Assembly: GCF_000246855.1 (NCBI RefSeq) | Contig: NC_016609.1 | Location: forward strand, 5,716,744 to 5,780,743 | Source of the DNA: Niastella koreensis GR20-10 | Lineage (GTDB): Bacteria; Bacteroidota; Bacteroidia; Chitinophagales; Chitinophagaceae | DNA length: 64,000 bases | Direction: 5' to 3' | Shown here: positions 1 through 64,000 of the stretch, one piece after another | How positions within the stretch are numbered: position 1 is the first letter of the stretch | How the letters are laid out: every line of letters begins with the position of its first letter | Position numbers and translations under genes: made by a program | The notes under the pieces: generated by a model | What the model was told of the DNA's origin: nothing | The model's input: the letters and a program-made list of their open reading frames with translations, nothing else | Databases searched by the model: none

Positions 1-174
1 CCGGGGCGATAAAAACTGTTCAATTGCCGGTTGCCTGTTGTCAATTGACGCTTTGGCGCTATTTATTCTTACCGAGGTAACCTGTTCGCCGCTTTCATGC
101 ACCCGGATGAACGCCTCTCTATCGAAGCCTGCGACACCGGTTAGTGAATCAAGAAGTTGTTGAGGAAGTTGCAC
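1..174 (-). CDS. N-terminal 58 residues of an RsmF/NOL1-type rRNA m5C methyltransferase (runs off window start)
   Basis: The minus strand is open from a GTG at 172-174 to the window edge. The peptide contains LPQQLLDSLTGV, GFDREAFIRVHE and GEQVTSVRIN, the pattern at the N terminus of Bacteroidota SAM-dependent RNA cytosine-5 methyltransferases (NOL1/NOP2/Sun family, RsmF branch), just before the conserved arginine-rich 'RxN' strand. These enzymes methylate a cytosine in 16S rRNA in the cytoplasm. GTG is chosen because a TAA lies three codons upstream and no ATG is available. The catalytic domain with its two cysteines is outside the window. The family call rests on this short segment only. 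Confidence 0.55.
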   Translation of the reverse strand, partial: MQLPQQLLDSLTGVAGFDREAFIRVHESGEQVTSVRINSAKASIDNRQPAIEQFLSPR

Positions 175-393
175 CCCGCGAAATTATGAAATAATGATCA
201 AGTCGGCGTTCTATGTCAAAGAGCTGTTTTCAGTGACTGATAAAGTAAAGGTAGCGCAGCTACCCGCCTGTATTTTCCAATATGTGATGCGGTCCGGGAT
301 ATGAGGTGACGGGTACCTTGAATCGGTGGGGTGGTTGGTTGTTTTTCCTCAGAAATTACATTTTTTGTGTGATGGGTTATGTATATAAAAAGC

Positions 394-427
394 GAATACC
401 GTTCCACAGCGGCGCGGAACGGTATTC
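394..427 (-). terminator. Rho-independent terminator of the MORN-like gene
   Basis: A perfect 12-bp inverted repeat (GAATACCGTTCC at 394-405, its complement at 416-427) has a 10-nt loop. On the minus strand it is followed directly by a run of T. It lies 30 bp beyond the stop codon of the gene at 457-1062. I see nothing else convincing between 175 and 393. Confidence 0.85.
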
Positions 428-456
428 GGCATTATAACAGCCCGGTTTCCCGGGTA

Positions 457-1062
457 TTATTTTACTACTTTATCGGCTTTGAACTTTCTGGAGGTAATCA
501 ACTGGCCACGTACGTCAAAAAACTTGAAGGTGCCTTCGCGTTTATCGTTGGTGTAGTTTCCGGTTTCTTTCACAGTGCCATTTGGGTTATATTCCGTAGT
601 GTTACCATCTCTTTTTCCGTTTTTGTAATGGATGATGATCCTTCTGCCACCACCTTCAAAAAAGGCGCTGTACCAATCAACGGCGCTACTATCATCGCGG
701 TGTTCCATTTCCTTGGGTTTACCATTGGGATAATAGGTTGTGGTAGTACCTACCAGCTTATTGAAGTTAACAATGGTATCGGTTTTTATTAAACGGCCGG
801 TTTTTGTATCGTATGACTGGGCAGCCTGAAATTTACCTTTTTCTTTAAAATGGATCTCTGTTTTCAGTTTTCCGAACAGGAATGATTTCTCAACCCCTTC
901 CGAATGATCGTCATTCATGTACTGGTACTCGTAGGTAAGTTGGCTTTTTGGCTTCGACACGGCGGAATCATCTACTTTCTGGAATGAATTATCCTGGGCT
1001 TTGCTGACCTGACAGGTAACGAATAAAACAACAGCAGCGAGGAAAGCACTTTTTGGGTTCAT
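457..1062 (-). CDS. Secreted MORN-like (YwqK-type) repeat protein
   Basis: The protein has 201 residues. A cleavable signal peptide (residues 1-22, ending VSKAQ) points to export to the periplasm or outer membrane. The mature part carries short beta-hairpin repeats of the toxin-antitoxin 'YwqK antitoxin' MORN-variant type: YYPNGKPKEMEHR, HYKNGKRDGNTTEYNPNG, and TNDKREGTFKFFDVRGQL. The repeats use the usual pattern of aromatic, N/D-G, K, x-E-G. Such proteins are common in Bacteroidota, and despite the family name they are usually not tied to a toxin. No toxin gene is adjacent. The gene stands alone with its own terminator. The ATG is preceded by an A/T-rich leader without a Shine-Dalgarno site. 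Function is unknown. Confidence 0.8.
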   Translation of the reverse strand: MNPKSAFLAAVVLFVTCQVSKAQDNSFQKVDDSAVSKPKSQLTYEYQYMNDDHSEGVEKSFLFGKLKTEIHFKEKGKFQAAQSYDTKTGRLIKTDTIVNFNKLVGTTTTYYPNGKPKEMEHRDDSSAVDWYSAFFEGGGRRIIIHYKNGKRDGNTTEYNPNGTVKETGNYTNDKREGTFKFFDVRGQLITSRKFKADKVVK

Positions 1063-1451
1063 ATAGTACGATTAACAATTAATTGCGGCTAAGATAATGG
1101 AGAAAATCTGTGTTTACAATGCACGTAACTCATTCTTTTACAAACGCCTAAACCGCTTTCCGCACACAAAAAACAGGCAGTTTCCCCAAGGTATAGCCCC
1201 TATAACGGTGTACCCGGGATGTTTAGTGTTTGCCTTTTATAACTCATTTAAAAAATCATTGGCTTCCTGGCTTGGTGTAGAATTTTTGTAGGAAAAACTA
1301 CGAACAATGGTTACAATGAAGAATATATGACCGATAACACAACCCACCCAAAAGGAGTAAATTCTAATATTATTAATAGCACTCAATGCCCAGCATAAAC
1401 CAAAAAGGCAGCATCCAGGGCTTCGATCTGTTCGGGGTTGGTTCCATTCAA
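1063..1451. other. 389-bp gap between pntB and the MORN-like gene
   Basis: Apart from the doubtful frameshifted membrane-protein relic at 1237-1447, I find no gene, hairpin terminator or repeat here. The promoter of the minus-strand gene at 457-1062 must lie near its right end at 1063-1130, but no clear TAnnTTTG is visible. Confidence 0.4.
1237..1447 (-). pseudogene. Possible frameshifted small membrane protein downstream of pntB
   Basis: An ATG at 1445-1447 opens a frame encoding a tryptophan-rich start (WMLPFWFMLGIE) that hits stops after 24 codons. The overlapping frame then reads a hydrophobic segment and a polar tail (IRIYSFWVGCVIGHIFFIVT, then ending DFLNEL) to a TAA at 1237-1239. The total length of 211 nt is one base off a multiple of three, as expected for a single-indel relic of a roughly 70-residue membrane protein. 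No family is recognised. Low confidence: both pieces could be chance. Confidence 0.25.
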
Positions 1452-2885
1452 TTAAATACTCTTGATCTCGCCAATTAAATCCTGCAATACCTTTTTGGCA
1501 TCGCCAAACAACATGGAGGTTTTGGGTTGAAAGAAAAGATCGTTCTCAATACCGGCATAACCGGGTTTCATACTGCGCTTATTCACGATCACATTTTTGG
1601 CCAGCTCCACATCGAGAATAGGCATACCATATATTGGGGAAGAAGGATCGGTTTTAGCGGCAGGGTTCACCACATCGTTCGCCCCTAAGATCAACACCAC
1701 ATCGGTGGTTGGAAACTCGTCATTGGCCTGTTCCATCTCCATCAGTTTATCGTAGCTAACATCCGCTTCGGCCAGCAATACGTTCATGTGGCCGGGCATG
1801 CGGCCCGCTACGGGGTGAATGGCATACTTTACCTCTACCCCTTTGCTTTCGAGTAATTTTTCCAGTTCATGACAGGCATGTTGCGCCTGCGCAACGGCCA
1901 GTCCGTACCCGGGAACGATCAACACTTTATGGGCATAGCTCATTATTACAGCCGTATCGCTTAAGGTAATTTCTTTATAGGCGCCCTGATCTTTTTTAGC
2001 CCCTGCTGCAGCTGTACTGCTACCACCACCAAACGAGCCAATCAACACATTCTTCAGTGAGCGGTTCATGGCTTTACACATCATTATGGTAAGCAAGGTT
2101 CCGGCAGCACCAACCAGGATCCCGCCTGTTAACATTACTTTGTTGTTGTATAAAAAGCCGCCACAGGCCGCTGCCACCCCGGTAAAGGAGTTCAATAACG
2201 AAATAACCACCGGCATATCGGCCCCGCCAATGGGCAATACAAACAGTATTCCGTAAATCAACGCTAATCCTACAGTCGCATAAAAAAGCAAATGGGCAGA
2301 ACCTACATTGTACTGATACGTGAATACCGCCGCTGCCAACACCAGTAACAATACCAGCAGGTTTACCACATGCTGGCCGGGGAACGACCTGTCTTTTATT
2401 TTACCACTCAGTTTACCCCAGGCAATCATACTACCGGCAAAGGATACGCTGCCGATGATGGCGCCTGCAATGATGGTTAAATAATGACCGGCCGGGATAA
2501 AATCGCTCAGCCAGGCCGAATCAACTGTTTTATATGTTTGGTAAATATGATCGAATTCAACGGCCGAAATAAGGGCCGCACAGGCGCCGCCCATTCCATT
2601 GAACATACTCACCATCTCGGGCATGGCCGTCATCTTTACTTTTTTGGCGCTCAGGGTACCAATAATACCACCAATGAGAATGCCGCCAAAGATCCAGGGA
2701 TAATTGCCCAGCTTTTTGCCATCTTCTTCATACAGGAAGATGGTACCAATAATAGCAATCGTCATCCCTGCTGCTGCCAGCAGGTTACCATTGCGGGCGG
2801 TAGCCGGGTTCGACAACATTTTTAATCCTATGATAAACGTAACCGAACCTATAAGATAGCACAGGGTTAGTATACTTACTTCCAT
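1452..2885 (-). CDS. pntB: NAD(P) transhydrogenase subunit beta
   Basis: This 477-residue protein matches the usual length of PntB. The N-terminal two thirds are about nine membrane helices. The C-terminal cytoplasmic domain III binds NADP(H): VPGYGLAVAQAQ followed by VAGRMPGHMNVLLAEA, then LILGANDVVNPAA and the closing KRSMKPGYAGI. With PntAA and PntAB it forms the proton-translocating transhydrogenase, which uses the proton gradient to drive hydride transfer from NADH to NADP+. It is last in a minus-strand operon (pntAA-pntAB-pntB), 9 bp after pntAB. The NADPH produced would serve the dihydrofolate reductase encoded nearby, among others, although they are separate transcription units. Confidence 0.96.
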   Translation of the reverse strand: MEVSILTLCYLIGSVTFIIGLKMLSNPATARNGNLLAAAGMTIAIIGTIFLYEEDGKKLGNYPWIFGGILIGGIIGTLSAKKVKMTAMPEMVSMFNGMGGACAALISAVEFDHIYQTYKTVDSAWLSDFIPAGHYLTIIAGAIIGSVSFAGSMIAWGKLSGKIKDRSFPGQHVVNLLVLLLVLAAAVFTYQYNVGSAHLLFYATVGLALIYGILFVLPIGGADMPVVISLLNSFTGVAAACGGFLYNNKVMLTGGILVGAAGTLLTIMMCKAMNRSLKNVLIGSFGGGSSTAAAGAKKDQGAYKEITLSDTAVIMSYAHKVLIVPGYGLAVAQAQHACHELEKLLESKGVEVKYAIHPVAGRMPGHMNVLLAEADVSYDKLMEMEQANDEFPTTDVVLILGANDVVNPAAKTDPSSPIYGMPILDVELAKNVIVNKRSMKPGYAGIENDLFFQPKTSMLFGDAKKVLQDLIGEIKSI

Positions 2886-2894
2886 AATTCGTTA

Positions 2895-3227
2895 TTACTT
2901 GCTGCTTGTGTTTTGTTTCTTTCCTTTTCCTTTGAACATTTCCAGCATGCGGTCGGTCACTACAAAACCGCCCACCACGTTCAGTGTGCCCACTACCACG
3001 GCCAGGAACCCGAGTACGAGGGCTACGTAATTATGTGGATCGGCCTTGCCCATTACAATAATGGCCCCGATTATTACCACACCGTGAATGGCATTGGCGC
3101 CACTCATTAACGGCGTGTGCAATACGCTGGGCACATGACCAATTACCTCGATGCCTACGAAGATCATCAATATAACGATGTAGATCATCTGCTGATTTTC
3201 AGCTATCCAGCCTAAAATGGATTCCAT
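2895..3227 (-). CDS. pntAB: NAD(P) transhydrogenase subunit alpha part 2 (membrane)
   Basis: This 110-residue integral membrane protein has three to four helices. The hallmark PSVLHTPLMSGANAIHGVV matches the alpha-2 half of the transhydrogenase membrane domain, which forms part of the proton channel together with PntB. In this organism the alpha subunit is split into two genes, as in Rhodospirillum and most Bacteroidota, rather than fused as in E. coli. The polar C-terminal tail (KGKGKKQNTSSK) is cytoplasmic. It sits between pntAA and pntB. The gap to pntAA is 164 bp and filled with short word repeats, which is unusually long for a co-transcribed pair. Confidence 0.95.
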   Translation of the reverse strand: MESILGWIAENQQMIYIVILMIFVGIEVIGHVPSVLHTPLMSGANAIHGVVIIGAIIVMGKADPHNYVALVLGFLAVVVGTLNVVGGFVVTDRMLEMFKGKGKKQNTSSK

Positions 3228-3270
3228 ATATAAAAGAAGTTTGTGTGTTATTAATCCGGCAATCGGCAGT

Positions 3271-3298
3271 CGTGAAACGTTAAACGTGAAACGTGAAA
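3271..3298. repeat. Heptad array, word CGTGAAA x4
   Basis: Four contiguous 7-bp units, three identical (CGTGAAA) and one variant (CGTTAAA), lie in the pntAA-pntAB gap. This belongs to the window-wide family of degenerate heptanucleotide arrays. Confidence 0.85.
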
Positions 3299-3337
3299 GG
3301 GTCTCCGTAGTTCAGGCCTCACTTCTACATGAAACCT

Positions 3338-3414
3338 GTTAACTTGTCAACTTGTTAACCTGTCAACGCTGTCAACCTCCTCGTCAACTGGTTAACTGGT
3401 CAACTGATTAACCC
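3338..3414. repeat. Octad array of GTYAACNN words overlapping the pntAA stop
   Basis: Nine near-tandem units of the form GTTAAC or GTCAAC plus two spacer bases. The period is 8 bp with two longer spacers in the middle. The right end runs into the pntAA coding region and supplies its last residues and stop codon. A second array of the same words lies at 30579-30643. Confidence 0.85.
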
Positions 3415-4507
3415 TATCATTCACCACAGCCCCATTATTCGTAATACAACACCCCTTAACCAGGTCGTCGTCAAAGTTTAAATTGAGTTTACCTTCCTTA
3501 TCGATGATGAGCTGCAAAAAGTTCAACAGGTTTTTACCGTATAACTTACTGGCGTCTGAAGGCATGGTGGCCGCCAGGTTGCTGTTGCCGATAATATGCA
3601 CGCCCTTGTATAAAACGGTTTGATCGTTTTTGGTAACAGGCGTATTACCACCTGTAGCCGCGGCCAGATCGATGATCACCGAGCCTACGCGCATGCTCTG
3701 CAGCATCTCTTCCGTTATTAGGATGGGGGCTTTTTTACCGGGTATTTGCGCCGTGGTAATTACAATATCCGCTTTGGCAATACTTTCTGCAATGCGTTTT
3801 TGTTGCCGTTGCTGGTAATCGCCGGATTGTTCAACCGCATAACCACCGGCTTTTGAGGCATCGGCGGCGCCTTCCACCTCAATGAATTTGGCGCCCAAAC
3901 TCATTACTTCTTCCTTTACTGCAGGGCGGGTATCAAATACTTCCACCACTGCACCTAACCTGCGGGCAGTGGCAATAGCCTGCAAACCGGCCACCCCAGC
4001 GCCCAGTATCAATAACTTTGCAGGCGCAATACTTCCTGCTGCTGTCATAAACATGGGAAAATAACGGCCGTAACTATTGGCGGCCAGCAATACAGCTTTA
4101 TAACCGGCAATATTGGCCTGTGAGCTCAGCACATCCATACTCTGCGCACGGGTGGTACGGGGCAACATATCCAGACTAAACGTGATAAGTCCCTGCTTTG
4201 CCCATTGCTGCATCAACGATGCATTAAACAAAGGCTGATACACCCCGACAATGATCTTTGATGATAAATTCTTTGCTTCTGGAAACGGATGGATGGCTAC
4301 GAGTACGTCGGCTGATTGAATTATTTCCGTTCTGTTTTTTATAGCCGCACCGGCTTTAACGTATTCCTCGTCGTTATGAAAGGCTTTTTCTCCTGCGCCC
4401 GGTTCAACATAAATAGTAATGCCTTTTTTGGTAAGGGCTGTTACTGTTTCGGGCAAAAATGAAACGCGGGATTCTTCGGATGGTTCTTTTAAAACTCCAA
4501 TCGTCAT
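3392..4507 (-). CDS. pntAA: NAD(P) transhydrogenase subunit alpha part 1 (NAD-binding)
   Basis: A soluble 371-residue domain I protein of the alanine dehydrogenase/PntA family. The ATG at 4505-4507 is chosen because family members start with an I-G-V-x-K-E strand, and the extra upstream codons show no homology. Visible motifs are the RAQSMDVLSSQANIAGYKAV loop (the mobile RQD loop region), the nucleotide-binding glycine motif LGAGVAGLQAIATARRLGA followed by the D of EVFDTR, and GSVIIDLAAATGGN. It binds NAD(H) and passes hydride to domain III of PntB. It is first in the operon. The extreme C terminus (VNQLTS) is encoded by the octad repeat array, so its end has probably been altered by repeat expansion. 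Confidence 0.95.
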   Translation of the reverse strand: MTIGVLKEPSEESRVSFLPETVTALTKKGITIYVEPGAGEKAFHNDEEYVKAGAAIKNRTEIIQSADVLVAIHPFPEAKNLSSKIIVGVYQPLFNASLMQQWAKQGLITFSLDMLPRTTRAQSMDVLSSQANIAGYKAVLLAANSYGRYFPMFMTAAGSIAPAKLLILGAGVAGLQAIATARRLGAVVEVFDTRPAVKEEVMSLGAKFIEVEGAADASKAGGYAVEQSGDYQQRQQKRIAESIAKADIVITTAQIPGKKAPILITEEMLQSMRVGSVIIDLAAATGGNTPVTKNDQTVLYKGVHIIGNSNLAATMPSDASKLYGKNLLNFLQLIIDKEGKLNLNFDDDLVKGCCITNNGAVVNDRVNQLTS

Positions 4508-4626
4508 AATCAGGTAGTAGTTATGGCATTCAAGGTAAGCAAATTTTAAGTTATGTACACTGCTACGCTGGAAATGACTTTTTATTGTGACTGCAAGAAA
4601 ATTTGAAGATGTGATAATTTGGCCCC

Positions 4627-5424
4627 TCAAAACCTGATGGTAAAATGTTGTTTAACCTTAAAATCATCACGAAAAAACAACAAGCCGATAAAAAACAGGT
4701 CAACAGAAAGCTGCACAGCAGGATGTTCTTTGATGGCAGTCCAGGCCTGCTCCATTTCCTGGCTCCAGTGAATATCATCAAAAATAACCACGCTGGTAGC
4801 ATTCAGGTGTGGTAACAGTTGGTTAAAATACCGTACGGTGGGTTCGTACCGGTGGTTGCCATCTATAAAAACCAGGTCGAGGGGAGAAACTGCATCGAGT
4901 ATGCCGGGCAGGATATCGTCAAAATTGCCCACCACCTGTTGGACGGAAGACAAATGCAGCGATTGAAAATTCCGGCTTGCCTGGGCGGCCACTGCCGCGC
5001 TTCCTTCGGCCGTAATAAGCCGGGCCTTTGGATTGGCCAGCGACATATAGGCGGTTGAAATACCCAGCGAAGTGCCTAACTCCAATATATTCCTGGGTTG
5101 ATAATAATTTACTATGCGAAATAACAACTGCGCCCATTTTTTGCTTTTGGCCGAATGCTGCGCAATAGACGCTATTGTCCGTTGTTTTGTTTTATTAAGG
5201 GTAGAACCAGCGCCGAAGTCTTCCACTTCAATAAGGCTGTTATCCCGGAATAGTTTCTGGCGTAATGCTTCAACCTGGTTGTAAGCATAAAAATTCCGGT
5301 CATCGATCAATACCCGCCGCACAAAATCATAAACAAAAGGCGAATGAATACCATGGCCTTTTCCATTTAATGCGGTAAAGTAATAAGATGAATATTTTTT
5401 TAATAACTGCCAGGGAGAATACAT
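4627..5424 (-). CDS. Class I SAM-dependent methyltransferase
   Basis: A 265-residue protein with a Rossmann methyltransferase core. Motif I is LELGTSLGISTAYMS, followed by ARLITAEGS (acidic end of beta-2) and LDLVFIDGNHRYEPTVRYF, the D-x-N-H block of the O-methyltransferase / Methyltransf_24 group. The N-terminal HGIHSPFVYDFVR segment is typical of a Bacteroidota family whose substrate is unknown. The start at 5422-5424 (MYSPWQLL) is preferred because the upstream codons lie in the heptad repeat. It is followed 119 bp later by pntAA and may use a separate promoter. Cytoplasmic, substrate unknown. Confidence 0.82.
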   Translation of the reverse strand: MYSPWQLLKKYSSYYFTALNGKGHGIHSPFVYDFVRRVLIDDRNFYAYNQVEALRQKLFRDNSLIEVEDFGAGSTLNKTKQRTIASIAQHSAKSKKWAQLLFRIVNYYQPRNILELGTSLGISTAYMSLANPKARLITAEGSAAVAAQASRNFQSLHLSSVQQVVGNFDDILPGILDAVSPLDLVFIDGNHRYEPTVRYFNQLLPHLNATSVVIFDDIHWSQEMEQAWTAIKEHPAVQLSVDLFFIGLLFFRDDFKVKQHFTIRF

Positions 5425-5437
5425 GGCCAAAAATATT

Positions 5438-5516
5438 GAATATCGAATGATGAATGTCGAATTTTGAAATAAAAGCAATTGAATTAACTTCTACAGTCAA
5501 TATTCGACATTCTAAA
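5438..5516. repeat. Paired heptad arrays (GAATNNN and its complement) between folA and the methyltransferase gene
   Basis: Units of GAATNNN run at a strict 7-bp period from 5438 to 5465. A second array in the opposite sense (TTCNNNA) runs from 5489 to 5516. The two face each other across a 23-bp spacer, so an imperfect long stem is possible. Related words recur at 6030-6064, 6174-6201 and 14233-14267. Confidence 0.85.
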
Positions 5517-5519
5517 TTT

Positions 5520-6020
5520 TTATTTCCCGTCCTTTCTTTCCCACACCTGAAAGCTATACGCGTAGGCGTGTTTTTCATCGGCAGTGAAATCGAGTTGTGA
5601 AAGCAGGTTCCAATCGGCAAAGTTTATTGCGGGGAAGTAGGCATCAGCATCGATAGTAGTATGAACGCGGGTTAAATAAATGCGTTGGGTGAGCGGCAGG
5701 GTTTGTTTGTAAATTTCTCCACCGCCAATAATAAAGGCTTCTTTGGCATCGGTACTGGCAGCAACCGTCATGGCGCCCTTCAGGTCATTTACCACAAATG
5801 CCCCCTGGGGTTGCCAGTCTTTCTGATGGGTGATAACGATGTTGGTTCTCCCGGCCAGCGGCTTGCCCAGTGATTCAAAAGTTTTTCTTCCCATAATCAC
5901 CGGCATGCCCCAGGTGGTATTTTTAAAAAACTTGGTATCGTTCGGCAACGACCACAGTAACTGGTTGTTCTTCCCTATTGCGTTATTATCGGCCGCTGCG
6001 ACCACCTGGCTTAAAATCAT
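5520..6020 (-). CDS. folA: Dihydrofolate reductase
   Basis: A 166-residue type I DHFR. It begins with the conserved strand and Met20-type loop (VVAAADNNAIGKNNQLLW), followed by the active-site acid and helix (SLPNDTKFFKNTT), the NADPH-binding MGRKTFESLGKPL, and GGGEIYKQTL. It reduces dihydrofolate to tetrahydrofolate with NADPH in the cytoplasm, regenerating the cofactor oxidised by thymidylate synthase. thyA lies directly upstream (ends 6205) in the same orientation, the usual thyA-folA order. Here the two are separated by 184 bp of mostly heptad repeats, so co-transcription is likely but not certain. Confidence 0.96.
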   Translation of the reverse strand: MILSQVVAAADNNAIGKNNQLLWSLPNDTKFFKNTTWGMPVIMGRKTFESLGKPLAGRTNIVITHQKDWQPQGAFVVNDLKGAMTVAASTDAKEAFIIGGGEIYKQTLPLTQRIYLTRVHTTIDADAYFPAINFADWNLLSQLDFTADEKHAYAYSFQVWERKDGK

Positions 6021-6029
6021 ATAAATGTT

Positions 6030-6201
6030 GAATATTGAATGTTGAATAATGAATATCGAAGTTCATTTCTTAATAAGACTATTTGCTTTTGCAGTTAATG
6101 ATGAGAAATTTTAATATTAAATCTCACATTCGTATTCCCCATCATTTTGGTACTAAATGTTGTTTGTATTCACTTCTACATTCAACATTCGATATTCGAT
6201 A
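6030..6201. repeat. Two facing heptad arrays in the thyA-folA gap
   Basis: GAATNNN units run from 6030 to 6064, and complementary TTCNNNA units run from 6174 to 6201 (TTCTACA, TTCAACA, then TTCGATA twice). They enclose a 109-bp A/T-rich spacer with no open frame. The arrangement copies that on the other side of folA (5438-5516), so the gene is bracketed by two such pairs. Confidence 0.85.
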
Positions 6202-6204
6202 TTT

Positions 6205-7041
6205 TTAAACCGCCACCGGCGCCTTAATAGCCGGATGACTCTGATAATTCTGCAACGTAAAATCTTCAAACTTGAAATCAAATATATTCTTCACAGCCGG
6301 ATTCAATTGCATAGTGGGCAACGGAAACGGCGTGCGGGTTAACTGCAGATCCACCTGCTCCATATGGTTGCTGTAAATATGTACATCGCCAAACGTATGA
6401 ATGAACTCACCCGGTTCCAGGTCACAAACCTGGGCAATCATAAGCGTTAATAAAGCATAAGAAGCGATATTGAAGGGAACACCCAAAAACACATCGGCCG
6501 ACCGCTGATACAGCTGGCACGACAACCTTGGTTTGGGCCTCCCCCCGGCCTCCCCGACTTGTCGGGGGGGAGGAGTTACATAAAATTGAAAGAGTACATG
6601 ACAGGGCATCAATGCCATATTGGGCAGATCGGCCACATTCCACGCGCTTACAATGAGGCGGCGGCTGTCGGGATTGGTTTTTATCTGGCGGATCACGTCC
6701 GTGATCTGGTCAATGGTTTGGGCGCCCTCGCCTGCCGACCAGCTGCGCCACTGCTTGCCATAAACCGGTCCTAATTCGCCCTGCTCATTGGCCCATTCGT
6801 CCCAAATGCTCACCCCGTTCTCTTTCAGGTATTTGATATTGGTTTCCCCTTTCAGGAACCACAACAATTCGTGAATAATGCTTTTAAGATGCAATTTCTT
6901 GGTAGTAACCAGCGGAAAGCCCTCCTGCAGATCAAAACGCATCTGGTATCCAAAACAACTGGTTGTGCCCGTACCGGTACGGTCTGATTTATAAACTCCG
7001 GTTTCCTTGATATGCTTTAAAAGTGCCAGGTATTGCTCCAT
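6205..7041 (-). CDS. thyA: Thymidylate synthase with an in-frame insertion
   Basis: This 278-residue ThyA converts dUMP and methylene-tetrahydrofolate to dTMP and dihydrofolate. The ATG at 7039-7041 gives the family start [11 protein letters not shown]. The upstream codons are repeat DNA. Visible motifs are [19 protein letters not shown], the catalytic segment NMALMPCH with nucleophile Cys147 (E. coli Cys146), [20 protein letters not shown], and [12 protein letters not shown]. Between FQFYV and LSCQLYQRS most family members have about four residues (ADGK-like). Here there are about 17 (residues 156-172, P/G/R-rich) encoded by a G/C-rich palindromic element. The insertion is in the loop before the nucleotide-binding strand, and all key residues remain, so the enzyme is probably active. 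Confidence 0.93.
6526..6576. repeat. Palindromic G/C-rich mini-element inserted inside thyA
   Basis: The core is an inverted repeat, CCCCGAC at 6552-6558 and GTCGGGG at 6561-6567, extended imperfectly by CCT/AGG. It is flanked by further C and G runs and lies in otherwise normal-composition thyA coding DNA. Similar C/G-rich hairpins occur between genes at 37804-37850 and 44650-44694. It keeps the reading frame and has no stop codon in the thyA frame. Confidence 0.7.
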
Positions 7042-7130
7042 GGGGTGCAAGTTACGAAAACAGTGCGTGTTATGGGTGAAGCAAGGTGTCGTGGGGAGAA
7101 GCTGTGGATTGGAGAGGGACAGTCGTAAAC

Positions 7131-7158
7131 CGGCAAACGGCAGAAGGCAGACGGCAAA
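7131..7158. repeat. Heptad array, word CGGCAAA/CGGCAGA x4
   Basis: Four contiguous 7-bp units (two CGGCAAA, one CGGCAGA, one AGGCAGA) lie upstream of thyA. They have the same form as the other heptad arrays but an unrelated word. Confidence 0.85.
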
Positions 7159-7224
7159 CATGAAAAAACCCGGGCGCTCGGGCTCGGGTCTAAAAATATA
7201 AGCAATTAGCTCGGGTTAAATTGT

Positions 7225-7301
7225 CAGCAACCGGTAATTAGTAACCAGCAATCACTAATCGGATTTATTGTCTGTTGACCATTGGTTATTGCCAATTGGC
7301 T
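7225..7301. repeat. Degenerate heptad array downstream of the coiled-coil gene
   Basis: Units such as CAGCAAC, CAGCAAT and CACTAAT (7225-7259) continue in phase into ATTGTCT, ATTGGTT and ATTGCCA units (7267-7301), ending at the stop codon of the gene at 7302. Eleven units keep the 7-bp register. Confidence 0.7.
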
Positions 7302-8846
7302 TTAATGCTGTCCCGCCAAATTAAATCCATTTCCGTTAACCGTATGGCCGTTGCTGCCATTGGTTCCATTTACTTTAATACCGTTTTGCTGTGAAGCCGG
7401 CGGATTGCTCAATGATTTTGACAGATCGCCATAGATCTTCGACAACAATTGATTATTAGTGATCAATTTGCCTTCGAGGTCTTTTGTTTTTTGCTGTTCG
7501 CGGTGTAGCGATTCCTGCAGGGAAGTGATCATATTCTGCTTGTCATCCAGCACCAGTTGCAATACTGCCTGTTGCTGTTGTACTTCGTGCAGGTTACGCT
7601 CCAGGTTCTCGATATGACCGGTTTTTGACCGCAGGCTTTCCTGGTGCTGACGGTTCTCTTCCCGGCTGCGTTCAACCGCTTGCTGCCAGGCAGAAATCTC
7701 TTCACGCTGCTGGTGCAATTCCTCCTTCATAGCATGGATCTCGCGCTCAAAATTCTCCTTCTGGGTTTGCGTTTGCTGCACCTGCACTGTTTTATCGGCA
7801 GCGTCTTTTTCTACTTCGCGGAAGGTTTTAATACGCTGCTCCAGCTGGTTTTGCAGGAATTCTATCTGCAGTTTCTTTTCCTGCAATACATCCTGCAAAT
7901 AAGTTTGATCGTTGATCCTGGTCTTTAACGAATTCTTTTCTTCTTCGGCCTGCGTAAGCAGGCTCTGTAATTCTTTTATCTGTTGTTCGTAACCGCCATG
8001 TTTTTGTTCGCCGCTGGTTTGCACTTTTTGCTGCAGCACCACATTCTCATCTTTCAACTGCTGAATGGTCTTCTGCAATTGCTGTAATTGCATCGACAGA
8101 TCAGCCTTTTCGCTCTTGTACTGTACACCCAGTTCATCTACCTGTTTGGCAAAATAACGCTGTAATTCCTCTGATTCTGTTTGGGCCGACTTTGATGAAT
8201 ATTCCATGTTCTTCATCAGGTTTTCCAAACGGGTAACCTCGGCAGCACTCTTTTCGCGCATTTCCTGTTGGGCACGCAGTTTATCCTGCAACTGCCTAAC
8301 CGATTCCTGTAACTGCAACACCTGTTGCTGGCTTAACGCCAATGCCTCGGGGATCTGTTGCTCTCCTTCTATCAACCTGGCATTGTTCTGGGCATTCTCC
8401 AATGCCTGTTGCAGTTGGGTTACCTTCAATTTATAACCGTTAATCTCCAGTTGCAAACGGGAGTTGGAATCGTCATTCTGCTTTTCGGTGCTGTAAGCTT
8501 TATTAAGAAGATCGGAGTATTTTCCTTCCAGTTCGCGAAAGTCTTGTTCCAGTGTCGCATAGTTCTCACGGTACCGGCGTACTTCCTGCTCGTATTTTTT
8601 AATAAGAGGCTGATTGTCGGGATTGGTGCCGCTGGCCAGCCAATCGGGCACCTGGCCCCCGCCGCCATTGGGATCGGCTGCTGCTACGGTATGAAAGCCG
8701 CTGCCTTCCATATAAGCAGGTTCGGCTCCTTCTGCAGCTTGTTTTTTACGTTTATAATGAAAGAATGTAGTAACCAGGAATGCGATTACAGTCCCCGGAA
8801 TTGCGATCCATAGTACGATTTGCAGAAACTGCTTTAACTCGTACAT
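7302..8846 (-). CDS. Membrane-anchored long coiled-coil protein
   Basis: About 514 residues from the ATG at 8844-8846. An earlier ATG at 8868-8870 is possible. One membrane helix lies near the N terminus (QIVLWIAIPGTVIAFLVTTF), followed by a basic stop-transfer segment (HYKRKKQ). Then comes a low-complexity linker and about 370 residues of Gln/Glu/Lys/Leu heptads predicted to be a continuous coiled coil. The C-terminal tail is Asn/Gly-rich (VNGTNGSNGHTVNGNG). The orientation suggests a cytoplasmic rod tethered to the inner membrane. The sequence has the make-up of structural or septation proteins, but I recognise no family. Monocistronic, function unknown. Confidence 0.75.
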   Translation of the reverse strand: MYELKQFLQIVLWIAIPGTVIAFLVTTFFHYKRKKQAAEGAEPAYMEGSGFHTVAAADPNGGGGQVPDWLASGTNPDNQPLIKKYEQEVRRYRENYATLEQDFRELEGKYSDLLNKAYSTEKQNDDSNSRLQLEINGYKLKVTQLQQALENAQNNARLIEGEQQIPEALALSQQQVLQLQESVRQLQDKLRAQQEMREKSAAEVTRLENLMKNMEYSSKSAQTESEELQRYFAKQVDELGVQYKSEKADLSMQLQQLQKTIQQLKDENVVLQQKVQTSGEQKHGGYEQQIKELQSLLTQAEEEKNSLKTRINDQTYLQDVLQEKKLQIEFLQNQLEQRIKTFREVEKDAADKTVQVQQTQTQKENFEREIHAMKEELHQQREEISAWQQAVERSREENRQHQESLRSKTGHIENLERNLHEVQQQQAVLQLVLDDKQNMITSLQESLHREQQKTKDLEGKLITNNQLLSKIYGDLSKSLSNPPASQQNGIKVNGTNGSNGHTVNGNGFNLAGQH

Positions 8847-8870
8847 GGAAACGAGCAGGTATCCCAACAT

Positions 8871-9292
8871 AAAATACAATTTTAGGTACACGTTAAGCTT
8901 TCGAAACGACAAGTTGGTTTCAGAGGGACGGTTGGATTAAATATTGGTACTACGGTGTGGGGGTATTGGTAAGGGGCTGGTTACTTCTTGATCCTACTCA
9001 TACAAAACTTACTTAATACATTCTTTATTGTGCATCGGGAAAATAAATCTGGCCTGGTATTTTATGAACAGAGCGTAATCAGCAAGTGTTTCAAGGCTCA
9101 ATAATAATACCAATTTAAGGTTAAAACAAGCTTCTGCAGCCTGTTTTTTCCACATTAAAGCAATGAAAAAATACGGTTGCAGCTTTATACATACTACCTT
9201 TAACATATATGTTTTTAGCTTCAGGTATAACAAAATTTTAAGAATTCGTAGGGGTACCGTTATTTTCAGTTGTCTCTTTTGATAAAACTTTA
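8871..9292. other. Intergenic region between divergent coiled-coil and sigma-factor genes
   Basis: About 420 bp of A/T-rich DNA must contain the promoters for both directions. I see no convincing gene, hairpin or tandem repeat. Open frames on the minus strand across 9009-9302 have no recognisable protein character. Confidence 0.5.
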
Positions 9293-9910
9293 TTGGAAGC
9301 AATTATATTTGGAGCGGATTATCAACGCATTAAAGTGGCCATCCCAAATACTACTACCATTAAGCCGCTGTCGGTTGACAGCGAGAAGGAATTTGAACAA
9401 CTTTTTAAAGAACACTTTAAAAGCTTGTATGCCTATGCTTTCACTATACTGAAGAATGAAGCCATTGCCGAGGAAACTGTTCAAAATGTCTTTTACAAAA
9501 TATGGGAGAAGAAGGTGCCTGAGAATATTCAAACCTCACTCAAAGCCTATTTGTACAAAGCCGTTTATCACGAAAGCCTGAATTATCTGAAACACCAGAA
9601 AATAAAGGCCCGGTATCAAGTGCATGTTATGCATCAAACAAATCAACATAACGACCAGGGCGCATCCAGGAAAATACTGGTGAAGGAGCTGGAAGAAAAA
9701 TTACGTGATGCCATGAATGCCCTTCCCCAGCAATGCCGCACCATTTTTCAGTTAAGCCGGTTTGAAGGACTTAAGTACCAGGAAATTGCCGATCAATTAG
9801 GGATCTCGGTAAAAACCGTTGAGAACCAGATGGGCAAGGCCCTGAAACAGCTGCGGGTTAAACTGATCGATTATTTACCAATATTCTTATTGGCATTATT
9901 ATATATGTAA
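9293..9910 (+). CDS. ECF-type RNA polymerase sigma-70 factor
   Basis: About 205 residues. Sigma region 2 is FEQLFKEHFKSLYAYAFTIL with EETVQNVFYKIWEKK. Region 4 is a helix-turn-helix, MNALPQQCRTIFQLSRFEGL then YQEIADQLGISVKTVENQMG. The hydrophobic C-terminal tail (LPIFLLALLYM) is usual in Bacteroidota sigma factors of this class. There is no ATG in frame at the start, so a TTG at 9293 or the GTG at 9335 must be used. It directs transcription of target genes when released by the FecR protein encoded 52 bp downstream. The pair with the STN protein suggests cell-surface signalling, and the cassette is probably its own target. Confidence 0.92.
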   Translation: MEAIIFGADYQRIKVAIPNTTTIKPLSVDSEKEFEQLFKEHFKSLYAYAFTILKNEAIAEETVQNVFYKIWEKKVPENIQTSLKAYLYKAVYHESLNYLKHQKIKARYQVHVMHQTNQHNDQGASRKILVKELEEKLRDAMNALPQQCRTIFQLSRFEGLKYQEIADQLGISVKTVENQMGKALKQLRVKLIDYLPIFLLALLYM

Positions 9911-9962
9911 CACATATGTCAACCAATTAAAATTACCCTTATTGAAAAGCTATACACAACAT

Positions 9963-10931
9963 ATGGATGATCTGCTGGTAAAGCACATTACCGGTGAAGC
10001 TACTACGGCAGAAGCGCTGGAGGTGGAAAAGTGGCTGGCCGAAGATGAGGCGAACAAGCATTATTTTGAACATTTTAAACTGATATGGGAGGAAAGCGTG
10101 CAACTGGCGGATATAGCGCAGGTTGATGAACAGGCTGCCTGGGACCGGTTTCAAAACCGCGTGCAAACCGGATCATTCCCAAAAACCCAGGCGAAGGTTT
10201 GGACAATGAACAGCCCCCTGCTGCGGGCAGCGGCGATTGTAGGATTGGTAATAGGCCTGGCAGCGCTCACTTTTATCCTGTTTCAAAACAAACCGGGCAA
10301 AGTGATCGCCATGTCTAACATCCGCACCACCGACCAGGTGAAATCCGATTCCCTCCCCGATGGTTCAATAGTAACCCTTAACAAAAACTCCCAGGTATCT
10401 TTTCCTGAAAAATTCGATAACGACAAAAGAGTGCTGCAGCTAAGCGGGGAAGCTTTCTTTAAAGTGACACCCAATAAGAAAAAACCTTTTGAAGTACATA
10501 CCAACAATGTAACCATAACGGTGGTAGGCACCTCCTTCAACGTAAGAAGCCGGGGCGATACTACGGAGATAATTGTAGAAACAGGTATTGTGGAAGTAGC
10601 TACCGAAAAACAAACCGTGCAGTTGCGGCCAGGCCAGAGAGCCATCGTTGGCATCAATGAATCTGTTTTGCAAAAACAGGCAACCACCGATCAGCTCTAT
10701 AACTACTACCGCAGCAAAAAATTTGTTTGTGATAATACGCCGTTATGGAAACTGATTGACAAGCTTAATGAAGCCTATGATGTACAAATTGTATTTGACA
10801 GAGATGAATTACGCAACCTGCCATATACCACTACTTTTGATAATGAACCGCTCGACAAAATTCTAAGCGTCCTTAGCACAACTTTTAATATCTCTGTAGT
10901 AAAAGAAAAAGGAAAAATCATACTACGCTAA
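9963..10931 (+). CDS. FecR-family anti-sigma factor
   Basis: 322 residues from the ATG at 9963 (a TTG at 9942 would add seven residues). The cytoplasmic N terminus (residues 1-75) binds the sigma factor. One membrane helix follows (LLRAAAIVGLVIGLAALTFI, about residues 85-107). The periplasmic FecR core shows LPDGSIVTLNKNSQVSFPEKF, VLQLSGEAFFKV and FEVHTNNVTITVVGTSFNVR. The C-terminal DUF4974 domain (WKLIDKLNEAYDVQIVFD to the end) has the STN-like fold. It holds the ECF sigma factor inactive until a surface receptor signals through the STN domain of the next protein. It sits between the sigma gene and the STN gene, 22 bp before the latter. Confidence 0.94.
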   Translation: MDDLLVKHITGEATTAEALEVEKWLAEDEANKHYFEHFKLIWEESVQLADIAQVDEQAAWDRFQNRVQTGSFPKTQAKVWTMNSPLLRAAAIVGLVIGLAALTFILFQNKPGKVIAMSNIRTTDQVKSDSLPDGSIVTLNKNSQVSFPEKFDNDKRVLQLSGEAFFKVTPNKKKPFEVHTNNVTITVVGTSFNVRSRGDTTEIIVETGIVEVATEKQTVQLRPGQRAIVGINESVLQKQATTDQLYNYYRSKKFVCDNTPLWKLIDKLNEAYDVQIVFDRDELRNLPYTTTFDNEPLDKILSVLSTTFNISVVKEKGKIILR

Positions 10932-10953
10932 CCTGCGTGCAGAAAAAACAACC

Positions 10954-12987
10954 ATGACAAAGCTACGGGGATTACTTCCCATGATTATTGGATTATTTTG
11001 TCTTAACACCCATGTCTTGGCACAAAGCCTGCTCGATAAAAGGATTACTATCGACGTAAACAACCAGCGCCTGAGCGAGGTACTAAAAATAATCAGCAGC
11101 AGAGGGAATTTTTATTTCTCCTACAACAGCAACATTATTGCCAACGATAGCCTGATCTCTTTCGCAGCTTATAACAGAACTATAAAACAGATCCTTGACC
11201 AATTGTGCGGCAACCAGTACAAATGGCAACAAAACAATAATTACGTCATATTACGAAAAGCCCCGGTTACACCACCGGAACCGGTTACCAGCCCTACCCC
11301 GGTTGTTGAAAAATTATACACAGTTTCCGGTTACGTATTAAATAGTGAAACCGGTGAAAAAGTAGGAAATGTAACCATCTATGAAAAGCAACGCCTCGTG
11401 TCTACCATGTCGGACGACAAAGGCTTTTTTAGAATAAGATTGAAAAGCAGATATAGTACGGCTTCGCTTACTATAAGCCGGGAATTGTATGAAGACACCA
11501 CCGTGGTTATTAAACCAAAATTCGATCAGCAGGTAACCATTGTAATGACCCCGCTTGAAACCAGCACCCCGGTGGTTACCATCAGCCCGGTTGAAAATGA
11601 ATTGCCCGATACTTTTGTAGTTAAACCACCTGCTGATATTTTTACTGCTCAATTCATTTCAAAGGAAGAGATCAACCGCGTGGAGAAATCACGCTGGGGT
11701 CAATTCCTGTTATCGGCCAAACAAAACATCCAAAGTCTCAACCTGAAAAAATTCATGGCCGACCGTACCTTCCAGGTTTCCTTAACACCCGGTTTAAGTA
11801 CGCATGGTAAATTAAGCGCCCAGGTAGTGAATACAGTCTCCGTAAACGTAATTGGCGGGTATACTGCCGGCGTGAACGGAGTTGAAATAGGCGGCGCTTT
11901 CAACATTAATAAAACCGATGTAAAGTATGTGCAGGCCGCCGGACTGTTGAACTTTACCGGTGGGTCGGTTAAAGGCGTGCAACTGGCAGGTATGCATAAC
12001 CATGTGCTGGGCAATGTTGATATTGTTCAGGCCTCAGGCATTGCCAATTTTGTAAAGGGCAATGTAACCGGTGCGCAAATGACAGGCATCTATAACCATG
12101 TTGGAAAAGATGTAAAGGGTTTTCAGGCATCGGGCATTGCCAACTTTGTAAGAGGCAATGTAACCGGCGCACAGGTGAGTACCATCTACAATCACGTAGC
12201 AGGATCATTTACCGGCTTCCAGGCCAGCAACGTTTCCAACTTTGTATATGGAAAATTTACCGGGGTACAATTGAGCAATATCTATAACGTTTGTTACGAC
12301 AGTCTGTTTGGTGTTCAGGCAGCCAATATTATAAACTTTGCGCATAAGCAGGTTGCAGGCGCACAGCTGGCCATTGTGAACGTTGCCACCCGGGACTTAA
12401 AAGGCGCTCAATTAGGCTTATTCAATTACGCAAAAAAATTACGCGGGTTCCAGTTCGGACTTATTAACGTGGCCGATACCTCTGATGGCTATAGTCTGGG
12501 GCTCATCAACATTGTATTTAAAGGCTATCATAAAATAGCGCTCTCCACCAATGAAACCATGCGCTTCAACGCTGCCTTTAAAACCGGTAACAGCAAGTTA
12601 TACAGTATTCTCTTAATGGGTTTCGATCAGCGGCAAAAGGGTGCCGACTCAAACAATGTATTTTCGCTTGGGTATGGTTTGGGGCATGAATTTTCGCTGA
12701 ACAAATGGTTTAGTATTAATCCTGAATTTACTTCACAATACCTGTACCTGGGAAATTATAAAAGCACCAACGTGATGAATAAACTGCATCTGCAATTCAA
12801 TGTCAAGTTTGGCAAATACTTTTCCATCTTTGCTGGTCCCTCCTTCACCACGTTTTACTCTGACCAGAAAAAAACATATCCGGGCTGGAACTATTCTATC
12901 CCATCTTCTGGTTATCACACCTTTGAATTATGGAGCCACGACGTAAGAGGCTGGATTGGCTGGAACGCCGGTATCAGCATCTTCTAA
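10954..12987 (+). CDS. STN-domain protein with carboxypeptidase-like domain and 16-residue surface repeats
   Basis: 677 residues. A signal peptide (1-24, ending VLAQ) is followed by an STN/secretin short domain (ITIDVNNQRLSEVLKIISS, residues 30-110). Next are a Pro/Thr linker, a carboxypeptidase-regulatory-like beta-sandwich (residues 125-205) and a spacer. Residues 320-510 then hold about eleven 16-residue repeats with consensus V/F-Q-A-S-G-I-x-N-F-V-x-G-N-V-x-G. The last 150 residues are beta-rich and end ISIF, like an outer-membrane barrel. The repeats resemble the LA_2272 surface-repeat family (recalled, not checked). STN proteins beside FecR are usually TonB-dependent receptors. This one has no plug or TonB barrel, so it looks like a surface sensor using the same signalling arm. 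Confidence 0.8.
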   Translation: MTKLRGLLPMIIGLFCLNTHVLAQSLLDKRITIDVNNQRLSEVLKIISSRGNFYFSYNSNIIANDSLISFAAYNRTIKQILDQLCGNQYKWQQNNNYVILRKAPVTPPEPVTSPTPVVEKLYTVSGYVLNSETGEKVGNVTIYEKQRLVSTMSDDKGFFRIRLKSRYSTASLTISRELYEDTTVVIKPKFDQQVTIVMTPLETSTPVVTISPVENELPDTFVVKPPADIFTAQFISKEEINRVEKSRWGQFLLSAKQNIQSLNLKKFMADRTFQVSLTPGLSTHGKLSAQVVNTVSVNVIGGYTAGVNGVEIGGAFNINKTDVKYVQAAGLLNFTGGSVKGVQLAGMHNHVLGNVDIVQASGIANFVKGNVTGAQMTGIYNHVGKDVKGFQASGIANFVRGNVTGAQVSTIYNHVAGSFTGFQASNVSNFVYGKFTGVQLSNIYNVCYDSLFGVQAANIINFAHKQVAGAQLAIVNVATRDLKGAQLGLFNYAKKLRGFQFGLINVADTSDGYSLGLINIVFKGYHKIALSTNETMRFNAAFKTGNSKLYSILLMGFDQRQKGADSNNVFSLGYGLGHEFSLNKWFSINPEFTSQYLYLGNYKSTNVMNKLHLQFNVKFGKYFSIFAGPSFTTFYSDQKKTYPGWNYSIPSSGYHTFELWSHDVRGWIGWNAGISIF

Positions 12988-13058
12988 AGATCACGAATTT
13001 TCCTTGCTAACATAGGGGAACAACTTCGTTGAGTTGTCATACTGCAAATTAAATTTCT

Positions 13059-14183
13059 ATGATAAATGGGAAAATTGCAGTATGCCTGAGTGCCTGCCTC
13101 TTATTGAAAACTGTAGTGTTTGCACAATCAACAAACAGTAATCCTTATAATATAAAAGTACCTGCACGTGCGGGGGTATTACCTAACATCAGTACACAGG
13201 GTAAAAACGACAAATTCACCACCAGCAACTTTTCACTCAATTTATTCGGTGGTTACACCGGTAGTGTAAATGGATTGGAGCTTGGTGGCTGGTTCAATAT
13301 TGACAAACATGATCTGAAAGGGATGCAGGCTGCGGGCTGGTTCAACGTAGTGTATGGAGATGTAAAGGGGTTACAATTGGGCGGCTTTTTCAATGGCGCC
13401 AAAAATAATGTATCGGGCGCCCAGTTTGGCGGGCTTATGAACTACGCTAATAAGAATGTAAATGGGATGCAGAACGCCGGCATCTACAACCATGTGGCCG
13501 GTAACTTTACAGGGTTTCAAACTGCAGGCATTTGTAACTACACGCAACAATCAGTAAAAGGATTTCAATTAGCCGGTATTGCCAACATCAACACCGGCAA
13601 CACCAAAGGCGTTCAGATGGCAGGCGTGGTTAACTACAGCAAACACCTGAAGGGTTTGCAAATTGGCCTCATCAATATTGCCGACACCTCCGATGGTTTT
13701 AGCATTGGATTATTAAACATTGTAAAAAAAGGGTATCACAAAATAACCCTCAGCTCCAATGAAGTGCTGAATGCCAACCTTGCTATAAAATCGGGCAATA
13801 AAAAACTGTATAACATCTTAATGGTGGGCATCAATGCCGGTGGAGATAATAAAATTTTCTCGTACGGCTATGGCCTTGGGCATGAAATAAACGTAAACAA
13901 ATGGTTCACCGTAAACCCTGAGCTCACTACCCAATACCTGTACCTTGGCAACTGGAACTACCTGAACCAGTTAACCAAATTGCAGGTACTGGCTACCGTT
14001 AAACTGGCGAACAACATTGCCATCTTTGGCGGCCCTTCCTTTTCCGTGTATTACTCCGATCAGTTAGAGCAGGTGAAAGGATATAAATTCCTGGTACCCC
14101 GGGACAGCTATCACACTTATAATCTTTGGCGCAATAATGTAACGGGATGGGTTGGATGGACAGCGGGGATTAGCTTTCTATAA
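13059..14183 (+). CDS. Secreted 16-residue surface-repeat protein, paralogue of the preceding gene
   Basis: 374 residues with a signal peptide (ending VVFAQ). It lacks the STN and carboxypeptidase-like domains but repeats the C-terminal half of its neighbour. About eight 16-residue units (for example FQTAGICNYTQQSVKG and FQLAGIANINTGNTKG) are followed by the shared closing block: LINIADTSDGFSIGLLNIV, GYHKITLSSNEV, GYGLGHEINVNKWF, TTQYLYLGN and a C-terminal WVGWTAGISFL. The pair clearly arose by duplication. Repeats of this kind probably form a beta-solenoid or barrel at the cell surface. Function unknown. It lies 71 bp after the STN gene and is probably in the same transcript. Confidence 0.78.
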   Translation: MINGKIAVCLSACLLLKTVVFAQSTNSNPYNIKVPARAGVLPNISTQGKNDKFTTSNFSLNLFGGYTGSVNGLELGGWFNIDKHDLKGMQAAGWFNVVYGDVKGLQLGGFFNGAKNNVSGAQFGGLMNYANKNVNGMQNAGIYNHVAGNFTGFQTAGICNYTQQSVKGFQLAGIANINTGNTKGVQMAGVVNYSKHLKGLQIGLINIADTSDGFSIGLLNIVKKGYHKITLSSNEVLNANLAIKSGNKKLYNILMVGINAGGDNKIFSYGYGLGHEINVNKWFTVNPELTTQYLYLGNWNYLNQLTKLQVLATVKLANNIAIFGGPSFSVYYSDQLEQVKGYKFLVPRDSYHTYNLWRNNVTGWVGWTAGISFL

Positions 14184-14232
14184 ATTAAAAATGAGGAAGG
14201 AAGAATTAGAAAGGAAAATGCAGTTGATTGAC

Positions 14233-14364
14233 TTCAATATTCAACATTGGACATTCTAAATTCGATATTTCTTTCTTCCCCTTTCATTTCTCTGTTTTTC
14301 ATTTTTCATTCTTCATTTCTTGGCCCTTTGCCCTTTGCCCTTTCACCACTGCCTACTGCCTTTT
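14233..14364. repeat. Successive heptad arrays with different words
   Basis: TTCNNNA units run from 14233 to 14267 in exact 7-bp register. A T-rich stretch with TTTTCAT units follows. Then GCCCTTT occurs three times at 14323-14343, continuing into CACCACT, GCCTACT and GCCTTTT at 14344-14364. Thus at least two unrelated words follow each other in one 130-bp spacer between the repeat protein and the TonB receptor remnant. Confidence 0.85.
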
Positions 14365-14422
14365 TTCTAATTAACCATAGGGGTTCGTTCTTCACCAATT
14401 GTCACAGTGCAAAGTAACAATC

Positions 14423-15654
14423 ATGATCAACACCAAAATAATCACCTTGCTTATGGCAGGTATGTTATACTATTTAACAGGCTTTGCGCAACTGGCGCAA
14501 AACATCAGGGGCACTGTTACGGATCAACTGTTGCAAACACCTATTGCCGGCGCAACAGTGGTTATTACGGGTACCGATAAAAAAGTGGTAGCTGATTCAT
14601 TGGGTAATTTCAGAATACCCAATGTAGCTGCAGGCACTTACACCCTGTTGATTACCTGCATCAATTACGCCGATGCAGTTGCCAGCAATATAGTAGTGAA
14701 TACCGGCAAGGAGGTAGTGTTGACCATTACGATGGAAACAAAGGTAAGAACCGAAAAAGAAGTTGTAATAACCGCCAACAGTAAAAAGAACCGGCCGCTC
14801 AATGACATGAGTGTGGTTAGCGCCCGCGCCTTCACAGTAGAGGAAACACAGAAGTATGCGGCAGCGGTAAATGATCCCTTACGCATGGTTACCGGGTTTG
14901 CCGGCGTGGCCAGTGCTGATGATGGGGGTAACGATATTGCGATAAGAGGAAACGCCACTACCGGTTTATTATGGCGCATGGAAGGCGTTGATATTCCCAA
15001 CCCCAATCACTTTAGCGAAGCAGGCGGCAGTGGCGGTGGTATTTCTATCCTAAGTTCTCAAACCCTGGCTAATAGTGATTTTTTAACCGGCGCCTTCGCC
15101 GCTGAATATGGCAATGCATTAAGCGGCGTATTTGATCTGAAACTCAGAAAGGGCAATAACGAAAAAAACGAGTACGCGCTGCAGGCAGGTTTTCTGGGTT
15201 TGAATGCAGCAGCAGAAGGTCCATTGGCGCATAAGGGTTCTTACCTGGTTAACTACCGGTACTCTACCCTGTCGCTATTAAACAAAATGGGGCTCGATCT
15301 GTCGCAGGGCACAACCAATTTCCAGGACCTTTCATATAACATTTATCTCCCCACAAAAAATAAAGGAATTTTTACGGTATTTGGTTTTGGCGGATTGAGT
15401 TCCGACAACCAAAAGATCGAAACCGATAGTTCTAAATGGGAAATGCAGGATGACCGGTACGCCGGTAAGTTCATCGCGAATACTGGCGCTACCGGCATCA
15501 CGCATACTATCCCCATCGACAATCAAACTACCCTGAAATCGGCGCTAGCATATTCCTATACGGCCAATTCCTATAACGAGAAATATGTGGAGAGCAGCAA
15601 GAGCAATACCAGAACGGGATGATCCCGGTGTTGAACTATAAAGTAGAATGGTAA
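14423..15654 (+). pseudogene. TonB-dependent receptor with its middle deleted and frame lost
   Basis: The ATG at 14423 starts a signal peptide (ending GFAQ), a CarboxypepD_reg-like domain (IRGTVTDQLLQTPIAGATVV onward), and a TonB plug (NDIAIRGNATTGLLWRMEG, VDIPNPNHF, SGVFDLKLRKG). The barrel then begins and stops at a TGA at 15620-15622 after about 400 residues, half the normal 800-900. Directly at that point another frame (15619-15654) reads MIPVLNYKVEW and a stop. This is the expected last strand of such a receptor, with an aromatic C-terminal residue. I infer an out-of-frame deletion joining the first few barrel strands to the last one. It could not form a complete barrel. Confidence 0.75.
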
Positions 15655-15689
15655 TCGCATAACAATTATTTATCATAAATATTACAACC

Positions 15690-16406
15690 ATGAAAAATTT
15701 CCATTTAGCACTCTGTGCGACCTTATTATTCATCGTTTCCACCTCGTGTAAAAAGATCACCGGTAAAGGACCGGTAGTAGTAGAAAGCAGGCAAACAGCC
15801 ACCTACGATGCTTTGAACCTGAACATCCCGGCCAACCTTTATTTTAAACAGGATTCTGGTTTTAAGCTGGAATTACAGGCCCAGGAAAACATCCTGGAAG
15901 AAATCGAAACCGTGGTTATCAATAACGAGCTGCAGGTGCGTTTTCGCCACGAGATCACCAAGGTGCGCAGCAGCGAAGGCATTACGGTATTGGTAAACGG
16001 ACCCAACGTACGGTCTTTTAAGGTAAGTGGCTCAGGTTACCTTGAAATAACAGACCCCATAACGCCTGCCAATTTGGTTTTACAGGTAAATGGCTCCGGC
16101 AACCTCAAGGTTAACAATGTAAATACATCTGAAGTAAATGCCAGTGTAGACGGTTCGGGCCAGATAACCGTTAGCAGCGGCAATGCCAATACGAACAATC
16201 TGAGTGTGAGCGGAAGCGGGTTAATAAATGCATTGGACTTACAGGTAAAAGATGCCCGCGCCAATATTAAGGGTTCGGGTAACATCAACCTGTTTGCCAC
16301 CCAAAGCCTGGATGCAACCATTTCAGGCAGCGGTGATGTTTTGTATAAAGGCTCACCAGCAGTTACTACCCATATTTCAGGTTCAGGATCTGTAAGACAT
16401 CAGTAA
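15690..16406 (+). CDS. DUF2807 (head GIN domain) lipoprotein
   Basis: 238 residues. A lipoprotein signal with lipobox TSCKK (Cys about residue 20) indicates anchoring in a membrane. The body is a right-handed beta-helix rich in G-S-G turns (FKVSGSGYLEITD, LQVNGSGNLKVNN, ASVDGSGQITV, LSVSGSGLINALDL, ATISGSGDVLYKG), which is the signature of DUF2807. Such proteins sit in the cell envelope of Bacteroidota and often follow regulatory or surface gene sets. Their role is not known. It follows the receptor remnant by 36 bp in the same direction. Confidence 0.88.
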   Translation: MKNFHLALCATLLFIVSTSCKKITGKGPVVVESRQTATYDALNLNIPANLYFKQDSGFKLELQAQENILEEIETVVINNELQVRFRHEITKVRSSEGITVLVNGPNVRSFKVSGSGYLEITDPITPANLVLQVNGSGNLKVNNVNTSEVNASVDGSGQITVSSGNANTNNLSVSGSGLINALDLQVKDARANIKGSGNINLFATQSLDATISGSGDVLYKGSPAVTTHISGSGSVRHQ

Positions 16407-16645
16407 TGGCAGAAGAATTATACTTATAAGAATAATTATAACACAAAATACCAGTTAACAAAAAGATAATGCAGACTTAATATTACAGAGGGAACAAGCA
16501 GTTACATGATTGACATTTATCAAAAAACTGCTCGTTTTTTCCACAATACACAATTAATAATCCACACCGCATTTCCCGTATAGTGAACAGGTATATTTTT
16601 GGCGGGAGTTTCCTAATAATTTCTTAACCCGCTAATTGCCGCATT

Positions 16646-17139
16646 ATGAAATGGGTGTATGTTAACCAGCCTTCTGTTTATATTAGAAAATATCAACTGA
16701 CAGAAGGCGACAATACAAAACTGGTAATAAAGTATAATCTGGACCAACAATCAGTACGTATTAGCAGCGAAGAGAACCACCGGCTTTTTTTATCGACAAA
16801 ACAGGATTATGGCACAACAGGACTATTCTGAAAAATGAATATGGCGTCGAGATCGGCAGACTGGCTATTGACAAGGTTCACGGTACCGGGATCATAGAAA
16901 TTGAAGGAAAAAAATACTACTACACGTTGCAGAACAATTCGCAACTGGTGGTATTTGAGCATACGGTAACCATGCCGTTGGCTGTATGTGACATGGTAGA
17001 AGCTCCTTCCTTTGCTTCACTGTCGGCCAACAAGTACAGCAACGAAGAATATGCCTGCTTTCTGCTGGGCGTTTGCTGGTACCTGTTTCCGCTTACTGCA
17101 GCTGAACAACCGGAATTTGCCGTAGCCAGCGTAGCGTAA
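16646..17139 (+). pseudogene. Hypothetical protein split by a one-base shift at a T7 run
   Basis: The frame from ATG 16646 (MKWVYVNQPSVYIRKYQL) runs into a seven-T tract at 16785-16791 and then ends at 16831. Adding one T would continue it as ...HRLFFIDKTGLWHNRTIL and on to a TAA at 17137-17139, giving 164 residues. The downstream part is clearly coding, with an even amino-acid mix and no stops for about 345 nt. The total length of 494 nt is one short of a multiple of three. The predicted product is beta-rich with no domain I recognise. The shift could be a real mutation, a slippage-controlled gene, or a homopolymer sequencing error. The 239 bp before it show nothing clear. Confidence 0.72.
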
Positions 17140-17168
17140 TAATTTGCAATCGCCTCCTTTACATTATA

Positions 17169-17207
17169 AGAGGATGCATCCTCCGCCTGGCGGATGCATC
17201 CTCTTTT
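17169..17207 (+). terminator. Rho-independent terminator after the split gene
   Basis: A 13-bp perfect inverted repeat (AGAGGATGCATCC at 17169-17181, complement at 17192-17204) is followed by TTTTT on the plus strand. It lies between convergent genes, 30 bp past the plus-strand stop and 34 bp from the stop of the pectate lyase. Confidence 0.88.
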
Positions 17208-17240
17208 TATTTGCATACCCCGCTAAAACCGGCTTATAGA

Positions 17241-19220
17241 TCAGTGTACGAACGTATTCTGCAGAACCGTTTTTGAATTGCCGTTATGTATGAATATAAA
17301 ATAAACACCTTTTTGTAAGCCGGTATAATCTACAGGTATATTATAGGTACCGGGCGCATAGGTTTTATTGGTCAGTGTTTTTATTAACCGCCCATCAGTT
17401 GCATACAGGTTCACTTTCACTTTTTCAATTGTAGTAACCCCAAAACGGAGTGTCGACAACCCGGTTGTTGGATTAGGCAGCACCATTGGTTTAACTTCAG
17501 CCGGGTTAACACCCGTAACAAGTGTTTCCATTCTTGCACCGGTAGCAGCGCTGCAGGAAGCCTCGGTTGGATTATTTCCGGAAATTTCTATCCAGTCGAT
17601 GTTGGCAAACTCCGCTGCAGTTGTTGTTTCCAGCCTGATCTTGTTTGCACCGGCCACTAATGTAACCGGAATTTGCGCAGTAGTGGTCCAGGTGCTCCAG
17701 GTGGCTGTTTTAGGGAAGGACACCGCCCCATTCACCAGTACCCCATTTACCAATACCCTTGCCGTTGTAGCGCTTTGTGAGCCGGCATTGGCATAACGCC
17801 AAACCAGGTTATACGTACCAGCCGCTCCGGCACTTACTGCCCAGGTAATTCCCTGTCCGCTCGAATTGCTCAGGTTTATATAATAACCGCCATCTGCCCC
17901 GGTATAAGTATTTTGCCTGGAACCATTGGCGCTGCAATAACCGGTACCTGTACCTGATTTATCATCGATGCGTAAAGTAGTGCCCGTGCCTCCGCCACCG
18001 CCAGTGGTGGTGAAGTTGGCAGTAACACTGGTGTTTGCATTCATGGTAACAGTGGTGGTAGTATTGGTACCACTTGCGCCATCGCTCCAACCGGTAAATG
18101 TATAACCCGATGCAGGCGTAGCAGTCAATGTAACAACGGTGCCCGGTGCATAAGTACTGGCGTTCGGGCTGCGGCTAACTGAACCACCCGCAGCGGGATT
18201 GGCCGATGTGGTTAACACAAAGGAACTGCTGGTGCCGCAACCACATTGGGTGGGCGAAGGCAACGTAGCCCCTGCCCCGCAGGTGGCGTTACTTACCAAA
18301 GCTTTTACATTGGCTGCCGGGGCTATATTCATGGAATAAGCAGGCGTAAAAGAAGTACCACTGCCAGCCGTGTTACCGGTGGTATTGTTATACACGTTAT
18401 TGCGGGAGGTTACCGCGGTGAAATTATTTTCGTACAGATCGATGGGTGTATTTACGCCATCAAAATAATTACTCTCTACCAGGATATCGGCTTCTATTCC
18501 GGCACGAACACAATAATTGTTTCCGGGGCTATCGAACAAATTATTCACTACATGCACCTGACCAAAACGTACGCGGGGCATGCGTTCAATCACTCCTGTG
18601 GTCCACCAGTTGTATACCATGGTTACTTTCAACCGGCCGCGGTCAGATGTTTTGCTGTCTGAGCTTCCTATTAAATTGCAAAACTGGTGATTCTGGGAAG
18701 CAGAAGTGTAATGGAATTTCGTCCAGGAAACGGTAATGTAACTGGCGCCATTGGAGATGTCTAAATTACCGTCCTGACCGTCATAAATATCGCAATGATC
18801 TATCCAGATATTGGTGGCAGCAGCATCCTGGATGGTGATGCAATCCACGCCATCCACATCCACCGAACCAGGCCCCTGTACGATCATATTTCTTATGATT
18901 ACATTGCTTGCCTTGATATCGAAACCACCATACAACTTAGCGCCGGGTAAACCAATGATGGTGGTATTGGCAGCTACTTTTACCCGGGTACTAACGCCAG
19001 CCCCCATGGTGCCGCTTACATAAATAACTCTTGAGCCTGATCCATTGGCCTGGGAAGTAAGATCACTGATATTGGATACAGTTACAGGTGTTGCATTACC
19101 ACCACCCGTTGTACCGCCGTTTTGTGTACACCAGCCTACAGGTGCGCATTGGTCCTGTGCATACGACAACGAAAAAAAAGTCATCAGCACGCACAGCAGG
19201 AAAAATATTCTGCTTTTCAT
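17241..19220 (-). CDS. Secreted pectate lyase (PL1 type) with repeat domain, carbohydrate-binding-like module and T9SS tail
   Basis: 659 residues. A signal peptide (ending LSYAQ) is followed by a parallel beta-helix lyase domain to about residue 320. It shows WIDHCDI, DGNLDI and ITVSWTKF (Ca2+ site strands) and the catalytic block ERMPRVRFGQVHVVNNLF, whose arginines abstract the proton in polygalacturonate beta-elimination. Next is a divergent InlB-type repeat (GGSVSRSPNASTYAPG to SVTANF). A beta-sandwich of CBM6/35 character follows (RIDDKSGTGTGYCSANGS to ANIDWIEISG). Last is a type IX secretion sorting domain (VLPNPTTGLSTLRF to the end). It should be released or attached at the cell surface to cut pectin. 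It is paired with a PL9-type lyase 77 bp upstream, and together they form a pectin-degrading unit without a SusCD pair here. Confidence 0.92.
   Translation of the reverse strand: MKSRIFFLLCVLMTFFSLSYAQDQCAPVGWCTQNGGTTGGGNATPVTVSNISDLTSQANGSGSRVIYVSGTMGAGVSTRVKVAANTTIIGLPGAKLYGGFDIKASNVIIRNMIVQGPGSVDVDGVDCITIQDAAATNIWIDHCDIYDGQDGNLDISNGASYITVSWTKFHYTSASQNHQFCNLIGSSDSKTSDRGRLKVTMVYNWWTTGVIERMPRVRFGQVHVVNNLFDSPGNNYCVRAGIEADILVESNYFDGVNTPIDLYENNFTAVTSRNNVYNNTTGNTAGSGTSFTPAYSMNIAPAANVKALVSNATCGAGATLPSPTQCGCGTSSSFVLTTSANPAAGGSVSRSPNASTYAPGTVVTLTATPASGYTFTGWSDGASGTNTTTTVTMNANTSVTANFTTTGGGGGTGTTLRIDDKSGTGTGYCSANGSRQNTYTGADGGYYINLSNSSGQGITWAVSAGAAGTYNLVWRYANAGSQSATTARVLVNGVLVNGAVSFPKTATWSTWTTTAQIPVTLVAGANKIRLETTTAAEFANIDWIEISGNNPTEASCSAATGARMETLVTGVNPAEVKPMVLPNPTTGLSTLRFGVTTIEKVKVNLYATDGRLIKTLTNKTYAPGTYNIPVDYTGLQKGVYFIFIHNGNSKTVLQNTFVH
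17529..18000 (-). repeat. Module shared with the neighbouring lyase gene (direct repeat of 19586-20045)
   Basis: The DNA for the carbohydrate-binding-like module is almost identical in the two adjacent lyase genes. Long stretches agree base for base (for example 17761-17820 against 19821-19880) and the differences are mostly third-position. The lyase domains and T9SS tails on either side are much less alike, so the similarity is limited to the module and the linked InlB-like repeat. Confidence 0.85.
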
Positions 19221-19252
19221 AATAGTTGTTTTTGATTAATGAGGAATAAGGA

Positions 19253-19287
19253 AGGGCCGCCTTCCGCCGTGGCGGAAAAACGGCCCT
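19253..19287 (-). terminator. Hairpin between the two lyase genes
   Basis: A two-tier inverted repeat has an outer arm AGGGCCG/CGGCCCT (19253-19259, 19281-19287) and an inner arm TTCCGCC/GGCGGAA (19262-19268, 19271-19277). It lies just beyond the stop codon of the upstream minus-strand lyase. There is no good T run, so it may act as a pause, processing or repeat element rather than a strong terminator. Confidence 0.55.
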
Positions 19288-19297
19288 GGTGGTTGTT

Positions 19298-21739
19298 TTA
19301 TCTGGTCAGGATATTTTGCAGTAGTTTTTGTTTACCATTAAGGTTTATTGATATAAAGTAAACGCCTTTCTGCAAGCCTTTATAGTCAACAGGAACGGCA
19401 TGAGTACCTGCTGCGAACGTTTGATTGGTCAGGATTGACACCAGCCTGCCATCTGATGCAAACAGGTTTATGATCACTTTCTGCTGACTGCCCAGCGTAA
19501 ACCGCACTGTTGACAACCCGGTTGTTGGGTTAGGCACAACAATGGGCGCTCCTTCTACCATGGTAGTGGTTTCGCTCTCTGTTGCCATTCTTGCACCGGT
19601 GGCAGCACTGCAGGAGGCTTCGGTTGGGTTATTCCCGGTAATTTCCATCCAGTCGATATTGGCAAATTCAGAAGAAGCAGTTGTTTCCAACCTTATCTTG
19701 TTTGCACCGGCAACCAGGGTAACCGGAATGGCAGCCGTGGTGGTCCAGGTGCTCCAGGTTGCTGTTTTAGGGAAGGACACCGCCCCATTTACCTGTACCC
19801 CATTTACCAATACCCTCGCCGTTGTAGCGCTTTGTGAGCCGGCATTGGCATAACGCCAAACCAGGTTATACGTACCAGCTGCTCCGGCGCTCACCGCCCA
19901 GGTAATACCCTGTCCGCTCGAATTGCTCAGGTTTATATAATAGCCGCCATCGGCCCCGGTGTACGTATTTTGCCTGGAACCATTGGCGCTGCAATAACCG
20001 GTACCCGTACCTGATTTATCATCGATGCGCAAGGTAGTGACCGTGCCACCACCGCTGGTAGTAAAGTTGGCAGTTACACTGGTGTTCCCATTCATCGTAA
20101 CTGTTGTAGTGGCGTTGGCACCACTGGCGCCGCCGCTCCAACTACTGAATACATAACCCGATGCCGGGGTAGCAGTTAATGTAACCACAGTACCGGCCGC
20201 ATAAGAAGTTGCATTCGGACTGAGGGTTATGCTGCCGCCTGCCGAAGGGCTCACTGTAGTAGTTAAGGCATACGTGGCGCCGGTGCTATTGGTGAAGTTG
20301 GCGGTAACCGTTTTAGCTGCGTTCATGGTTACAGTTACCGAAGCGGAAGAACCGGTAGCATCACCGCTCCAGCCGGTAAAGGTATAGCCACTGCTGGGAG
20401 TAGCCGTAAGCGTAACAACCGTACCGGATGCATAAGTAGTGGCGTTCGGACTGCGGTTAACTGTTCCACCGGCTGCAGGTGAGATATTGGTGGTAAGAGA
20501 ATAAGAGGTAGATGTATTGCCGGATTCAATAGCGCCCAGGTCTGGCGCGCTGCCGTTGTAGGTAATACCGGTAGAGGTAACACCCGCGTTTATAAGATCG
20601 CTGCCTGCCGCTAAATTTAAAAACCCGTTTGAGGTTGGGTTAGCAGCAGGACCAGGCGTTAAGGTTACAAAATCGGCTGCTGTTACGGTAAAACCACCCG
20701 CAGCTCCCTGAAATGAGTTTGGTGCTGTGGCCGTACCAATAATGCGATCATTTGAACCACTCTGGAACGACAGGTTATTTTTAAATACACTGGTGCCGCC
20801 ATCGAAATTGAAATTGCGTTCAGGGTTATTGTATGAAGTGCAATTGGTAACCTCAATGCTACCCAGGTTCCTGTTGTAAGTAAACCCGTGCTGACCATTG
20901 TTAAAAGCAGTACATCTTCTTACAATATGGTTCACTGAAATATCTTCGCCACCCAGTTTAAAACCATTCTTATCACCATTGCCCGATGTAGTGCCATCAG
21001 TAAGGATCCCATTGTCGTGAGAAATACAGCCGTCAAGCGTTACGGCGCCGATGGGCCCGGTATCAGGTTTTGTGTAAAGGTCCCAGCCATCGTCGATATT
21101 ATTATGTGAAACACAATTGCGAAAAACGTTTCCGGCGCCGCAGGTCAATTTGGCGGCAAAACCATCTGCATCTTCATTGTCCGGGTCCTTATTGTCGTAC
21201 GACTCACAATTAAGGATCAGGTTATTACTGGGCCATTGTGCAATGGTGGTATAATTGGTGTTATACCGGCTTAGCTGCAAACCCGTATCGGCATTCTTTC
21301 TGAAAATACAGCTTTCAATGGTGTTGTTATCACCAGAAAGCAGCATGCCATTGTCACCGGCGCTTTCGATGATCAGGCCTTTTAAATGCCAGTAGCTGCC
21401 ATCCAGGATAATTCCGCGGTTGGATGAGGAAACAGCCATTCCGGCAAAACTAATTACCGGTACTTCACTCCCATAAGCAAAAATGTTTTTAGGTGCAGAT
21501 ACAGTGCCGCTGTTCGATTCTGCAATCAATACGGTGGCGGTTAAATTATACGTACCACCCCGCATATAAATAGTGCTGCCTGCTATAACAGTAGCAATCG
21601 CATTAGCCAGGGTAGTTGGCGCTGAAATGGAAGTGCCCGGATTGGATGCACTTCCCGTAGGAGAAACGTACAGATCCTGGGCATGGGTACCCACATAAAC
21701 TAAGAATAAAGAAGATAATAGCAATAGCATTTTTTTCAT
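19298..21739 (-). CDS. Secreted pectate lyase (PL9 type) with two InlB-like repeats, binding module and T9SS tail
   Basis: 813 residues from the ATG at 21737-21739, which gives a proper signal peptide (MKKMLLLLSSLFLVYVGTHA). The parallel beta-helix (residues 20-400) carries the PL9 calcium and catalytic region: SYDNKDPDNEDADGFAAK and then NNIDDGWDLYTK. In family 9 the aspartates bind Ca2+ and a lysine acts as base. Two InlB-type repeats follow (each starting near S/PxAGGxxxxSPN), then the module shared with the gene at 17241-19220, then a T9SS sorting domain (VPNPTTGLSTVRF to LQNILTR). It should degrade polygalacturonate outside the cell. The start upstream of the signal peptide was rejected because it adds a non-secretory prefix. 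Confidence 0.92.
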   Translation of the reverse strand: MKKMLLLLSSLFLVYVGTHAQDLYVSPTGSASNPGTSISAPTTLANAIATVIAGSTIYMRGGTYNLTATVLIAESNSGTVSAPKNIFAYGSEVPVISFAGMAVSSSNRGIILDGSYWHLKGLIIESAGDNGMLLSGDNNTIESCIFRKNADTGLQLSRYNTNYTTIAQWPSNNLILNCESYDNKDPDNEDADGFAAKLTCGAGNVFRNCVSHNNIDDGWDLYTKPDTGPIGAVTLDGCISHDNGILTDGTTSGNGDKNGFKLGGEDISVNHIVRRCTAFNNGQHGFTYNRNLGSIEVTNCTSYNNPERNFNFDGGTSVFKNNLSFQSGSNDRIIGTATAPNSFQGAAGGFTVTAADFVTLTPGPAANPTSNGFLNLAAGSDLINAGVTSTGITYNGSAPDLGAIESGNTSTSYSLTTNISPAAGGTVNRSPNATTYASGTVVTLTATPSSGYTFTGWSGDATGSSASVTVTMNAAKTVTANFTNSTGATYALTTTVSPSAGGSITLSPNATSYAAGTVVTLTATPASGYVFSSWSGGASGANATTTVTMNGNTSVTANFTTSGGGTVTTLRIDDKSGTGTGYCSANGSRQNTYTGADGGYYINLSNSSGQGITWAVSAGAAGTYNLVWRYANAGSQSATTARVLVNGVQVNGAVSFPKTATWSTWTTTAAIPVTLVAGANKIRLETTASSEFANIDWMEITGNNPTEASCSAATGARMATESETTTMVEGAPIVVPNPTTGLSTVRFTLGSQQKVIINLFASDGRLVSILTNQTFAAGTHAVPVDYKGLQKGVYFISINLNGKQKLLQNILTR
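19586..20045 (-). repeat. Module shared with the neighbouring lyase gene (second copy)
   Basis: Partner of the segment at 17529-18000, in the same orientation and about 2.05 kb away. The near identity of the pair points to recent duplication or gene conversion. It could support a deletion fusing the two genes. Confidence 0.85.
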
Positions 21740-21773
21740 AAAACAAGCTTTAATTAAAGAATAAATATGCCGA

Positions 21774-21829
21774 ACGCTGAACACTAAACGCTCAACGCTG
21801 AAAGCCGAAGGCTGAAGGCTAAACGCAGC
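21774..21829. repeat. Heptad array, words ACGCTGA/AGGCTGA
   Basis: Eight contiguous 7-bp units in strict register, such as ACGCTGA (three near-copies), ACACTAA, AGGCTGA and AGGCTAA. They lie upstream of the PL9 gene, possibly within its promoter or leader. Confidence 0.85.
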
Positions 21830-21907
21830 TTTCCCCAGTGCCTTTTGCTATTAAGCATGAGGCATGCAGAAGACAAAACACTCAAAGCTAAATGCACCAT
21901 CCTGGGC

Positions 21908-21983
21908 GCATTACGCGTTAAGCATTACGCGTTAAGCGTTACGCATTAAACGTTACGCATTAAGCGTTGCGCGTTAAACATTA
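21908..21983. repeat. Heptad array, word GCRTTAM, ten units
   Basis: The cleanest array in the window. Ten contiguous 7-bp units read GCATTAC, GCGTTAA, GCGTTAC, ACGTTAC or GCGTTGC without a register break, followed by a partial unit. It has no coding potential and no stable hairpin. Confidence 0.9.
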
Positions 21984-22471
21984 TCTGGGTAATTGAAGAA
22001 AAAATCCGGGGAATGGGTAATTAATAACTATAGGAAAGTTAAAAAGAAGTGAATTATCACAAGGTGCTGTAAAGACATTTTTTTACGCAAACGTTCCCGG
22101 AAGCGTGTGCAATACAATTAACTATCGTTCAACCACAACCGTGAAAATACGGTCAGCAACCGGGTATAACGAAGAAGAATGTACTAAGTTCATTAATCAA
22201 ACTGTTGATACAGGCTGGCTTACCTGCAAAATATTTTTTAGCAAAAAGGGTTCGCCACCAATCGTAAAAACCCCATACGCTAAGGATTCCTTAACATCCA
22301 CATTTTCATACAACCCTTACCATTTCTTTTTGTTAATGTAAACGATTGCTATTCTATTGATAATGAGGCATTACTGCACCTCCTGGCACCGGTTTTAACT
22401 TTTGCCGATTTTATGGCACGCTTTTTCAAGTATGTATCCTGTCTTGATTGAATAACCTAAAATCGCAGATC
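21984..22471. other. A/T-rich spacer before the glycine-zipper lipoprotein gene
   Basis: About 490 bp. A GTG-initiated frame across 22105-22341 has no recognisable protein features and I do not call it. The plus-strand promoter of the gene at 22472 is probably near 22390-22440, where TTTTAACTTTTG resembles a -7 element with one extra base. Confidence 0.4.
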
Positions 22472-22924
22472 ATGAAACGGATATTATACACAACCACAGC
22501 AGTAGTAGTAAGCGCAGCTATGTTGATTTCGTCGTGTAAGAACAATGACAACAAGCTGGAATCAGGCAGTGTAACTGTTGCACCTGATACCATCTCCCAA
22601 AAGGAGTATAACGATTATAAAGCCTGGAAGGAACAACATAATGCCAAAGCAACTACCCCCCCTGCTCAAACTGTCGTAGTGCATAAACATTATACAACAG
22701 TCAACGAAACACAACCTGCAGCACAACCGGTCAAAAAGAAGAAAGGTTGGAGTAAAGCGGCCAAAGGAACAGTTATTGGCGCCGGGGTTGGTGCAGCAGC
22801 TGGTGCTATTATAGTTAAAAAGAACCGGGGATTAGGTGCAGCCGCCGGTGCGGTATTAGGTGGCGGCGCCGGTTATGGCGTGGGCCGTTCTATGGATAAA
22901 AAAGATGGAAGGGTAAGCCAATAG
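22472..22924 (+). CDS. Glycine-zipper lipoprotein
   Basis: 150 residues. A lipoprotein signal (MKRILYTTTAVVVSAAMLIS) is followed by lipobox SSC. A Thr/Pro/Gln-rich linker and a KKKKGWSKAAKG motif come next. Then two glycine-zipper segments (VIGAGVGAAAGAIIV and LGAAAGAVLGGGAGYG) of the YMGG/Gly-zipper class pack as paired membrane-associated helices. Such proteins are envelope components, and function is unknown. The ATG at 22472 is chosen because it begins a canonical signal. It stands alone and ends at a strong terminator. Confidence 0.78.
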   Translation: MKRILYTTTAVVVSAAMLISSCKNNDNKLESGSVTVAPDTISQKEYNDYKAWKEQHNAKATTPPAQTVVVHKHYTTVNETQPAAQPVKKKKGWSKAAKGTVIGAGVGAAAGAIIVKKNRGLGAAAGAVLGGGAGYGVGRSMDKKDGRVSQ

Positions 22925-22958
22925 GCAATTGACAAATAAGCAATTAACAATATAAAAC

Positions 22959-22990
22959 AAGGCCTCCCGAGTTTAATCGAGAGGCCTTTT
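22959..22990 (+). terminator. Bidirectional terminator between convergent genes
   Basis: AAGGCCTC at 22959-22966 pairs with GAGGCCTT at 22981-22988. A-rich sequence to the left and TTTT to the right let it serve both the plus-strand lipoprotein gene and the minus-strand receiver gene. A short heptad-like stretch (GCAATTG, AGCAATT) precedes it at 22923-22950. Confidence 0.8.
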
Positions 22991-23041
22991 GTTATTTGGT
23001 TTAATGGAATGTGCGTGTTTTTACCAAAAGCTCAACAAGTT

Positions 23042-23446
23042 TTAGGCCACTTGCACCTGCTTAATTACCGTCAGCAACATATTATTTAAATCCATAAAGG
23101 GTGCATCTTTCGCCACAAATCCGTCGGCCCCCAATTGAATCCCTTTATTGATATATATGCTGCTATCCTCCATGGAGAAGAAAATAATCTTCATAGCCGG
23201 CCAGTCTTTCTTTAAATGAACGGTGGTTTCCAACCCATTCATTACCGGCATATTAATATCCAGTACACATATATCAGGTGTATTGCTTTCGTGTAATTTA
23301 TCAAGGAACTCCTGCCCGTTTTCTGCCTCCATAACTACATTGTATCCCAATGACTTAAGGCGAAACTTTACGCTTTCACGAATCAGGGCGTTGTCGTCTA
23401 CTACGGCTATAGTGATAGGTTGTTCTTTTTTCATAGTTACTTCCAT
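23042..23446 (-). CDS. Stand-alone receiver-domain response regulator
   Basis: A 134-residue receiver domain only. The acidic pair D17-D18 (AVVDDNALIRES), phospho-acceptor D63 (ICVLDINMPVMNG), a switch Ser (FFSMED) and K113 (GADGFVAKDAPF) are all present, so it should be phosphorylated. The AKDAP segment is typical of NarL/FixJ-type receivers, but the usual C-terminal LuxR helix-turn-helix is absent. The frame ends cleanly 18 residues after the lysine. No histidine kinase is adjacent, so it may act as a diffusible CheY-like output or phosphate sink. ATG at 23446 or 23434. Confidence 0.88.
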   Translation of the reverse strand: MEVTMKKEQPITIAVVDDNALIRESVKFRLKSLGYNVVMEAENGQEFLDKLHESNTPDICVLDINMPVMNGLETTVHLKKDWPAMKIIFFSMEDSSIYINKGIQLGADGFVAKDAPFMDLNNMLLTVIKQVQVA

Positions 23447-23650
23447 TTTTCAAAAATTTCTGTATCGCAAATCGTTAAAGGTCTTTTAAGGGCTGCCCTA
23501 CACAAAAGGTGAGACATTCCCTTTATTACTAATACACCGGAGTGTCTGGAATGACAAAAGATTTTTCCAGAGAGATCAAAAATGAATAGTTTTCTGTTTT
23601 CCAATAAGTAATTGCACTTAAGATGAAGGCAATCAGGCGCATTTTTCGTT

Positions 23651-24808
23651 TTATGGCCGCACCCCGACGGCCCGGATAAGCGTTTTTTCGCCGAACCGCT
23701 TTTTTACACTATCGATCGCCTGATACAGTTTGATCATTTCCTGAGTATCTTCAAATAAGCTGATCTGGTAATTTCCCGGAATGAGGTGGGTAAACCGGAT
23801 ACCCAATAACCTGATGAGTAATCGCCGTTCGTACAACTTATTGAACAGCTCCCTGGCCGTTTGTAACAGCACATGGTCGGCATTGGTATAAGGAATGGTA
23901 ATTTGTTTGGTAAAGGTCTCAAAATTAGAATATCGCACTTTCACGGTCACACAGCCGGTCAGCTTGTTTTGTTGCCGTAACTGAAAAGCAATTTCTTCTG
24001 TCATGCGTACCAACTGGCTGTGCAGGAAATGGGTATCGATGGTGTCTGTTTGAAAGGTGCTTTCGGTAGAAATGGATTTCTGCTCATGATAGGGCACCAC
24101 CGGCGTTTCATCGATGCCGTTTGCCTTCCGCCACAGATCGATCCCCGGTTTTCCCAATAAATTCTCCATCATTTCTATAGGGATCTCACTTAACACTTTT
24201 ACCGTTTCAACACCCATCTTTAACAGCTTATAACCGGTTTCCTTCCCAACGCCCGGGATCTTTATAATGCTGAGGGGCGCCAAAAACGACTTTTCGTTCC
24301 CAAAGGGTATCTCCAGCTGTCCATTGGGTTTTACCTCATTGGTGGCCACCTTGCTGACGAGTTTATTGGAAGCCAGCCCCCAGGAAATGGGCAGGCCGCT
24401 TTGCTTATAGATCTTTTTCTTTAGCTGATCTGTGTACTGCAAACACCCAAAGAACTTATCCATGCCGGTAAGGTCGATATAGAACTCATCAATACTCGCT
24501 TTTTCAAAAACAGGAACCGTATCTTTTATCACATCGGTCACCAGGCGGGAATATTTGCTGTAGGCCTCTATATCGCTTCTTACAACAATGGCTTCCGGAC
24601 ATAACCTGCGGGCAGTTTTCATGGGCATGGCGCTGTGAATGCCAAACTTGCGGGCTTCATAGCTACAGGCAGCTACCACACCCCGGTCACTGCCTCCGCC
24701 TACCAGCAATGGTTTGCCACGAAACTTCGGATTTCGCAGGGTTTCTACTGATACAAAAAAAGCATCCAGGTCAAAATGTGCAATATGTCTGTCCTTCGAT
24801 AATAACAT
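23651..24808 (-). CDS. dinB: DNA polymerase IV (Y family)
   Basis: A 385-residue Y-family translesion polymerase. The palm catalytic acids are in HFDLDAFFVSVE (D13, D15) and ASIDEFYIDLTG (D107, E108). The steric-gate region is FFVSVE, the nucleotide-binding arginine motif is AACSYEARKFGIHSAMP, and the little-finger domain follows at the C terminus. It copies damaged templates with low fidelity. It starts 5 bp after the dnaE2-like gene, so the two are translationally coupled. No C-terminal beta-clamp motif of the usual QLxLF form is obvious, although QISLFED in the tail may serve. Confidence 0.94.
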   Translation of the reverse strand: MLLSKDRHIAHFDLDAFFVSVETLRNPKFRGKPLLVGGGSDRGVVAACSYEARKFGIHSAMPMKTARRLCPEAIVVRSDIEAYSKYSRLVTDVIKDTVPVFEKASIDEFYIDLTGMDKFFGCLQYTDQLKKKIYKQSGLPISWGLASNKLVSKVATNEVKPNGQLEIPFGNEKSFLAPLSIIKIPGVGKETGYKLLKMGVETVKVLSEIPIEMMENLLGKPGIDLWRKANGIDETPVVPYHEQKSISTESTFQTDTIDTHFLHSQLVRMTEEIAFQLRQQNKLTGCVTVKVRYSNFETFTKQITIPYTNADHVLLQTARELFNKLYERRLLIRLLGIRFTHLIPGNYQISLFEDTQEMIKLYQAIDSVKKRFGEKTLIRAVGVRP

Positions 24809-24813
24809 GGTTG

Positions 24814-27765
24814 TTATTTAATAGTATCGTAACTGCGTTTCTTAAATCCTACTTTTACCATATGGCGGGCTTCAATGCTGTACACGCCAAAATCATCCAC
24901 TACCCGGCCTGTAAGTTTATAAAAACCACCACTGTGCAGCGGATAGTTGCGAGCCGTCTCAGGAAAATGAACCGTATCCACCCAGTCAAGGTCTTTATCA
25001 ATAAAAGTTCCGAAGAACATGATATCGTTATTTTTCGTTTGCACGTGTTTGCTGGCTATAAAATAAACCAGTACTGTAATTGTCTTATGCAAATGATTGC
25101 CTATTCCCCGGGCGGGAATATAATTTTCGGTATCGGTGTCAACCATCGCAAACGGGTTCGATAAGGTGAATCCCAGGATCTCCTTCTGATCATATAGATC
25201 ATCCACGGCATTGTCTGTAAGCACGGGCAGGGTGAATTCTACCGGTTTTTCAACAAACAAAGACCCGCTCACCGGAACATGGGTCTTATTTTTCTTTTGC
25301 AGAAAATTGGCCTCCCACAACAATTGCTTTTTTGTTTTACCTGTAAACCGAAAAGCGCCCACACTCACCAGGATGTTGAGCTGCTCCAACCCGATTTGGG
25401 TACGTTCAATAAAATCCTGCAAATGAAGAAAGGCGCCACCGGCCTTCCGCTCCTCCATGATCTGTTGTATGGAATTTTCCTGCAGCGATTTAATATGAAC
25501 AAACCCGGTATACACTTCATCGCCCCTGATACTGGTATATACTTCGCTGTTGTTTATACAGGGTGCGTGAATAATTCCGCCGGCTTTCATCAATTCAATA
25601 AAATATAATTCAGTTGAATAAAAGCCGCCGAAATTATTGATCACAGCCACCATAAATTCTTTGGGGAAAAACGTTTTCAGGTACAGGCTCATATAACTTT
25701 CCACCGCAAAACTGGCGGAGTGAGCTTTATTAAAACTATAACCGGCAAAGCTTTCCATCTGCCGCCATACTTCATGCGCCAGTTCATCTGTATGCCCCAA
25801 CTCCCGGCAATTAGCCATGTATTTATCTTTTACATGTTTGAATTTATTGCCGGAGCGGTATTTACCGCTCATGGCCCGGCGCAGGATATCAGCTTCGCCC
25901 AACGACAAACCCGCAAAATAGTGCGCAATCTTTATCACATCTTCCTGGAAAACCATTACGCCGAAAGTTTCGCTTAAATGCTCCTCAAAAAGCGGGTGCA
26001 GGTATACTATCTTATCCCGGTTATGGAACCGGGTTATATACTCCCGCATCATGCCCGACTGCGCTACGCCCGGCCTGATGATGGAGCTGGCTGCTACCAG
26101 TGTTATGTAATCATCGCACCTGAGCTTCTTAAGCAGTTGCCGCATGGCCGGCGACTCTATATAAAAACAACCAATTGTTTCTGCTTTCCGGATTTGATCT
26201 TTAATGGCAGGGTTATGTCTGAAATTGTGGAAGTCATGGATATTTACATCTATTCCCTTATTAGCTCTTATCAGACGCAGGCTTTCCTTGATATGCCCCA
26301 GCCCCCGCTGGCTCAACACATCAAATTTGTTGATGCCGATGTTCTCTGCCACAAACATATCCATTTGCGTGGTAGCAAATCCTTTTGGCGGCATAAACAA
26401 AGCAGCATATTCATAAATAGGTTTCTCTGTTACCAGCATACCACAAGGGTGAATGGAAATGTTATTGGGAAAATTCTTCATCAGCCGGCCATATTGCATA
26501 ATAAGCCGCTGTATTTTGTCGGCAGGCTGGGCAGCACGCTGCAAGCTTTTTATTTCTTCCACGGGCAGGCCGAATACCTTTCCCAGTTCCATTATTGTGG
26601 CATCATGCTGAAACGTAGTGTAAGAACCCAACAGGGCCACATGCTTACGACCATACCGTTTAAAGATATAATCCATGATGTCGTCGCGGTCGGTCCAGCT
26701 GAAGTCGATATCAAAGTCGGGCGGGGAAGTGCGCTCAGGATTCAGAAAACGTTCAAAATAAAGATTCAACTCAATAGGATCTACATCGGTAATTCGTAAG
26801 CAATATGCCACTATTGAATTGGCGCCACTTCCCCGCCCTACATAATAAAATCCGCGCGACTGGGCATACCTGATCATATCCCAGTTTATAAGGAAATAAG
26901 AATTAAAACCCAGGTCGTTGATGATCTTTAATTCTTTTTGCATTCTGTCGTGCGCTGCTTTATTCTTGCTGCCATAGCGGGCAATCAATCCCTCAGTAGC
27001 CAGTTTCTCTAGCAATACCCGGTCATCTTCGGCAGTAGCGCTGAAGCATTTCTTATTTTTATCCACCTTGAAATCCATCACGATCCGGCAGGTATCCAGC
27101 AGCTTGTAGGTATTGGTTACTATTGCCGGGAACTGTCTGAACTGTTCCAGCAGCGCAGCTGGTGACACAAATGTTTCATCTGGCGAAGCCTGCGCTTCAA
27201 CCGGCAGTTTCGACAGCAACATGTTTTTATGTATAGCCCGCAGCAGGCGATGTAAATTGAAGTACTGTTTGTTTTGAAAGGTCACCGGTTGCCGTACCAC
27301 CAGTTTATGCTCGTACTTCTTCCAGTCGGTGCCAAACAGTTTGTTTAATTCCGATGCCAGGATGCCAAGATATTCATCAGGCAACAGATCAGCGGCAGCC
27401 TTTCTATCAAAGGGGTAAATAATATATACATCATGATTGTTTTGAAAATAGGCAGATGCGTCCTCCGGGAAGTTTTTCTTTTGTTGTAAGTGGAATGATA
27501 AGAACTCATTGATGCAGGCAAACCCCTGGTTGTTCTTTGCCAGCAATAGATAAAGCAGGGTATCTTCATTCCTGATCTCAACGCCAACAACCGGTTTAAT
27601 ATCTTTTTGCTGGCAAAAGTTTACAAAATCCCAGCTATCGCAGGTACAATTGATGTTTGTTAAAGCCAGTACATGAATACCGTGGTCTGCAGCGGTATTA
27701 ACCAGTTCTTCAGTAGAATAAGTGCCGTACCGTAAACTAAAATAAGTTCTGCAATTTAAATACAT
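24814..27765 (-). CDS. dnaE2: DnaE2-like error-prone DNA polymerase III alpha subunit
   Basis: 983 residues from the ATG at 27763-27765, shorter than replicative DnaE (about 1150-1200). The N-terminal PHP domain (YLNCRTYFSLRYGTYSTEEL) has lost the usual H-x-H metal ligands. The C-family palm has VGRGSGANSIVAYCLRITDV and the catalytic aspartates in SPPDFDIDFSWTDRDD. The helix-hairpin-helix and a C-terminal OB fold (TVLVYFIASKHVQTKNNDIM) follow. It is coupled to dinB, with no imuA or imuB gene present, so the pair looks like a reduced mutasome in which DinB replaces ImuB. Such cassettes are damage-inducible. The chromosome should carry a separate replicative dnaE. Confidence 0.88.
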   Translation of the reverse strand: MYLNCRTYFSLRYGTYSTEELVNTAADHGIHVLALTNINCTCDSWDFVNFCQQKDIKPVVGVEIRNEDTLLYLLLAKNNQGFACINEFLSFHLQQKKNFPEDASAYFQNNHDVYIIYPFDRKAAADLLPDEYLGILASELNKLFGTDWKKYEHKLVVRQPVTFQNKQYFNLHRLLRAIHKNMLLSKLPVEAQASPDETFVSPAALLEQFRQFPAIVTNTYKLLDTCRIVMDFKVDKNKKCFSATAEDDRVLLEKLATEGLIARYGSKNKAAHDRMQKELKIINDLGFNSYFLINWDMIRYAQSRGFYYVGRGSGANSIVAYCLRITDVDPIELNLYFERFLNPERTSPPDFDIDFSWTDRDDIMDYIFKRYGRKHVALLGSYTTFQHDATIMELGKVFGLPVEEIKSLQRAAQPADKIQRLIMQYGRLMKNFPNNISIHPCGMLVTEKPIYEYAALFMPPKGFATTQMDMFVAENIGINKFDVLSQRGLGHIKESLRLIRANKGIDVNIHDFHNFRHNPAIKDQIRKAETIGCFYIESPAMRQLLKKLRCDDYITLVAASSIIRPGVAQSGMMREYITRFHNRDKIVYLHPLFEEHLSETFGVMVFQEDVIKIAHYFAGLSLGEADILRRAMSGKYRSGNKFKHVKDKYMANCRELGHTDELAHEVWRQMESFAGYSFNKAHSASFAVESYMSLYLKTFFPKEFMVAVINNFGGFYSTELYFIELMKAGGIIHAPCINNSEVYTSIRGDEVYTGFVHIKSLQENSIQQIMEERKAGGAFLHLQDFIERTQIGLEQLNILVSVGAFRFTGKTKKQLLWEANFLQKKNKTHVPVSGSLFVEKPVEFTLPVLTDNAVDDLYDQKEILGFTLSNPFAMVDTDTENYIPARGIGNHLHKTITVLVYFIASKHVQTKNNDIMFFGTFIDKDLDWVDTVHFPETARNYPLHSGGFYKLTGRVVDDFGVYSIEARHMVKVGFKKRSYDTIK

Positions 27766-27831
27766 AGTAGTCCCTTGCTCCTTCTTCAAAGCTACTATGA
27801 TTACTAACTATTTTAGCCAATAAACACTAAT

Positions 27832-28001
27832 GTACTTAGTATGTAAAACTAAATTTTTATTATCCAAATCAACCAACTGGAATCAATAAACCCTTTATAA
27901 ATGAGGGTGGTACTTTATAACTGCGAGTATAAACTGTACTTTGTCACGTATGGTTTGGCTCGTAAATAGTTACAGGTTGTACTAAGAAAGGATAGTATGT
28001 A
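27832..28001 (-). promoter_or_regulatory. Repeated TAGTATGTA boxes upstream of dnaE2-dinB
   Basis: TAGTATGTA occurs at 27837-27845 and 27993-28001. The first is part of a dyad (TACTTAGTA at 27833-27841). The second is preceded by GTACTA at 27979-27984 as an imperfect dyad. Two more TGTACTTT/GGTACTTT boxes lie between. This is the only patterned DNA in the 330-bp gap before a normally damage-inducible cassette, so I suggest an operator. No known LexA box is recognised. Confidence 0.4.
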
Positions 28002-28046
28002 CTTTTTAGAGTGAGTTGTGAATAGTCAGTAATGAGTACTACTCAC

Positions 28047-28074
28047 AAAAAAGCCCCACCATAAAAGTGAGGCT
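28047..28074 (-). terminator. Terminator of the SRPBCC gene
   Basis: AGCC..CAC and GTG..GGCT arms (28052-28074) form a stem with one mismatch per side. On the minus strand it is followed by TTTTTT. It lies 22 bp beyond the stop of the gene at 28096-28518. A separate 13-bp palindrome (TGAGTACTACTCA, 28033-28045) follows. Confidence 0.75.
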
Positions 28075-28095
28075 ACAATAAAAACCTTTATTAAC

Positions 28096-28518
28096 TTAAT
28101 TAGTCTCAGTATACTTTCTAAAATTCTCCAAAATAGCCTGCCAGCCCCCCTGCTGCATTTCAACCGAATGCGTGCTTTCTGCATCAAATGTTTCCACTAC
28201 TTTGGTTTCATTACCATTTGCAGAGAAATGTATTGCTACTTTACGGCCATCGCCCATGGTATATTCAATCAATTCGTTTGTTTTTACGTTGTCATACACC
28301 CCGCCGAAATCAAACCCAAAGCTGCCATCCTTAGCTTCCATCCGGGTAGAAAATTTTCCGCCAACAGTTAAATCGTTTTCCGCTTTGGGCGCATGCCAGT
28401 CGTCAGAAGCAGCGCACCATTTTGTAATATGTTCAGGCAATGACCAATATTTCCATACTTTCTCAACCGGAGCTTTTACAACAGTTTCCACGGTGATTTT
28501 AGTTGCGGCAGTTTCCAT
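28096..28518 (-). CDS. SRPBCC (AHSA1-type) domain protein
   Basis: 140 residues forming one START/AHSA1-like helix-grip domain. It starts TKITVETVVKAPVEKVWKYW, followed by PEHITKWCAASDDWHAP, the beta-sheet with GGKFSTRMEAKDGS and FDFGGVYDNV, and a C-terminal helix ending QGGWQAILENFRKYTE. Domains of this class bind hydrophobic ligands or act as co-chaperones. Ligand unknown. It is cytoplasmic and monocistronic, with its own -7 element and terminator. Confidence 0.9.
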   Translation of the reverse strand: METAATKITVETVVKAPVEKVWKYWSLPEHITKWCAASDDWHAPKAENDLTVGGKFSTRMEAKDGSFGFDFGGVYDNVKTNELIEYTMGDGRKVAIHFSANGNETKVVETFDAESTHSVEMQQGGWQAILENFRKYTETN

Positions 28519-28563
28519 TTTTTTAGTTTTTATTAGTTAATGATGTTTTTCGTACTGACAAGG

Positions 28564-28571
28564 CAAACTTA
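28564..28571 (-). promoter_or_regulatory. -7 element TAAGTTTG of the SRPBCC gene
   Basis: An exact match to the Bacteroidota -7 consensus TAnnTTTG lies on the minus strand, 46 bp before the ATG. No good TTG is found at the usual 19-21 bp upstream distance. Confidence 0.4.
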
Positions 28572-28731
28572 CCTCAAGTTACTAAACTTCAGGCTGTGTA
28601 AACGGGACAAAAGAGGGGGTGATTTGTGACTTGTTGTGTTAACGCCACACGCACGGACCGTTTTTACCAATAAACCCAGTAATTTAGCCTGTTCGCACCA
28701 CTTACTAACTCTTACTAAAATAACGATTGCC

Positions 28732-30546
28732 ATGTCATTGAATCACTCACCCCAATGCAGCTGCGCTGGTTGTCATGATACCGCCATAAACCAGGCAGAA
28801 AAAGAACTGCATGTTGAATTATCGGAAAACAGCCGCCGTGACTTTATCAAAAAAGCCGGGCGCCTGGGTTTAAGCCTGGGTATTGGTGGTGGACTGGTTA
28901 CTACGCCCCTCGCTGCGGCTGCTTTACACAATGAGGATGCTGCTTATAAGTATAACAGCATGCAGCAAAATAAAGCGGTGCGCAATGGCAAAGCCAATAT
29001 GATCACCTTGCTGCACACGGCCGATATTCATTCACAACTTTACCAGCATGATGAATTTTTCATAGAGAACGGTAAACCTGTATATAAAAAACGGGGCGGA
29101 CTGGCCAGTCTTAAAACAATGATCAACACCCTGCGTAATCAAAATGCAGCAAACACCCTGGTTATAGATGGGGGCGATTGTTTTCAGGGCAGTGGTATTG
29201 CCGCATTAAGTGAAGGGAAAGCCATTGTACCATTAATGAACAACATTGGCTACGATATTATGTTGCCCGGCAACTGGGAAGTGGTATATGGTAAAGAAAT
29301 GATGATGAAGGATATGTTTGGGTACGATGCTTTAAAGGTGTGCGCCAATATGTACCACGACACGCAGGACGACATGAAAGGCGACCTGATCTTTCCTCCT
29401 TACTACGTTAAACATCTTGCCGGCATCAAGATCGGGTTTATTGGCTATAACGATCCGCTGACGCCAAAACGGCAATCACCCGCCTATTGCAATGGCATGA
29501 AGTTTACACCGCCTGAAGCCAACGTAGCCAAGTATATTAAGATCCTGAAGGAATATGAAAAGTGCCAGCTGGTATTCCTGATAACCCATATGGGACTGGC
29601 GCAACAGTTTGGATTATCCAATATGGAGCAGGTAAAGGGGGTTGACTATATTCTGGGGGCCGATACCCATGAGCGGTTACGGCAACCCATCCAGGGCGCC
29701 TATGCCAAGGTAACAGAACCAGGGGCATTCGCGTCGTTTATGGCCAGGCTGGATCTTGTGATGGAGAATGGCATTATAAAAGACCACACCTATCAACTAC
29801 TGGATGTTGATCCCGGCAAATACCACGAAGATGAAGAAATGAAACACCTCATCAGCCAGGCCCATGAACCCTATAAAAAGGAATTAAGCCGGGTGATAGG
29901 TAAAACTAAAAATCCATTGATAAGGTACTACGTGATTGAAACGCCGATGGACAATTTTATCACCGATGCCATTATGTGGAAATTCAAACCCGATATTGCC
30001 CTGAGCAACGGGTTTCGTTTTTGTCCGCCCCTGACGCCCGACCCGGCTACAGGCATGGCAGACATCACTGTTGATTATTTGTGGAGCATGTTGCCGGTTG
30101 ACAGCGAAGCAAAACAAGGGACCGTTACCGGTAAACAATTATGGGACTGGTTAGAAACCGAACTGGAAAATACATTTGCCAAAGACCCGGCCAAACGCCT
30201 GGGTGGTTGGGTAATCAGGTTTAAAGGCATGGAAATGAATTTCACCCTCGCCAACGAACCAGGCAAACGGGTTAATTATGTTAAGGTGGGCGGCCAACCG
30301 CTTGACCTGAACCGCGAATATAGTTTTGTTGCCTGTGAACGGGAAGGCGATCCAGATACCACGCTCTGCCGCATGCAGGGTGTTAAACAACCGCATTTAC
30401 TTGGTTATACCATGCATAAAGTAATTGAAGAATACCTGGCAGTGCACTCACCTATTGCTCCGGTTATGGAAGGCCGGTGTACCGCTACTGATGCTCCTCA
30501 TACCCTGTTGACCCAGGTAATGGGTTTGGGTTATGAGTTCAGGTAG
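28732..30546 (+). CDS. Tat-exported metallophosphatase of the 5'-nucleotidase/SoxB family
   Basis: 604 residues from the ATG at 28732. A Cys-rich leader (C9, C11, C14) precedes a twin-arginine signal (SRRDFIKKAG, residues 34-43) and a hydrophobic stretch, so the folded protein should be exported with its metals. The calcineurin-like domain has LLHTADIHSQL (D98, H100), VIDGGDCFQG, PGNWEVVYG (residues 179-187), ITHMGLAQQ and GADTHERL, giving a di-metal site. A C-terminal 5_nucleotid_C domain follows. In nucleotidases the third motif is GNHE. Here it is GNWE, which is nearer the SoxB thiosulfohydrolase pattern. No sox genes are nearby, so the substrate (nucleotide or sulfur ester) is open. Confidence 0.85.
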   Translation: MSLNHSPQCSCAGCHDTAINQAEKELHVELSENSRRDFIKKAGRLGLSLGIGGGLVTTPLAAAALHNEDAAYKYNSMQQNKAVRNGKANMITLLHTADIHSQLYQHDEFFIENGKPVYKKRGGLASLKTMINTLRNQNAANTLVIDGGDCFQGSGIAALSEGKAIVPLMNNIGYDIMLPGNWEVVYGKEMMMKDMFGYDALKVCANMYHDTQDDMKGDLIFPPYYVKHLAGIKIGFIGYNDPLTPKRQSPAYCNGMKFTPPEANVAKYIKILKEYEKCQLVFLITHMGLAQQFGLSNMEQVKGVDYILGADTHERLRQPIQGAYAKVTEPGAFASFMARLDLVMENGIIKDHTYQLLDVDPGKYHEDEEMKHLISQAHEPYKKELSRVIGKTKNPLIRYYVIETPMDNFITDAIMWKFKPDIALSNGFRFCPPLTPDPATGMADITVDYLWSMLPVDSEAKQGTVTGKQLWDWLETELENTFAKDPAKRLGGWVIRFKGMEMNFTLANEPGKRVNYVKVGGQPLDLNREYSFVACEREGDPDTTLCRMQGVKQPHLLGYTMHKVIEEYLAVHSPIAPVMEGRCTATDAPHTLLTQVMGLGYEFR

Positions 30547-30578
30547 AAAAAGAGGAAGTAAGAGGTAAGAAGAAGCAG

Positions 30579-30643
30579 GTTGACCAGTTGACGGGTTAAC
30601 CAGTTGACCAGGTTAACTCGTCAACTGGTTAACTTGTCAACTA
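30579..30643. repeat. Octad array of GTTGACNN/GTYAACNN words
   Basis: Eight units with an 8-bp period (one spaced by 9): GTTGACCA and GTTGACGG at the left, GTTAACNN and GTCAACNN at the right. The right end overlaps the stop codon of the gene at 30641. It is the same family as 3338-3414, and in both cases the array sits at the 3' end of a minus-strand gene. Confidence 0.85.
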
Positions 30644-31426
30644 TTTCTGCGTCAGTTGTTGTTGCTTTTTCAGGAATTGCGCCAGGGCTTTGATACTATC
30701 AGAATCGATATAATCAACACCCAGTTTAATAACTTCTATCCAGGCATCGTCAAAATCTGGCACGTTCCACAAACGAACTTCTTTACCCAGGCCGTGCGCT
30801 TTGTCGATCAGGCTTTTCAAACGCTCTGCTTCTTTAGCAGGAATAGGACCGCTTCCTTTCCATTTTGAATAGTTGATGAAGTTGTCACTCAGCATAGCGA
30901 TGCGGCCAATGGCCTCTTTAGAATACCTGGAGCTTAACAAACCATCGAATACCAGGAAAGAAGGATAAGAAATATAAGTATTGGGGTCGGGTTTGTTACC
31001 ACTGATCATTACTTTGAATGAAGGCGTATGAATGAGCTCAGGATATTTTTGTAAAAGATCGATGACTTTATTTACAGTAGGAATGGCATCACTCTTGATA
31101 TCCAGCATCAGGATCAGCTTACGTGATTCATCAGCGTATACATGTCCTTTGTTGGCCTGAATAAAACCCTGAATTGGCTTCAGGTACAGATCTTCCAGCG
31201 TTTTGTGTTGGTCAAAATCACGCTCGGTGTGAGCTACCAGTAATTCATCGCCCGACAACATTACATCCGCTTCAACACTACCAAACTGCAGTGTGTAAGC
31301 AGAGATCAACGGCGATCCCTGTTGATAGTCATTGTGCGAATGCGCATTGGCTGTTGAATAAACTTTAGGTTGTGCAAAGGCTGTTGTACAGGATAAAACA
31401 GTAATAAATAAAAATAACTTACGCAT
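30641..31426 (-). CDS. Secreted glycerophosphodiester phosphodiesterase / PI-PLC-like protein
   Basis: 261 residues with a signal peptide (ending TTAFAQ). A TIM-barrel phosphodiesterase core of the GDPD/PLC superfamily shows NAHSHNDYQQGSPL (metal and catalytic histidine near the N terminus), SVEADVMLSGDELLVAHTERD (E-x-D and second His), KLILMLDIKSD, and a C-terminal WNVPDFDDAWIEVIKLGVDY. It would cleave phosphodiesters of lipid head groups in the periplasm. It is one of a common Bacteroidota subgroup annotated as PI-specific phospholipase C/GDPD family. Its substrate is unproven. The stop codon is embedded in the octad array. Confidence 0.85.
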   Translation of the reverse strand: MRKLFLFITVLSCTTAFAQPKVYSTANAHSHNDYQQGSPLISAYTLQFGSVEADVMLSGDELLVAHTERDFDQHKTLEDLYLKPIQGFIQANKGHVYADESRKLILMLDIKSDAIPTVNKVIDLLQKYPELIHTPSFKVMISGNKPDPNTYISYPSFLVFDGLLSSRYSKEAIGRIAMLSDNFINYSKWKGSGPIPAKEAERLKSLIDKAHGLGKEVRLWNVPDFDDAWIEVIKLGVDYIDSDSIKALAQFLKKQQQLTQK

Positions 31427-31854
31427 AAAAAAATAAGATTGGATTTTTTTTGCAGGTTAAAAGTTAATGATCCATCTGGCAATTCGGAAACATCCTGCAA
31501 TCGGAGTAATTGATTGATTAGAGTGCGCAAATTACAAATTAAATGTCACTTTCACACCTATTAACATAAACATTACCTCAACAAAAAAATTACTCCTTGT
31601 TAGTGAAGCAATCTTTCTACAGGTAAACTCGTCCGGCAGTGTCCGGTAAGAGCTTTCATTAAACGGAAACAGGGAAAATATATTGCAGAAAACGGGTAGA
31701 GCCGCGACCCACTTGCGTTGTAATTGTCTGATAAACAATATAAAAAATGTACACCAATACCCAAAAGCATGCATACCTGAACGCAATCGCAATAATGTTG
31801 TAACAACTTTTTTATCCCCACATACAACCTCTTGCATACAATTTGCGACCACTT
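31427..31854. other. 428-bp spacer upstream of the GDPD-like gene
   Basis: It holds the leader and promoter of the minus-strand GDPD-like gene and the 3' flank of the HxlR gene. Open frames on either strand have no protein-like composition. No hairpin or tandem repeat is clear. Confidence 0.45.
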
Positions 31855-32253
31855 TTACTCCATTGGAAAATCTTTCATTTGCTTTGAGAATATCTTCGAT
31901 AATTTACCTCCGTTACCCACTGCCCATTCTGCCATAGCATATAAAACAGGTCGTAAAGCTTTACCTGATTTTGACAACTCATAAGTAACATAAGGCGGTA
32001 CAACCGGTTTTGATTTTCTTATCAGCAGCCCATCTGCTTCCAGTTGTTTTAATTGTTGTATCAATACTTTTTCTGTAATGGTTGGAATTGACTTTTTCAA
32101 TTCATTGTACCGCTTGGGCCCCGATAACAGGTTGAATAAAATAATAGGTTTCCAATAACCGCCTATCTTTTCCATAACAAAGGTTACCGGGCAGGCTACA
32201 AAGGCCTTACTCTTGTTTTCCTGGATGGTTGATGCTTCTTTAATTAAAGTCAT
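31855..32253 (-). CDS. HxlR-family transcriptional regulator
   Basis: 132 residues from the ATG at 32251-32253. The winged helix has the hallmark CPVTFVMEKIGGYWKPIILF, then LSGPKRYNELKKSIPTITEKVL (recognition helix), the wing DGLLIRKSKPVVPPYVTYELS, and LRPVLYAMAEWA. The family responds to redox or electrophile stress. The nucleating cysteine (in the ACP segment) is present. It is divergent from an NAD(P)-binding reductase gene with a shared 82-bp control region that holds a dyad suited to HxlR proteins, so it probably regulates that gene and itself. Confidence 0.93.
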   Translation of the reverse strand: MTLIKEASTIQENKSKAFVACPVTFVMEKIGGYWKPIILFNLLSGPKRYNELKKSIPTITEKVLIQQLKQLEADGLLIRKSKPVVPPYVTYELSKSGKALRPVLYAMAEWAVGNGGKLSKIFSKQMKDFPME

Positions 32254-32275
32254 AGTATACACACTTTAGGGTAAG

Positions 32276-32309
32276 TACTTGTATAAAAGTAAGTATCATT
32301 TTAGTTTTG
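32276..32309 (+). promoter_or_regulatory. Promoter of the NmrA-type gene overlapped by a probable HxlR operator
   Basis: -33 TTG (32279-32281) and -7 TAGTTTTG (32302-32309) are separated by 20 bp, an exact Bacteroidota promoter. The dyad TACTT-6-AAGTA (32276-32280 and 32287-32291) covers the -33 element, and HxlR proteins bind TACTT/AAGTA dyads. A bound regulator would block this promoter. Confidence 0.75.
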
Positions 32310-32335
32310 TGCAACAAATTTAAACAAGCATAAAA

Positions 32336-33226
32336 ATGAAAATTACTGTTACAGGTTCATTGGGGAACATCAGCCGTTCTCTAACCCAAAAACTGGTAGC
32401 CCAGGGACACCAGGTTTCTGTCATCAGCTCCAATGCCAGCAAAGCTGAAGACATTAAAAAATTACAAGCTACGCCCCTGATTGGTTCATTGGAGGATTAC
32501 GAATTTGTAAAACAATCATTTCAGGGTAGCGATGCCGTATACCTGATGATCCCGCACAATTTCAGTGCGCCGGATTACAAAGCTTTTACCATTACGGTTG
32601 GCAAAAATTATGCACGTGCCATCCGGGAAACAGGCATTTCCTATGTAGTTAACTTAAGCAGTTCCGGTTCTCCCCTGGCAGGCCAGCCTCCATTGGTGAA
32701 TTACCAGAACCTGGAAAGCTTTCTGGATGAATTACCGGCATTAAACGTATTACACCTGCGTCCCGGCGGCTTTTATTCCAACTTCTATGGCAGCATAGGA
32801 CTTATAAAATACCAGGGTATTATTGGAAACAATTATGACGACAGGGTAAATATGGTGCTATCGCATCCCGAAGACATAGCCGATGCAGCCGCGGAAGCAT
32901 TTTCAAAACCCTCGTTTACGGGTAAAAACGTGCAATATATAATCAGCGATACGTTGAATGGCCGGCAAATTGCTCAAATGCTGGGTACTGCTATTGGTAA
33001 ACCCGATCTTGCCTGGGTGCAGTTTACCGATGACCAGTTATTACAGGGATTGTTACAAAACGGTTTCTCAAAAGATGCAGCCCAGCATTATATTGTAGAT
33101 ATGGGAATCGCTATCAGAGATGGTTTACTGGCGGCGCATTACGCCCAACATGCAAAGGAAGTATTTGGCAGCCGCAACTTCAGTGCATTTGCCGAAGATT
33201 TTGCAAGGGTATATCAACAGGGTTAA
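32336..33226 (+). CDS. NmrA-type NAD(P)-binding protein (atypical SDR)
   Basis: 296 residues. Rossmann N terminus KITVTGSLGNISRSLTQKLV (a G-x-x-G-x-x form) with SNASKAEDIKKL, then YLMIPHNF and VNLSSSGSPLAG. The C-terminal LRPGGFYSNFYGSIG matches NmrA/QOR2-like proteins, which sense or reduce quinones and NAD(P). It probably uses NADPH to detoxify an electrophile. Divergent from the HxlR regulator, an arrangement seen with many quinone or aldehyde responsive reductases. The ATG lies 27 bp downstream of the -7 element. Confidence 0.88.
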   Translation: MKITVTGSLGNISRSLTQKLVAQGHQVSVISSNASKAEDIKKLQATPLIGSLEDYEFVKQSFQGSDAVYLMIPHNFSAPDYKAFTITVGKNYARAIRETGISYVVNLSSSGSPLAGQPPLVNYQNLESFLDELPALNVLHLRPGGFYSNFYGSIGLIKYQGIIGNNYDDRVNMVLSHPEDIADAAAEAFSKPSFTGKNVQYIISDTLNGRQIAQMLGTAIGKPDLAWVQFTDDQLLQGLLQNGFSKDAAQHYIVDMGIAIRDGLLAAHYAQHAKEVFGSRNFSAFAEDFARVYQQG

Positions 33227-33238
33227 GCAAGGAAGGCT

Positions 33239-33300
33239 GACCTGTCAGGTGGACGGCTTTAGCTTGAACTTTCACCAAGCTAAAGTCCACCTGACAGGTC
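33239..33300. repeat. Long two-tier inverted repeat between convergent genes
   Basis: Outer arms of 16 bp are perfect (GACCTGTCAGGTGGAC at 33239-33254, complement at 33285-33300). Inner arms of 10 bp are also perfect (CTTTAGCTTG at 33257-33266, complement at 33276-33285, sharing one base with the outer arm). The loop is 9 nt. Its outer end is itself near-palindromic (ACCTGTCAGGT). It lies between convergent stops at 33226 and 33311 and can terminate both transcripts. Its length and self-similar ends suggest a mobile palindromic repeat. Confidence 0.85.
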
Positions 33301-33310
33301 TACGTTTTCC

Positions 33311-34474
33311 TTAATCACACTCCATACCAAACAGGTCGATAAAATCGCTCATCCAGAATTGTGACACTTTTTTATTATCGATCAGCCTGATGCCCCTGCC
33401 GGGAAACTTGCATTTTGAGGTAGCATTCTTTGGCTCCCAGGTAAAATCATCGTGATAGTAGAAATAAAAATTACCTACATTACCCATGATCTTTGTCTTA
33501 ACGCTGTCTGCATAATCACCCGAAGCAATAAAGTAACTGTCCATATTCCTTTCGGTTTTACTGTAATCCTTTCCGTAATTAATGGGGAGCAGTTTGGTGG
33601 AGCAAAAAAGCGGGTGACCTATCGACTTAAGACTGGCATTGTCCAGGCAAAAGGCAAAAATGTTGGTGATGCATGGGTCCAGCGCAAGGGCTATATTTTT
33701 TATTCCCGACCGTGCATAGCCTTTCGTTCCATACACGTAAAAAGCCGTATCAAAATAACACCGGGCTTCTTTTTCCAGGGTTTCGTTCCTGATTAATTTA
33801 TAGATGCCCGAAGTATCATATAGCTTCCATTTCTTTGGTACGTACGACCGGGACTCCTTCGCATTGTTTTCGCGTGATTTTGTTGGATAAAACGAATCAA
33901 ACAAGGTGTCCATAATTCCTCTTGGCTTCCCTACTTCGTAAAAATTAACAACAAAAGCAGTTGTTTTGGGCGACAGTTCATACACCGGAAAGAAAAGTTG
34001 TTTCTCACCGGTTGAGCTCCACCATTTACTTAATTTGTGGGCAGCCGCATCGTATTCATACAACTGTTTCCGCAGGGTATCCAGGTAGATCCACTGGTCA
34101 ACAATAAAACGCGTATCGGCTCCCTCGTCCCGCGAGATTTCATGACCAATACGGTACACATCAAACACGGCAGAATCTGTTTTAAGTGTATTATCATATT
34201 CCCAATCCAACGTAAAATTATTTGCATGGGCCTGCTTAAGCGCTTCCGTACCGGCAAACGCCATATACATTTTCAGCAGGGAATCTGACCAGCTGATATC
34301 TCCTTCCGACAGTTCGCTGACTGCTTTTTCAGGTATGGCTTCCGATGCAATCATTCCGGGAGCAGAGTCTACAGTGGAGATTTGAGCAGTTTCCGGAACG
34401 GCTTCTTTCTGATTCATTTCCTGGCACGCAGCCAGGAGGCTAATCAATACTAAAATTGAAGCTAGTTGTTTCAT
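33311..34474 (-). CDS. Lipoprotein of unknown function
   Basis: 387 residues from the ATG at 34472-34474, which begins a clear lipoprotein signal (MKQLASILVLISLLAAC). After an acidic/serine linker there is one mixed alpha/beta domain with no motif I recognise. Six or more cysteines in the second half (for example KEARCYFDTAF, LDPCITNIFAFCLDN, PLFCSTKLL, ATSKCKFPG) suggest disulphides in the periplasm. It is last in a minus-strand run of envelope genes but has its own -7 element, so it may be transcribed independently. Function unknown. Confidence 0.75.
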   Translation of the reverse strand: MKQLASILVLISLLAACQEMNQKEAVPETAQISTVDSAPGMIASEAIPEKAVSELSEGDISWSDSLLKMYMAFAGTEALKQAHANNFTLDWEYDNTLKTDSAVFDVYRIGHEISRDEGADTRFIVDQWIYLDTLRKQLYEYDAAAHKLSKWWSSTGEKQLFFPVYELSPKTTAFVVNFYEVGKPRGIMDTLFDSFYPTKSRENNAKESRSYVPKKWKLYDTSGIYKLIRNETLEKEARCYFDTAFYVYGTKGYARSGIKNIALALDPCITNIFAFCLDNASLKSIGHPLFCSTKLLPINYGKDYSKTERNMDSYFIASGDYADSVKTKIMGNVGNFYFYYHDDFTWEPKNATSKCKFPGRGIRLIDNKKVSQFWMSDFIDLFGMECD

Positions 34475-34513
34475 AGTGTATAGGATATAAATAACCGTTT
34501 TACGGTTTCGGGG

Positions 34514-34521
34514 CAAAGATA
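34514..34521 (-). promoter_or_regulatory. -7 element TATCTTTG before the lipoprotein gene
   Basis: An exact TAnnTTTG on the minus strand, 40 bp before the ATG, just downstream of the preceding gene's stop at 34524. No good -33 TTG is visible. Confidence 0.45.
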
Positions 34522-34523
34522 GA

Positions 34524-35387
34524 TCAATTCAATTGAACATGAATATGATCGTCGTGACGTACGGCGCGGCATCCATGAAAACGGATCTTACTATTGGTAA
34601 GCTGTAACCGCAATTTCAAATGAGGCTCAATGAATATTTTACCAATCCGGTTATCCCGGCAAAATAACTCAACCAGGTATTTTGTTTTTTCGCCATAAAA
34701 TACAAAGTCATTCTTTGCGCCTTGTGGCATAACGTTTTTGAGAAAACTATATTGCCAGTAACCGTGTTCCGAACAAAATTCAGCCGTATTTTTTTCCGCA
34801 GGGGTAGGCTCTTCGCAAATACCGTAACCAATCGGTGAAGGTGCTTTATTGGTAGCAGTTAAGGTTGCCTTGTCTTTATAACAAAACGCCAGATCAAGCT
34901 TTTTACCATCGTTATGGCTCAGGTGCGGCGCCAACGGAAACCCATTTATAAAAGGAAAATTCGCATCCAGGTAGTTTACCACGGTGCCAGGGTATTGTTG
35001 GTTCATTTTGGCTGCTACCGAAAAGGCCGCATCCCGCAGGTCTTTTCGCACGTAGTTCCGGTTCAACAAACAGGTTAAAAAAGTGAGTGGACGCAGGTTG
35101 TTGGTTGTACGTACCGGTAACTGAACCCGGCCAAACGGCCTGGCCAACAGCGGAACAATTAAAAATGTTGCCAATAAATAGATCAGGATGAATGAACCCA
35201 GTTTACAAAGCCGGCGAAGCCATCTGTTGGCCATCCGCTTATTTATTTGATTGCAGGTTGAAAAGTTTATCAAATAAACAACCCCGCCTGTTTGCGTTAG
35301 CACAGTAAGCACCAGGAAGATCAGGGCACGGGCGGTATAGATTAATATTTGCTTAAAATCCATGTAATTAGTGGCAGTTTTTATCAT
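34524..35387 (-). CDS. Membrane protein with LAS-type (MepA/VanY-like) peptidase motif
   Basis: 287 residues. Two N-terminal membrane helices (about residues 12-40 and 62-80) are followed by an extracytoplasmic domain. That domain carries H158-x6-D165 (LSHNDGKKLDLAF) and a terminal H278-DD-H281-I-H283 (RHDDHIHV), the zinc ligands of LAS peptidases, which cut peptidoglycan peptides. The overall sequence is unlike standard VanY or MepA, so the family is inferred from motif spacing. The ATG overlaps the upstream hydrolase stop as ATGA, so the two are translationally coupled. An alternative ATG lies at 35361-35363. It could remodel the cell wall. Confidence 0.68.
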   Translation of the reverse strand: MIKTATNYMDFKQILIYTARALIFLVLTVLTQTGGVVYLINFSTCNQINKRMANRWLRRLCKLGSFILIYLLATFLIVPLLARPFGRVQLPVRTTNNLRPLTFLTCLLNRNYVRKDLRDAAFSVAAKMNQQYPGTVVNYLDANFPFINGFPLAPHLSHNDGKKLDLAFCYKDKATLTATNKAPSPIGYGICEEPTPAEKNTAEFCSEHGYWQYSFLKNVMPQGAKNDFVFYGEKTKYLVELFCRDNRIGKIFIEPHLKLRLQLTNSKIRFHGCRAVRHDDHIHVQLN

Positions 35388-36184
35388 TGAGCCAGTATTC
35401 GCTGCAATTCCCTTTTATAATCTGCATTATCAGTTATTCCATTGTGTGTTTGTCCGGGCAGGGTTATCAGGGTATCCTGTTTTTTAAATAACGTTTTTAA
35501 CTTCAGCGAGCTTCCGTAATAGATCACTTCATCCTGGTCGCCATGAAAAATAACAACCGGCATTTTACAGGCCTTAATATAGTTGTTCGTTTCAAATTTA
35601 TACTTCAGAATAAATGGAGGAATAATGGGATAGGTATGCCGCATCATATCGGTAAGACTGTAATAAGGCGCCTGCAGGATCAACAACTTCGGGTTGTTGA
35701 TTGATGCCAGCCGGGTGGCTGCACCGGTGCCGATTGAATAGCCCAGTACCACTATCTTATTCTCTGCATATCTCGTCTTCAGCGAATCGTAAGCAGTTTG
35801 CACATCGTCGAAAAACTGTTTTTGAGAGTAGATCGCGCCATCACTTTTGCCATAGCCGCGGTAATCCAACAGAAATACATCATAATGCAGGTCGGTATAG
35901 GTACGGGCAACCTCGCCCCAGGAATCGAGCGCACCACCGTTTCCATGTAAATAAAAAACAAGCCCCTTTGAACTGTCGGCTTTAAATAACAATCCATGCA
36001 AACTGCTTTTATCACTGTTTGGTATAGTTACCTCTTCAAACGGCTGTGCAAATGAAAATTGATAGTGCTGATCCAGCACCTGCGGGTAAAAGATCAGCTT
36101 TTCCTGGATAAAATACAGCAATCCGCAAACAACAATGTACAGCGTCCCTAATGCGATTAACGTCGTTATCACCATTTTTTTCAT
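35384..36184 (-). CDS. Membrane-anchored alpha/beta hydrolase
   Basis: 266 residues. One N-terminal helix (VITTLIALGTLYIVVCGLLY) anchors a BEM46/ABHD13-like hydrolase. The oxyanion segment is FYLHGNGG, the nucleophile elbow VLGYSIGTG (Ser150), the acid is in VIFHGDQDEVI and the histidine in PGQTHNGITD, so the triad is complete. Substrate unknown; an ester or lipid is likely. It begins 20 bp after the TlpA-like gene and ends overlapping the LAS-peptidase gene, so the three form one envelope operon. Confidence 0.9.
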   Translation of the reverse strand: MKKMVITTLIALGTLYIVVCGLLYFIQEKLIFYPQVLDQHYQFSFAQPFEEVTIPNSDKSSLHGLLFKADSSKGLVFYLHGNGGALDSWGEVARTYTDLHYDVFLLDYRGYGKSDGAIYSQKQFFDDVQTAYDSLKTRYAENKIVVLGYSIGTGAATRLASINNPKLLILQAPYYSLTDMMRHTYPIIPPFILKYKFETNNYIKACKMPVVIFHGDQDEVIYYGSSLKLKTLFKKQDTLITLPGQTHNGITDNADYKRELQRILAQ

Positions 36185-36203
36185 GATATGGAATGCAAAT
36201 TAC

Positions 36204-37676
36204 TTACAAAACCGACTCAATCTGTTTAATCAAAGCCGTCTTATCCTGGGGTCTTTTGGCATCCTTCAGGATTACTTTTCCATCTTTACAAATAACATAA
36301 CGCGGTATCATCAGGGTATTATGCTTCCCAAATGTTTTATAAATATCCCCGGCCAGTTTTTCTGAGGCCATTACATGATACCCGTCCAGGTTATAGTACT
36401 TGATCATGTTTACCCATTTCTCCTTGTCATTACCCCTGTCGAGAGAAATATACAACACCTCCACACCCTTGGATTTAAAAAAGGGTTCGATGTCTTTTTT
36501 AAATCCAAACTGTTCTTTGCAGGGCCCGCACCAGGTGGCCCACATATCAATATAGATCACTTTGTCCTTAAAATGTGAAAGCAGTTCTTCTATAGTAGCA
36601 ATACTTTCATAATTGGAAACAAAGCGTTGATCGGATGTTAATTCTTTTTTTGACTGCGTATAATAATTTTTGACCTTATCAACTCCGGCCGCCAGTAAAT
36701 TTATATAACGGCTATGCGGGTATTGCCCAACAAACTCTCTATACAGATCGGGAATGTAGAGCTGAAACCTGTTTTCGATAAGCTGTGTTTTTAAATAAAG
36801 CGCCAATGTATATTCCCGCACGGGTTCTTTGGTAAGATCTATTTCAAGCCTGATAAAAACCTTATCTCCATTATCGGTTCCCCTGACAACAGGTTCTCCT
36901 TTCATCAGTGGCAAGTGATAGCCGAGATACACATACTGATAAAAATATAAGAACTCCTGGTAGGTATCAGTCATGAGCGTAGCGGGGTCTGCCAAATTGA
37001 TCATTTTCATGGCTTCCTGCACCTCGCCATCGAGCCTGTGCAACGCCGCCCCATTATACCCGGCACTGTCTTTATTATACACAGCACTTCTGATAGGTTG
37101 TATTAATGTTGAAGCCAGTAAAGACGTATAATAGTTGTTGATGAGTGATCTGGCATATGCATAAAACGGTTTTGATATTTTATGCGCAGCATTCAACTGG
37201 TTAAATGGCTGCATACAACTATCCAGCAGATGTAATACCTTTTGCCTGTTGCCGGCAAAAACGGAATCCTGCTTGTATAAAGCAACGCCTTCCGTTTGAG
37301 AAAATTTCCAATTCAACTTCAACAGGGCCAGTTCCGCTTCCTGCTGCTGCCCTTCTACACTTACCGGGTTTTCTTTATTCTTATTGTCAATGGTAAGCGT
37401 ATAACTTTCACCCGGTTCTACATACAACCTGTACCCTCCATTATAAACGAACAGATACGCTCCTGCCACGGTTTCTGCATTCGGCAGGGTCAGTTCCCCC
37501 TTTTCATCCAGGGTGTCTTCTTTGGGCAATTCAGGAAAATATCTTCCTTCTACCGGGCGGAGATAAGAGACGGTTTTGTTCTCTCCCCCAACTACTTTAA
37601 GGCGAATGACAGGTTCTTTCGCTGCAAGTGACGAAGAAATGAATAACGCTACCGAACAAATGGACAGGGCCTTCAT
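36204..37676 (-). CDS. TlpA-like thioredoxin-fold protein with long N-terminal domain
   Basis: 490 residues with a signal peptide (ending SSLAA). Residues 20-110 form a beta domain like those preceding thioredoxins in Bacteroidota (DUF4369-like, tentative). Residues 110-350 are helical with no known motif. Residues 360-490 are a TlpA/ResA thioredoxin domain with active site WATWCGPCKEQF (C383, C386). It should reduce disulphides of periplasmic proteins, possibly cytochrome apoproteins or the Cys-rich lipoprotein encoded two genes downstream. First gene of the envelope operon. The terminator of the metalloprotease gene separates it from upstream transcription. Confidence 0.9.
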   Translation of the reverse strand: MKALSICSVALFISSSLAAKEPVIRLKVVGGENKTVSYLRPVEGRYFPELPKEDTLDEKGELTLPNAETVAGAYLFVYNGGYRLYVEPGESYTLTIDNKNKENPVSVEGQQQEAELALLKLNWKFSQTEGVALYKQDSVFAGNRQKVLHLLDSCMQPFNQLNAAHKISKPFYAYARSLINNYYTSLLASTLIQPIRSAVYNKDSAGYNGAALHRLDGEVQEAMKMINLADPATLMTDTYQEFLYFYQYVYLGYHLPLMKGEPVVRGTDNGDKVFIRLEIDLTKEPVREYTLALYLKTQLIENRFQLYIPDLYREFVGQYPHSRYINLLAAGVDKVKNYYTQSKKELTSDQRFVSNYESIATIEELLSHFKDKVIYIDMWATWCGPCKEQFGFKKDIEPFFKSKGVEVLYISLDRGNDKEKWVNMIKYYNLDGYHVMASEKLAGDIYKTFGKHNTLMIPRYVICKDGKVILKDAKRPQDKTALIKQIESVL

Positions 37677-37724
37677 GATAATAATTTCATTTCATTAAAG
37701 TTACCTGACAATATTAATAAAAAA

Positions 37725-37765
37725 TCCCTGGCATAATAAATTCGGTTTATTTATTATACCAGGGA
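37725..37765 (-). terminator. Strong Rho-independent terminator of the crystallin metalloprotease gene
   Basis: TCCCTGG plus ATAATAAAT (37725-37741) pairs with its complement (37749-37765), with one C/A mismatch in a 17-bp stem. It is followed on the minus strand by TTTTTT. Confidence 0.88.
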
Positions 37766-37777
37766 CTAATGACAGAA

Positions 37778-37850
37778 AGGGGTGGGTATTCGTTTTGATA
37801 AATCCACCCCTACCTCCCGCAGAGCGGGACAGGCTCTCCCAGGAGGGGAT
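37778..37850. repeat. C/G-rich nested palindromic element
   Basis: AGGGGTGG (37778-37785) pairs with CCACCCCT (37804-37811). Inside the right half a second hairpin TCCCGC/GCGGGA (37815-37820, 37824-37829) is followed by CTCCCAGGAGGGG. It ends a few bases before the metalloprotease stop codon. It is related in base make-up to the element inside thyA and the one at 44650-44694. Confidence 0.65.
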
Positions 37851-37852
37851 CG

Positions 37853-40654
37853 TTATTTAACGAACCGGCTGGAAATAATCTTTCCATTCTTTATAACCGT
37901 TAACGTATACACCCCGGCTGTAAGCCGTGACACGTTCAGGCGGTTATTGTTATTACGGGTAGCAATCAATTCTCTGCCCGAAAAGTCATACACTTTTATC
38001 AAAGCGCCTGTGAGATCTTCTTCACTACGCAACCTCAATTCGTTGCCAACAGGGTTTGGATAAATTTGCAGCCCGGTTATCAATCCCTGTGTTTTAGCCG
38101 GCGCTATTGCAAATATTTTGATAGAAGTAGCAGCATCATTAAAGCCGTTGGTCACCAAACAGGAATTATCAACCCCATAGGTTTGAGAATTGCCCAGGAA
38201 ATTATCATCGGCATACAATTGAACCTGGTAACCGCTGGTCACCTTTAACGAAGAAATATCGTCGTTCAAAATACCCAGGGCCTGTAACTGTGTGAGGGTA
38301 TAAGTACCTGGCGACAATCCTGTTGCAGTGCCACCATAATTACAATCCCTGTATACGGTAGCAGCAGTAACTGTACCAACTGCGCTTATTTTCAGCGAAG
38401 AGGTAAGGTCGTTAAAGCTGTTGGCCACCAGACAGCTGTTATCGGAAGTAACGGTTACTACAGTACCGGCGAAATTATCGTCGTTATACAATTGAACCTG
38501 GTAACCGCTGGTTACTTTTAACGAAGAAATATCGTCATTGTTAATACCCAGGCTTTGTAACGAACTTAACGTATAGCTGCCAGGTAACAAGCCGACGGCA
38601 GTACCGCCATAATTACAATCGCGGTATACAGTAACAATGGGTACATTGGTTACCGTAACGGTAACCTGTGAAGATGACTGACCGCCGCGGTCGTCGGTAG
38701 CAGTAGCGGTAATCGTATACGTACCTGTGGCCACATTGCTCCAGGTATAAGAGTAAGGCGTAGTAGTAGCTTCGCCCAGTTTGGTGGCGCCATTATAAAA
38801 CTCCACTTTGCTGATGGTGCCATCTGCATCTGCAGCATTTACCGTAATGGCAACCGTAGCAGGCGTCAGGAATGTGTTTCCTGTAACCGGTTTCAGGAAG
38901 GTTACAGTGGGCGACTGGTTGGTCAATGACCTGATGCGAAGTGATGAAACAGAATCATTCAGACTATTGACTACCAAACAAGACGTGCTGGCATTAAAGC
39001 TGGTGAAACTGCCCTGCAGGGCATTGTTCTTGTACAGCAATACTTCATAGCCGCTGTTAATGGTGAAAGAAGAAATGTCTTTATCCTGGATACCACTGGC
39101 TACCAGGTCGCTCACCGTATAAGCACCGGGTGCTAAACTTACTGCATAGCTGCCGCTGTAATTACAATCTTTATAGAAGGTAGCCACTGCGTTGGCAGCA
39201 CCACCGGCAATATTACCACTAATTGAATAGTAACCCAGCGACCCATAATTAGTATAACCGGTTGTAAGCGGATCACCATAGCCCACACCAGTTACAGCCA
39301 CATAATAAGTGCCTGCTGCCAGGTTAGCGCTCAGGGTGGCGTTTAATCCATCGGGGTTGGATGCCGTCACGACAGCGCCATTATTGTCGTACAGGGTAGC
39401 CAGCACATCCAGGTTGGGATGTTTATCTGCCGGATTGACGTTCAATGAAACCGCGCCGCCTGCAGTGGTAAAAGTAAAGAAGTCCACATCGCTGGTTGTT
39501 TCAATAACACCTGATTCAAAAGCGCTTCCGGTGCTGCCGATGGAAATTGGCGTGGCGCCCGCTCTTGTATTGCTATTGTCATCGGCCCTGTATCCTACAC
39601 CATTGGCATTATTGGCAATAATAGACAGGTCGTCCTGCGTTTGACTGGGGTTGGCATATTCGCCCTTACTCCATTGTACAACCGGCACATAATAACCTGC
39701 TCCCATAATGGGCGCCCAGTTTCCCTGGCCCAGGTAGTATTCTTCAACGGGGTTTGTTCTGCCATCGTGGCTAAGGCCAAACGTATGACCTACTTCATGC
39801 GCAGCAGCATCACCAGCGCCTTTTATCCCGCCGTTAAATACCCAGCAAGGCGTTTCGTTGCCCCAGGTAAATGAATTTAAAAAAGCTACGCCACCCGCGC
39901 CTGGCGCAGCGGTGTTGGTAGGCGTAAATATGCAACGCATCCGCCGGTTGGCCGGGTACGAAAAATACACGGCTTCGCTGGTGGTAATGTTCAATTTGAA
40001 CGGCCGGTAATCTTCACTCACCAGTTGCCATACTTCATATCTTTCTGCATCGGTTAACGTACTTGCCGCTGCATTAATAGGGTTACCGCCGTTCCAGCCG
40101 GTGCCTGATACATACTGGCCATCAAAATCAAGCAGCACAACGCCATTGGCATTGGGATAGCTTTGTAAACTGTATAGCTGACCGGCAGTTATTGCCGCTG
40201 CAGCAGCGCTAACCGCTGAGCTGGCCGGCGCTTTATCAAAATCTATACACAGCACTTTATGAATATCCGTTTCTGAAATGTATACATTGCCGTTATCGTC
40301 TGATGTATACGTGTAGGCCTTTTTGGTATTGCGCAGAATAATATTACCCTGCACATGCAGGCCTTCAAACCTGATAAAAAAGGAAGAACCCGGTACATTC
40401 TCAATTTCCCCTGCAACAAATTCCTGGCCGGCGGCCAGTGACTGGCGGAAATTTATTTTGCCGGGTAATGAATCAGCAGTGCTGATCCGTAACGCAAGTT
40501 TGCCGGTGATCCGTTGTTGCGGCGCCGTACTGAACTGTTTTCTAAAATGAGTTAACAGGTCCGGCGCTTTTCCCAGCGATACCGGTTTTACCTGGGCATA
40601 GCCTGCCATACAAAACAGCATACTACCCAAAAGCCATAGTGAAAGTTTTTTCAT
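37853..40654 (-). CDS. Secreted zinc metalloprotease with beta/gamma-crystallin domains, Ig-like domain and T9SS tail
   Basis: 933 residues. A signal peptide (ending GYAQ) precedes a propeptide-like region. A metzincin-type catalytic domain has HEVGHTFGLSH at 286-296. A bacterial pre-peptidase C-terminal-type beta-sandwich lies near residues 365-480. A first beta/gamma-crystallin repeat (FYKDCNYSGSYAVSL to SLRI) precedes an Ig/Big-type domain (SPTVTFLKPVTG to TVTVTN). Two more crystallin repeats follow (both starting YRDCNYGGTA), then a T9SS sorting domain (IYPNPVGNELRLR to SSRFVK). Crystallin domains bind Ca2+ and often add stability. The enzyme should be exported to the surface or medium to digest protein. 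Confidence 0.9.
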   Translation of the reverse strand: MKKLSLWLLGSMLFCMAGYAQVKPVSLGKAPDLLTHFRKQFSTAPQQRITGKLALRISTADSLPGKINFRQSLAAGQEFVAGEIENVPGSSFFIRFEGLHVQGNIILRNTKKAYTYTSDDNGNVYISETDIHKVLCIDFDKAPASSAVSAAAAAITAGQLYSLQSYPNANGVVLLDFDGQYVSGTGWNGGNPINAAASTLTDAERYEVWQLVSEDYRPFKLNITTSEAVYFSYPANRRMRCIFTPTNTAAPGAGGVAFLNSFTWGNETPCWVFNGGIKGAGDAAAHEVGHTFGLSHDGRTNPVEEYYLGQGNWAPIMGAGYYVPVVQWSKGEYANPSQTQDDLSIIANNANGVGYRADDNSNTRAGATPISIGSTGSAFESGVIETTSDVDFFTFTTAGGAVSLNVNPADKHPNLDVLATLYDNNGAVVTASNPDGLNATLSANLAAGTYYVAVTGVGYGDPLTTGYTNYGSLGYYSISGNIAGGAANAVATFYKDCNYSGSYAVSLAPGAYTVSDLVASGIQDKDISSFTINSGYEVLLYKNNALQGSFTSFNASTSCLVVNSLNDSVSSLRIRSLTNQSPTVTFLKPVTGNTFLTPATVAITVNAADADGTISKVEFYNGATKLGEATTTPYSYTWSNVATGTYTITATATDDRGGQSSSQVTVTVTNVPIVTVYRDCNYGGTAVGLLPGSYTLSSLQSLGINNDDISSLKVTSGYQVQLYNDDNFAGTVVTVTSDNSCLVANSFNDLTSSLKISAVGTVTAATVYRDCNYGGTATGLSPGTYTLTQLQALGILNDDISSLKVTSGYQVQLYADDNFLGNSQTYGVDNSCLVTNGFNDAATSIKIFAIAPAKTQGLITGLQIYPNPVGNELRLRSEEDLTGALIKVYDFSGRELIATRNNNNRLNVSRLTAGVYTLTVIKNGKIISSRFVK

Positions 40655-40981
40655 ACTACATGGTTTTAAATGGTTAAATGAAAAATCTTTTGGGGAAAGT
40701 GCAGGAAATAGTCGTTCATGAACCGTTACCGGACCAAAAATGGCAAACGTTGCCAGGGCATTATGAAGAAGGATTTAAATAAGGGAGTGACAGGGATTGC
40801 GAAGGTATTTTGTTTAGCATGTATTTGCCAATAATAAATATCCTCAACACATTTATTAATTCTTCTATTTAAATTAAACAGGGCTATAATTCTTCAGCAG
40901 ATTGATGTAATTTTCTTGCCGGTTTTACTACCAATTGTATCATAACAACCAATTTTAGAAAACTCCAACAATCAACTTCAT
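40655..40981. other. 327-bp divergent promoter region
   Basis: It lies between the minus-strand metalloprotease and the plus-strand SPFH gene and is A/T-rich. No exact TAnnTTTG with a matching TTG was found in either direction, and there is no repeat or small gene. Confidence 0.45.
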
Positions 40982-41989
40982 ATGGGATTATTCGGTTTTA
41001 TTAAAAATGAATTTATTGAGGTCATCGACTGGGTTGATGACAGTAACAATACGGTCATTTATAAATTCCCCGACAAGGGAAATAAGATCATGAATGGCGC
41101 CCAGTTAACGGTTCGGGAATCGCAGGTAGCAGTTTTGATGAATGAGGGAGAATTTGGCGATGAGTACAAACCCGGCCGGCATGAACTGAAGACACAGAAC
41201 ATGCCCATTACCACCACACTTAAGTCATGGAAATATTTGTTCGACTCCCCTTTTAAGGTGGATGTGTTTTTTGTTAACACCAAACAATTCACCGGTTTAA
41301 AATGGGGCACTTCCAATCCCATTATCATGCGCGACCCCGAGTTTAAACAGGTGCGCCTCCGTTCTTTTGGCACCTACACCATCCGGGTAGTAGATGCCAA
41401 AAAGTTCATTAAGGAATTTGCGGGCACCAATCCCTGGGTTACTATAGACATCGTAAGTGAGCAATTGCGTAATACCATCGTCAGCAAATTGTCTGAAGGC
41501 CTTGCCGAAGCAGGTGTTTCGGTGCTTGACCTGGCCGCTAACTTCACGGAAATAGGCGCCCGGTTAAAGCCAATTTTCCAGGCAGACTTCGATGCCTGGG
41601 GCATTGAGTTAGGTCAGTTCTATATCGAGAATGTAAGCCTGCCCGAGGAAGTGGAAAAAATGCTCGACAAAACCACTTCACTCAATATGCTGGGTGATAA
41701 ACTGAACCAGTTCAACCAGATGCAGGCCGGTATTTCAATGGAAAAAATGGCCGATAACCCTGGTGCAGCCAATACAGCCGGGTTGGGTGCAGGCATTGTT
41801 TTCTCCAATATGATGCAACAGGCGCAACAACCGCAACCCCAACAACAGCAAAGCACTGACGCTGCGGCTGGCAACGACCAGCAAAAAATGCTCGATCTGT
41901 TGAAACAGTTGGGCGATCTGAAAACAGCAGGTGTGCTCACCGAAGAAGAATTCAATAAAAAGAAAGCAGAGATCTTAGGCAAGCTCTAA
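40982..41989 (+). CDS. SPFH-domain (YdjI-like) protein with C-terminal SHOCT motif
   Basis: 335 residues. The N-terminal 210 residues form an SPFH/virion-core-like domain of the YdjI type: FIKNEFIEVIDWVDDSNNTV, a nonpolar QVAVLMNEGEF strand, and ELGQFYIENVSLPEEVEKML. A Gln/Pro-rich linker follows. The last 30 residues are a SHOCT helix pair (LLKQLGDLKTAGVLTEEEFN). In Bacillus the YdjI protein works with membrane and zinc-ribbon partners against envelope stress. The zinc-ribbon protein encoded 18 bp downstream fits that pattern. Membrane-associated from the cytoplasmic side. Confidence 0.85.
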   Translation: MGLFGFIKNEFIEVIDWVDDSNNTVIYKFPDKGNKIMNGAQLTVRESQVAVLMNEGEFGDEYKPGRHELKTQNMPITTTLKSWKYLFDSPFKVDVFFVNTKQFTGLKWGTSNPIIMRDPEFKQVRLRSFGTYTIRVVDAKKFIKEFAGTNPWVTIDIVSEQLRNTIVSKLSEGLAEAGVSVLDLAANFTEIGARLKPIFQADFDAWGIELGQFYIENVSLPEEVEKMLDKTTSLNMLGDKLNQFNQMQAGISMEKMADNPGAANTAGLGAGIVFSNMMQQAQQPQPQQQQSTDAAAGNDQQKMLDLLKQLGDLKTAGVLTEEEFNKKKAEILGKL

Positions 41990-42007
41990 AGCCGGTTGAA
42001 CAATCAT

Positions 42008-43114
42008 ATGGAAAACGTACAAAAAGATTCCCTGTTGCTATTCCCATGCCCGGGATGCAACGCACAACTATATTTCAACCCTGAACACCAAAAGCTGGAA
42101 TGCAAGTATTGCGGCACCCAGGTAGCCATCGATCAGGCGAGCAACCAGATCAGGGAAAAAAGTCTGAAACAACAGTTATCTGTTACCGGCGATCCTGATG
42201 CCGCCATTGAACAACTGGTTCATAAATGCGAACGCTGCGGTTCCGAATCGGTATTCATTTCAGAAACGCCTACGTTTACCTGTAGCTTTTGCAACTTCGA
42301 GGTGGTAAACCCGGTAGCTTATAAAACGCGGATTATTCAGCCGTCGGGTATCATTCCTTTCAAGGTTGATAAAGAGCAATCCGTCACCATTTTTAAAAAA
42401 TGGCTGGGGAAAGGCTGGTGGGCGCCCGGCGATCTGAAAGAATTTGCACGCCAGGACGCCTTGCATGGCACTTACCTGCCCTTCTGGACCTACGATGCGC
42501 AAACCTTTAGCGAGTGGACGGGTGAAGGCGGCCGGCACTATTATGTAACGGTAGAAGAAAGAGATTCCAACGGCAACACCACTACCCGGCAGGAGCAAAG
42601 AACAGAATGGATTTACCGTTCGGGCACCTATAATACTACGTTTGATGATCTCCTTATTGGCGGGGCCGATGAGCTAACGCAAAAAGAATACGAAAGCATC
42701 TTTCCTTTTCAACTGGAAGAACTGGTAAATTTCGACGCCCGTTATTTATCCGGCTTCTCGGCTGATGTGTATGACATTTCAGTAGCCGACGGTTATGCAA
42801 AGGCCGAAAAAATTATGGAACAGGAAATTTATGATGCCTGTGTGGATGAATGCCGGATAGATACCTACCGGAATGTACAGGTAAGTACTTCTTACGAAAA
42901 TCAAACCTATAAACATATTCTGTTGCCATTGTGGGTTTGCTCGTATAAGTACAAAAGCAAACAATATCATTTCCTGGTAAATGGGCAAACAGGCAAGATC
43001 TACGGGTCAAAACCGGTATCTACAGCCAAGGTAGTGCTCACTGTTATTGTGGTGCTGATAATTATAATAGTTATTTACTTTTTGTCGCAACAGCAAACAC
43101 CACAACAACCTTAA
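42008..43114 (+). CDS. Zinc-ribbon membrane protein, partner of the SPFH protein
   Basis: 368 residues from the ATG at 42008. Two zinc ribbons lie at the N terminus: CPGCNAQLYFNP with CKYCGTQ, and CERCGSESVF with CSFCNFEV. The middle is a globular domain with PSGIIPFKVDKEQSVTIF, GTYLPFWTYDAQT and a WVCSYKYKSKQYHFLVNGQT strand pair. One C-terminal membrane helix (KVVLTVIVVLIIIIVIYFLS) ends the protein. The layout matches TFIIB-type zinc-ribbon proteins paired with YdjI-like SPFH proteins. It probably anchors or senses at the membrane in a stress-response complex. Molecular role unknown. Confidence 0.82.
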   Translation: MENVQKDSLLLFPCPGCNAQLYFNPEHQKLECKYCGTQVAIDQASNQIREKSLKQQLSVTGDPDAAIEQLVHKCERCGSESVFISETPTFTCSFCNFEVVNPVAYKTRIIQPSGIIPFKVDKEQSVTIFKKWLGKGWWAPGDLKEFARQDALHGTYLPFWTYDAQTFSEWTGEGGRHYYVTVEERDSNGNTTTRQEQRTEWIYRSGTYNTTFDDLLIGGADELTQKEYESIFPFQLEELVNFDARYLSGFSADVYDISVADGYAKAEKIMEQEIYDACVDECRIDTYRNVQVSTSYENQTYKHILLPLWVCSYKYKSKQYHFLVNGQTGKIYGSKPVSTAKVVLTVIVVLIIIIVIYFLSQQQTPQQP

Positions 43115-43260
43115 GGTGTCGGTTCAATGATCTGTTGTTCAATTTTTTCTTTAGCGGCGGGCCATTCGTCGTCTAAAATACTATAATAGGCCGCCTTCCG
43201 GATAGTAACATCGCCCTGAATGCGGTCTTTTCGCAAAAAAACATTACATGGAAAGTGTCG
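43111..43260 (-). pseudogene. C-terminal remnant of a GNAT acetyltransferase
   Basis: The minus strand from about 43260 to a TAA at 43111-43113 reads VFLRKDRIQGDVTIRKAAYY, then SILDDEWPAAKEKIEQQ. This is the characteristic end of RimJ/RimL-type N-acetyltransferases (R-x-x-G-x-V-T-I-R-x-x-x-Y-S-I-L-D-x-E-W). No start and none of the acetyl-CoA-binding region is present. The sequence upstream turns into A/T-rich DNA and then the 21-bp repeat array. The stop overlaps the end of the zinc-ribbon gene on the other strand by 3 bp. Confidence 0.72.
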
Positions 43261-43334
43261 AAGTCTGGTTAGAAGTTTTAAACTTTTGCACTAAAGTTGG
43301 CAACTTATAAGACAATGTTGTTCAAAATTTTGTT

Positions 43335-43510
43335 TTTCTCATGAGAAATTATGTTTCGCACATGGGAAATTGGGTTTCGCACATGGGAAATGAAGCTTCG
43401 CACTTGGGAAATCCGGCATTGTTGGTCTAAATACTGAATTTCTCATGGGAAATTTGGCTTCGCACATGCGAAATGCAGCTTCGCACCTGGGAAATGCGGT
43501 ATTGTTAGTC
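43335..43510. repeat. 21-bp phased array of TTTCnCnCATGnGAAA dyads
   Basis: Seven units begin at 43341, 43362, 43383, 43404, 43445, 43466 and 43487. Each has the core (A/T/C)TGGGAAAT and most end TTCGCAC, so GAAAT recurs at exactly 21 bp within two blocks, 41 bp apart at the junction. The first dyad is perfect (TTTCTCATGAGAAA, 43335-43348). Both blocks end with the same alternative half unit (GGNATTGTTNGTC). Three bases (positions 10-12 of the unit) vary freely. Read as protein on the plus strand, it gives heptapeptides of the form M-G-N-x-V/A-S-H. Confidence 0.88.
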
Positions 43511-43521
43511 CAACATGCAGA

Positions 43522-43965
43522 TCACTTCTTTTGCAATGCTGTATCCACAGAAAGCTTCCCACTACCGTTATAAAGCGTGGCCAAACAAAGCCCGATAATC
43601 AGTAAATGATATTCAAATCCCTCCCCTTTCTGATTGCCAAACCAGTTCATAAAAAAGCCGTTATCTATATGCGAGGTAACTATTATACCAATCATCAGGA
43701 TGATGGTTAAAACGGCCCATGCCCTGCTGGCAAAACCTGCAATCAATGAGAGCGATCCTATAAATTCAATAATAATAACCAGAAAGGCTATCAGCCAGGA
43801 TAAGTGTACCGTACCTGTTAGAAAATCCATTTCGCCCGAAAAACCTGGTCCGCCAAACAACCCCAGCATTTTTTGCGCGCCGTGCGGAAACAATACCAAT
43901 CCTGTTGTAAGCCGGATAATAACCCCTGTCCAGTCGTTGTTTGTCCTGAAAATTAATTGCATCAT
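43522..43965 (-). CDS. DoxX-family membrane protein
   Basis: 147 residues from the ATG at 43963-43965. Four membrane helices carry the family pattern VIIRLTTGLVLFPHGAQKML, FSGEMDFLTGT, LAFLVIIIEFIGSLSLIAGF and YHLLIIGLCLATLYNGSGKL. DoxX-like proteins sit in the inner membrane, and some take part in redox control with thiol partners. Divergence of homologues prevents a specific role. It is preceded by a Crp-like regulator gene in the same orientation (44034-44615, gap 68 bp), which may control it. Confidence 0.88.
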   Translation of the reverse strand: MMQLIFRTNNDWTGVIIRLTTGLVLFPHGAQKMLGLFGGPGFSGEMDFLTGTVHLSWLIAFLVIIIEFIGSLSLIAGFASRAWAVLTIILMIGIIVTSHIDNGFFMNWFGNQKGEGFEYHLLIIGLCLATLYNGSGKLSVDTALQKK

Positions 43966-44033
43966 ATTTATTCTTATTTGATGCAACAAAGCAATGAAAC
44001 CGGCGCGGGTAAAAAATTAAACTACTTTAATGA

Positions 44034-44615
44034 TTATCTGGAGGCAAACTTTTTGCGAAGCATACTTAAAAAAACGGGGGTAATACCTAAATAGGCGGCT
44101 ATCTGTTTCTGCGGTACCCGCAGTTCTATTTGCGGATATTTCTGGATGAATTCAAGATAACGCTGTTCTGCGGTGAGTGCCAGGTTCTGGTTAATGCGGT
44201 TTTGCTGGGCTATAAAAGCATTTTGAAACAGGATGCGGAAAAACCGCTCGAATTTGGGAACTGTCTCATACAATTCATCCAGATGAGGTTTGCTGATCTG
44301 CAATACTTCCGTTTCTTCCAGGGCATCGATAAAATAACTGGCTGGCGCTTGGGTAAGAAAACTGTACAGGTCACCCACCCACCAGTCTTCCACACCAAAC
44401 ATAACAATATGCTCAACGCCATTTTCATCAATTGAATAAGTTCGCACACAACCCCTGATTATAAAACTCTCCATTTTACATATGTCACCCTGACGAAGCA
44501 GGAAGGCTTTGCGCGGTATTGTTTTTTGTTGAAGGAGGGAAATAAATAACTCAGCTTCATTTTTATCGAGCTGTATATACCGGGAAACATGTTGAAGAAT
44601 TAAATTGGTGTTCAT
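44034..44615 (-). CDS. Crp/Fnr-family transcriptional regulator
   Basis: 193 residues. The cyclic-nucleotide-binding-type beta-roll spans residues 25-120 (ISLLQQKTIPRKAFLLRQGD, FIIRGCVRTYSID, VMFGVEDWWVGDLYSFLTQ). A dimer helix (ERFFRILFQNAFIAQQNRIN) leads to a short helix-turn-helix (RVPQKQIAAYLGITPVFLSM). This is the Bacteroidota subgroup that regulates small oxidative or electrophile-response genes. The phosphate-binding RxS pair of true cAMP receptors is not visible, so the ligand is unknown. A probable target is the adjacent DoxX gene. Confidence 0.9.
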   Translation of the reverse strand: MNTNLILQHVSRYIQLDKNEAELFISLLQQKTIPRKAFLLRQGDICKMESFIIRGCVRTYSIDENGVEHIVMFGVEDWWVGDLYSFLTQAPASYFIDALEETEVLQISKPHLDELYETVPKFERFFRILFQNAFIAQQNRINQNLALTAEQRYLEFIQKYPQIELRVPQKQIAAYLGITPVFLSMLRKKFASR

Positions 44616-44649
44616 GGGCGTGGATCGAATATAAATAAAAAACGGATGC

Positions 44650-44694
44650 CCCCCACCAACCTCCTCCGCCGGCTGGCGGGGAGGTTGGTGGGGG
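44650..44694 (-). terminator. G/C-rich two-tier inverted repeat, terminator or palindromic repeat element
   Basis: A perfect 15-bp outer stem (CCCCCACCAACCTCC at 44650-44664, complement at 44680-44694) encloses an inner CCGCC/GGCGG hairpin. It lies between the DUF4242 gene's stop (44726) and the Crp-like gene's start. There is no clear T run on the minus strand, so it may be a dispersed palindromic element rather than a simple terminator. Confidence 0.75.
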
Positions 44695-44725
44695 CCCTCC
44701 CGTATTCATGGCTATGATGGTGCCG

Positions 44726-45106
44726 TTAATTGGCAGTGGCCGGACTGATAATATCAGTCACTTCACTGATTGAGTTGGCAGGAAAACCGCCTTTCTTCGC
44801 ATGTTCTTTAATGATCTCAACATTTTCAGCTCTGTATATACAATACATTTTATTACCGGTTACATAACTATGGATCCACTCAATTTTTGGTCCCAGTTCT
44901 TTCAACACGTTGCAGGAAGTTTGCGAAGCACTTCTTAATTGCTCTGGCGTAAATTGACCCAAACCCGGGATGTCACGCTCAATTACATACATTTTCATGT
45001 TCGATTGATTTTTAGTTTTTGATTTGTCGGAAAGAGAAGCAGTCTGCGCCATACCGGCAACACCCATCATCAACAGCAGGGCAAACAGTAATGAGATCTT
45101 TTTCAT
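44726..45106 (-). CDS. Secreted DUF4242 protein
   Basis: 126 residues from the ATG at 45104-45106. A signal peptide (ending GMAQ) and a short polar linker precede one DUF4242 ferredoxin-like domain: KMYVIERDIPGLGQFTPEQL, LGPKIEWIHSYVTGNKMYCI, YRAENVEIIKEHAKKGGFP. Relatives have been described as nickel-binding, but the ligands are not evident here. The gene downstream of its promoter side (45261-46361) encodes a regulator with the same domain at its N terminus, so the two are functionally linked. A -7 element lies 30 bp upstream. Confidence 0.86.
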   Translation of the reverse strand: MKKISLLFALLLMMGVAGMAQTASLSDKSKTKNQSNMKMYVIERDIPGLGQFTPEQLRSASQTSCNVLKELGPKIEWIHSYVTGNKMYCIYRAENVEIIKEHAKKGGFPANSISEVTDIISPATAN

Positions 45107-45135
45107 GGTTGTTTGATTTTTGTTTTTCGTATAAC

Positions 45136-45143
45136 CAAAGCTA
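45136..45143 (-). promoter_or_regulatory. -7 element TAGCTTTG of the DUF4242 gene
   Basis: An exact TAnnTTTG on the minus strand, 30 bp before the ATG. TTG triplets upstream are at non-standard distances. Confidence 0.4.
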
Positions 45144-45260
45144 CGTTCAACAACCACGAATGTTGTATAACAAATCGTTCAATGAATATCAATCCTCAAT
45201 CAAAATAAAAAAGGTGTAAGGCGGGCTGTAACAATTCATTCAAAACATAGAACAAATCAA

Positions 45261-46361
45261 TCAACGCAGCAACTCAAGATAATCCATAGGCAGTAGCCCA
45301 TAGTTCTTTTTAAAACATTTGGTGAAGTAAGAAGGGCTGGTAAACCCGGCATCGAAAGTTATTTGCGAAATACTGTATCGTTGTTGTGTCAACAATTCCT
45401 TCGCTTTCTCCAACCGGTATTCTTTTAAAAATATATTGGGCGACATGCCCGTCAACTCCACTGTTTTCCGGTATAGTTGCGACTGGCTCATGGCCATTGC
45501 CTGGCAAAATTCGCTGATGGTAAAGCCGGGGTTCTGCCAGTGCTGTTCCAGTTTGTTGAATAATAATTCAAGCAACACTTCATCGGGCGGCGCCAGGCAG
45601 ATGATATTATTGACCGGTTTTTGAAAATGATCTTTAGCAGCCAGCTCTTTAACGGCTGAAGAAATGGCGATACGGGTTGCGCAGGAAATAAAGCACAAAT
45701 ACCGGGCAAATTGTATGGTTTCGCCAAACAGGTTATTGGCGGTTGAAACGGGTTCCCCGGCATTGATCCCCATCTTCAGCCCTGCTGTTTGCATGGTGGG
45801 TTCAGCAACCGCTTCCAGTATTGACAATGCGCAGGAAACTGCTTTGGAGGCCGCAGTAAAGGAAGCAATAAAACCGGAGCCAGGGTTTTCCACTTCCCGC
45901 CCCTCGAATGCGGCCAGGTTTTGCCTGATCACATTTGTACAGCTGTTCAGTAATCCGGTTGCTTTTTCAATACCCAGCTGGTGCCGTAATAAGGCAGGGT
46001 CGCTGGTAGTAATGTAAAGAATGATGCGGTAAGAAGGATCATTGAATACTTTCAGCCCGTCCTGTGTGGTAGGCGCATTTACCGGATCATGTAACCTCCC
46101 CAAAAAAGATTCAACCAGATCGGGGTTTACTTCAATAACCTTATGTGGCACCAACCCGTGGGAATGTTGGTGCAGGGCCGCCACAGATTCTTTATCCGGC
46201 GCCTCAATAAGGCAAAACACATTATTCCGCTCTTCATCTATCCAATAGGTCATGCATTTGCATTGATGTTGCTCCTGCAAAAGAATATCCTTCTGGTGTG
46301 CCTCGGCAACATCCTTTGCCTTAATGCCCGGAATAATATGAATATCCATGTAAAGCGCCAT
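45261..46361 (-). CDS. DUF4242 - cyclase-like - AraC fusion regulator
   Basis: 366 residues in three parts. Residues 1-85 are a DUF4242 domain (LYMDIHIIPGIKAKDVAEAH, MTYWIDEERNNVFCLIEAPD). Residues 110-248 resemble a class III adenylate cyclase fold (GFIASFTAASKAVSCALSIL, LKMGINAGEPV) but lack the metal-binding aspartates, so they are probably a ligand-binding relic. Residues 280-366 are an AraC-type double helix-turn-helix (FCQAMAMSQSQLYRKTVELT, ISQITFDAGFTSPSYFTKCF). It is upstream of, and parallel to, the secreted DUF4242 gene and is likely to regulate it in response to what the shared domain binds. The ATG at 46361 gives the usual L-Y-M-D-I-H start. Confidence 0.85.
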   Translation of the reverse strand: MALYMDIHIIPGIKAKDVAEAHQKDILLQEQHQCKCMTYWIDEERNNVFCLIEAPDKESVAALHQHSHGLVPHKVIEVNPDLVESFLGRLHDPVNAPTTQDGLKVFNDPSYRIILYITTSDPALLRHQLGIEKATGLLNSCTNVIRQNLAAFEGREVENPGSGFIASFTAASKAVSCALSILEAVAEPTMQTAGLKMGINAGEPVSTANNLFGETIQFARYLCFISCATRIAISSAVKELAAKDHFQKPVNNIICLAPPDEVLLELLFNKLEQHWQNPGFTISEFCQAMAMSQSQLYRKTVELTGMSPNIFLKEYRLEKAKELLTQQRYSISQITFDAGFTSPSYFTKCFKKNYGLLPMDYLELLR

Positions 46362-46613
46362 GAGGCTGCATTTAGCATTCCTTAAAACCTGTTACGGTCT
46401 AAATTAGAATTAAGATTCCTTATGCCAGCAAATATTTTACCCGAATATGCCCAATACTACTAAAGTTGTATATGGATTGCTAAACATAAATTGTGGATAT
46501 CAGGCGCAACAAGTATGAAATAAAAGGAACATAAATGCGTTGGTGATATGCAAATGTATAACAGATAAATATTATACATTTTTGCAATAAACACCTTAAA
46601 CGCCCAATACTCT

Positions 46614-49600
46614 ATGATCCGCAGACTGCTGCTGTCTTTAGGCGCATGCCTACCGATCTTGCATGCTATGGCACAAGACGGCCTTTGGACCCCTGTAACT
46701 AAAAGTACCATACAACCATACCTTAATGGCCGCTCAACAGCCGCTCCGCTGCCCGATAATTACGAGCTGGTGAAGTTGAACCGCAACCAGTTACAACTGT
46801 TGCAACAACGGGCGCCATTGGTAAAGCTGGGCGAACGTTCGTCAGTATCGCCGGTGCGCCTTACCCTTCCTTTGCCTGTTAAAGGGCAATCTTTACCCAG
46901 TTCCTTTACCGAGTCACCTATTTTATCCAATGAACTGGCCACGCAAATGACCGGTTTCAAGACTTACGAATTGAAAGACCCGGCTACCAATGCATTACAA
47001 GGCAGGTTGTCCATTACCTCGCAAGGTATTACCGGTTTGATCTTTACAGAAAAAGGCAGTGCTTACATTTATCCTGTAAGCCCCGATTACCCCGATGTGC
47101 ATATGGTGTATTATGTAAAGGACGTCCCGGTTAACCAGCCTATACTGTGTGGAGTAAAAGACCTGGTAGCAGGTACAAACAACGCCGGCGCCCGCATTGC
47201 TTCTGTTCTTGCCAGTGATTGCCAGTTGCGCAATTACCGGCTGGCAGTTGCTGCAACAGGTGAATACACCCAATGGGCCGGTTCGCAGGCCCTGGCTTTA
47301 ACCTATATCGGAATACTTATAAACGATGTAACAGCCATCTACGAACGCGATGCGGGTATTACATTTACCCTGGTCAGCAATAACAGCATTATTTTTACCG
47401 ACCCCACTACCGATCCTTATACAACCTCTGGTTTTCCCGATGGTACTACCTTAGATAACAACACCGCTACGCTTGATGCGGCTTTGGGAAGCGGCAATTA
47501 TGATCAGGGGATCGTATTAAGCAAAGACTGGAATGGTGGTCTGGCTTACTTAAGTGCCGTTTGTAACAATACATTAAAAGGAGGAGGAGCGGCCGGACTT
47601 ACATTCGGCACGGGCGCCAATCCTACTGCAGGACCGCAGGGCTCCGTTTTTACCGGTACAGTGGCCCATGAAATGGCACACCAGTTCAGCGCACAACACA
47701 CGATGGCTTCCAAAAGTTCCTCGTGTAACGGCAATACGAATGTACCTACAGCATATGAGCCTGGTGGTGGTTCTACCATTATGGCATATGCAGGCTCCTG
47801 TGGCGGTGATGCTTATCAAACTTATTCCGACCTGTATTTTCATGGTTTCAGCATTTTACAGATCGCTAATTACTCGGTAAACTCGGCTACCTGCAGAACG
47901 CCCTCGGCCATGGGGAATACAGCACCAACAGTATCGGTTACCAGTGGCAGCTATACAATTCCTGTTTCCACGCCGTTTATGCTTACAGCAACTGGTGCGG
48001 ATGTAAACACACCAACATTATACTATTGCTGGGAGCAGTTGGACGCGCCATCAGCTGCCACTACTGGTTCCCCGTTAGCCACTGCTGCCAACGGCCCGCT
48101 TTTCCGTTCATACCCGCCCACAACGGCCAATACCAGGGTGTTTCCACGAATGGCAGACCTGGTGAGCGGCGCCGCCACACCTTATGAAGTACTGCCAAGT
48201 ATAGCCCGTGCCATGAACTTTATGGTAATGGTACGTGATGAAGCAAGTGGTGGCGGTTGCACCGCACAAACTTCTGTAACTGTAAACACCGACGCTTCCG
48301 GCAGTGCTTTTACCGTTACTTCACAAAACACCGCTACCACGTGGACGGCCAATGGCTCTAATACGGCAACCGTTACCTGGAATGTAGGCAGCTCCAATGC
48401 TGCACCGGTAAACTGTTCAAATGTTGATATTATCCTTTCTACTGATGGAGGCGTTACATATACCGATACCCTGGTAAAAAATACCGCAAACGATGGTACG
48501 GAAACATTTACCATTCCCAGTAACCCTACTGCAAACGGCCGGGTAATGGTAAAGGCCCGTGGTAATATATTTTTCAATATCAACACAGCCATTATAACGA
48601 TTGCCAGCAGTTGCGCGGCCAATGGTTTAACTTTTAGCCCCGGAACATCAGTTATGAACGCAGCAGGCAATTCAGCCCTCAATCTGAACTTAACGCCTGA
48701 TTATGGCTCAGCTGTTACTATCAGCGGTTCTCTCGCTACTACCGATCCCTCTACAGGTTTGCCGCTTGGAAATATCACAACCCCCACTTCGTGCAACTAC
48801 TTTGGGGGCAATCTTTACCGATACGATACTTACAAATTCACACCCAGTGTGAGCGGCTCATATACATTTGCAGCAGCAGGTGGTACCAGTGCCGGCTGTA
48901 TATTTAACCTGTATACCGGAGATTTTACACCTGGCAGTGCATGTGCCAGTTTCATTGGATCCAGTGGCAGATCAGATGGCTCCATAGGATATACAATCAC
49001 CGCTACCTTAACGGCAGGTTCATTTTATACAATGGCGGTTGGTACTTTCTCAGGTAGTTTTCCAAGTCCCCTGCCATCAGCTTATACGATCAATGTTACC
49101 CCTCCGGCAGGTGGTGGCCTTTATACCAATACTCCCATCCCAGCCGGCACCAGTTATACATATGTGATCGTTGACAATGCTACCGGGCTGATAAAGGCTT
49201 TTGACGCCGGCTCTGACCTGAGCAATGGAACCCAATATACAAGCGGCAAGTCATATACCGTATACGGTCTTTCTTATTCCAGTGCTATTTCTGCCGCTAC
49301 GCTTAACTCCTATGTAGGCACTTCCTTTGCATCATTTGACAACACCTTATTGTATAGCCCTGGCACGCTGTGCGGCAATGTAAGCGCCAACAACGTGCTG
49401 GTAACCGTTACCGGAGTTTTGTCACAGGCCGGGCAAATGCTGCCCCTTACTGCTACCAAAGCCGGCAATACAGTTAACCTGAAATGGGCCACCACATCAT
49501 CGGAGAAAACCAGTTACTTTGAGATCTGGCGCTCAGCAGATGGCATTAATTTCAATGAACTGGCAGGTACCGTATCTGCACAAAACAGCACCAGTTCACA

Positions 49601-49985
49601 CATCGATTATGAACTGAACGACAACACCCCACTGGCTGCCTGGAATTATTACCGGGTAAAACAGTTCGATGTAGATGGTAATGAAACATTGGGCAACATT
49701 GCCCGGGTTAATATGCAGGAAAAAGCAACACCGTCCATCCTTACGGTGTACCCCAATCCTGTAAAATCATCACCACTAACCCTGGCATACAATTCAACCA
49801 GTGTAGAAACAGTAAACGTTCGGGTGCTCAATAGCAAAGGCAGTCTTGTTTACCAGTCTGTTTTTGCAGCGCAAACCGGCCCCAACCAGTACAAACTGCC
49901 TGCCGGCACCCTGGCCAAAGGCGTTTATATAGTACAGTTGGTGAGTAACTCCGGAAGCTTTATTACCCGTTTTGTGAAAGAATAA
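46614..49985 (+). CDS. Large secreted reprolysin-like zinc metalloprotease with T9SS tail
   Basis: 1123 residues. A signal peptide (ending HAMAQ) precedes a propeptide to about residue 200. The catalytic domain (200-440) has HEMAHQFSAQH at 352-362 followed by GGGSTIMAYAGSC, which provides the Met-turn of metzincins. A Kre9/Ig-like domain (SAFTVTSQNTATTWTANGSN to ITIASSC) and further beta-sandwich modules follow. Last is a T9SS sorting domain (LTVYPNPVKSSPLTL to SGSFITRFVKE). It digests extracellular protein. The catalytic design differs from the crystallin protease at 37853-40654, so the two are not recent duplicates. Monocistronic with a terminator. Confidence 0.92.
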   Translation: MIRRLLLSLGACLPILHAMAQDGLWTPVTKSTIQPYLNGRSTAAPLPDNYELVKLNRNQLQLLQQRAPLVKLGERSSVSPVRLTLPLPVKGQSLPSSFTESPILSNELATQMTGFKTYELKDPATNALQGRLSITSQGITGLIFTEKGSAYIYPVSPDYPDVHMVYYVKDVPVNQPILCGVKDLVAGTNNAGARIASVLASDCQLRNYRLAVAATGEYTQWAGSQALALTYIGILINDVTAIYERDAGITFTLVSNNSIIFTDPTTDPYTTSGFPDGTTLDNNTATLDAALGSGNYDQGIVLSKDWNGGLAYLSAVCNNTLKGGGAAGLTFGTGANPTAGPQGSVFTGTVAHEMAHQFSAQHTMASKSSSCNGNTNVPTAYEPGGGSTIMAYAGSCGGDAYQTYSDLYFHGFSILQIANYSVNSATCRTPSAMGNTAPTVSVTSGSYTIPVSTPFMLTATGADVNTPTLYYCWEQLDAPSAATTGSPLATAANGPLFRSYPPTTANTRVFPRMADLVSGAATPYEVLPSIARAMNFMVMVRDEASGGGCTAQTSVTVNTDASGSAFTVTSQNTATTWTANGSNTATVTWNVGSSNAAPVNCSNVDIILSTDGGVTYTDTLVKNTANDGTETFTIPSNPTANGRVMVKARGNIFFNINTAIITIASSCAANGLTFSPGTSVMNAAGNSALNLNLTPDYGSAVTISGSLATTDPSTGLPLGNITTPTSCNYFGGNLYRYDTYKFTPSVSGSYTFAAAGGTSAGCIFNLYTGDFTPGSACASFIGSSGRSDGSIGYTITATLTAGSFYTMAVGTFSGSFPSPLPSAYTINVTPPAGGGLYTNTPIPAGTSYTYVIVDNATGLIKAFDAGSDLSNGTQYTSGKSYTVYGLSYSSAISAATLNSYVGTSFASFDNTLLYSPGTLCGNVSANNVLVTVTGVLSQAGQMLPLTATKAGNTVNLKWATTSSEKTSYFEIWRSADGINFNELAGTVSAQNSTSSHIDYELNDNTPLAAWNYYRVKQFDVDGNETLGNIARVNMQEKATPSILTVYPNPVKSSPLTLAYNSTSVETVNVRVLNSKGSLVYQSVFAAQTGPNQYKLPAGTLAKGVYIVQLVSNSGSFITRFVKE

Positions 49986-50009
49986 TAACAACGCTATACA
50001 ATATATAAT

Positions 50010-50046
50010 AGCCCTTCCCGATTCGTCGGGAGGGGCTTTCTTTTTT
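50010..50046 (+). terminator. Terminator of the large metalloprotease gene
   Basis: AGCCC..TTCCCGA pairs with TCGGGA..GGGGCT around 50010-50036, followed by TTTCTTTTTT, 25 bp past the stop. Confidence 0.85.
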
Positions 50047-50087
50047 AAATTATTTATTGTTACTTTATAGTTAACAAACCCCATACG

Positions 50088-51059
50088 TTGAACATACCTT
50101 TATTTGAACGATTACACCAGGAGGACCTGATAGCTGATCCATCTCTTCAGAAAATAAAACAAAGAGCCGGTTCCAGGCTTTTTTCTGTGCATTGGGAATT
50201 GAAAACGATCCTGTATCTGGGTATTCTTCTGCTTACCGGCGGCTTAGGCATCCTGATCTATAAAAACATCGACACCATCGGCCACCAGGTTATACTGGCA
50301 GTAATAGGACTGATATGCGTGGGCAGCTTCGTTTATTGTGAACGTAAAAAGCTTCCTTTTGCAAGAACCAAAGTTCCTGCGCCCAATTCCTTTTTTGATT
50401 ATATTCTTTTACTGGGCTGTTTAACCCTGATTATATTTATCACTTATCTGCAGGTACAGTACACCACTTTTGGCACCGCCTACGGTTTGGCTACTTTCAT
50501 CCCGATGGTGATCCTGTTCTTTTGCGCTTATTACTTCGATCACCTGGGCGTTTTAAGCATGGCCATCACCAATCTGGCTGCCTGGATGGGCATTGCCATC
50601 ACTCCTCTTAATATTTTAAAGGCAAATGACTTTGCCAATGCGCAGATCATTTTTGCCGGGTTATTGTTAGGGGTGGCGCTTACTGCAATAGCGTGGGCCA
50701 GTGAACGGCGAAATATAAAAGCGCATTTTGGATTTACGTATAGCAACTTTGGCATAAACATCCTGTTCATCTCCTGCCTCGCAGGCATGTTCCACTTCGA
50801 TAACTCTTATGCGCTTTGGTTGCTGCCATTGGCGGTGGCCGTATATTATTTCTATAAGAAAGCAATTGCCACCAATCTCTTTTATTTTATCTTGCTCATA
50901 ACCCTTTACGGATACATTGGCTTCAGTTATGTGCTCGTTCGGGCTCTGATGAATCTGGACGATATAGCAGGCGGTATATTGATCGTATTAATGTATTTTA
51001 TTGGCTCGGCCGCCTGGATAATTGTATTCCTTTCCCGGATGAACAAAAAAATGAAGTAA
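50088..51059 (+). CDS. DUF2157 membrane protein
   Basis: 323 residues from a TTG at 50088. No ATG is available, and the family start is M-x-x-P-L-F-x-R-L. The N-terminal cytoplasmic helix (FERLHQEDLIADPSLQKIKQ) and WELKTILYLGILLLTGGLGI match DUF2157, followed by about nine membrane helices. It ends 1 bp before the next membrane-protein gene, so the two are translationally coupled and probably form a complex in the inner membrane. Function unknown. Confidence 0.82.
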   Translation: MNIPLFERLHQEDLIADPSLQKIKQRAGSRLFSVHWELKTILYLGILLLTGGLGILIYKNIDTIGHQVILAVIGLICVGSFVYCERKKLPFARTKVPAPNSFFDYILLLGCLTLIIFITYLQVQYTTFGTAYGLATFIPMVILFFCAYYFDHLGVLSMAITNLAAWMGIAITPLNILKANDFANAQIIFAGLLLGVALTAIAWASERRNIKAHFGFTYSNFGINILFISCLAGMFHFDNSYALWLLPLAVAVYYFYKKAIATNLFYFILLITLYGYIGFSYVLVRALMNLDDIAGGILIVLMYFIGSAAWIIVFLSRMNKKMK

Positions 51060-51060
51060 C

Positions 51061-52227
51061 ATGATCGCATATAACCATACATCGCTCGATAATTTATTGA
51101 TCAACGAAGAAGCCGCGGATGCTTTTCATCAGCAGCTCATTTCAATGGAAGAGTACAAGGCTATAGAAAAAGCCTACCCGGTAAACCTGCACACGCCCAA
51201 TATATTTATCCGTTTTGGGTTGTTTTTGTTAACGTGTGTAATTGCGTTTATGGGGTTTGGGATGCTGTTGATGATGGAAATAAGATCAGAAAAAGGATTG
51301 GGCATTTTAACCTTTATATATTCCTTATGCATGTATGGGGCATTGGAGTTTTTAATCAGGGAGAAAAAACATTACCGGTCGGGAATTGATGATGCATTAC
51401 TCTGGTTATGTATTGGGGCTCTCCTTGGCGCAGCCGAATTAATTTTTTCATCAGTATCCATTCTGGCGCAAGCTGTATTGATCTTTATCCCTGCCTTTTA
51501 TTTCCTGTTACGATTTGGAAATGCGATCATGGGCGCCCTGGCTTTTATGGCATTTTTGGTGATCGTATTTTATGGAGTATCGCCACTGGGTAATATGGCC
51601 AAAACTATAATGCCCTTTTTGCTGATGGCCATCTCGTTTATCGTTTACCGGCTGGTGAAAAATTACGGCAACAATAACCGGTTTAAATATTATCAGCATT
51701 GCTGTACCCTTATAAAGATCCTTGCCCTGCTTATTCTATATGCAGCCGGAAACTATTTTGTAGTAAGGGAAGTTAGCAATAGTATGTTTGATCTGCAGTT
51801 GAAGGAAGGAGAATCTGTACCCTACGGCTGGGTTTTCTGGATCCCGACCGTTCTTCTCCCCGCTGCGTACATTTTCCGGGGTATTCAAAAAAAGGATGTG
51901 ATCTTTTTACGTTCCGGGTTAATACTGGTGGCTGCGGTTATATTTACCATCCGGTATTATTATCACTTGGCGCCGCTGGAAATAGCCATGAGCATCGGCG
52001 GTACTTTAATGATCGTCATTGCCTGGAGCCTTACAAAATACCTTACGCCACCCAAACATGGGTTTACCCATGCCGAACCGAATGATCCATCATTGGCGGG
52101 ATTACTTCAGGTAGAGTCATTGATAGTGGCGCAAACCTTCCATCAATCACCTGTACCTGAAACCGGTAAACATTTTGATTTTGGCGGCGGCAGCGGCGGT
52201 GGAGCTGGCGCTTCGGATAACTTCTAA
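51061..52227 (+). CDS. Polytopic membrane protein coupled to the DUF2157 gene
   Basis: 388 residues. A cytoplasmic N-terminal segment of about 60 residues (SLDNLLINEEAADAFHQQLI) resembles the one that precedes DUF2157 or DUF4401 domains. About ten helices follow, then a hydrophilic C-terminal tail ending GGGSGGGAGASDNF. Such Gly/Ser-rich acidic-ended tails recall the TPM-domain protein tails of Bacteroidota, but no TPM is present. It starts 1 bp after the preceding stop. Function unknown. Confidence 0.75.
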   Translation: MIAYNHTSLDNLLINEEAADAFHQQLISMEEYKAIEKAYPVNLHTPNIFIRFGLFLLTCVIAFMGFGMLLMMEIRSEKGLGILTFIYSLCMYGALEFLIREKKHYRSGIDDALLWLCIGALLGAAELIFSSVSILAQAVLIFIPAFYFLLRFGNAIMGALAFMAFLVIVFYGVSPLGNMAKTIMPFLLMAISFIVYRLVKNYGNNNRFKYYQHCCTLIKILALLILYAAGNYFVVREVSNSMFDLQLKEGESVPYGWVFWIPTVLLPAAYIFRGIQKKDVIFLRSGLILVAAVIFTIRYYYHLAPLEIAMSIGGTLMIVIAWSLTKYLTPPKHGFTHAEPNDPSLAGLLQVESLIVAQTFHQSPVPETGKHFDFGGGSGGGAGASDNF

Positions 52228-52228
52228 A

Positions 52229-52918
52229 CTACCTGCTCTTAAGCAGTTTGACGCCTTTACTTTTAACTGAATAACCAATTTTAAATCCAATCATTAAATT
52301 GGGCCATATTCCTTTTATTACCCTTTGCCCATCACTTATCAGGTCACCATGCCCTTCGCCGGTTAAAACATGATCGTTTTCATCTGATGATAAAGAATTA
52401 TGTCCCTTTATATATCTGATACCACCACCAAAATACCATTCAAAAACAAATTTCTTTTTATGAACTATTAAAGTTCCAAGCTTAACATTTATGCCATAAA
52501 TGTCTTTCGAGATTGAATATTGTTTTTCAAAAGTTGGAGCAGACGGGAAACGAATACTATCTGCATAATCGAAATTGATCTTTTTATAAAAAACATCAAG
52601 CGATATATACGACCCTACCGATAATTTATGTTTATTAAGATAGTATTTTATTTCAGGTCTGATAATAAAGCCACTGGGGTGAATCTTTACATCCAATTTT
52701 GAGTCTAAGCCATAGTATTTACCCAGTTCAAAGGAAAATGCGGTATTGTTAATTACTTTAACTTCTGCTCCCAGCCTGTATGAATAGCCGCCATATACGT
52801 CGATAAAAGCTAAAGGATTTGTTTTAATACATATTCTATTATCGATTAAAGTTGTATCGGCCTGTGCCAGGCAAAACTGGCTTGCTAAAAGAAGGGGTAC
52901 AATTAATAAGAGTCGCAT
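52229..52918 (-). CDS. DUF3575-type outer-membrane beta-barrel protein
   Basis: 229 residues with a signal peptide (ending QFCLAQ). A small barrel of alternating strands begins CIKTNPLAFIDVYGGYSYRL and contains FSFELGKYYG, FIIRPEIKYYLNK, KKFVFEWYFGGGIRYIKG and a closing IGFKIGYSVKSKGVKL, matching DUF3575. It ends 2 bp from the convergent membrane-protein stop. The promoter at 52942-52972 is exact. A second, intact paralogue at 58103-58792 aligns over its whole length without gaps in total size. Function unknown. Confidence 0.85.
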   Translation of the reverse strand: MRLLLIVPLLLASQFCLAQADTTLIDNRICIKTNPLAFIDVYGGYSYRLGAEVKVINNTAFSFELGKYYGLDSKLDVKIHPSGFIIRPEIKYYLNKHKLSVGSYISLDVFYKKINFDYADSIRFPSAPTFEKQYSISKDIYGINVKLGTLIVHKKKFVFEWYFGGGIRYIKGHNSLSSDENDHVLTGEGHGDLISDGQRVIKGIWPNLMIGFKIGYSVKSKGVKLLKSR

Positions 52919-52941
52919 TTACCGGTAAAGGGTTTGAATGG

Positions 52942-52972
52942 CAAAAATAATGTATTATTGCCTTGGGTGCAA
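52942..52972 (-). promoter_or_regulatory. Promoter of the DUF3575 gene (TTG-N20-TATTTTTG)
   Basis: On the minus strand the -33 TTG (52970-52972) and -7 TATTTTTG (52942-52949) are 20 bp apart, an exact Bacteroidota promoter 24 bp before the ATG. The matching place in the duplicate at 58816-58846 is damaged. Confidence 0.82.
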
Positions 52973-53004
52973 CCAGCCAAACCAACCAATTCGTCTTTCA
53001 GATC

Positions 53005-53694
53005 ATGAAGCAACAATTACTTATCCTTGCCACAGTTAGTATACTGGTGGCAAACTGCCATAAAGAAAATGATCATCCTTCTTCCGCAACTGAAAATAAC
53101 TACTTTGTAAACAGCGGGCTTACCCATTTCGCGCCGGTCCGGTTATTTACTCATGAGGGTGAGGTTATTAATCCGGGGCTTGCCCAGGCCTATCGCAATG
53201 AATTCTCGCTTTATTTTTTTGACCCGGGCGATGATTTTAATGATTCGTATTACCAGAAATTCGTTTATATAAATGACGACAGTATCCAGTATGTTACACC
53301 CGGCAGGGTTTTCGGCGCCAAACGTACGGCCAGGGACACCTACGATCGTTTCTCTACACCTTACACCGATATAATAAACGATACCAGTTCGCTGGAATTT
53401 TACATTGTACAATATAAAACACTTCACCGCAGGGATGTTCCCCCCGGTACCAATAGCCCCAATGGTTTTGTTTATTATGAAGCCGATAACCCTGTATACT
53501 TTTTAAAAAAGGTAAAAGATACCTTCTTCATGCCGATCATAAAATACGCTACGATTTCAAGAACACCAGGCATCATTAGTTTTGCTTCCAGCAAATTCAA
53601 TAATGTGTTCTCTGCCGATGGAGTTGACCATTTAGGGGTTCATGACACGCTGCTGGTTCAAAGTTTCGATGTTGCATTTGTGAGGAATAAATGA
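53005..53694 (+). CDS. Lipoprotein of unknown function
   Basis: 229 residues from the ATG at 53005, which begins a lipoprotein signal (MKQQLLILATVSILVANC). The mature part is beta-rich with many aromatic residues (NEFSLYFFDPGDDFNDSYYQ, EFYIVQYKTLHRRD, PVYFLKKVKDTFFMPIIKY). No family is recognised. It is divergent from the DUF3575 gene and convergent with the Sel1 gene. A 76-bp relic of its 3' end is found at 58849-58924 inside the duplicated block. Confidence 0.7.
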   Translation: MKQQLLILATVSILVANCHKENDHPSSATENNYFVNSGLTHFAPVRLFTHEGEVINPGLAQAYRNEFSLYFFDPGDDFNDSYYQKFVYINDDSIQYVTPGRVFGAKRTARDTYDRFSTPYTDIINDTSSLEFYIVQYKTLHRRDVPPGTNSPNGFVYYEADNPVYFLKKVKDTFFMPIIKYATISRTPGIISFASSKFNNVFSADGVDHLGVHDTLLVQSFDVAFVRNK

Positions 53695-53725
53695 TGCGTG
53701 CAGACCAACAGCCTGTGTGTTGCTT

Positions 53726-54838
53726 TTATTCGTTCTCCTCCTGCAGAGCAGCCAGATTGTCTTTGGCATCGGCGCTTCCTGCTTTGATAGCTTTGTTATA
53801 CCAATCAATAGCCAATGAATCATTTGCCTTAACGCCTTTGCCATTCGCATAAAACCAACCGAGATTATTCATGGCGTCAGCACTTTCGTACTGAGCTCCC
53901 TTTTTATACCATTCCATGGCTGTTTTGTAATTCACGGCTACACCTTCCCCATTTTGATATAACCAGCCTACGTTATTCATGGCATCACCGCAACCTGCAT
54001 TGGCCCCTTTATTATACCAGACCATAGCTGTTTTATAGTCAACCTTTACACCCAGCCCTTTTTGATATAACAAACCTATATTGTTCATGCCCCGGCTGCT
54101 ACCGGCTTTAACAGCCTTTTGATACCAGTCCATGGCCTGCTTGTAATCAATATTTACGCCTTCCCCATTTTCATACATATATCCAACATTGTTTATGGCC
54201 TCCGGCTCACCATTCTCCGCGGCCTTTTTATACCATTTCATGGCTTCGTTGAAACTTGTATCAACTCCTTCCCCATGCTCGTAGAGCCATCCAATATTGT
54301 TCATAGAGCTACCACTGCCACCTTCAGCCGCCTTTTTATAAAGTTGCATAGCTTTAGGATAATCTATACTTACACCTTCCCCATGGTCATACATCCAGGC
54401 CAGGTTGAAAAGAGCGTCCAGATCTCCGGCATCTGCAGCTTTCTTATACCATTTTATGGCGGTTAAGTTATCTTCTGTTACACCCAATGCTTTATCGTAC
54501 AGGTATCCTATATTGCTCATGGCAGAAATGTTTCCATCCTTTGCAGCCTGCTGGAAATACGCCATTGCTTGTTTATAATCTATAGTTACTCCGTTCCCTC
54601 GCTGATACATCAATCCAAGGAAATTTACGGCATCGGAACTCCCTGCTTCGGCAGCATTTTTCCAAACCCGTAAAGCATCTAAATAGTATTCTTTATTATA
54701 GTAAGCCAATCCTTCATTGTAAAGCCTGTCGGCATCAATGGTATTCAAACAAGATGCGGCCAGCAATGAAATCACCAGTGCCACAACCGGGAAATTGTTC
54801 AGGGAAGTCTTTTTAGAAAATTGTTTCACGTCAGTCAT
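53726..54838 (-). CDS. Sel1-repeat lipoprotein
   Basis: 370 residues. A lipoprotein-type signal after a polar N terminus (VVALVISLLAASC) precedes about nine 36-residue Sel1 repeats of the form A-M-x-W-Y-x-K-A-A-x-x-G-x-x-x-A, then M-x-N-I-G-x-L-Y-x-x-G-x-G-V. A 108-bp periodicity is visible in the DNA. Sel1 solenoids are protein-interaction scaffolds in the envelope. The gene has its own upstream terminator from the BACON gene and is probably a single unit. A decayed copy of its 3' end lies at 58993-59083. Confidence 0.93.
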   Translation of the reverse strand: MTDVKQFSKKTSLNNFPVVALVISLLAASCLNTIDADRLYNEGLAYYNKEYYLDALRVWKNAAEAGSSDAVNFLGLMYQRGNGVTIDYKQAMAYFQQAAKDGNISAMSNIGYLYDKALGVTEDNLTAIKWYKKAADAGDLDALFNLAWMYDHGEGVSIDYPKAMQLYKKAAEGGSGSSMNNIGWLYEHGEGVDTSFNEAMKWYKKAAENGEPEAINNVGYMYENGEGVNIDYKQAMDWYQKAVKAGSSRGMNNIGLLYQKGLGVKVDYKTAMVWYNKGANAGCGDAMNNVGWLYQNGEGVAVNYKTAMEWYKKGAQYESADAMNNLGWFYANGKGVKANDSLAIDWYNKAIKAGSADAKDNLAALQEENE

Positions 54839-54873
54839 ATTGGAGTAATATAAGCGAAAATATCTTATTACAA

Positions 54874-54899
54874 AAGGCCCGGCGATATTACCGGGCCTT
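54874..54899 (-). terminator. Terminator of the BACON lipoprotein gene
   Basis: AAGGCCCGG (54874-54882) and its perfect complement (54891-54899) are followed on the minus strand by TTTTG. It lies 28 bp past the stop at 54927. Confidence 0.85.
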
Positions 54900-54926
54900 G
54901 TATATGGTTAGTTGCAACAAAGTTCT

Positions 54927-56447
54927 TTAGTTCTCTTTGAATTTCATAAGCCATCCATCTGAATGATCATCTGACGGATACGTGGCAGTAGAGTTTACTG
55001 AACCAGCAACCCAGAAGCTGCCGTCGGAATTCATTAAAAGACCATTGGCCTGGTTACCATTAGGGCTTGCAAAAGCTTTACTCCATAACAGCTGGCCGGA
55101 ATTGTTCAACTTGAACAACCAGGTACCGCCGTTTTGCTGATTTGTACCAACATCACCATCCTGAACACCGGCAATGGCAGCAAACACATATCCACCATCG
55201 GGGGTAAGGGCGATACCTGCATTGCTACTATAAAAATCATTGCTGGATCCGCCAAGCAGTTTATTCCAGGACATATTGCCATTGGCATCGAGTTTCACAA
55301 TCCACAGATCGGTATAGCTGCTGTGGTTTTTGCCGGTTACGTCACCGTTTTCGCTGCCATAGCTTGTACCCGCAACAATACAGCCACCATCGGCTGTACT
55401 TTGTATGCTCAAAGGATCGTCTCCTTTATTTGAACCCAATACCTTGCTCCAGATCTTTTCACCATTGGCATTTAATTTTACTATCCCATAATCACCTCCT
55501 GAAGTTCCCAGGGATACATAAATTGATCCATCGGGGGTAACGGACATAGACCTGGTATTGCCTCCTATAAATTCATCCAGGTATTTATCCCATATCGTGT
55601 TTCCGTTGCGATCAAATTTTGTTATCTGGATATTATTTACCGGTGTACTTTTAATACCTGCCACAATAAAATCGCCGTTGGATGCAGGAACCATACTGGT
55701 GAGATATTCATAATAATCGGGCGTTCCTACCACCCGTGTCCATGCCGTATCGCCGTTACTTTGCATTTTTATGATCCACCAATCTGACCTTCCAGGCCTT
55801 TGATAACCGAAAGATGTGGCGCCTACTATAAAGCCGCCATCGCTGGTGGGAATAACGGCTTTGGCTGCATCATCCTCCGTTTTGTTACCCATAGTGCGGG
55901 TCCACAACGTATCGCCGTCGTTGTTGCATTTCACTATCCATGCATCACCGAAACCTATACCAGGAAAGCCTGTAAAATTGTTTGTTCCCACACATAAGAA
56001 CCCACCTGCCGGATCGGCCGTGATCGCATTGAAATAGTTGGTCAGTTTTCCAGCCAGGATCTTTTGTGACAACAGTTCCACATCAAAGGCTTTCTGTTCA
56101 ATGGTCAGCTCTGCCTTCAGGTTCAGGGAAGCATTTGCAACTTTTGCCGTTACGATAGCTGTTCGTGGCTGTCCGGCAACAACATTGCCGGCTACCGAAA
56201 CATGAATGGTATCTGTTCCATGCCCCGAACTTTTACTCAGTTGCAACCAGTCGCTGCCGGAACTAACTAATAACTCCCAGTCTGTATTCGACTGTACAAC
56301 AAAGTCTGCCGAACCCGAAACATTTGCGGGTATCGAAATCTTAGCTTGATAAAATTGTAAATAGGGCAACTCGGTGGTTCCAACGCCTTCTTTCTCGCAG
56401 GAGATGAATACCTGGAAAAAAAACAGGGCCAACAAAATCTCTTTCAT
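54927..56447 (-). CDS. BACON-domain lipoprotein with beta-propeller-like repeats
   Basis: 506 residues from the ATG at 56445-56447 (signal ending FISC). Residues 30-120 are a BACON domain (IPANVSGSADFVVQSNTDWE, followed by WLQLSKSSGHGTDT), often linked to surface glycan binding. The rest is about seven blade-like repeats of the form D-G-G-F-I-V-x-G, W-I-V-K-x-N-x-x-G-x-x-x-W. Examples are FVVQ-type edges, LWIVKLDANGNMSWNKLLGG and TWLFKLNNSGQLLWSKAF. This makes it a likely beta-propeller exposed on the cell surface. No enzyme motif is visible. Confidence 0.85.
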   Translation of the reverse strand: MKEILLALFFFQVFISCEKEGVGTTELPYLQFYQAKISIPANVSGSADFVVQSNTDWELLVSSGSDWLQLSKSSGHGTDTIHVSVAGNVVAGQPRTAIVTAKVANASLNLKAELTIEQKAFDVELLSQKILAGKLTNYFNAITADPAGGFLCVGTNNFTGFPGIGFGDAWIVKCNNDGDTLWTRTMGNKTEDDAAKAVIPTSDGGFIVGATSFGYQRPGRSDWWIIKMQSNGDTAWTRVVGTPDYYEYLTSMVPASNGDFIVAGIKSTPVNNIQITKFDRNGNTIWDKYLDEFIGGNTRSMSVTPDGSIYVSLGTSGGDYGIVKLNANGEKIWSKVLGSNKGDDPLSIQSTADGGCIVAGTSYGSENGDVTGKNHSSYTDLWIVKLDANGNMSWNKLLGGSSNDFYSSNAGIALTPDGGYVFAAIAGVQDGDVGTNQQNGGTWLFKLNNSGQLLWSKAFASPNGNQANGLLMNSDGSFWVAGSVNSTATYPSDDHSDGWLMKFKEN

Positions 56448-56578
56448 ATAAGTAGGAATGTGGGGTTTAGCCCCTAAATTATACAATAACTCATTCATCA
56501 GGGTTGTCAGTTAATAACTGTGCAATTTCAGAACATATTCGTGTAGTTTTAGCCGATAACTGTGTAAGGGTTATGCAT

Positions 56579-56586
56579 TATATTTG
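56579..56586 (+). promoter_or_regulatory. -7 element TATATTTG of the FKBP gene
   Basis: An exact TAnnTTTG, 20 bp before the ATG at 56607. No clear -33 TTG at standard spacing. Confidence 0.45.
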
Positions 56587-56606
56587 CGCCTAAACTTACA
56601 CTATAC

Positions 56607-57068
56607 ATGCGTTTGATTAATCTTGTTTTTAGTATGATAGTAGCCCTGGTGCTTACGGGCTGCAGTAATAAGGATAAAGAAGAGCAAAAATGTACCACGG
56701 CAGCAGAAGATGATGCCAAAATGCAGAATTATATCAGTACCAATGGTATTACAGCTACTAAACATGCCAGTGGAATGTATTACCAGATCATCGACCCGGG
56801 CACGGGCGCAACTCCCACCATTAATTCAACTGTGAAGGCAAATTATACAGGTAAATTCACCAACAATACGTCCTTCGATTCAGGAGTAGCAAGTTTTCCG
56901 TTAACAGGCGTAATTACGGGCTGGCAAATAGGTATTCCACTTATCAAACAGGGAGGAAAAATAAAATTGATCATTCCACCCTACCTGGGTTATGGATGTA
57001 ATGATTACATGGGCATTCCAGGCAATTCTGTATTGGTATTTGATGTGGAATTACAGGACGTTCAATAA
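56607..57068 (+). CDS. FKBP-type peptidyl-prolyl isomerase lipoprotein
   Basis: 153 residues. Lipoprotein signal with lipobox LTGC, then a charged linker and one FKBP domain: SGMYYQIIDPGTG, VKANYTGKFTNNTSFDSG, ITGWQIGIPLIKQGGKIKLI, IPPYLGYG, IPGNSVLVFDVELQDV. The usual catalytic aromatic residues (Y, F, W, Y) are present. It should catalyse prolyl isomerisation of exported proteins in the periplasm. It is monocistronic and ends in the terminator of repeat copy 1. Confidence 0.94.
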   Translation: MRLINLVFSMIVALVLTGCSNKDKEEQKCTTAAEDDAKMQNYISTNGITATKHASGMYYQIIDPGTGATPTINSTVKANYTGKFTNNTSFDSGVASFPLTGVITGWQIGIPLIKQGGKIKLIIPPYLGYGCNDYMGIPGNSVLVFDVELQDVQ

Positions 57069-57098
57069 AGCCAACTGGGAAACCAACAAATCTATTAA

Positions 57099-57212
57099 AC
57101 GCAAAAACCCGCTACCAGAGCGGGTTTTACAATTTCGTGGAGTCCGCCGGCAGATTGCCGAACCAATTAAAGGAATTCTTTAAGCGTATTAGTATTGGAA
57201 AACATTTAATAG
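57099..57212 (+). repeat. Terminator plus tRNA-like repeat, copy 1
   Basis: A perfect hairpin AAAACCCGCT/AGCGGGTTTT (57104-57113, 57119-57128) serves as terminator for the FKBP gene. It is followed by GTGGAGTCCGCCGGCAGATT and GCCGAACC. This resembles the antisense of a tRNA acceptor/T-arm, but with a broken T-loop. Next comes a TTAAAG-GAATT-CTTTAA palindrome. Copies 2 and 3 lie at 58015-58071 and 59751-59870 in the same orientation. Confidence 0.85.
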
Positions 57213-57273
57213 ATAAATTTCAGTGCATGTAATTTTGAGAATTTTCCGCTTGGCGAAGCATAAACAACATTTG

Positions 57274-57831
57274 TTAACGGTCTGAAATCCAATAGTACAA
57301 TTGGATGGCGAGAAGAAAACCAAATATCTTATCCGGGTGAAGACCATCTGCAATTTCTATAGTTCCTTCCCATGGTCTCATACTATCATGAGAAAAAAAG
57401 TTTCCTTTAAGGGTATTCTTCAACAAAAAGACAGTTTGACTTTCTGATTTAATATCAACTATTAAGTTGGCCGTTTCTTTTCTAGTATGGAAATTACTCC
57501 AATTCAGGTTATATGATTGAGAGCCATCGTAAAACGCCATAGTTAAATAGTCACCCTTAAACAAAGGGGTCTCAACGGTAATTCTTACAAAGGGAACTTC
57601 AAATTCGTTAAGTAAAATATGCTCGTAAGATGGAATGCCCCATGATTTGTCATGTCGCTTATACCCTGCACTTTCCCTGAACTTGGCGAACGTTCTATTA
57701 TAATTCGTGATTAAAGTTCCAATGAGATTACGGTCGGTATATAAGTCATACTTTACTGCGCTTGAAAATGCGAGGTTGATATCTGAAAAGTATTGATCGG
57801 AGCAGTAATATCGCTTAAAAGCAAATTCCAT
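57274..57831 (-). CDS. Hypothetical protein between repeat copies 1 and 2
   Basis: 185 residues, no signal peptide or membrane helix. Predicted mixed alpha/beta: it opens with an aromatic-rich FAFKRYYCSDQYFSDIN, has YKRHDKSWGIPSYEHILLNE and FKGDYLTMAFYDGSQSYNLN strands, and closes with a long helix (GFLLAIQLYYWISD). I recognise no family. It lies between two copies of the terminator/tRNA-like repeat, so it may have arrived as a cassette. It could be an immunity-type protein, but nothing shows this directly. Confidence 0.6.
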   Translation of the reverse strand: MEFAFKRYYCSDQYFSDINLAFSSAVKYDLYTDRNLIGTLITNYNRTFAKFRESAGYKRHDKSWGIPSYEHILLNEFEVPFVRITVETPLFKGDYLTMAFYDGSQSYNLNWSNFHTRKETANLIVDIKSESQTVFLLKNTLKGNFFSHDSMRPWEGTIEIADGLHPDKIFGFLLAIQLYYWISDR

Positions 57832-58014
57832 CTATATGCCGAAAATTGGGTAAATATTTCGTGATTGGTAAAGATAAAAAGAAAACTATTTTATTGTTGT
57901 GTTATTCTAATTATCAACTCCTATAGGGCCTTAGGCTTTATTCAAAAAAATAGTTCGACCATCCGTCAGACCCAAAAAAATAAAGCGCTGCAATGCAAGG
58001 CTTTACCTGTTTCA

Positions 58015-58071
58015 GTGGAGTCCGCCAGCAGATTGTCAAACCAATTAAAGGAATTTTTTAAGCGTATTAGT
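58015..58071 (+). repeat. Terminator plus tRNA-like repeat, copy 2 (lacks the terminator half)
   Basis: GTGGAGTCCGCC..GCAGATTG and CCAATTAAAGGAAT..TTTAAG with the trailing GCGTATTAG closely match copy 1. The AAAACCCGCT hairpin is absent and replaced by unrelated sequence. It sits 32 bp before the stop of the minus-strand DUF3575 paralogue. Confidence 0.82.
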
Positions 58072-58102
58072 CCTGCAACTACATCCTATTGAACAAAATC
58101 AT

Positions 58103-58792
58103 TTAACCCTTGACCAGTTTAAATCCTTTGCTTTTAACCGAATAACCAATCTTAAATCCAAGCATTATATTTGGCCATACTCCTTTTATTATCCTTTGTC
58201 CCTCATCCGCGTAACCTCCATGCCCATCTCCGGTTAAAACATGTTTATCTTCATCTGATGATAAAGAATTGTGGCCCTTTATACATCTGAAGCCTCCACC
58301 AACATACCATTCAAAAACAAATTTCTTTTTATGAACAATTAAATATCCGTACTTAGCATTTATGCCATAAATGTCTTTCCAGATTGTATATTGTTTTTCA
58401 AAAATTGGGGTCGATGGCAAACTAATACTATCCTTATGATCGAAATTGATCTTTTTATAAAAAACATCAAGGGATACATACTTCCCTGTTGATAATTTGT
58501 ATTTATTAAGATAGTATTTTATTTCAGGTCTGATAATAAAGCCATTAGGGTGTATCATTAAACTTTTTTGACCTAAGCCATAATCATAATATTTACCCAA
58601 TTCAAAGGAAAATGCAATATTGTGAGTTACTTTAAATTCTGCTCCCAGCCTGTATGAACAGCCGCCATATGTATCGATAAAGGCTAAAGGATTTATTTTA
58701 ATACATATTTTATTATCGATTATAGTTGTATCGGTTTGCGCCAGGCAAAACTGGCTTGCTAAAAGAAAGGGTATAATAAATGAGATTCGCAT
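58103..58792 (-). CDS. DUF3575-type outer-membrane protein, paralogue of 52229-52918
   Basis: 229 residues with a signal peptide (ending QFCLAQ) and all the barrel strands of its twin (CIKINPLAFIDTYGGCSYRL, FIIRPEIKYYLNKY, IGYSVKSKGFKL). The two genes are equal in length and alike over most of their DNA, including 50 bp upstream. Codon changes are spread evenly, so the copy is not brand new. Its promoter has lost both key elements: the -7 is TATTTTAG and the -33 TTG is replaced at a deletion junction. It may therefore be silent although intact. Confidence 0.85.
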   Translation of the reverse strand: MRISFIIPFLLASQFCLAQTDTTIIDNKICIKINPLAFIDTYGGCSYRLGAEFKVTHNIAFSFELGKYYDYGLGQKSLMIHPNGFIIRPEIKYYLNKYKLSTGKYVSLDVFYKKINFDHKDSISLPSTPIFEKQYTIWKDIYGINAKYGYLIVHKKKFVFEWYVGGGFRCIKGHNSLSSDEDKHVLTGDGHGGYADEGQRIIKGVWPNIMLGFKIGYSVKSKGFKLVKG

Positions 58793-58848
58793 TTGCCAAT
58801 AAGGGGTATGAATGGCTAAAATAATGAATTATTGGCCCGGGTGCTTAG

Positions 58849-58924
58849 AGTTGACCATTTAGGTGTTCATGACACGCTACTGGTTCACAAAGTTTTGATA
58901 TTGCATTTGTAAAAAATAAATGAT
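58849..58924 (+). pseudogene. 3'-end relic of the lipoprotein gene at 53005-53694
   Basis: About 76 bp match the last 70 bp of the lipoprotein gene (GAGTTGACCATTTAGG, GTTCATGACACGCT, then GCATTTGT, ending at AATAAATGAT). One added base breaks the frame. The rest of the gene is missing: the sequence jumps from the DUF3575 leader directly to this tail. Confidence 0.82.
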
Positions 58925-58992
58925 ATATAGATATCATTTCAGCTTCACGTTCATTTCACAGGTCTGGCAAGTTATCTGGGCAAAAAATTGTG

Positions 58993-59083
58993 TCCTCCTG
59001 CAAATTAGCCTGATTGTCTTTGGCATCGGTGTTTCCTGTTTTAATTGCCTGTTATTCCATTCAATGGCCAGCGAATCATTCGC
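58993..59083 (-). pseudogene. C-terminal relic of the Sel1-repeat gene at 53726-54838
   Basis: About 90 bp match the 3' end of the Sel1 gene (TCCTCCTGCA, GATTGTCTTTGGCATCGG, CCAATGAATCATT-like) in the same relative order and orientation. Indels break the reading frame. The remaining 1 kb of the gene is absent. From here to 59274 I see no further coding. Confidence 0.75.
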
Positions 59084-59274
59084 AGCAACCATTTCCCGGG
59101 TATCGGTCTATAATCGCCTGTAGGCGCTGGTGGATCTTCACGCTAATATCGTGTAATCTTCAGGAATATGATTCATTTACTTTGTATTGATTTATTTCAG
59201 TCCGGTGCTTAAATGTAAAATATTCAGCTTCTATTTCACCCAAACCTATACGCATCAGCGCTTGTCCTGAGTTT

Positions 59275-59556
59275 TTAGTCATCTTCTTCCAGCCATTTTG
59301 GTATCCCATACTTTGCAGCCATCTCCTTAAAATATTCTGAGCTCTTGAACTTTTGCTTTTTTTCTTTAATAAGAATCAAAGCTTCTTCTTTTTTATCCCG
59401 GTTTTGGAAGCATTGCAAATGGAAGCCGCTGTCAAAATATTTGTATAAAGAATGGATTGTGTTAGATATTGCAGGCAAGCCTTTCACTTGTTCACCAGGC
59501 ATAAGAAGCTGACCGCAAAGGGCACACGTTGATTGACCTAAAAATATTAATGCCAT
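59275..59556 (-). CDS. Small Cys/His hypothetical protein
   Basis: 93 residues with a probable zinc knuckle: C-A-L-C-G near residue 11 and H-L-Q-C later (GFHLQCFQNRDKKEEA), like half a LIM or treble-clef finger. The C-terminal half is a charged helix ending WLEEDD. No signal or membrane segment. Proteins of this look often occur as orphans in accessory islands. It lies between repeat copies 2 and 3. Function unknown. Confidence 0.6.
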   Translation of the reverse strand: MALIFLGQSTCALCGQLLMPGEQVKGLPAISNTIHSLYKYFDSGFHLQCFQNRDKKEEALILIKEKKQKFKSSEYFKEMAAKYGIPKWLEEDD

Positions 59557-60071
59557 AGGAAGTGGTATTTAAGCTCAAAAATCGGACTTATTAAGCCCAA
59601 TAATACTCAAATTTGAGCCAGAAATACAGTTGAATATATCTGAATCGGAACTATCAAAGATATTTAGGTATCATTCAGGAAATCCGAAATATTAAACGGG
59701 AAGGAGAAATTAAGCCTGGCAATAATTCGGATAACGTTATGTAGTACGAAAAACGCAAAAACCCGCTACTGGAGCGGGTTTTACAATAATTGTGGAGTCC
59801 GCCGGCAGATTGTCGAACCAATTAAAAGAATTATTTAATCGTACATATATTGAAAAGCAATTGATATATAAAATACCGATCATCTCAAAAGTTTAGGAAA
59901 CCATTATGTAATAAGACTGTAAAGGATCAATGTTACCTAAAACTCACATAAGCAATAAATTCTCCAATTTGAAAATTCGATACTACGTATTATCATATCG
60001 ATTAATGACAGGAGTCATTGTTCGCCATAGTTAAGGAGTTTTTCTTTGTAGACATACCAATCATTAAATAA
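59557..60071. other. 515-bp spacer containing repeat copy 3
   Basis: The only structure is the terminator/tRNA-like repeat at 59751-59870. The rest is A/T-rich with no convincing gene. Promoter of the DUF998 gene not identified. Confidence 0.5.
59751..59870 (+). repeat. Terminator plus tRNA-like repeat, copy 3
   Basis: AACGC then AAAACCCGCT/AGCGGGTTTT (59758-59767, 59773-59782), GTGGAGTCCGCCGGCAGATT, GTCGAACCAATTAAA and a TTAAA..TTTAA palindrome, in the same order and orientation as copy 1. No gene ends just upstream on this strand, so the hairpin has no obvious transcript to stop. Confidence 0.85.
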
Positions 60072-60779
60072 ATGACCCGAAAGATATTTCTCATTTGCGG
60101 CATCCTTTCTTCGGTGCTTTATGTAGCTGCAAATATCATTTGCGCCTCGCAATATGACGGTTATAGTACTGTGTCTCAAACAGTAAGCGAATTGTCCGCA
60201 ATAGGCACGCCAACAAGACAGTTATGGGTGACTCTGATGGTTCCATATTCATTACTTATGATTGCTTTTGGATTGGGTGTCTGGCAATCTGCTGGTATAA
60301 ACCATCGTCTTCGGATAGTAGGAATTATATTCATTGTTAATTCAGTCATTGGCTTCTTCTGGCCGCCAATGCACCAAAGGGAGGTTTTAGCTTCTGGCGG
60401 GGGTACGCTGACCGACACGCTGCACATTGTTTTTACAATAGTGACTGTTCCGCTTATGATGCTTGCAATAGTATTCGGCGCTGCCGCATTGGGGAAGCGA
60501 TTCCGTTTGTATTCCATTATCACCCTGGTAATCCTCATCGGTGCAGGTGCAATGACAGGAATCGATGGTCCTAAAATTTCAGCCAACCAGCCCACACCGT
60601 GGATAGGGATTTGGGAGCGTATCAACATTGGCATTTTCTTATTCTGGATTGTAGTGCTTGCAATTGTTCTCTTGCGGGCAGAAAAAAGAGAAGGCTCATT
60701 AATTATTGACAATAATGATGCTCGAAGAAAGAAAGTGATGCTTAACGAACAACCGTCTAAAATAAAACATACAATTTAA
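60072..60779 (+). CDS. DUF998 membrane protein
   Basis: 235 residues with six membrane helices and the DUF998 pattern: KIFLICGILSSVLYVAANII, YSTVSQTVSELSAIGTPTR, FGLGVWQSAG, FWPPMHQREVL and WIGIWERINIGIFLFWIVVL. The family occurs beside regulators and transporters, and its function is unknown. The cytoplasmic tail is charged (RRKKVMLNEQPSKIKHT). 72 bp before the hydrolase relic. Confidence 0.88.
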   Translation: MTRKIFLICGILSSVLYVAANIICASQYDGYSTVSQTVSELSAIGTPTRQLWVTLMVPYSLLMIAFGLGVWQSAGINHRLRIVGIIFIVNSVIGFFWPPMHQREVLASGGGTLTDTLHIVFTIVTVPLMMLAIVFGAAALGKRFRLYSIITLVILIGAGAMTGIDGPKISANQPTPWIGIWERINIGIFLFWIVVLAIVLLRAEKREGSLIIDNNDARRKKVMLNEQPSKIKHTI

Positions 60780-60851
60780 TTCACTAATTCAATTGATAAG
60801 TATCTGGAGATTTATTATTCACTTTTTTAAAAAATAGTCAGAACAACTCAG

Positions 60852-61761
60852 ATGGACACTATCAAATTAATCATTCAAATTCCTGCTGCTGTTTCAGCCT
60901 CGTTGGCTGCACTGATGAGTGTTCTGGTTTTTATTCGGTTGAGTTGGCCTGCACCAGCTTTATGGTTTTTAAAACTGTATGTTTCTGCGCTATCACCGTT
61001 GCTTGCTTTAATTGGTGTACTGAGCATTGTTGTGGGACTGGTGACCGATTCGGCCTTGATCGGTGTGATTGGTATTTATGATTTTCTTATTTATATAATT
61101 CATATATATTTAGTTTCCCGCCCAGCCGATTCTTCAACCAGCTTTGAAAAAGTTTTTGGCTCGTATTGGGAAAATCATATAGGCACCGGACTAAAAAAAC
61201 ATTTTCTTCCCAGACGTACCGTATTACGATTACCCGTCGTGTCTAATCCACGTCTGGAACAAAACATTGCGTTTGTACTTATCCCCGGCACCGACCGAAA
61301 ACTTTTATGTGATATGTGGCAGCCGCACCCCACCATTACGCCTTCAGGTCTGGCTTTTATTTATCTGCATGGCGCCGCATGGTATATGCTCGACAAAGAT
61401 TTAGGTACTCGCCCTTTCTTCAGTGTTGGGCGGGCATCCTGATGAATGCCCGGACATCTACGCTTTTTTCTCACCCGTCACTCATGTAAATACGCACTGC
61501 CCACCCACGTTGCTAATACATGGTGAAGACGACACAATGGCTCCGGTAAAAGCAACCCGCGTTTTGTGTAAGCGCTTGGCAGAGGAAAAAGTTCAAACCG
61601 TCATGCATATTTTGCCACAGACTGACCACGCTTTTGACCTCATACTCCCCAAAATATCTCCCTCAGCACATAACGCATTTTATGATGTAGAACGCTTTCT
61701 TGCGCTAATGGCAGGAAAACAGAAAGCTAAAGAAGAACAACAGAAACCAGGATCGGTGTAG
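60852..61761 (+). pseudogene. Membrane alpha/beta hydrolase with the nucleophile region deleted and frame lost
   Basis: The first frame (60852-61442) has three N-terminal helices and the start of a hydrolase up to IYLHGAAWYMLDKDLGTRPF (oxyanion HG), then ends in a TGA. The second frame (61423-61761) continues LGGHPDECPDIYAFFSPVTH, LLIHGEDDTMAPVKA (acid) and TDHAFD (histidine). In complete homologues about 180 residues, including the G-G-S-A-G-G serine elbow, lie between these blocks. I infer an out-of-frame deletion. A 7-bp inverted repeat (CGGGCAT at 61431-61437, ATGCCCG at 61446-61452) sits at the junction. Not catalytically competent. Confidence 0.82.
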
Positions 61762-61932
61762 TCGCAAAGGGACAACGGTGGCGATTTTCACCAAAATCTT
61801 GTCCTTTCTCATCTTTTGAGGTGACCCAGGTCATTTTATCAACTTTGGAATATTACTAACTTTTTAGAAATAATTTTTTCTATAAAATCCAGGACTTCAA
61901 AGTTAATTGCGGCTTGGCATAAAGCTCACCCA

Positions 61933-62049
61933 ATGCCAAAGAATCCAGGCTTTGAGCAAAGAGTAAAGTGGCATCCCGAACAGCAGAAACATTGCGGGTG
62001 CAGAAAAATTTCGGGAAAGCTGGCAGAAGAAATGAAAAAAAGGGAATAA
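61933..62049 (+). CDS. 38-residue Cys/His small protein
   Basis: ATG at 61933 to TAA at 62047-62049. The sequence has P-x-F-E-Q-R-V-K-W-H-P, then H-C-G-C-R-K-I and a basic helix (KLAEEMKKRE). The W-H..H-C-x-C-R arrangement resembles the C-terminal tail of several small Bacteroidota proteins that I recall but cannot check. It could bind a metal through H, H, C, C. It ends 18 bp before the next membrane-protein gene. Codon use is like the neighbours. It may be a free-standing remnant of a longer protein, since the frame is open upstream to about 61890. Confidence 0.5.
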   Translation: MPKNPGFEQRVKWHPEQQKHCGCRKISGKLAEEMKKRE

Positions 62050-62067
62050 AATTCTAATGCTGTAAAA

Positions 62068-62886
62068 ATGGATAATGGCAGCGGCAAGATTATTTTATCA
62101 TTATCAATACTGTTATCGATATTGATAGCAGGAGCAAGCAGTATTGGCATGTCTACTCCCGGGTTTTATGCAAAGGAAACATTTAACTGGCAAGTACAAT
62201 CTGTGGGCCAGGATATGATCGATCTTTTTATGATCGTGCCTGTATTGATTATTACTGCAATACTTGATTATAGAAATAATTATGTTGGGGGCTTGTTGTG
62301 GGCGGGAGTAATAGTATATATACTTTATACTTTCATCATTTTTAGCTTTGATATTCATTTCAACCGGTTGTTTGTAGTTTATTGTTTAATACTTGGCCTC
62401 TCCTTTTATTCATTGGCCTGGTTTATTTATCGCAGGATTAAAAGCCCGTTTATTATCGGTATTAAGAAAACCGCCGTCACCAGAATAACCGGAATCTTTT
62501 TAATTGTTCTTTCACTATCATTTTATCTCCTGTGGCTTTCCAAGGTTATTCCAGGAATAATTAAGAATACAGCCCCAAAGGAACTGATAGAAACCGGCTT
62601 GATGACCAACCCTGTTCAGGTTATTGACCTTTCTGTCCTACTCCCCGGAATTTTCATAACGGGCTTGTGGATCCTGAGTGGAAAGCCGAGAGGGTTTCTT
62701 TTTACAATAATTATACTGACATTTCTTGTTCTGATGAATATCACGATTGGATGGCTGGCCTTCATGATGAAGCAAAAAGGGCTTGAATCAAGCCTGTTGG
62801 TAGCAATAATGATGGCAGTTCCTAGCCTGATGAGTTTTGTACTTCTTTTATGGAATATTAAACAGGTTAAAATCAAAACAACATGA
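62068..62886 (+). CDS. Polytopic membrane protein of unknown function
   Basis: 272 residues with about eight membrane helices (for example IILSLSILLSILIAGASSIG, LWAGVIVYILYTFIIFSFDI, FLFTIIILTFLVLMNITIGW). The N-terminal ETFNWQVQSVGQDMIDLFMI loop is the only conspicuous polar region. No family is recognised. First of an operon of at least three genes joined by ATGA overlaps. Confidence 0.7.
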   Translation: MDNGSGKIILSLSILLSILIAGASSIGMSTPGFYAKETFNWQVQSVGQDMIDLFMIVPVLIITAILDYRNNYVGGLLWAGVIVYILYTFIIFSFDIHFNRLFVVYCLILGLSFYSLAWFIYRRIKSPFIIGIKKTAVTRITGIFLIVLSLSFYLLWLSKVIPGIIKNTAPKELIETGLMTNPVQVIDLSVLLPGIFITGLWILSGKPRGFLFTIIILTFLVLMNITIGWLAFMMKQKGLESSLLVAIMMAVPSLMSFVLLLWNIKQVKIKTT

Positions 62887-63374
62887 AAGGTTTCGAAAAT
62901 CAAACCTACCTGCTCATGTATATTATTTCCAACGTGGTGGCATTGTTGATACTTTGGGCAGCATGGAAACAACCGAGAATCGCAAGGCTAATGTTCTTCC
63001 TTTTGTTTAGCTGGGCAAGCTGGATTAATTGGACGACTGCTTTGCACAATCCACAATTCTACATAGAGTACGCCGATCTTAGCTTTCTCGATATATACAA
63101 GCAATTTATCCGTGGTTGGTTTAGCAGGCATGTGACTGAAATTGTTGGTTTCATTGCTATTTGCCAGGCCTTGATCGCTGTATCTATGCTGCTCAAAGGC
63201 TCGGTTTTGAAAACGGGAGCCATCGGCGCAATTATTTTCCTGCTAGCCATTGCACCATTGGGTGTAGGATCTGCATTTCCTTTTTCAATCATTGCTTCAT
63301 TTGCGTTGTATCTTATTCTGAGAAATAGAGCAAATAACTATTTCTGGATCAATTTTAAATCAAGAACTGTATGA
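62883..63374 (+). CDS. Small membrane protein
   Basis: 163 residues with four helices. The loop after helix 2 is aromatic-rich (WASWINWTTALHNPQFYIEY). The start overlaps the previous stop as ATGA, and its own stop overlaps the next start in the same way, so it is translationally coupled on both sides. No family is recognised. Probably an inner-membrane complex with its neighbours. Confidence 0.7.
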   Translation: MKGFENQTYLLMYIISNVVALLILWAAWKQPRIARLMFFLLFSWASWINWTTALHNPQFYIEYADLSFLDIYKQFIRGWFSRHVTEIVGFIAICQALIAVSMLLKGSVLKTGAIGAIIFLLAIAPLGVGSAFPFSIIASFALYLILRNRANNYFWINFKSRTV

Positions 63375-64000
63375 CGATAGTAATTCTTCTGATTATAGTC
63401 GCAGTGTATAATTTCTTCATTCTTCCCTGGTTAATGCATTGGGGAGCTACAAAAGACGAGTTTAATCGAACATTGCCCGGTGATGAATTGGTAGTAGATA
63501 AGGATTATAAAAATACGCTGACAGATACTATTAATGCTTCACCTTCACAAATCTGGCCGTGGGTTGTTCAAATGGGTGTACACAAAGCCGGTTTCTACTC
63601 TTATACATGGCTTGAAAATATTTTTGGCTGCAAACTACACAATGCTGATCGCATTCATCATGAATGGCAGGACACACAACCTGGATATAACGAAGGTGTT
63701 TGCCAAGCTGCTGAAAAGAAAGGTATGCCGGGATGGATAGTGACTATTGTTGAACCGGGCAAGGCCTTTGTATGGAAGGGAAAGGATGCGGACTGGATGA
63801 TGGGAGTCTATATTGATTCAATCAATGAAAATACCTCAAGGATTATTACAAGGCAACAGTTCAAAATGCCAAAACGCTGGAGTTTTAAATGGATAATGGA
63901 AAAGGTTTGGTTCAGTTGGGCACACTGTATCATGCAGCGGGGAATGATCATGGGAATCAAGAAGAGAGTGGAAAGCAAACTGATAAAAGAAAGATCAATT
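63371..64000 (+). CDS. SRPBCC-like membrane-anchored protein (3' end beyond window)
   Basis: 210 codons are visible, still open at the edge. One N-terminal helix (MTIVILLIIVAVYNFFILPW) precedes an extra-membrane domain resembling the SRPBCC/polyketide-cyclase group: TDTINASPSQIWPWVVQMG, HKAGFYSYTWLENIFGC, TIVEPGKAFVWKGKDADWMM, RWSFKWIMEKVWFSWAHCIM. The ligand is unknown. The ATG at 63371 overlaps the preceding TGA. It belongs to the operon beginning at 62068. Confidence 0.75.
   Translation, partial: MTIVILLIIVAVYNFFILPWLMHWGATKDEFNRTLPGDELVVDKDYKNTLTDTINASPSQIWPWVVQMGVHKAGFYSYTWLENIFGCKLHNADRIHHEWQDTQPGYNEGVCQAAEKKGMPGWIVTIVEPGKAFVWKGKDADWMMGVYIDSINENTSRIITRQQFKMPKRWSFKWIMEKVWFSWAHCIMQRGMIMGIKKRVESKLIKERSI

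Follow-up and report, generated by a model that had tools for sequence, protein, structure and literature searches.

Periodic intergenic arrays of Niastella koreensis as probable arms of small dispersed palindromic elements

Introduction

Cyanobacterial STRR sequences are short tandem heptanucleotides that occur as several words per genome, as do the arrays considered here; to our knowledge, no arm order, cores, or dispersed palindromic elements are known for them. The nearest published case that we found is that of the GGGAATC heptads of Xanthomonas, followed by the TAACTGA repeats and the BrickBuilt MITE. According to the sections of the source that treat these repeats, GGGAATC in Xanthomonas and GGGGA(C/T)T in Nostoc are intergenic heptads, many of them in convergent inverted pairs (70 and 75 cases for the Xanthomonas repeats), and they resemble the present arrays in having conserved and variable unit positions, in pointing the G-strand inward, and in that the prominent repeats differ between related species (PMC4692102). 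The same sections describe one G-quadruplex-type word (PMC4692102), whereas the arrays reported here comprise 14 profile families with periods of 7, 8, 9, and 11, include words without G-tracts (GAATRTY), and enclose cores that are conserved between copies. TAACTGA direct repeats are intergenic in Beggiatoaceae, cyanobacteria, and five Bacteroidetes and are sometimes mixed with other heptamers; as far as the relevant parts of that report extend, they consist of a single word, which in the main species mostly sits immediately 5′ of start codons (PMC4679880), whereas many words and inverted elements with conserved cores are found here.

REP and BIME sequences, as characterized in the portion of the source devoted to them, are short intergenic palindromes, often dimers of set orientation, and CGTC repeats also occur in Bacteroidetes (PMC3733652). 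Unlike these, the stems described here are periodic degenerate arrays, and the REP/RAYT tags GTAG and CGTC are absent from the one core consensus concerned, that of element B (see below). In Bacteroidota, the BrickBuilt MITE of Porphyromonas gingivalis is a small intergenic mobile-like element with tandem repeats; in the part of its description that covers its structure, it is one family with 23-nt repeats inside the element (PMC4596501), whereas here repeats of 7–9 nt form inverted arms. In the open-licence literature searched, we found no account of polar heptad elements with many words in Bacteroidota, which is a weak negative.

The DNA analysed here, hereafter the window, is a stretch of 64,000 nucleotides at positions 5716744-5780743 of the single 9,033,684-bp contig of N. 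koreensis. A preliminary description had likened its period-7 arrays in form to the heptamers of cyanobacteria, a resemblance that is upheld and extends to those of Xanthomonas. We consider it rather probable that the arrays are the arms of small (~70–200 bp) dispersed non-coding palindromic intergenic elements of a REP- or MITE-like kind. Such an element would consist of a 5′ arm, usually of 4–5 tandem units of 7, 8, or 9 nt and usually the G-richer one, a core or spacer, and an inverted 3′ arm, with each family having its own unit of fixed and freely varying positions; the core is conserved in the families aligned and is predicted to fold in one of them.

Periodic arrays in the window and the genome

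Arrays were detected by a lag scan, which scores runs where s[i] = s[i+L]. Genes were taken from our own longest-ORF calls (at least 90 codons, or at least 100 for the comparison of orthologous gaps), so that distances to starts are uncertain. The window contains eight lag-7 segments (3257-3298, 5432-5468, 6024-6060, 6174-6203, 7128-7159, 14233-14361, 21769-21826, and 21907-21975) and three lag-8 segments, whereas 10 order-1 resamples average 0.0 for both lags. The period-7 sites listed in the preliminary description are therefore real, with the exception that 7225-7301 falls under the lag-7 threshold.

The first element of the window begins with a 5′ arm of 4–5 units with CGTGAAA/CGGCAAT words (3257..3298, plus strand; lag-7 score 21, TRF period 7) and ends with a 3′ arm of the period-8 GTTRAC family (3333..3412, minus strand; lag-8 segments 3333-3367 and 3380-3412). 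The core or spacer between these arms of two different families (3299..3332, no strand assigned) recurs along with them, conserved, at another place in the genome. Two further pairs of arms belong to the GAATRTY family and lie around folA (DHFR_1) and thyA, which are among the genes adjoining window arrays. In the first pair, the 5′ arm (5432..5468, plus strand; lag-7; 96% identical in genome G002 and 91% in G005) stands beside the likely start of a methyltransferase-like gene, for which the ATG at 5422-5424 is our choice and the ORF list starts at 5478, and the 3′ arm (5489..5518, minus strand; inverted-element listing and family profile; 82% identical in G002 and 73% in G005) stands beside the folA stop codon. 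In the second pair, the 5′ arm with inner end GAAGT (6024..6060, plus strand; lag-7 segment and species comparison) adjoins the folA start codon, and the 3′ arm with inner end CACTTC (6174..6203, minus strand; lag-7 segment and pattern search) adjoins the thyA stop codon. What had been taken for contiguous arrays at 5438-5516 and 6030-6201 is in each case two inverted arms flanking a spacer. The thymidylate synthase encoded in the window shares 95% identity with its counterpart in Niastella yeongjuensis and 93% with the one in N. vici.

Farther along, a 5′ arm with CGGCARA words (7128..7159, plus strand; lag-7 segment) is followed on its 3′ side by a terminator-like hairpin recognized by eye at ~7164-7195 and by a degenerate stretch of CAATRGG-like units (7225..7301, no strand assigned), which is sub-threshold at lag 7 and counts as one array by family profile. 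A 5′ arm of the AATGAAR family (14184..14230, plus strand; profile scan) precedes a chain of 3′ arms of the GAATRTY, AATGAAR, and GGGCAAA/GGCAGTA types (14233..14361, minus strand; lag-7 score 36). The 5′ arm with ACGCTGA/AGGCTGA words (21769..21826, plus strand; lag-7 score 27) is matched by an inverted 3′ arm of the same superfamily with GCRTTAM words (21907..21983, minus strand; lag-7 score 26, with lags 14/21/28), and a palindromic period-8 GTTRAC array (30579..30642, no strand assigned; lag-8 score 24) lies between convergent genes. The period-8 arrays at 3333-3412 and 30579-30642 had previously been overlooked. Rfam gave no matches at gathering score in the window or in the stretches L228, L258, and L288.

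Beyond the window, 80 stretches of 20 kb were sampled, giving with the window 1.664 Mb, or 18% of the genome. Counted without a resample and with arrays in coding DNA included, the segments in this sample number 1 at lag 5, 3 at lag 6, 194 at lag 7, 102 at lag 8, 36 at lag 9, 0 at lag 10, 18 at lag 11, and 9 at lag 12. For the first 800 kb, observed counts compared with a single resample are 91 versus 0 at lag 7, 41 versus 2 at lag 8, 14 versus 0 at lag 9, 8 versus 0 at lag 11, and 3 versus 1 at lag 12. The lag-7 peak anticipated in the preliminary description is present, and there is also an excess at lags 8, 9, and 11 and none at lags 5, 6, and 10.

More than half of the array is free of ORFs in 151 of 194 cases at lag 7, 92 of 102 at lag 8, 22 of 36 at lag 9, and 15 of 18 at lag 11; the lag-9 set includes glycine-codon-like repeats. 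Overall, 84% of array bases are ORF-free, compared with 11% of all DNA (864 kb), in agreement with the gene avoidance noted earlier. Lag-defined arrays cover 15,151 bp of the 1.664 Mb and family-profile arrays 25,863 bp of the same DNA, the arms making up ~1% of the sample, and at least one profile-matched array is present in 243 of the 829 called intergenic gaps. As in heptanucleotide STRR or heptamer SSR sequences, tandem 7-nt units are thus found in intergenic DNA above chance.

Word families and orthologous gaps

The words of different loci had been considered unrelated, and this is ruled out by a clustering control with permuted words and by a pattern search. Arrays were clustered greedily on their unit profiles, with every rotation and both strands compared and a cluster minimum of three arrays. 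Eleven clusters take in 183 of the 194 lag-7 arrays, and three clusters 97 of the 102 lag-8 arrays, whereas after permutation of the unit columns (three repeats) the 11 largest lag-7 clusters hold 98–111 arrays and the 3 largest lag-8 clusters 29–33. Since 171–177 of the 194 permuted arrays still fall in clusters of at least three, it is the concentration in few clusters that is informative and not the fraction clustered. One 20-mer, allowing up to three mismatches, has 84 matches in the genome versus 1 for the reversed pattern. Word families are therefore shared between loci, and a recurrent family exists at period 9 as well (GTTGAYANN). Profiles of 14 families, built from and scanned on this same genome, identify 714 arrays in the sampled DNA. 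The arms are partly fixed and partly random: in the larger families, some unit columns have an entropy of ~0.1–0.5 bit and others of 1.6–1.9, and the words vary along single arrays as well as between species at one site.

Such variation between species is seen at the gap 3228-3407, where N. koreensis has CGTGAAA words and an octad, N. yeongjuensis CTCACAA, genome G004 CTTCTGC and CGGCAAA, and G002 AGCTGTA. Across 366 species-pair gap comparisons in the window region, both species carry arrays in 43, and in 26 of these 43 there is no common family. Words thus do differ between species at one gap, but families recur at many loci.

Some arms are well preserved. Among N. koreensis, G002, and G005, the 5′ arms at two gaps beside folA, picked by eye and with start codons placed by us, are 91–96% and 84–92% identical, whereas the DNA of folA and of the methyltransferase gene is 75–78% identical between N. 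koreensis and G002/G005 and that of thyA 83–84%; the arms adjoining the folA stop codon are 72–82% identical across the three genomes. Between N. koreensis and the other two species, the two folA-side 5′ arms are thus 86–96% identical, more than the adjoining genes, which hints at selection on these arms and counts against the element reading.

Conserved arms beside two start codons, near-invariant next to randomised columns within the units, and the fixed arm order described below would all be expected if each family were a row of sites recognized by a dedicated DNA- or RNA-binding protein, with the fixed positions being those that are read. We nevertheless hold this to be unlikely, because 14 profile families of common architecture would need many proteins and because families are often replaced at orthologous sites.

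Dispersed inverted elements with conserved cores

The reading of the arrays as arms of dispersed palindromic elements draws on their pairing and on their copies. An inverted partner (score of at least 14, within 150 bp) accompanies 70 of 143 lag-7/8 arrays, compared with 12 of 143 when another array's flanks are used, and 46 inverted elements are found among these 143 arrays. Of the 99 paired elements, the first 60 were considered for RNA folding, and the 57 of these that are at most 220 bp long give a mean z of −3.35 versus shuffles; the earlier statement that stable hairpins are lacking is thus incorrect where arms are paired. When the own partner arm is ranked among same-family partners, its mean rank is 0.485 ± 0.031 (n = 96); it is no better than the others, and the arms are therefore matched by family and not base by base, which rules out hairpin covariation between them. 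The elements accordingly have terminal inverted repeats like those of MITEs, though with complementarity at the family level only. A hairpin under strict selection would need special complementarity between own arms, and its absence speaks against the element reading. Also against it, many arrays occur as lone arms or as chains lacking a match and do not form complete elements. In 114 spacers, AATACA occurs 22 times versus 1.5 in shuffled sequence, and TGTATT 27 times versus 2.4.

BLAST among the 243 array-bearing gaps yields 564 HSPs of at least 34 bp, and several of the best 45 of these 564 cover arm, spacer, and arm. Genome searches with three elements return at least 60, at least 42, and at least 46 matches, many of them to arms only; these are lower bounds because 40 first-look candidates were scored for each element, out of 132, 274, and 252. 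Element copies are 74–93% identical with the core included. Core alignments cover two elements, A and B: out of 30 loci each, a coverage filter retained 15 for element A and 16 rows for element B, 13 of them distinct. With the queries counted, the alignments comprise 15 copies of A and 13 distinct copies of B. For the core of element B, reduced to 10 distinct copies, mean column identity is 89%, while three of the eight positions of its arm octad have values of 0.91–1.00 and two of 0.40–0.43. This core has a predicted fold of two hairpins, with a both-sided change in 2 of 19 pairs, a sparse covariation that counts against the element reading. The window element 3257-3412 has a 96-bp copy of 89% identity, spacer included, at G000:C1:668567 (the same place as a 90-bp HSP in L172) and two further copies of 78–79% identity over 94–95 bp; only a few of its copies are long.

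The conserved cores of dispersed copies rule out spacers that are unique to each locus. Elements A and B, being short (~70–300 bp), non-coding, and dispersed with a shared interior, have the form of MITEs. A clean filled/empty pair was sought in orthologous gaps and none was found, nor was a target-site duplication established there.

Taken as elements, the arrays could have arisen as follows. Short palindromes would spread, probably via a single-stranded hairpin intermediate, and would persist mainly at the 3′ ends of genes, where they may be transcribed and fold. A periodic stem would be able to pair in several registers, and recombination or slippage could then shuffle, add, or remove units while the stem survives. 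Because of this pairing in several registers, the period would be kept while words drift and get swapped.

The preliminary description had instead proposed an active, locus-specific process, such as slippage or a 7-nt copying step, that would turn any sequence present into heptads. The strong lag-7 excess, the absence of a common family in so many of the orthologous comparisons, and a few long, near-perfect runs, such as one of ~30 near-identical units at L133:11809-12084, are in keeping with it. So is the finding that in 9 of 13 families, at degenerate columns, neighbouring units resemble each other more than they resemble units of other arrays (from 0.43 versus 0.36 to 0.62 versus 0.35, with 0.55 versus 0.37 as an example), which is what slippage would give and which counts against the element reading. 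In the other 4 families, however, adjacent units are no more alike (0.29/0.32, 0.40/0.42, 0.45/0.44, and 0.32/0.42). Nor would new words made locus by locus account for the small number of clusters that hold almost every array, well below the number needed with permuted words, for the recurrence of families at many loci and of one word family in other genera, for own arms that are no more alike than others, for dispersed copies with their conserved spacers, or for a polarity that spans unrelated families. Slippage or subfamily structure contributes, and slippage may help to keep the period as was suggested, but the class as a whole remains unexplained by it, and we doubt strongly that a locus-specific process made the arrays.

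Arm order and genomic place

The order of the two arms is nearly fixed within families. Among neighbouring inverted pairs of the same family, 97 of 99 keep the majority arm order of the family; the G-richer arm comes first in 78, last in 16, and is equal in 5, and over all arrays the first-arm strand holds 6,525 G and 3,730 C. A rule that the G-richer arm is always first is ruled out by the 16 of 94 unequal pairs in which it is reversed. Adjacent arrays in gaps are arranged +− in 134 cases, ++ in 48, −− in 52, and −+ in 6, and adjacent arrays of unrelated superfamilies, which as pairs were not used to orient the families, are +− in 43 and −+ in 4. By plain G-versus-C sign, the ratio of +− to −+ is 37:1 in N. 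koreensis, 4:1 in other Niastella, 19:0 in stretches L033-L110 of other genera (pairs from 12 loci, 6 of the 19 from Pinibacter), and 2:0 in stretches G010-G034. Inverted repeats borne by arrays give 40:10 and 15:1, whereas control intergenic inverted repeats without arrays are unbiased (91:98 and 72:81). The order agrees with that of the convergent Xanthomonas pairs, but since it is also present in words without G-tracts, quadruplex formation is unlikely as a general cause. Stop-codon content and AA/TT content, compared by eye, are inconsistent between families as causes of arm order.

Arrays lying at most 10 bp from an ORF end point away from the gene in 181 of 198 cases, compared with 16 of 31 at more than 120 bp, a count that ORF ends lying inside arrays could bias, as they could not the pair counts. 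Single arrays point inward by 47 to 13 when nearer a stop codon and by 13 to 10 when nearer a start codon, and those in codirectional gaps lie in the 5′-arm sense in 34 cases versus 16. A +− pair is present in 36 of 135 gaps between convergent genes, in 85 of 531 codirectional gaps, and in 8 of 163 divergent gaps, so that divergent gaps are depleted (Fisher p = 1.3e-7 against convergent and 1.2e-4 against codirectional). This is the pattern that fits elements tolerated or used at gene 3′ ends.

Rho has site preferences, taken here as C-rich. The arrays might accordingly be stem-loops at 3′ ends under selection at the transcript level, in which the G-richer-first order would deny Rho an exposed C-rich arm to load onto. 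The depletion of pairs in divergent gaps, the stable folding, and the excess of single arrays in the 5′-arm sense in codirectional gaps would agree with this explanation. Still, the order holds for unrelated neighbours without a common word, and other intergenic inverted repeats lack the bias, and we judge this reading improbable. Directed synthesis, in which both 3′ ends at intergenic breaks would be extended with word arrays and rejoined so that one kind of strand points at the junction, is highly improbable: it would suit arms independent of each other and a polarity that is centred on the gap and mostly unaffected by the direction of the genes, but conserved cores between arms and full-length dispersed copies are not expected from it, polarity is slight near start codons, and no enzyme or template was found.

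An order rule that spans unrelated families and several genera and is absent from ordinary inverted repeats gives a sharp hint of a shared process. With it, the old question of heptamer over-representation in bacterial intergenic DNA becomes testable. A bolder proposition, which we advance as speculative, is that Bacteroidota carry a widespread undescribed intergenic class with a code of 7–9-nt words, in which some positions are fixed and others free, and one arm-order rule across unrelated families and genera, by which one strand, in most cases the G-richer, points into the gap. All its members would be built or moved by a single shared machinery able to read or write single strands with that polarity, and this would be neither RAYT nor a known transposase.

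Occurrence in relatives and Y1_Tnp transposases

As the preliminary description had anticipated, the arrays are kept as a class in related genomes. Relatives were sampled at one locus each, of at most ~21 kb, and lag-7 arrays are found in Pinibacter, Terrimonas, Chitinophaga, Flaviaesturariibacter, Aquirufa, a Spirosoma MAG, and others, with none at five Sphingobacterium or Olivibacter loci (L069, L086, L089, L097, and L084). A pattern search for one word family finds it frequent in some relatives and almost absent in others, and it is a weak search across genera because several genomes also contain the reversed control pattern often.

Matches to Y1_Tnp (IS200-like) transposases, a candidate driver of the elements, were surveyed in 30 relatives, picked with the one-locus array counts in view. 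Twelve of the 30 have no full-length match, and six of these (L043, L034, L062, L105, L107, and L035) still have lag-7 arrays, which speaks against such a driver. The genomes of the five Sphingobacterium or Olivibacter loci, which are without arrays, have no match, and four others (L070, L045, L039, and L042) have matches yet no intergenic arrays in ~20 kb. Within the genus, one strong Y1_Tnp match is present in each of the nine genomes searched (of 10 in the set), and lag-detected arrays stand beside the Y1_Tnp gene at seven of eight loci, where adjacent gaps also carry arrays.

Conservation and internal order of the arrays

Between species, the 5′ arms of the intergenic palindromic elements placed beside start codons (window 5432-5468 and 6024-6074) are more conserved than folA coding DNA, a pattern not shared by the arm examined next to a stop codon; the comparison covers two gaps only and arms chosen by eye. 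Across the N. koreensis genome, modules built of different words sometimes follow a preferred succession from gene to centre, namely GTTGATAGAG, then GAATATT...GAAGTG, and then GGTTAAAGCC (e.g., in L024, L030, and L200, ~20-kb stretches sampled from this genome); in an example count, GTTNCA precedes GTTNNTNA in nine cases and follows it in one.

The IS200-like transposase gene

Each of nine genomes of the genus contains one strong match to the IS200-like transposase domain Y1_Tnp (e.g., positions 3442-3870 of locus L318, along with loci L319-L325). The surrounding ORF layout is similar across the eight genus loci examined, and an inverted element of the AATCGTG/AATGGTC type adjoins the match in most of them. 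The gene has perhaps been domesticated in these genomes.

Other palindromes and tandem repeats

The thyA coding region contains a G+C-rich palindrome (CCTCCCCGACTTGTCGGGG...; window 6536-6580), which may represent an in-frame REP-like insertion, since palindromes of a similar CCCGACTTGTCGGG type are present in intergenic gaps elsewhere. A long inverted repeat based on GACCTGTCAGGT lies at window 33227-33310, and several sequences resembling it occur in the G004 gap (another species) orthologous to window 30547-30640; such repeats perhaps constitute another dispersed palindrome family.

Period-11 arrays are found in further sampled N. koreensis stretches (L128:15623-15721, L204:18679-18780, and L190:16046-16155), and some of them form inverted pairs whose words, such as CAGGGACCTTA, are unrelated. 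Within the window, two tandem arrays with a 21-bp period lie between ORFs at 43325-43497. Two adjacent long ORFs, probably tandem paralogues, share 9-bp and 15-bp repeats at corresponding positions (17683-17758 and 19739-19815); the second also carries a secretion tail, along with domains of the beta-helix and InlB-like repeat types.
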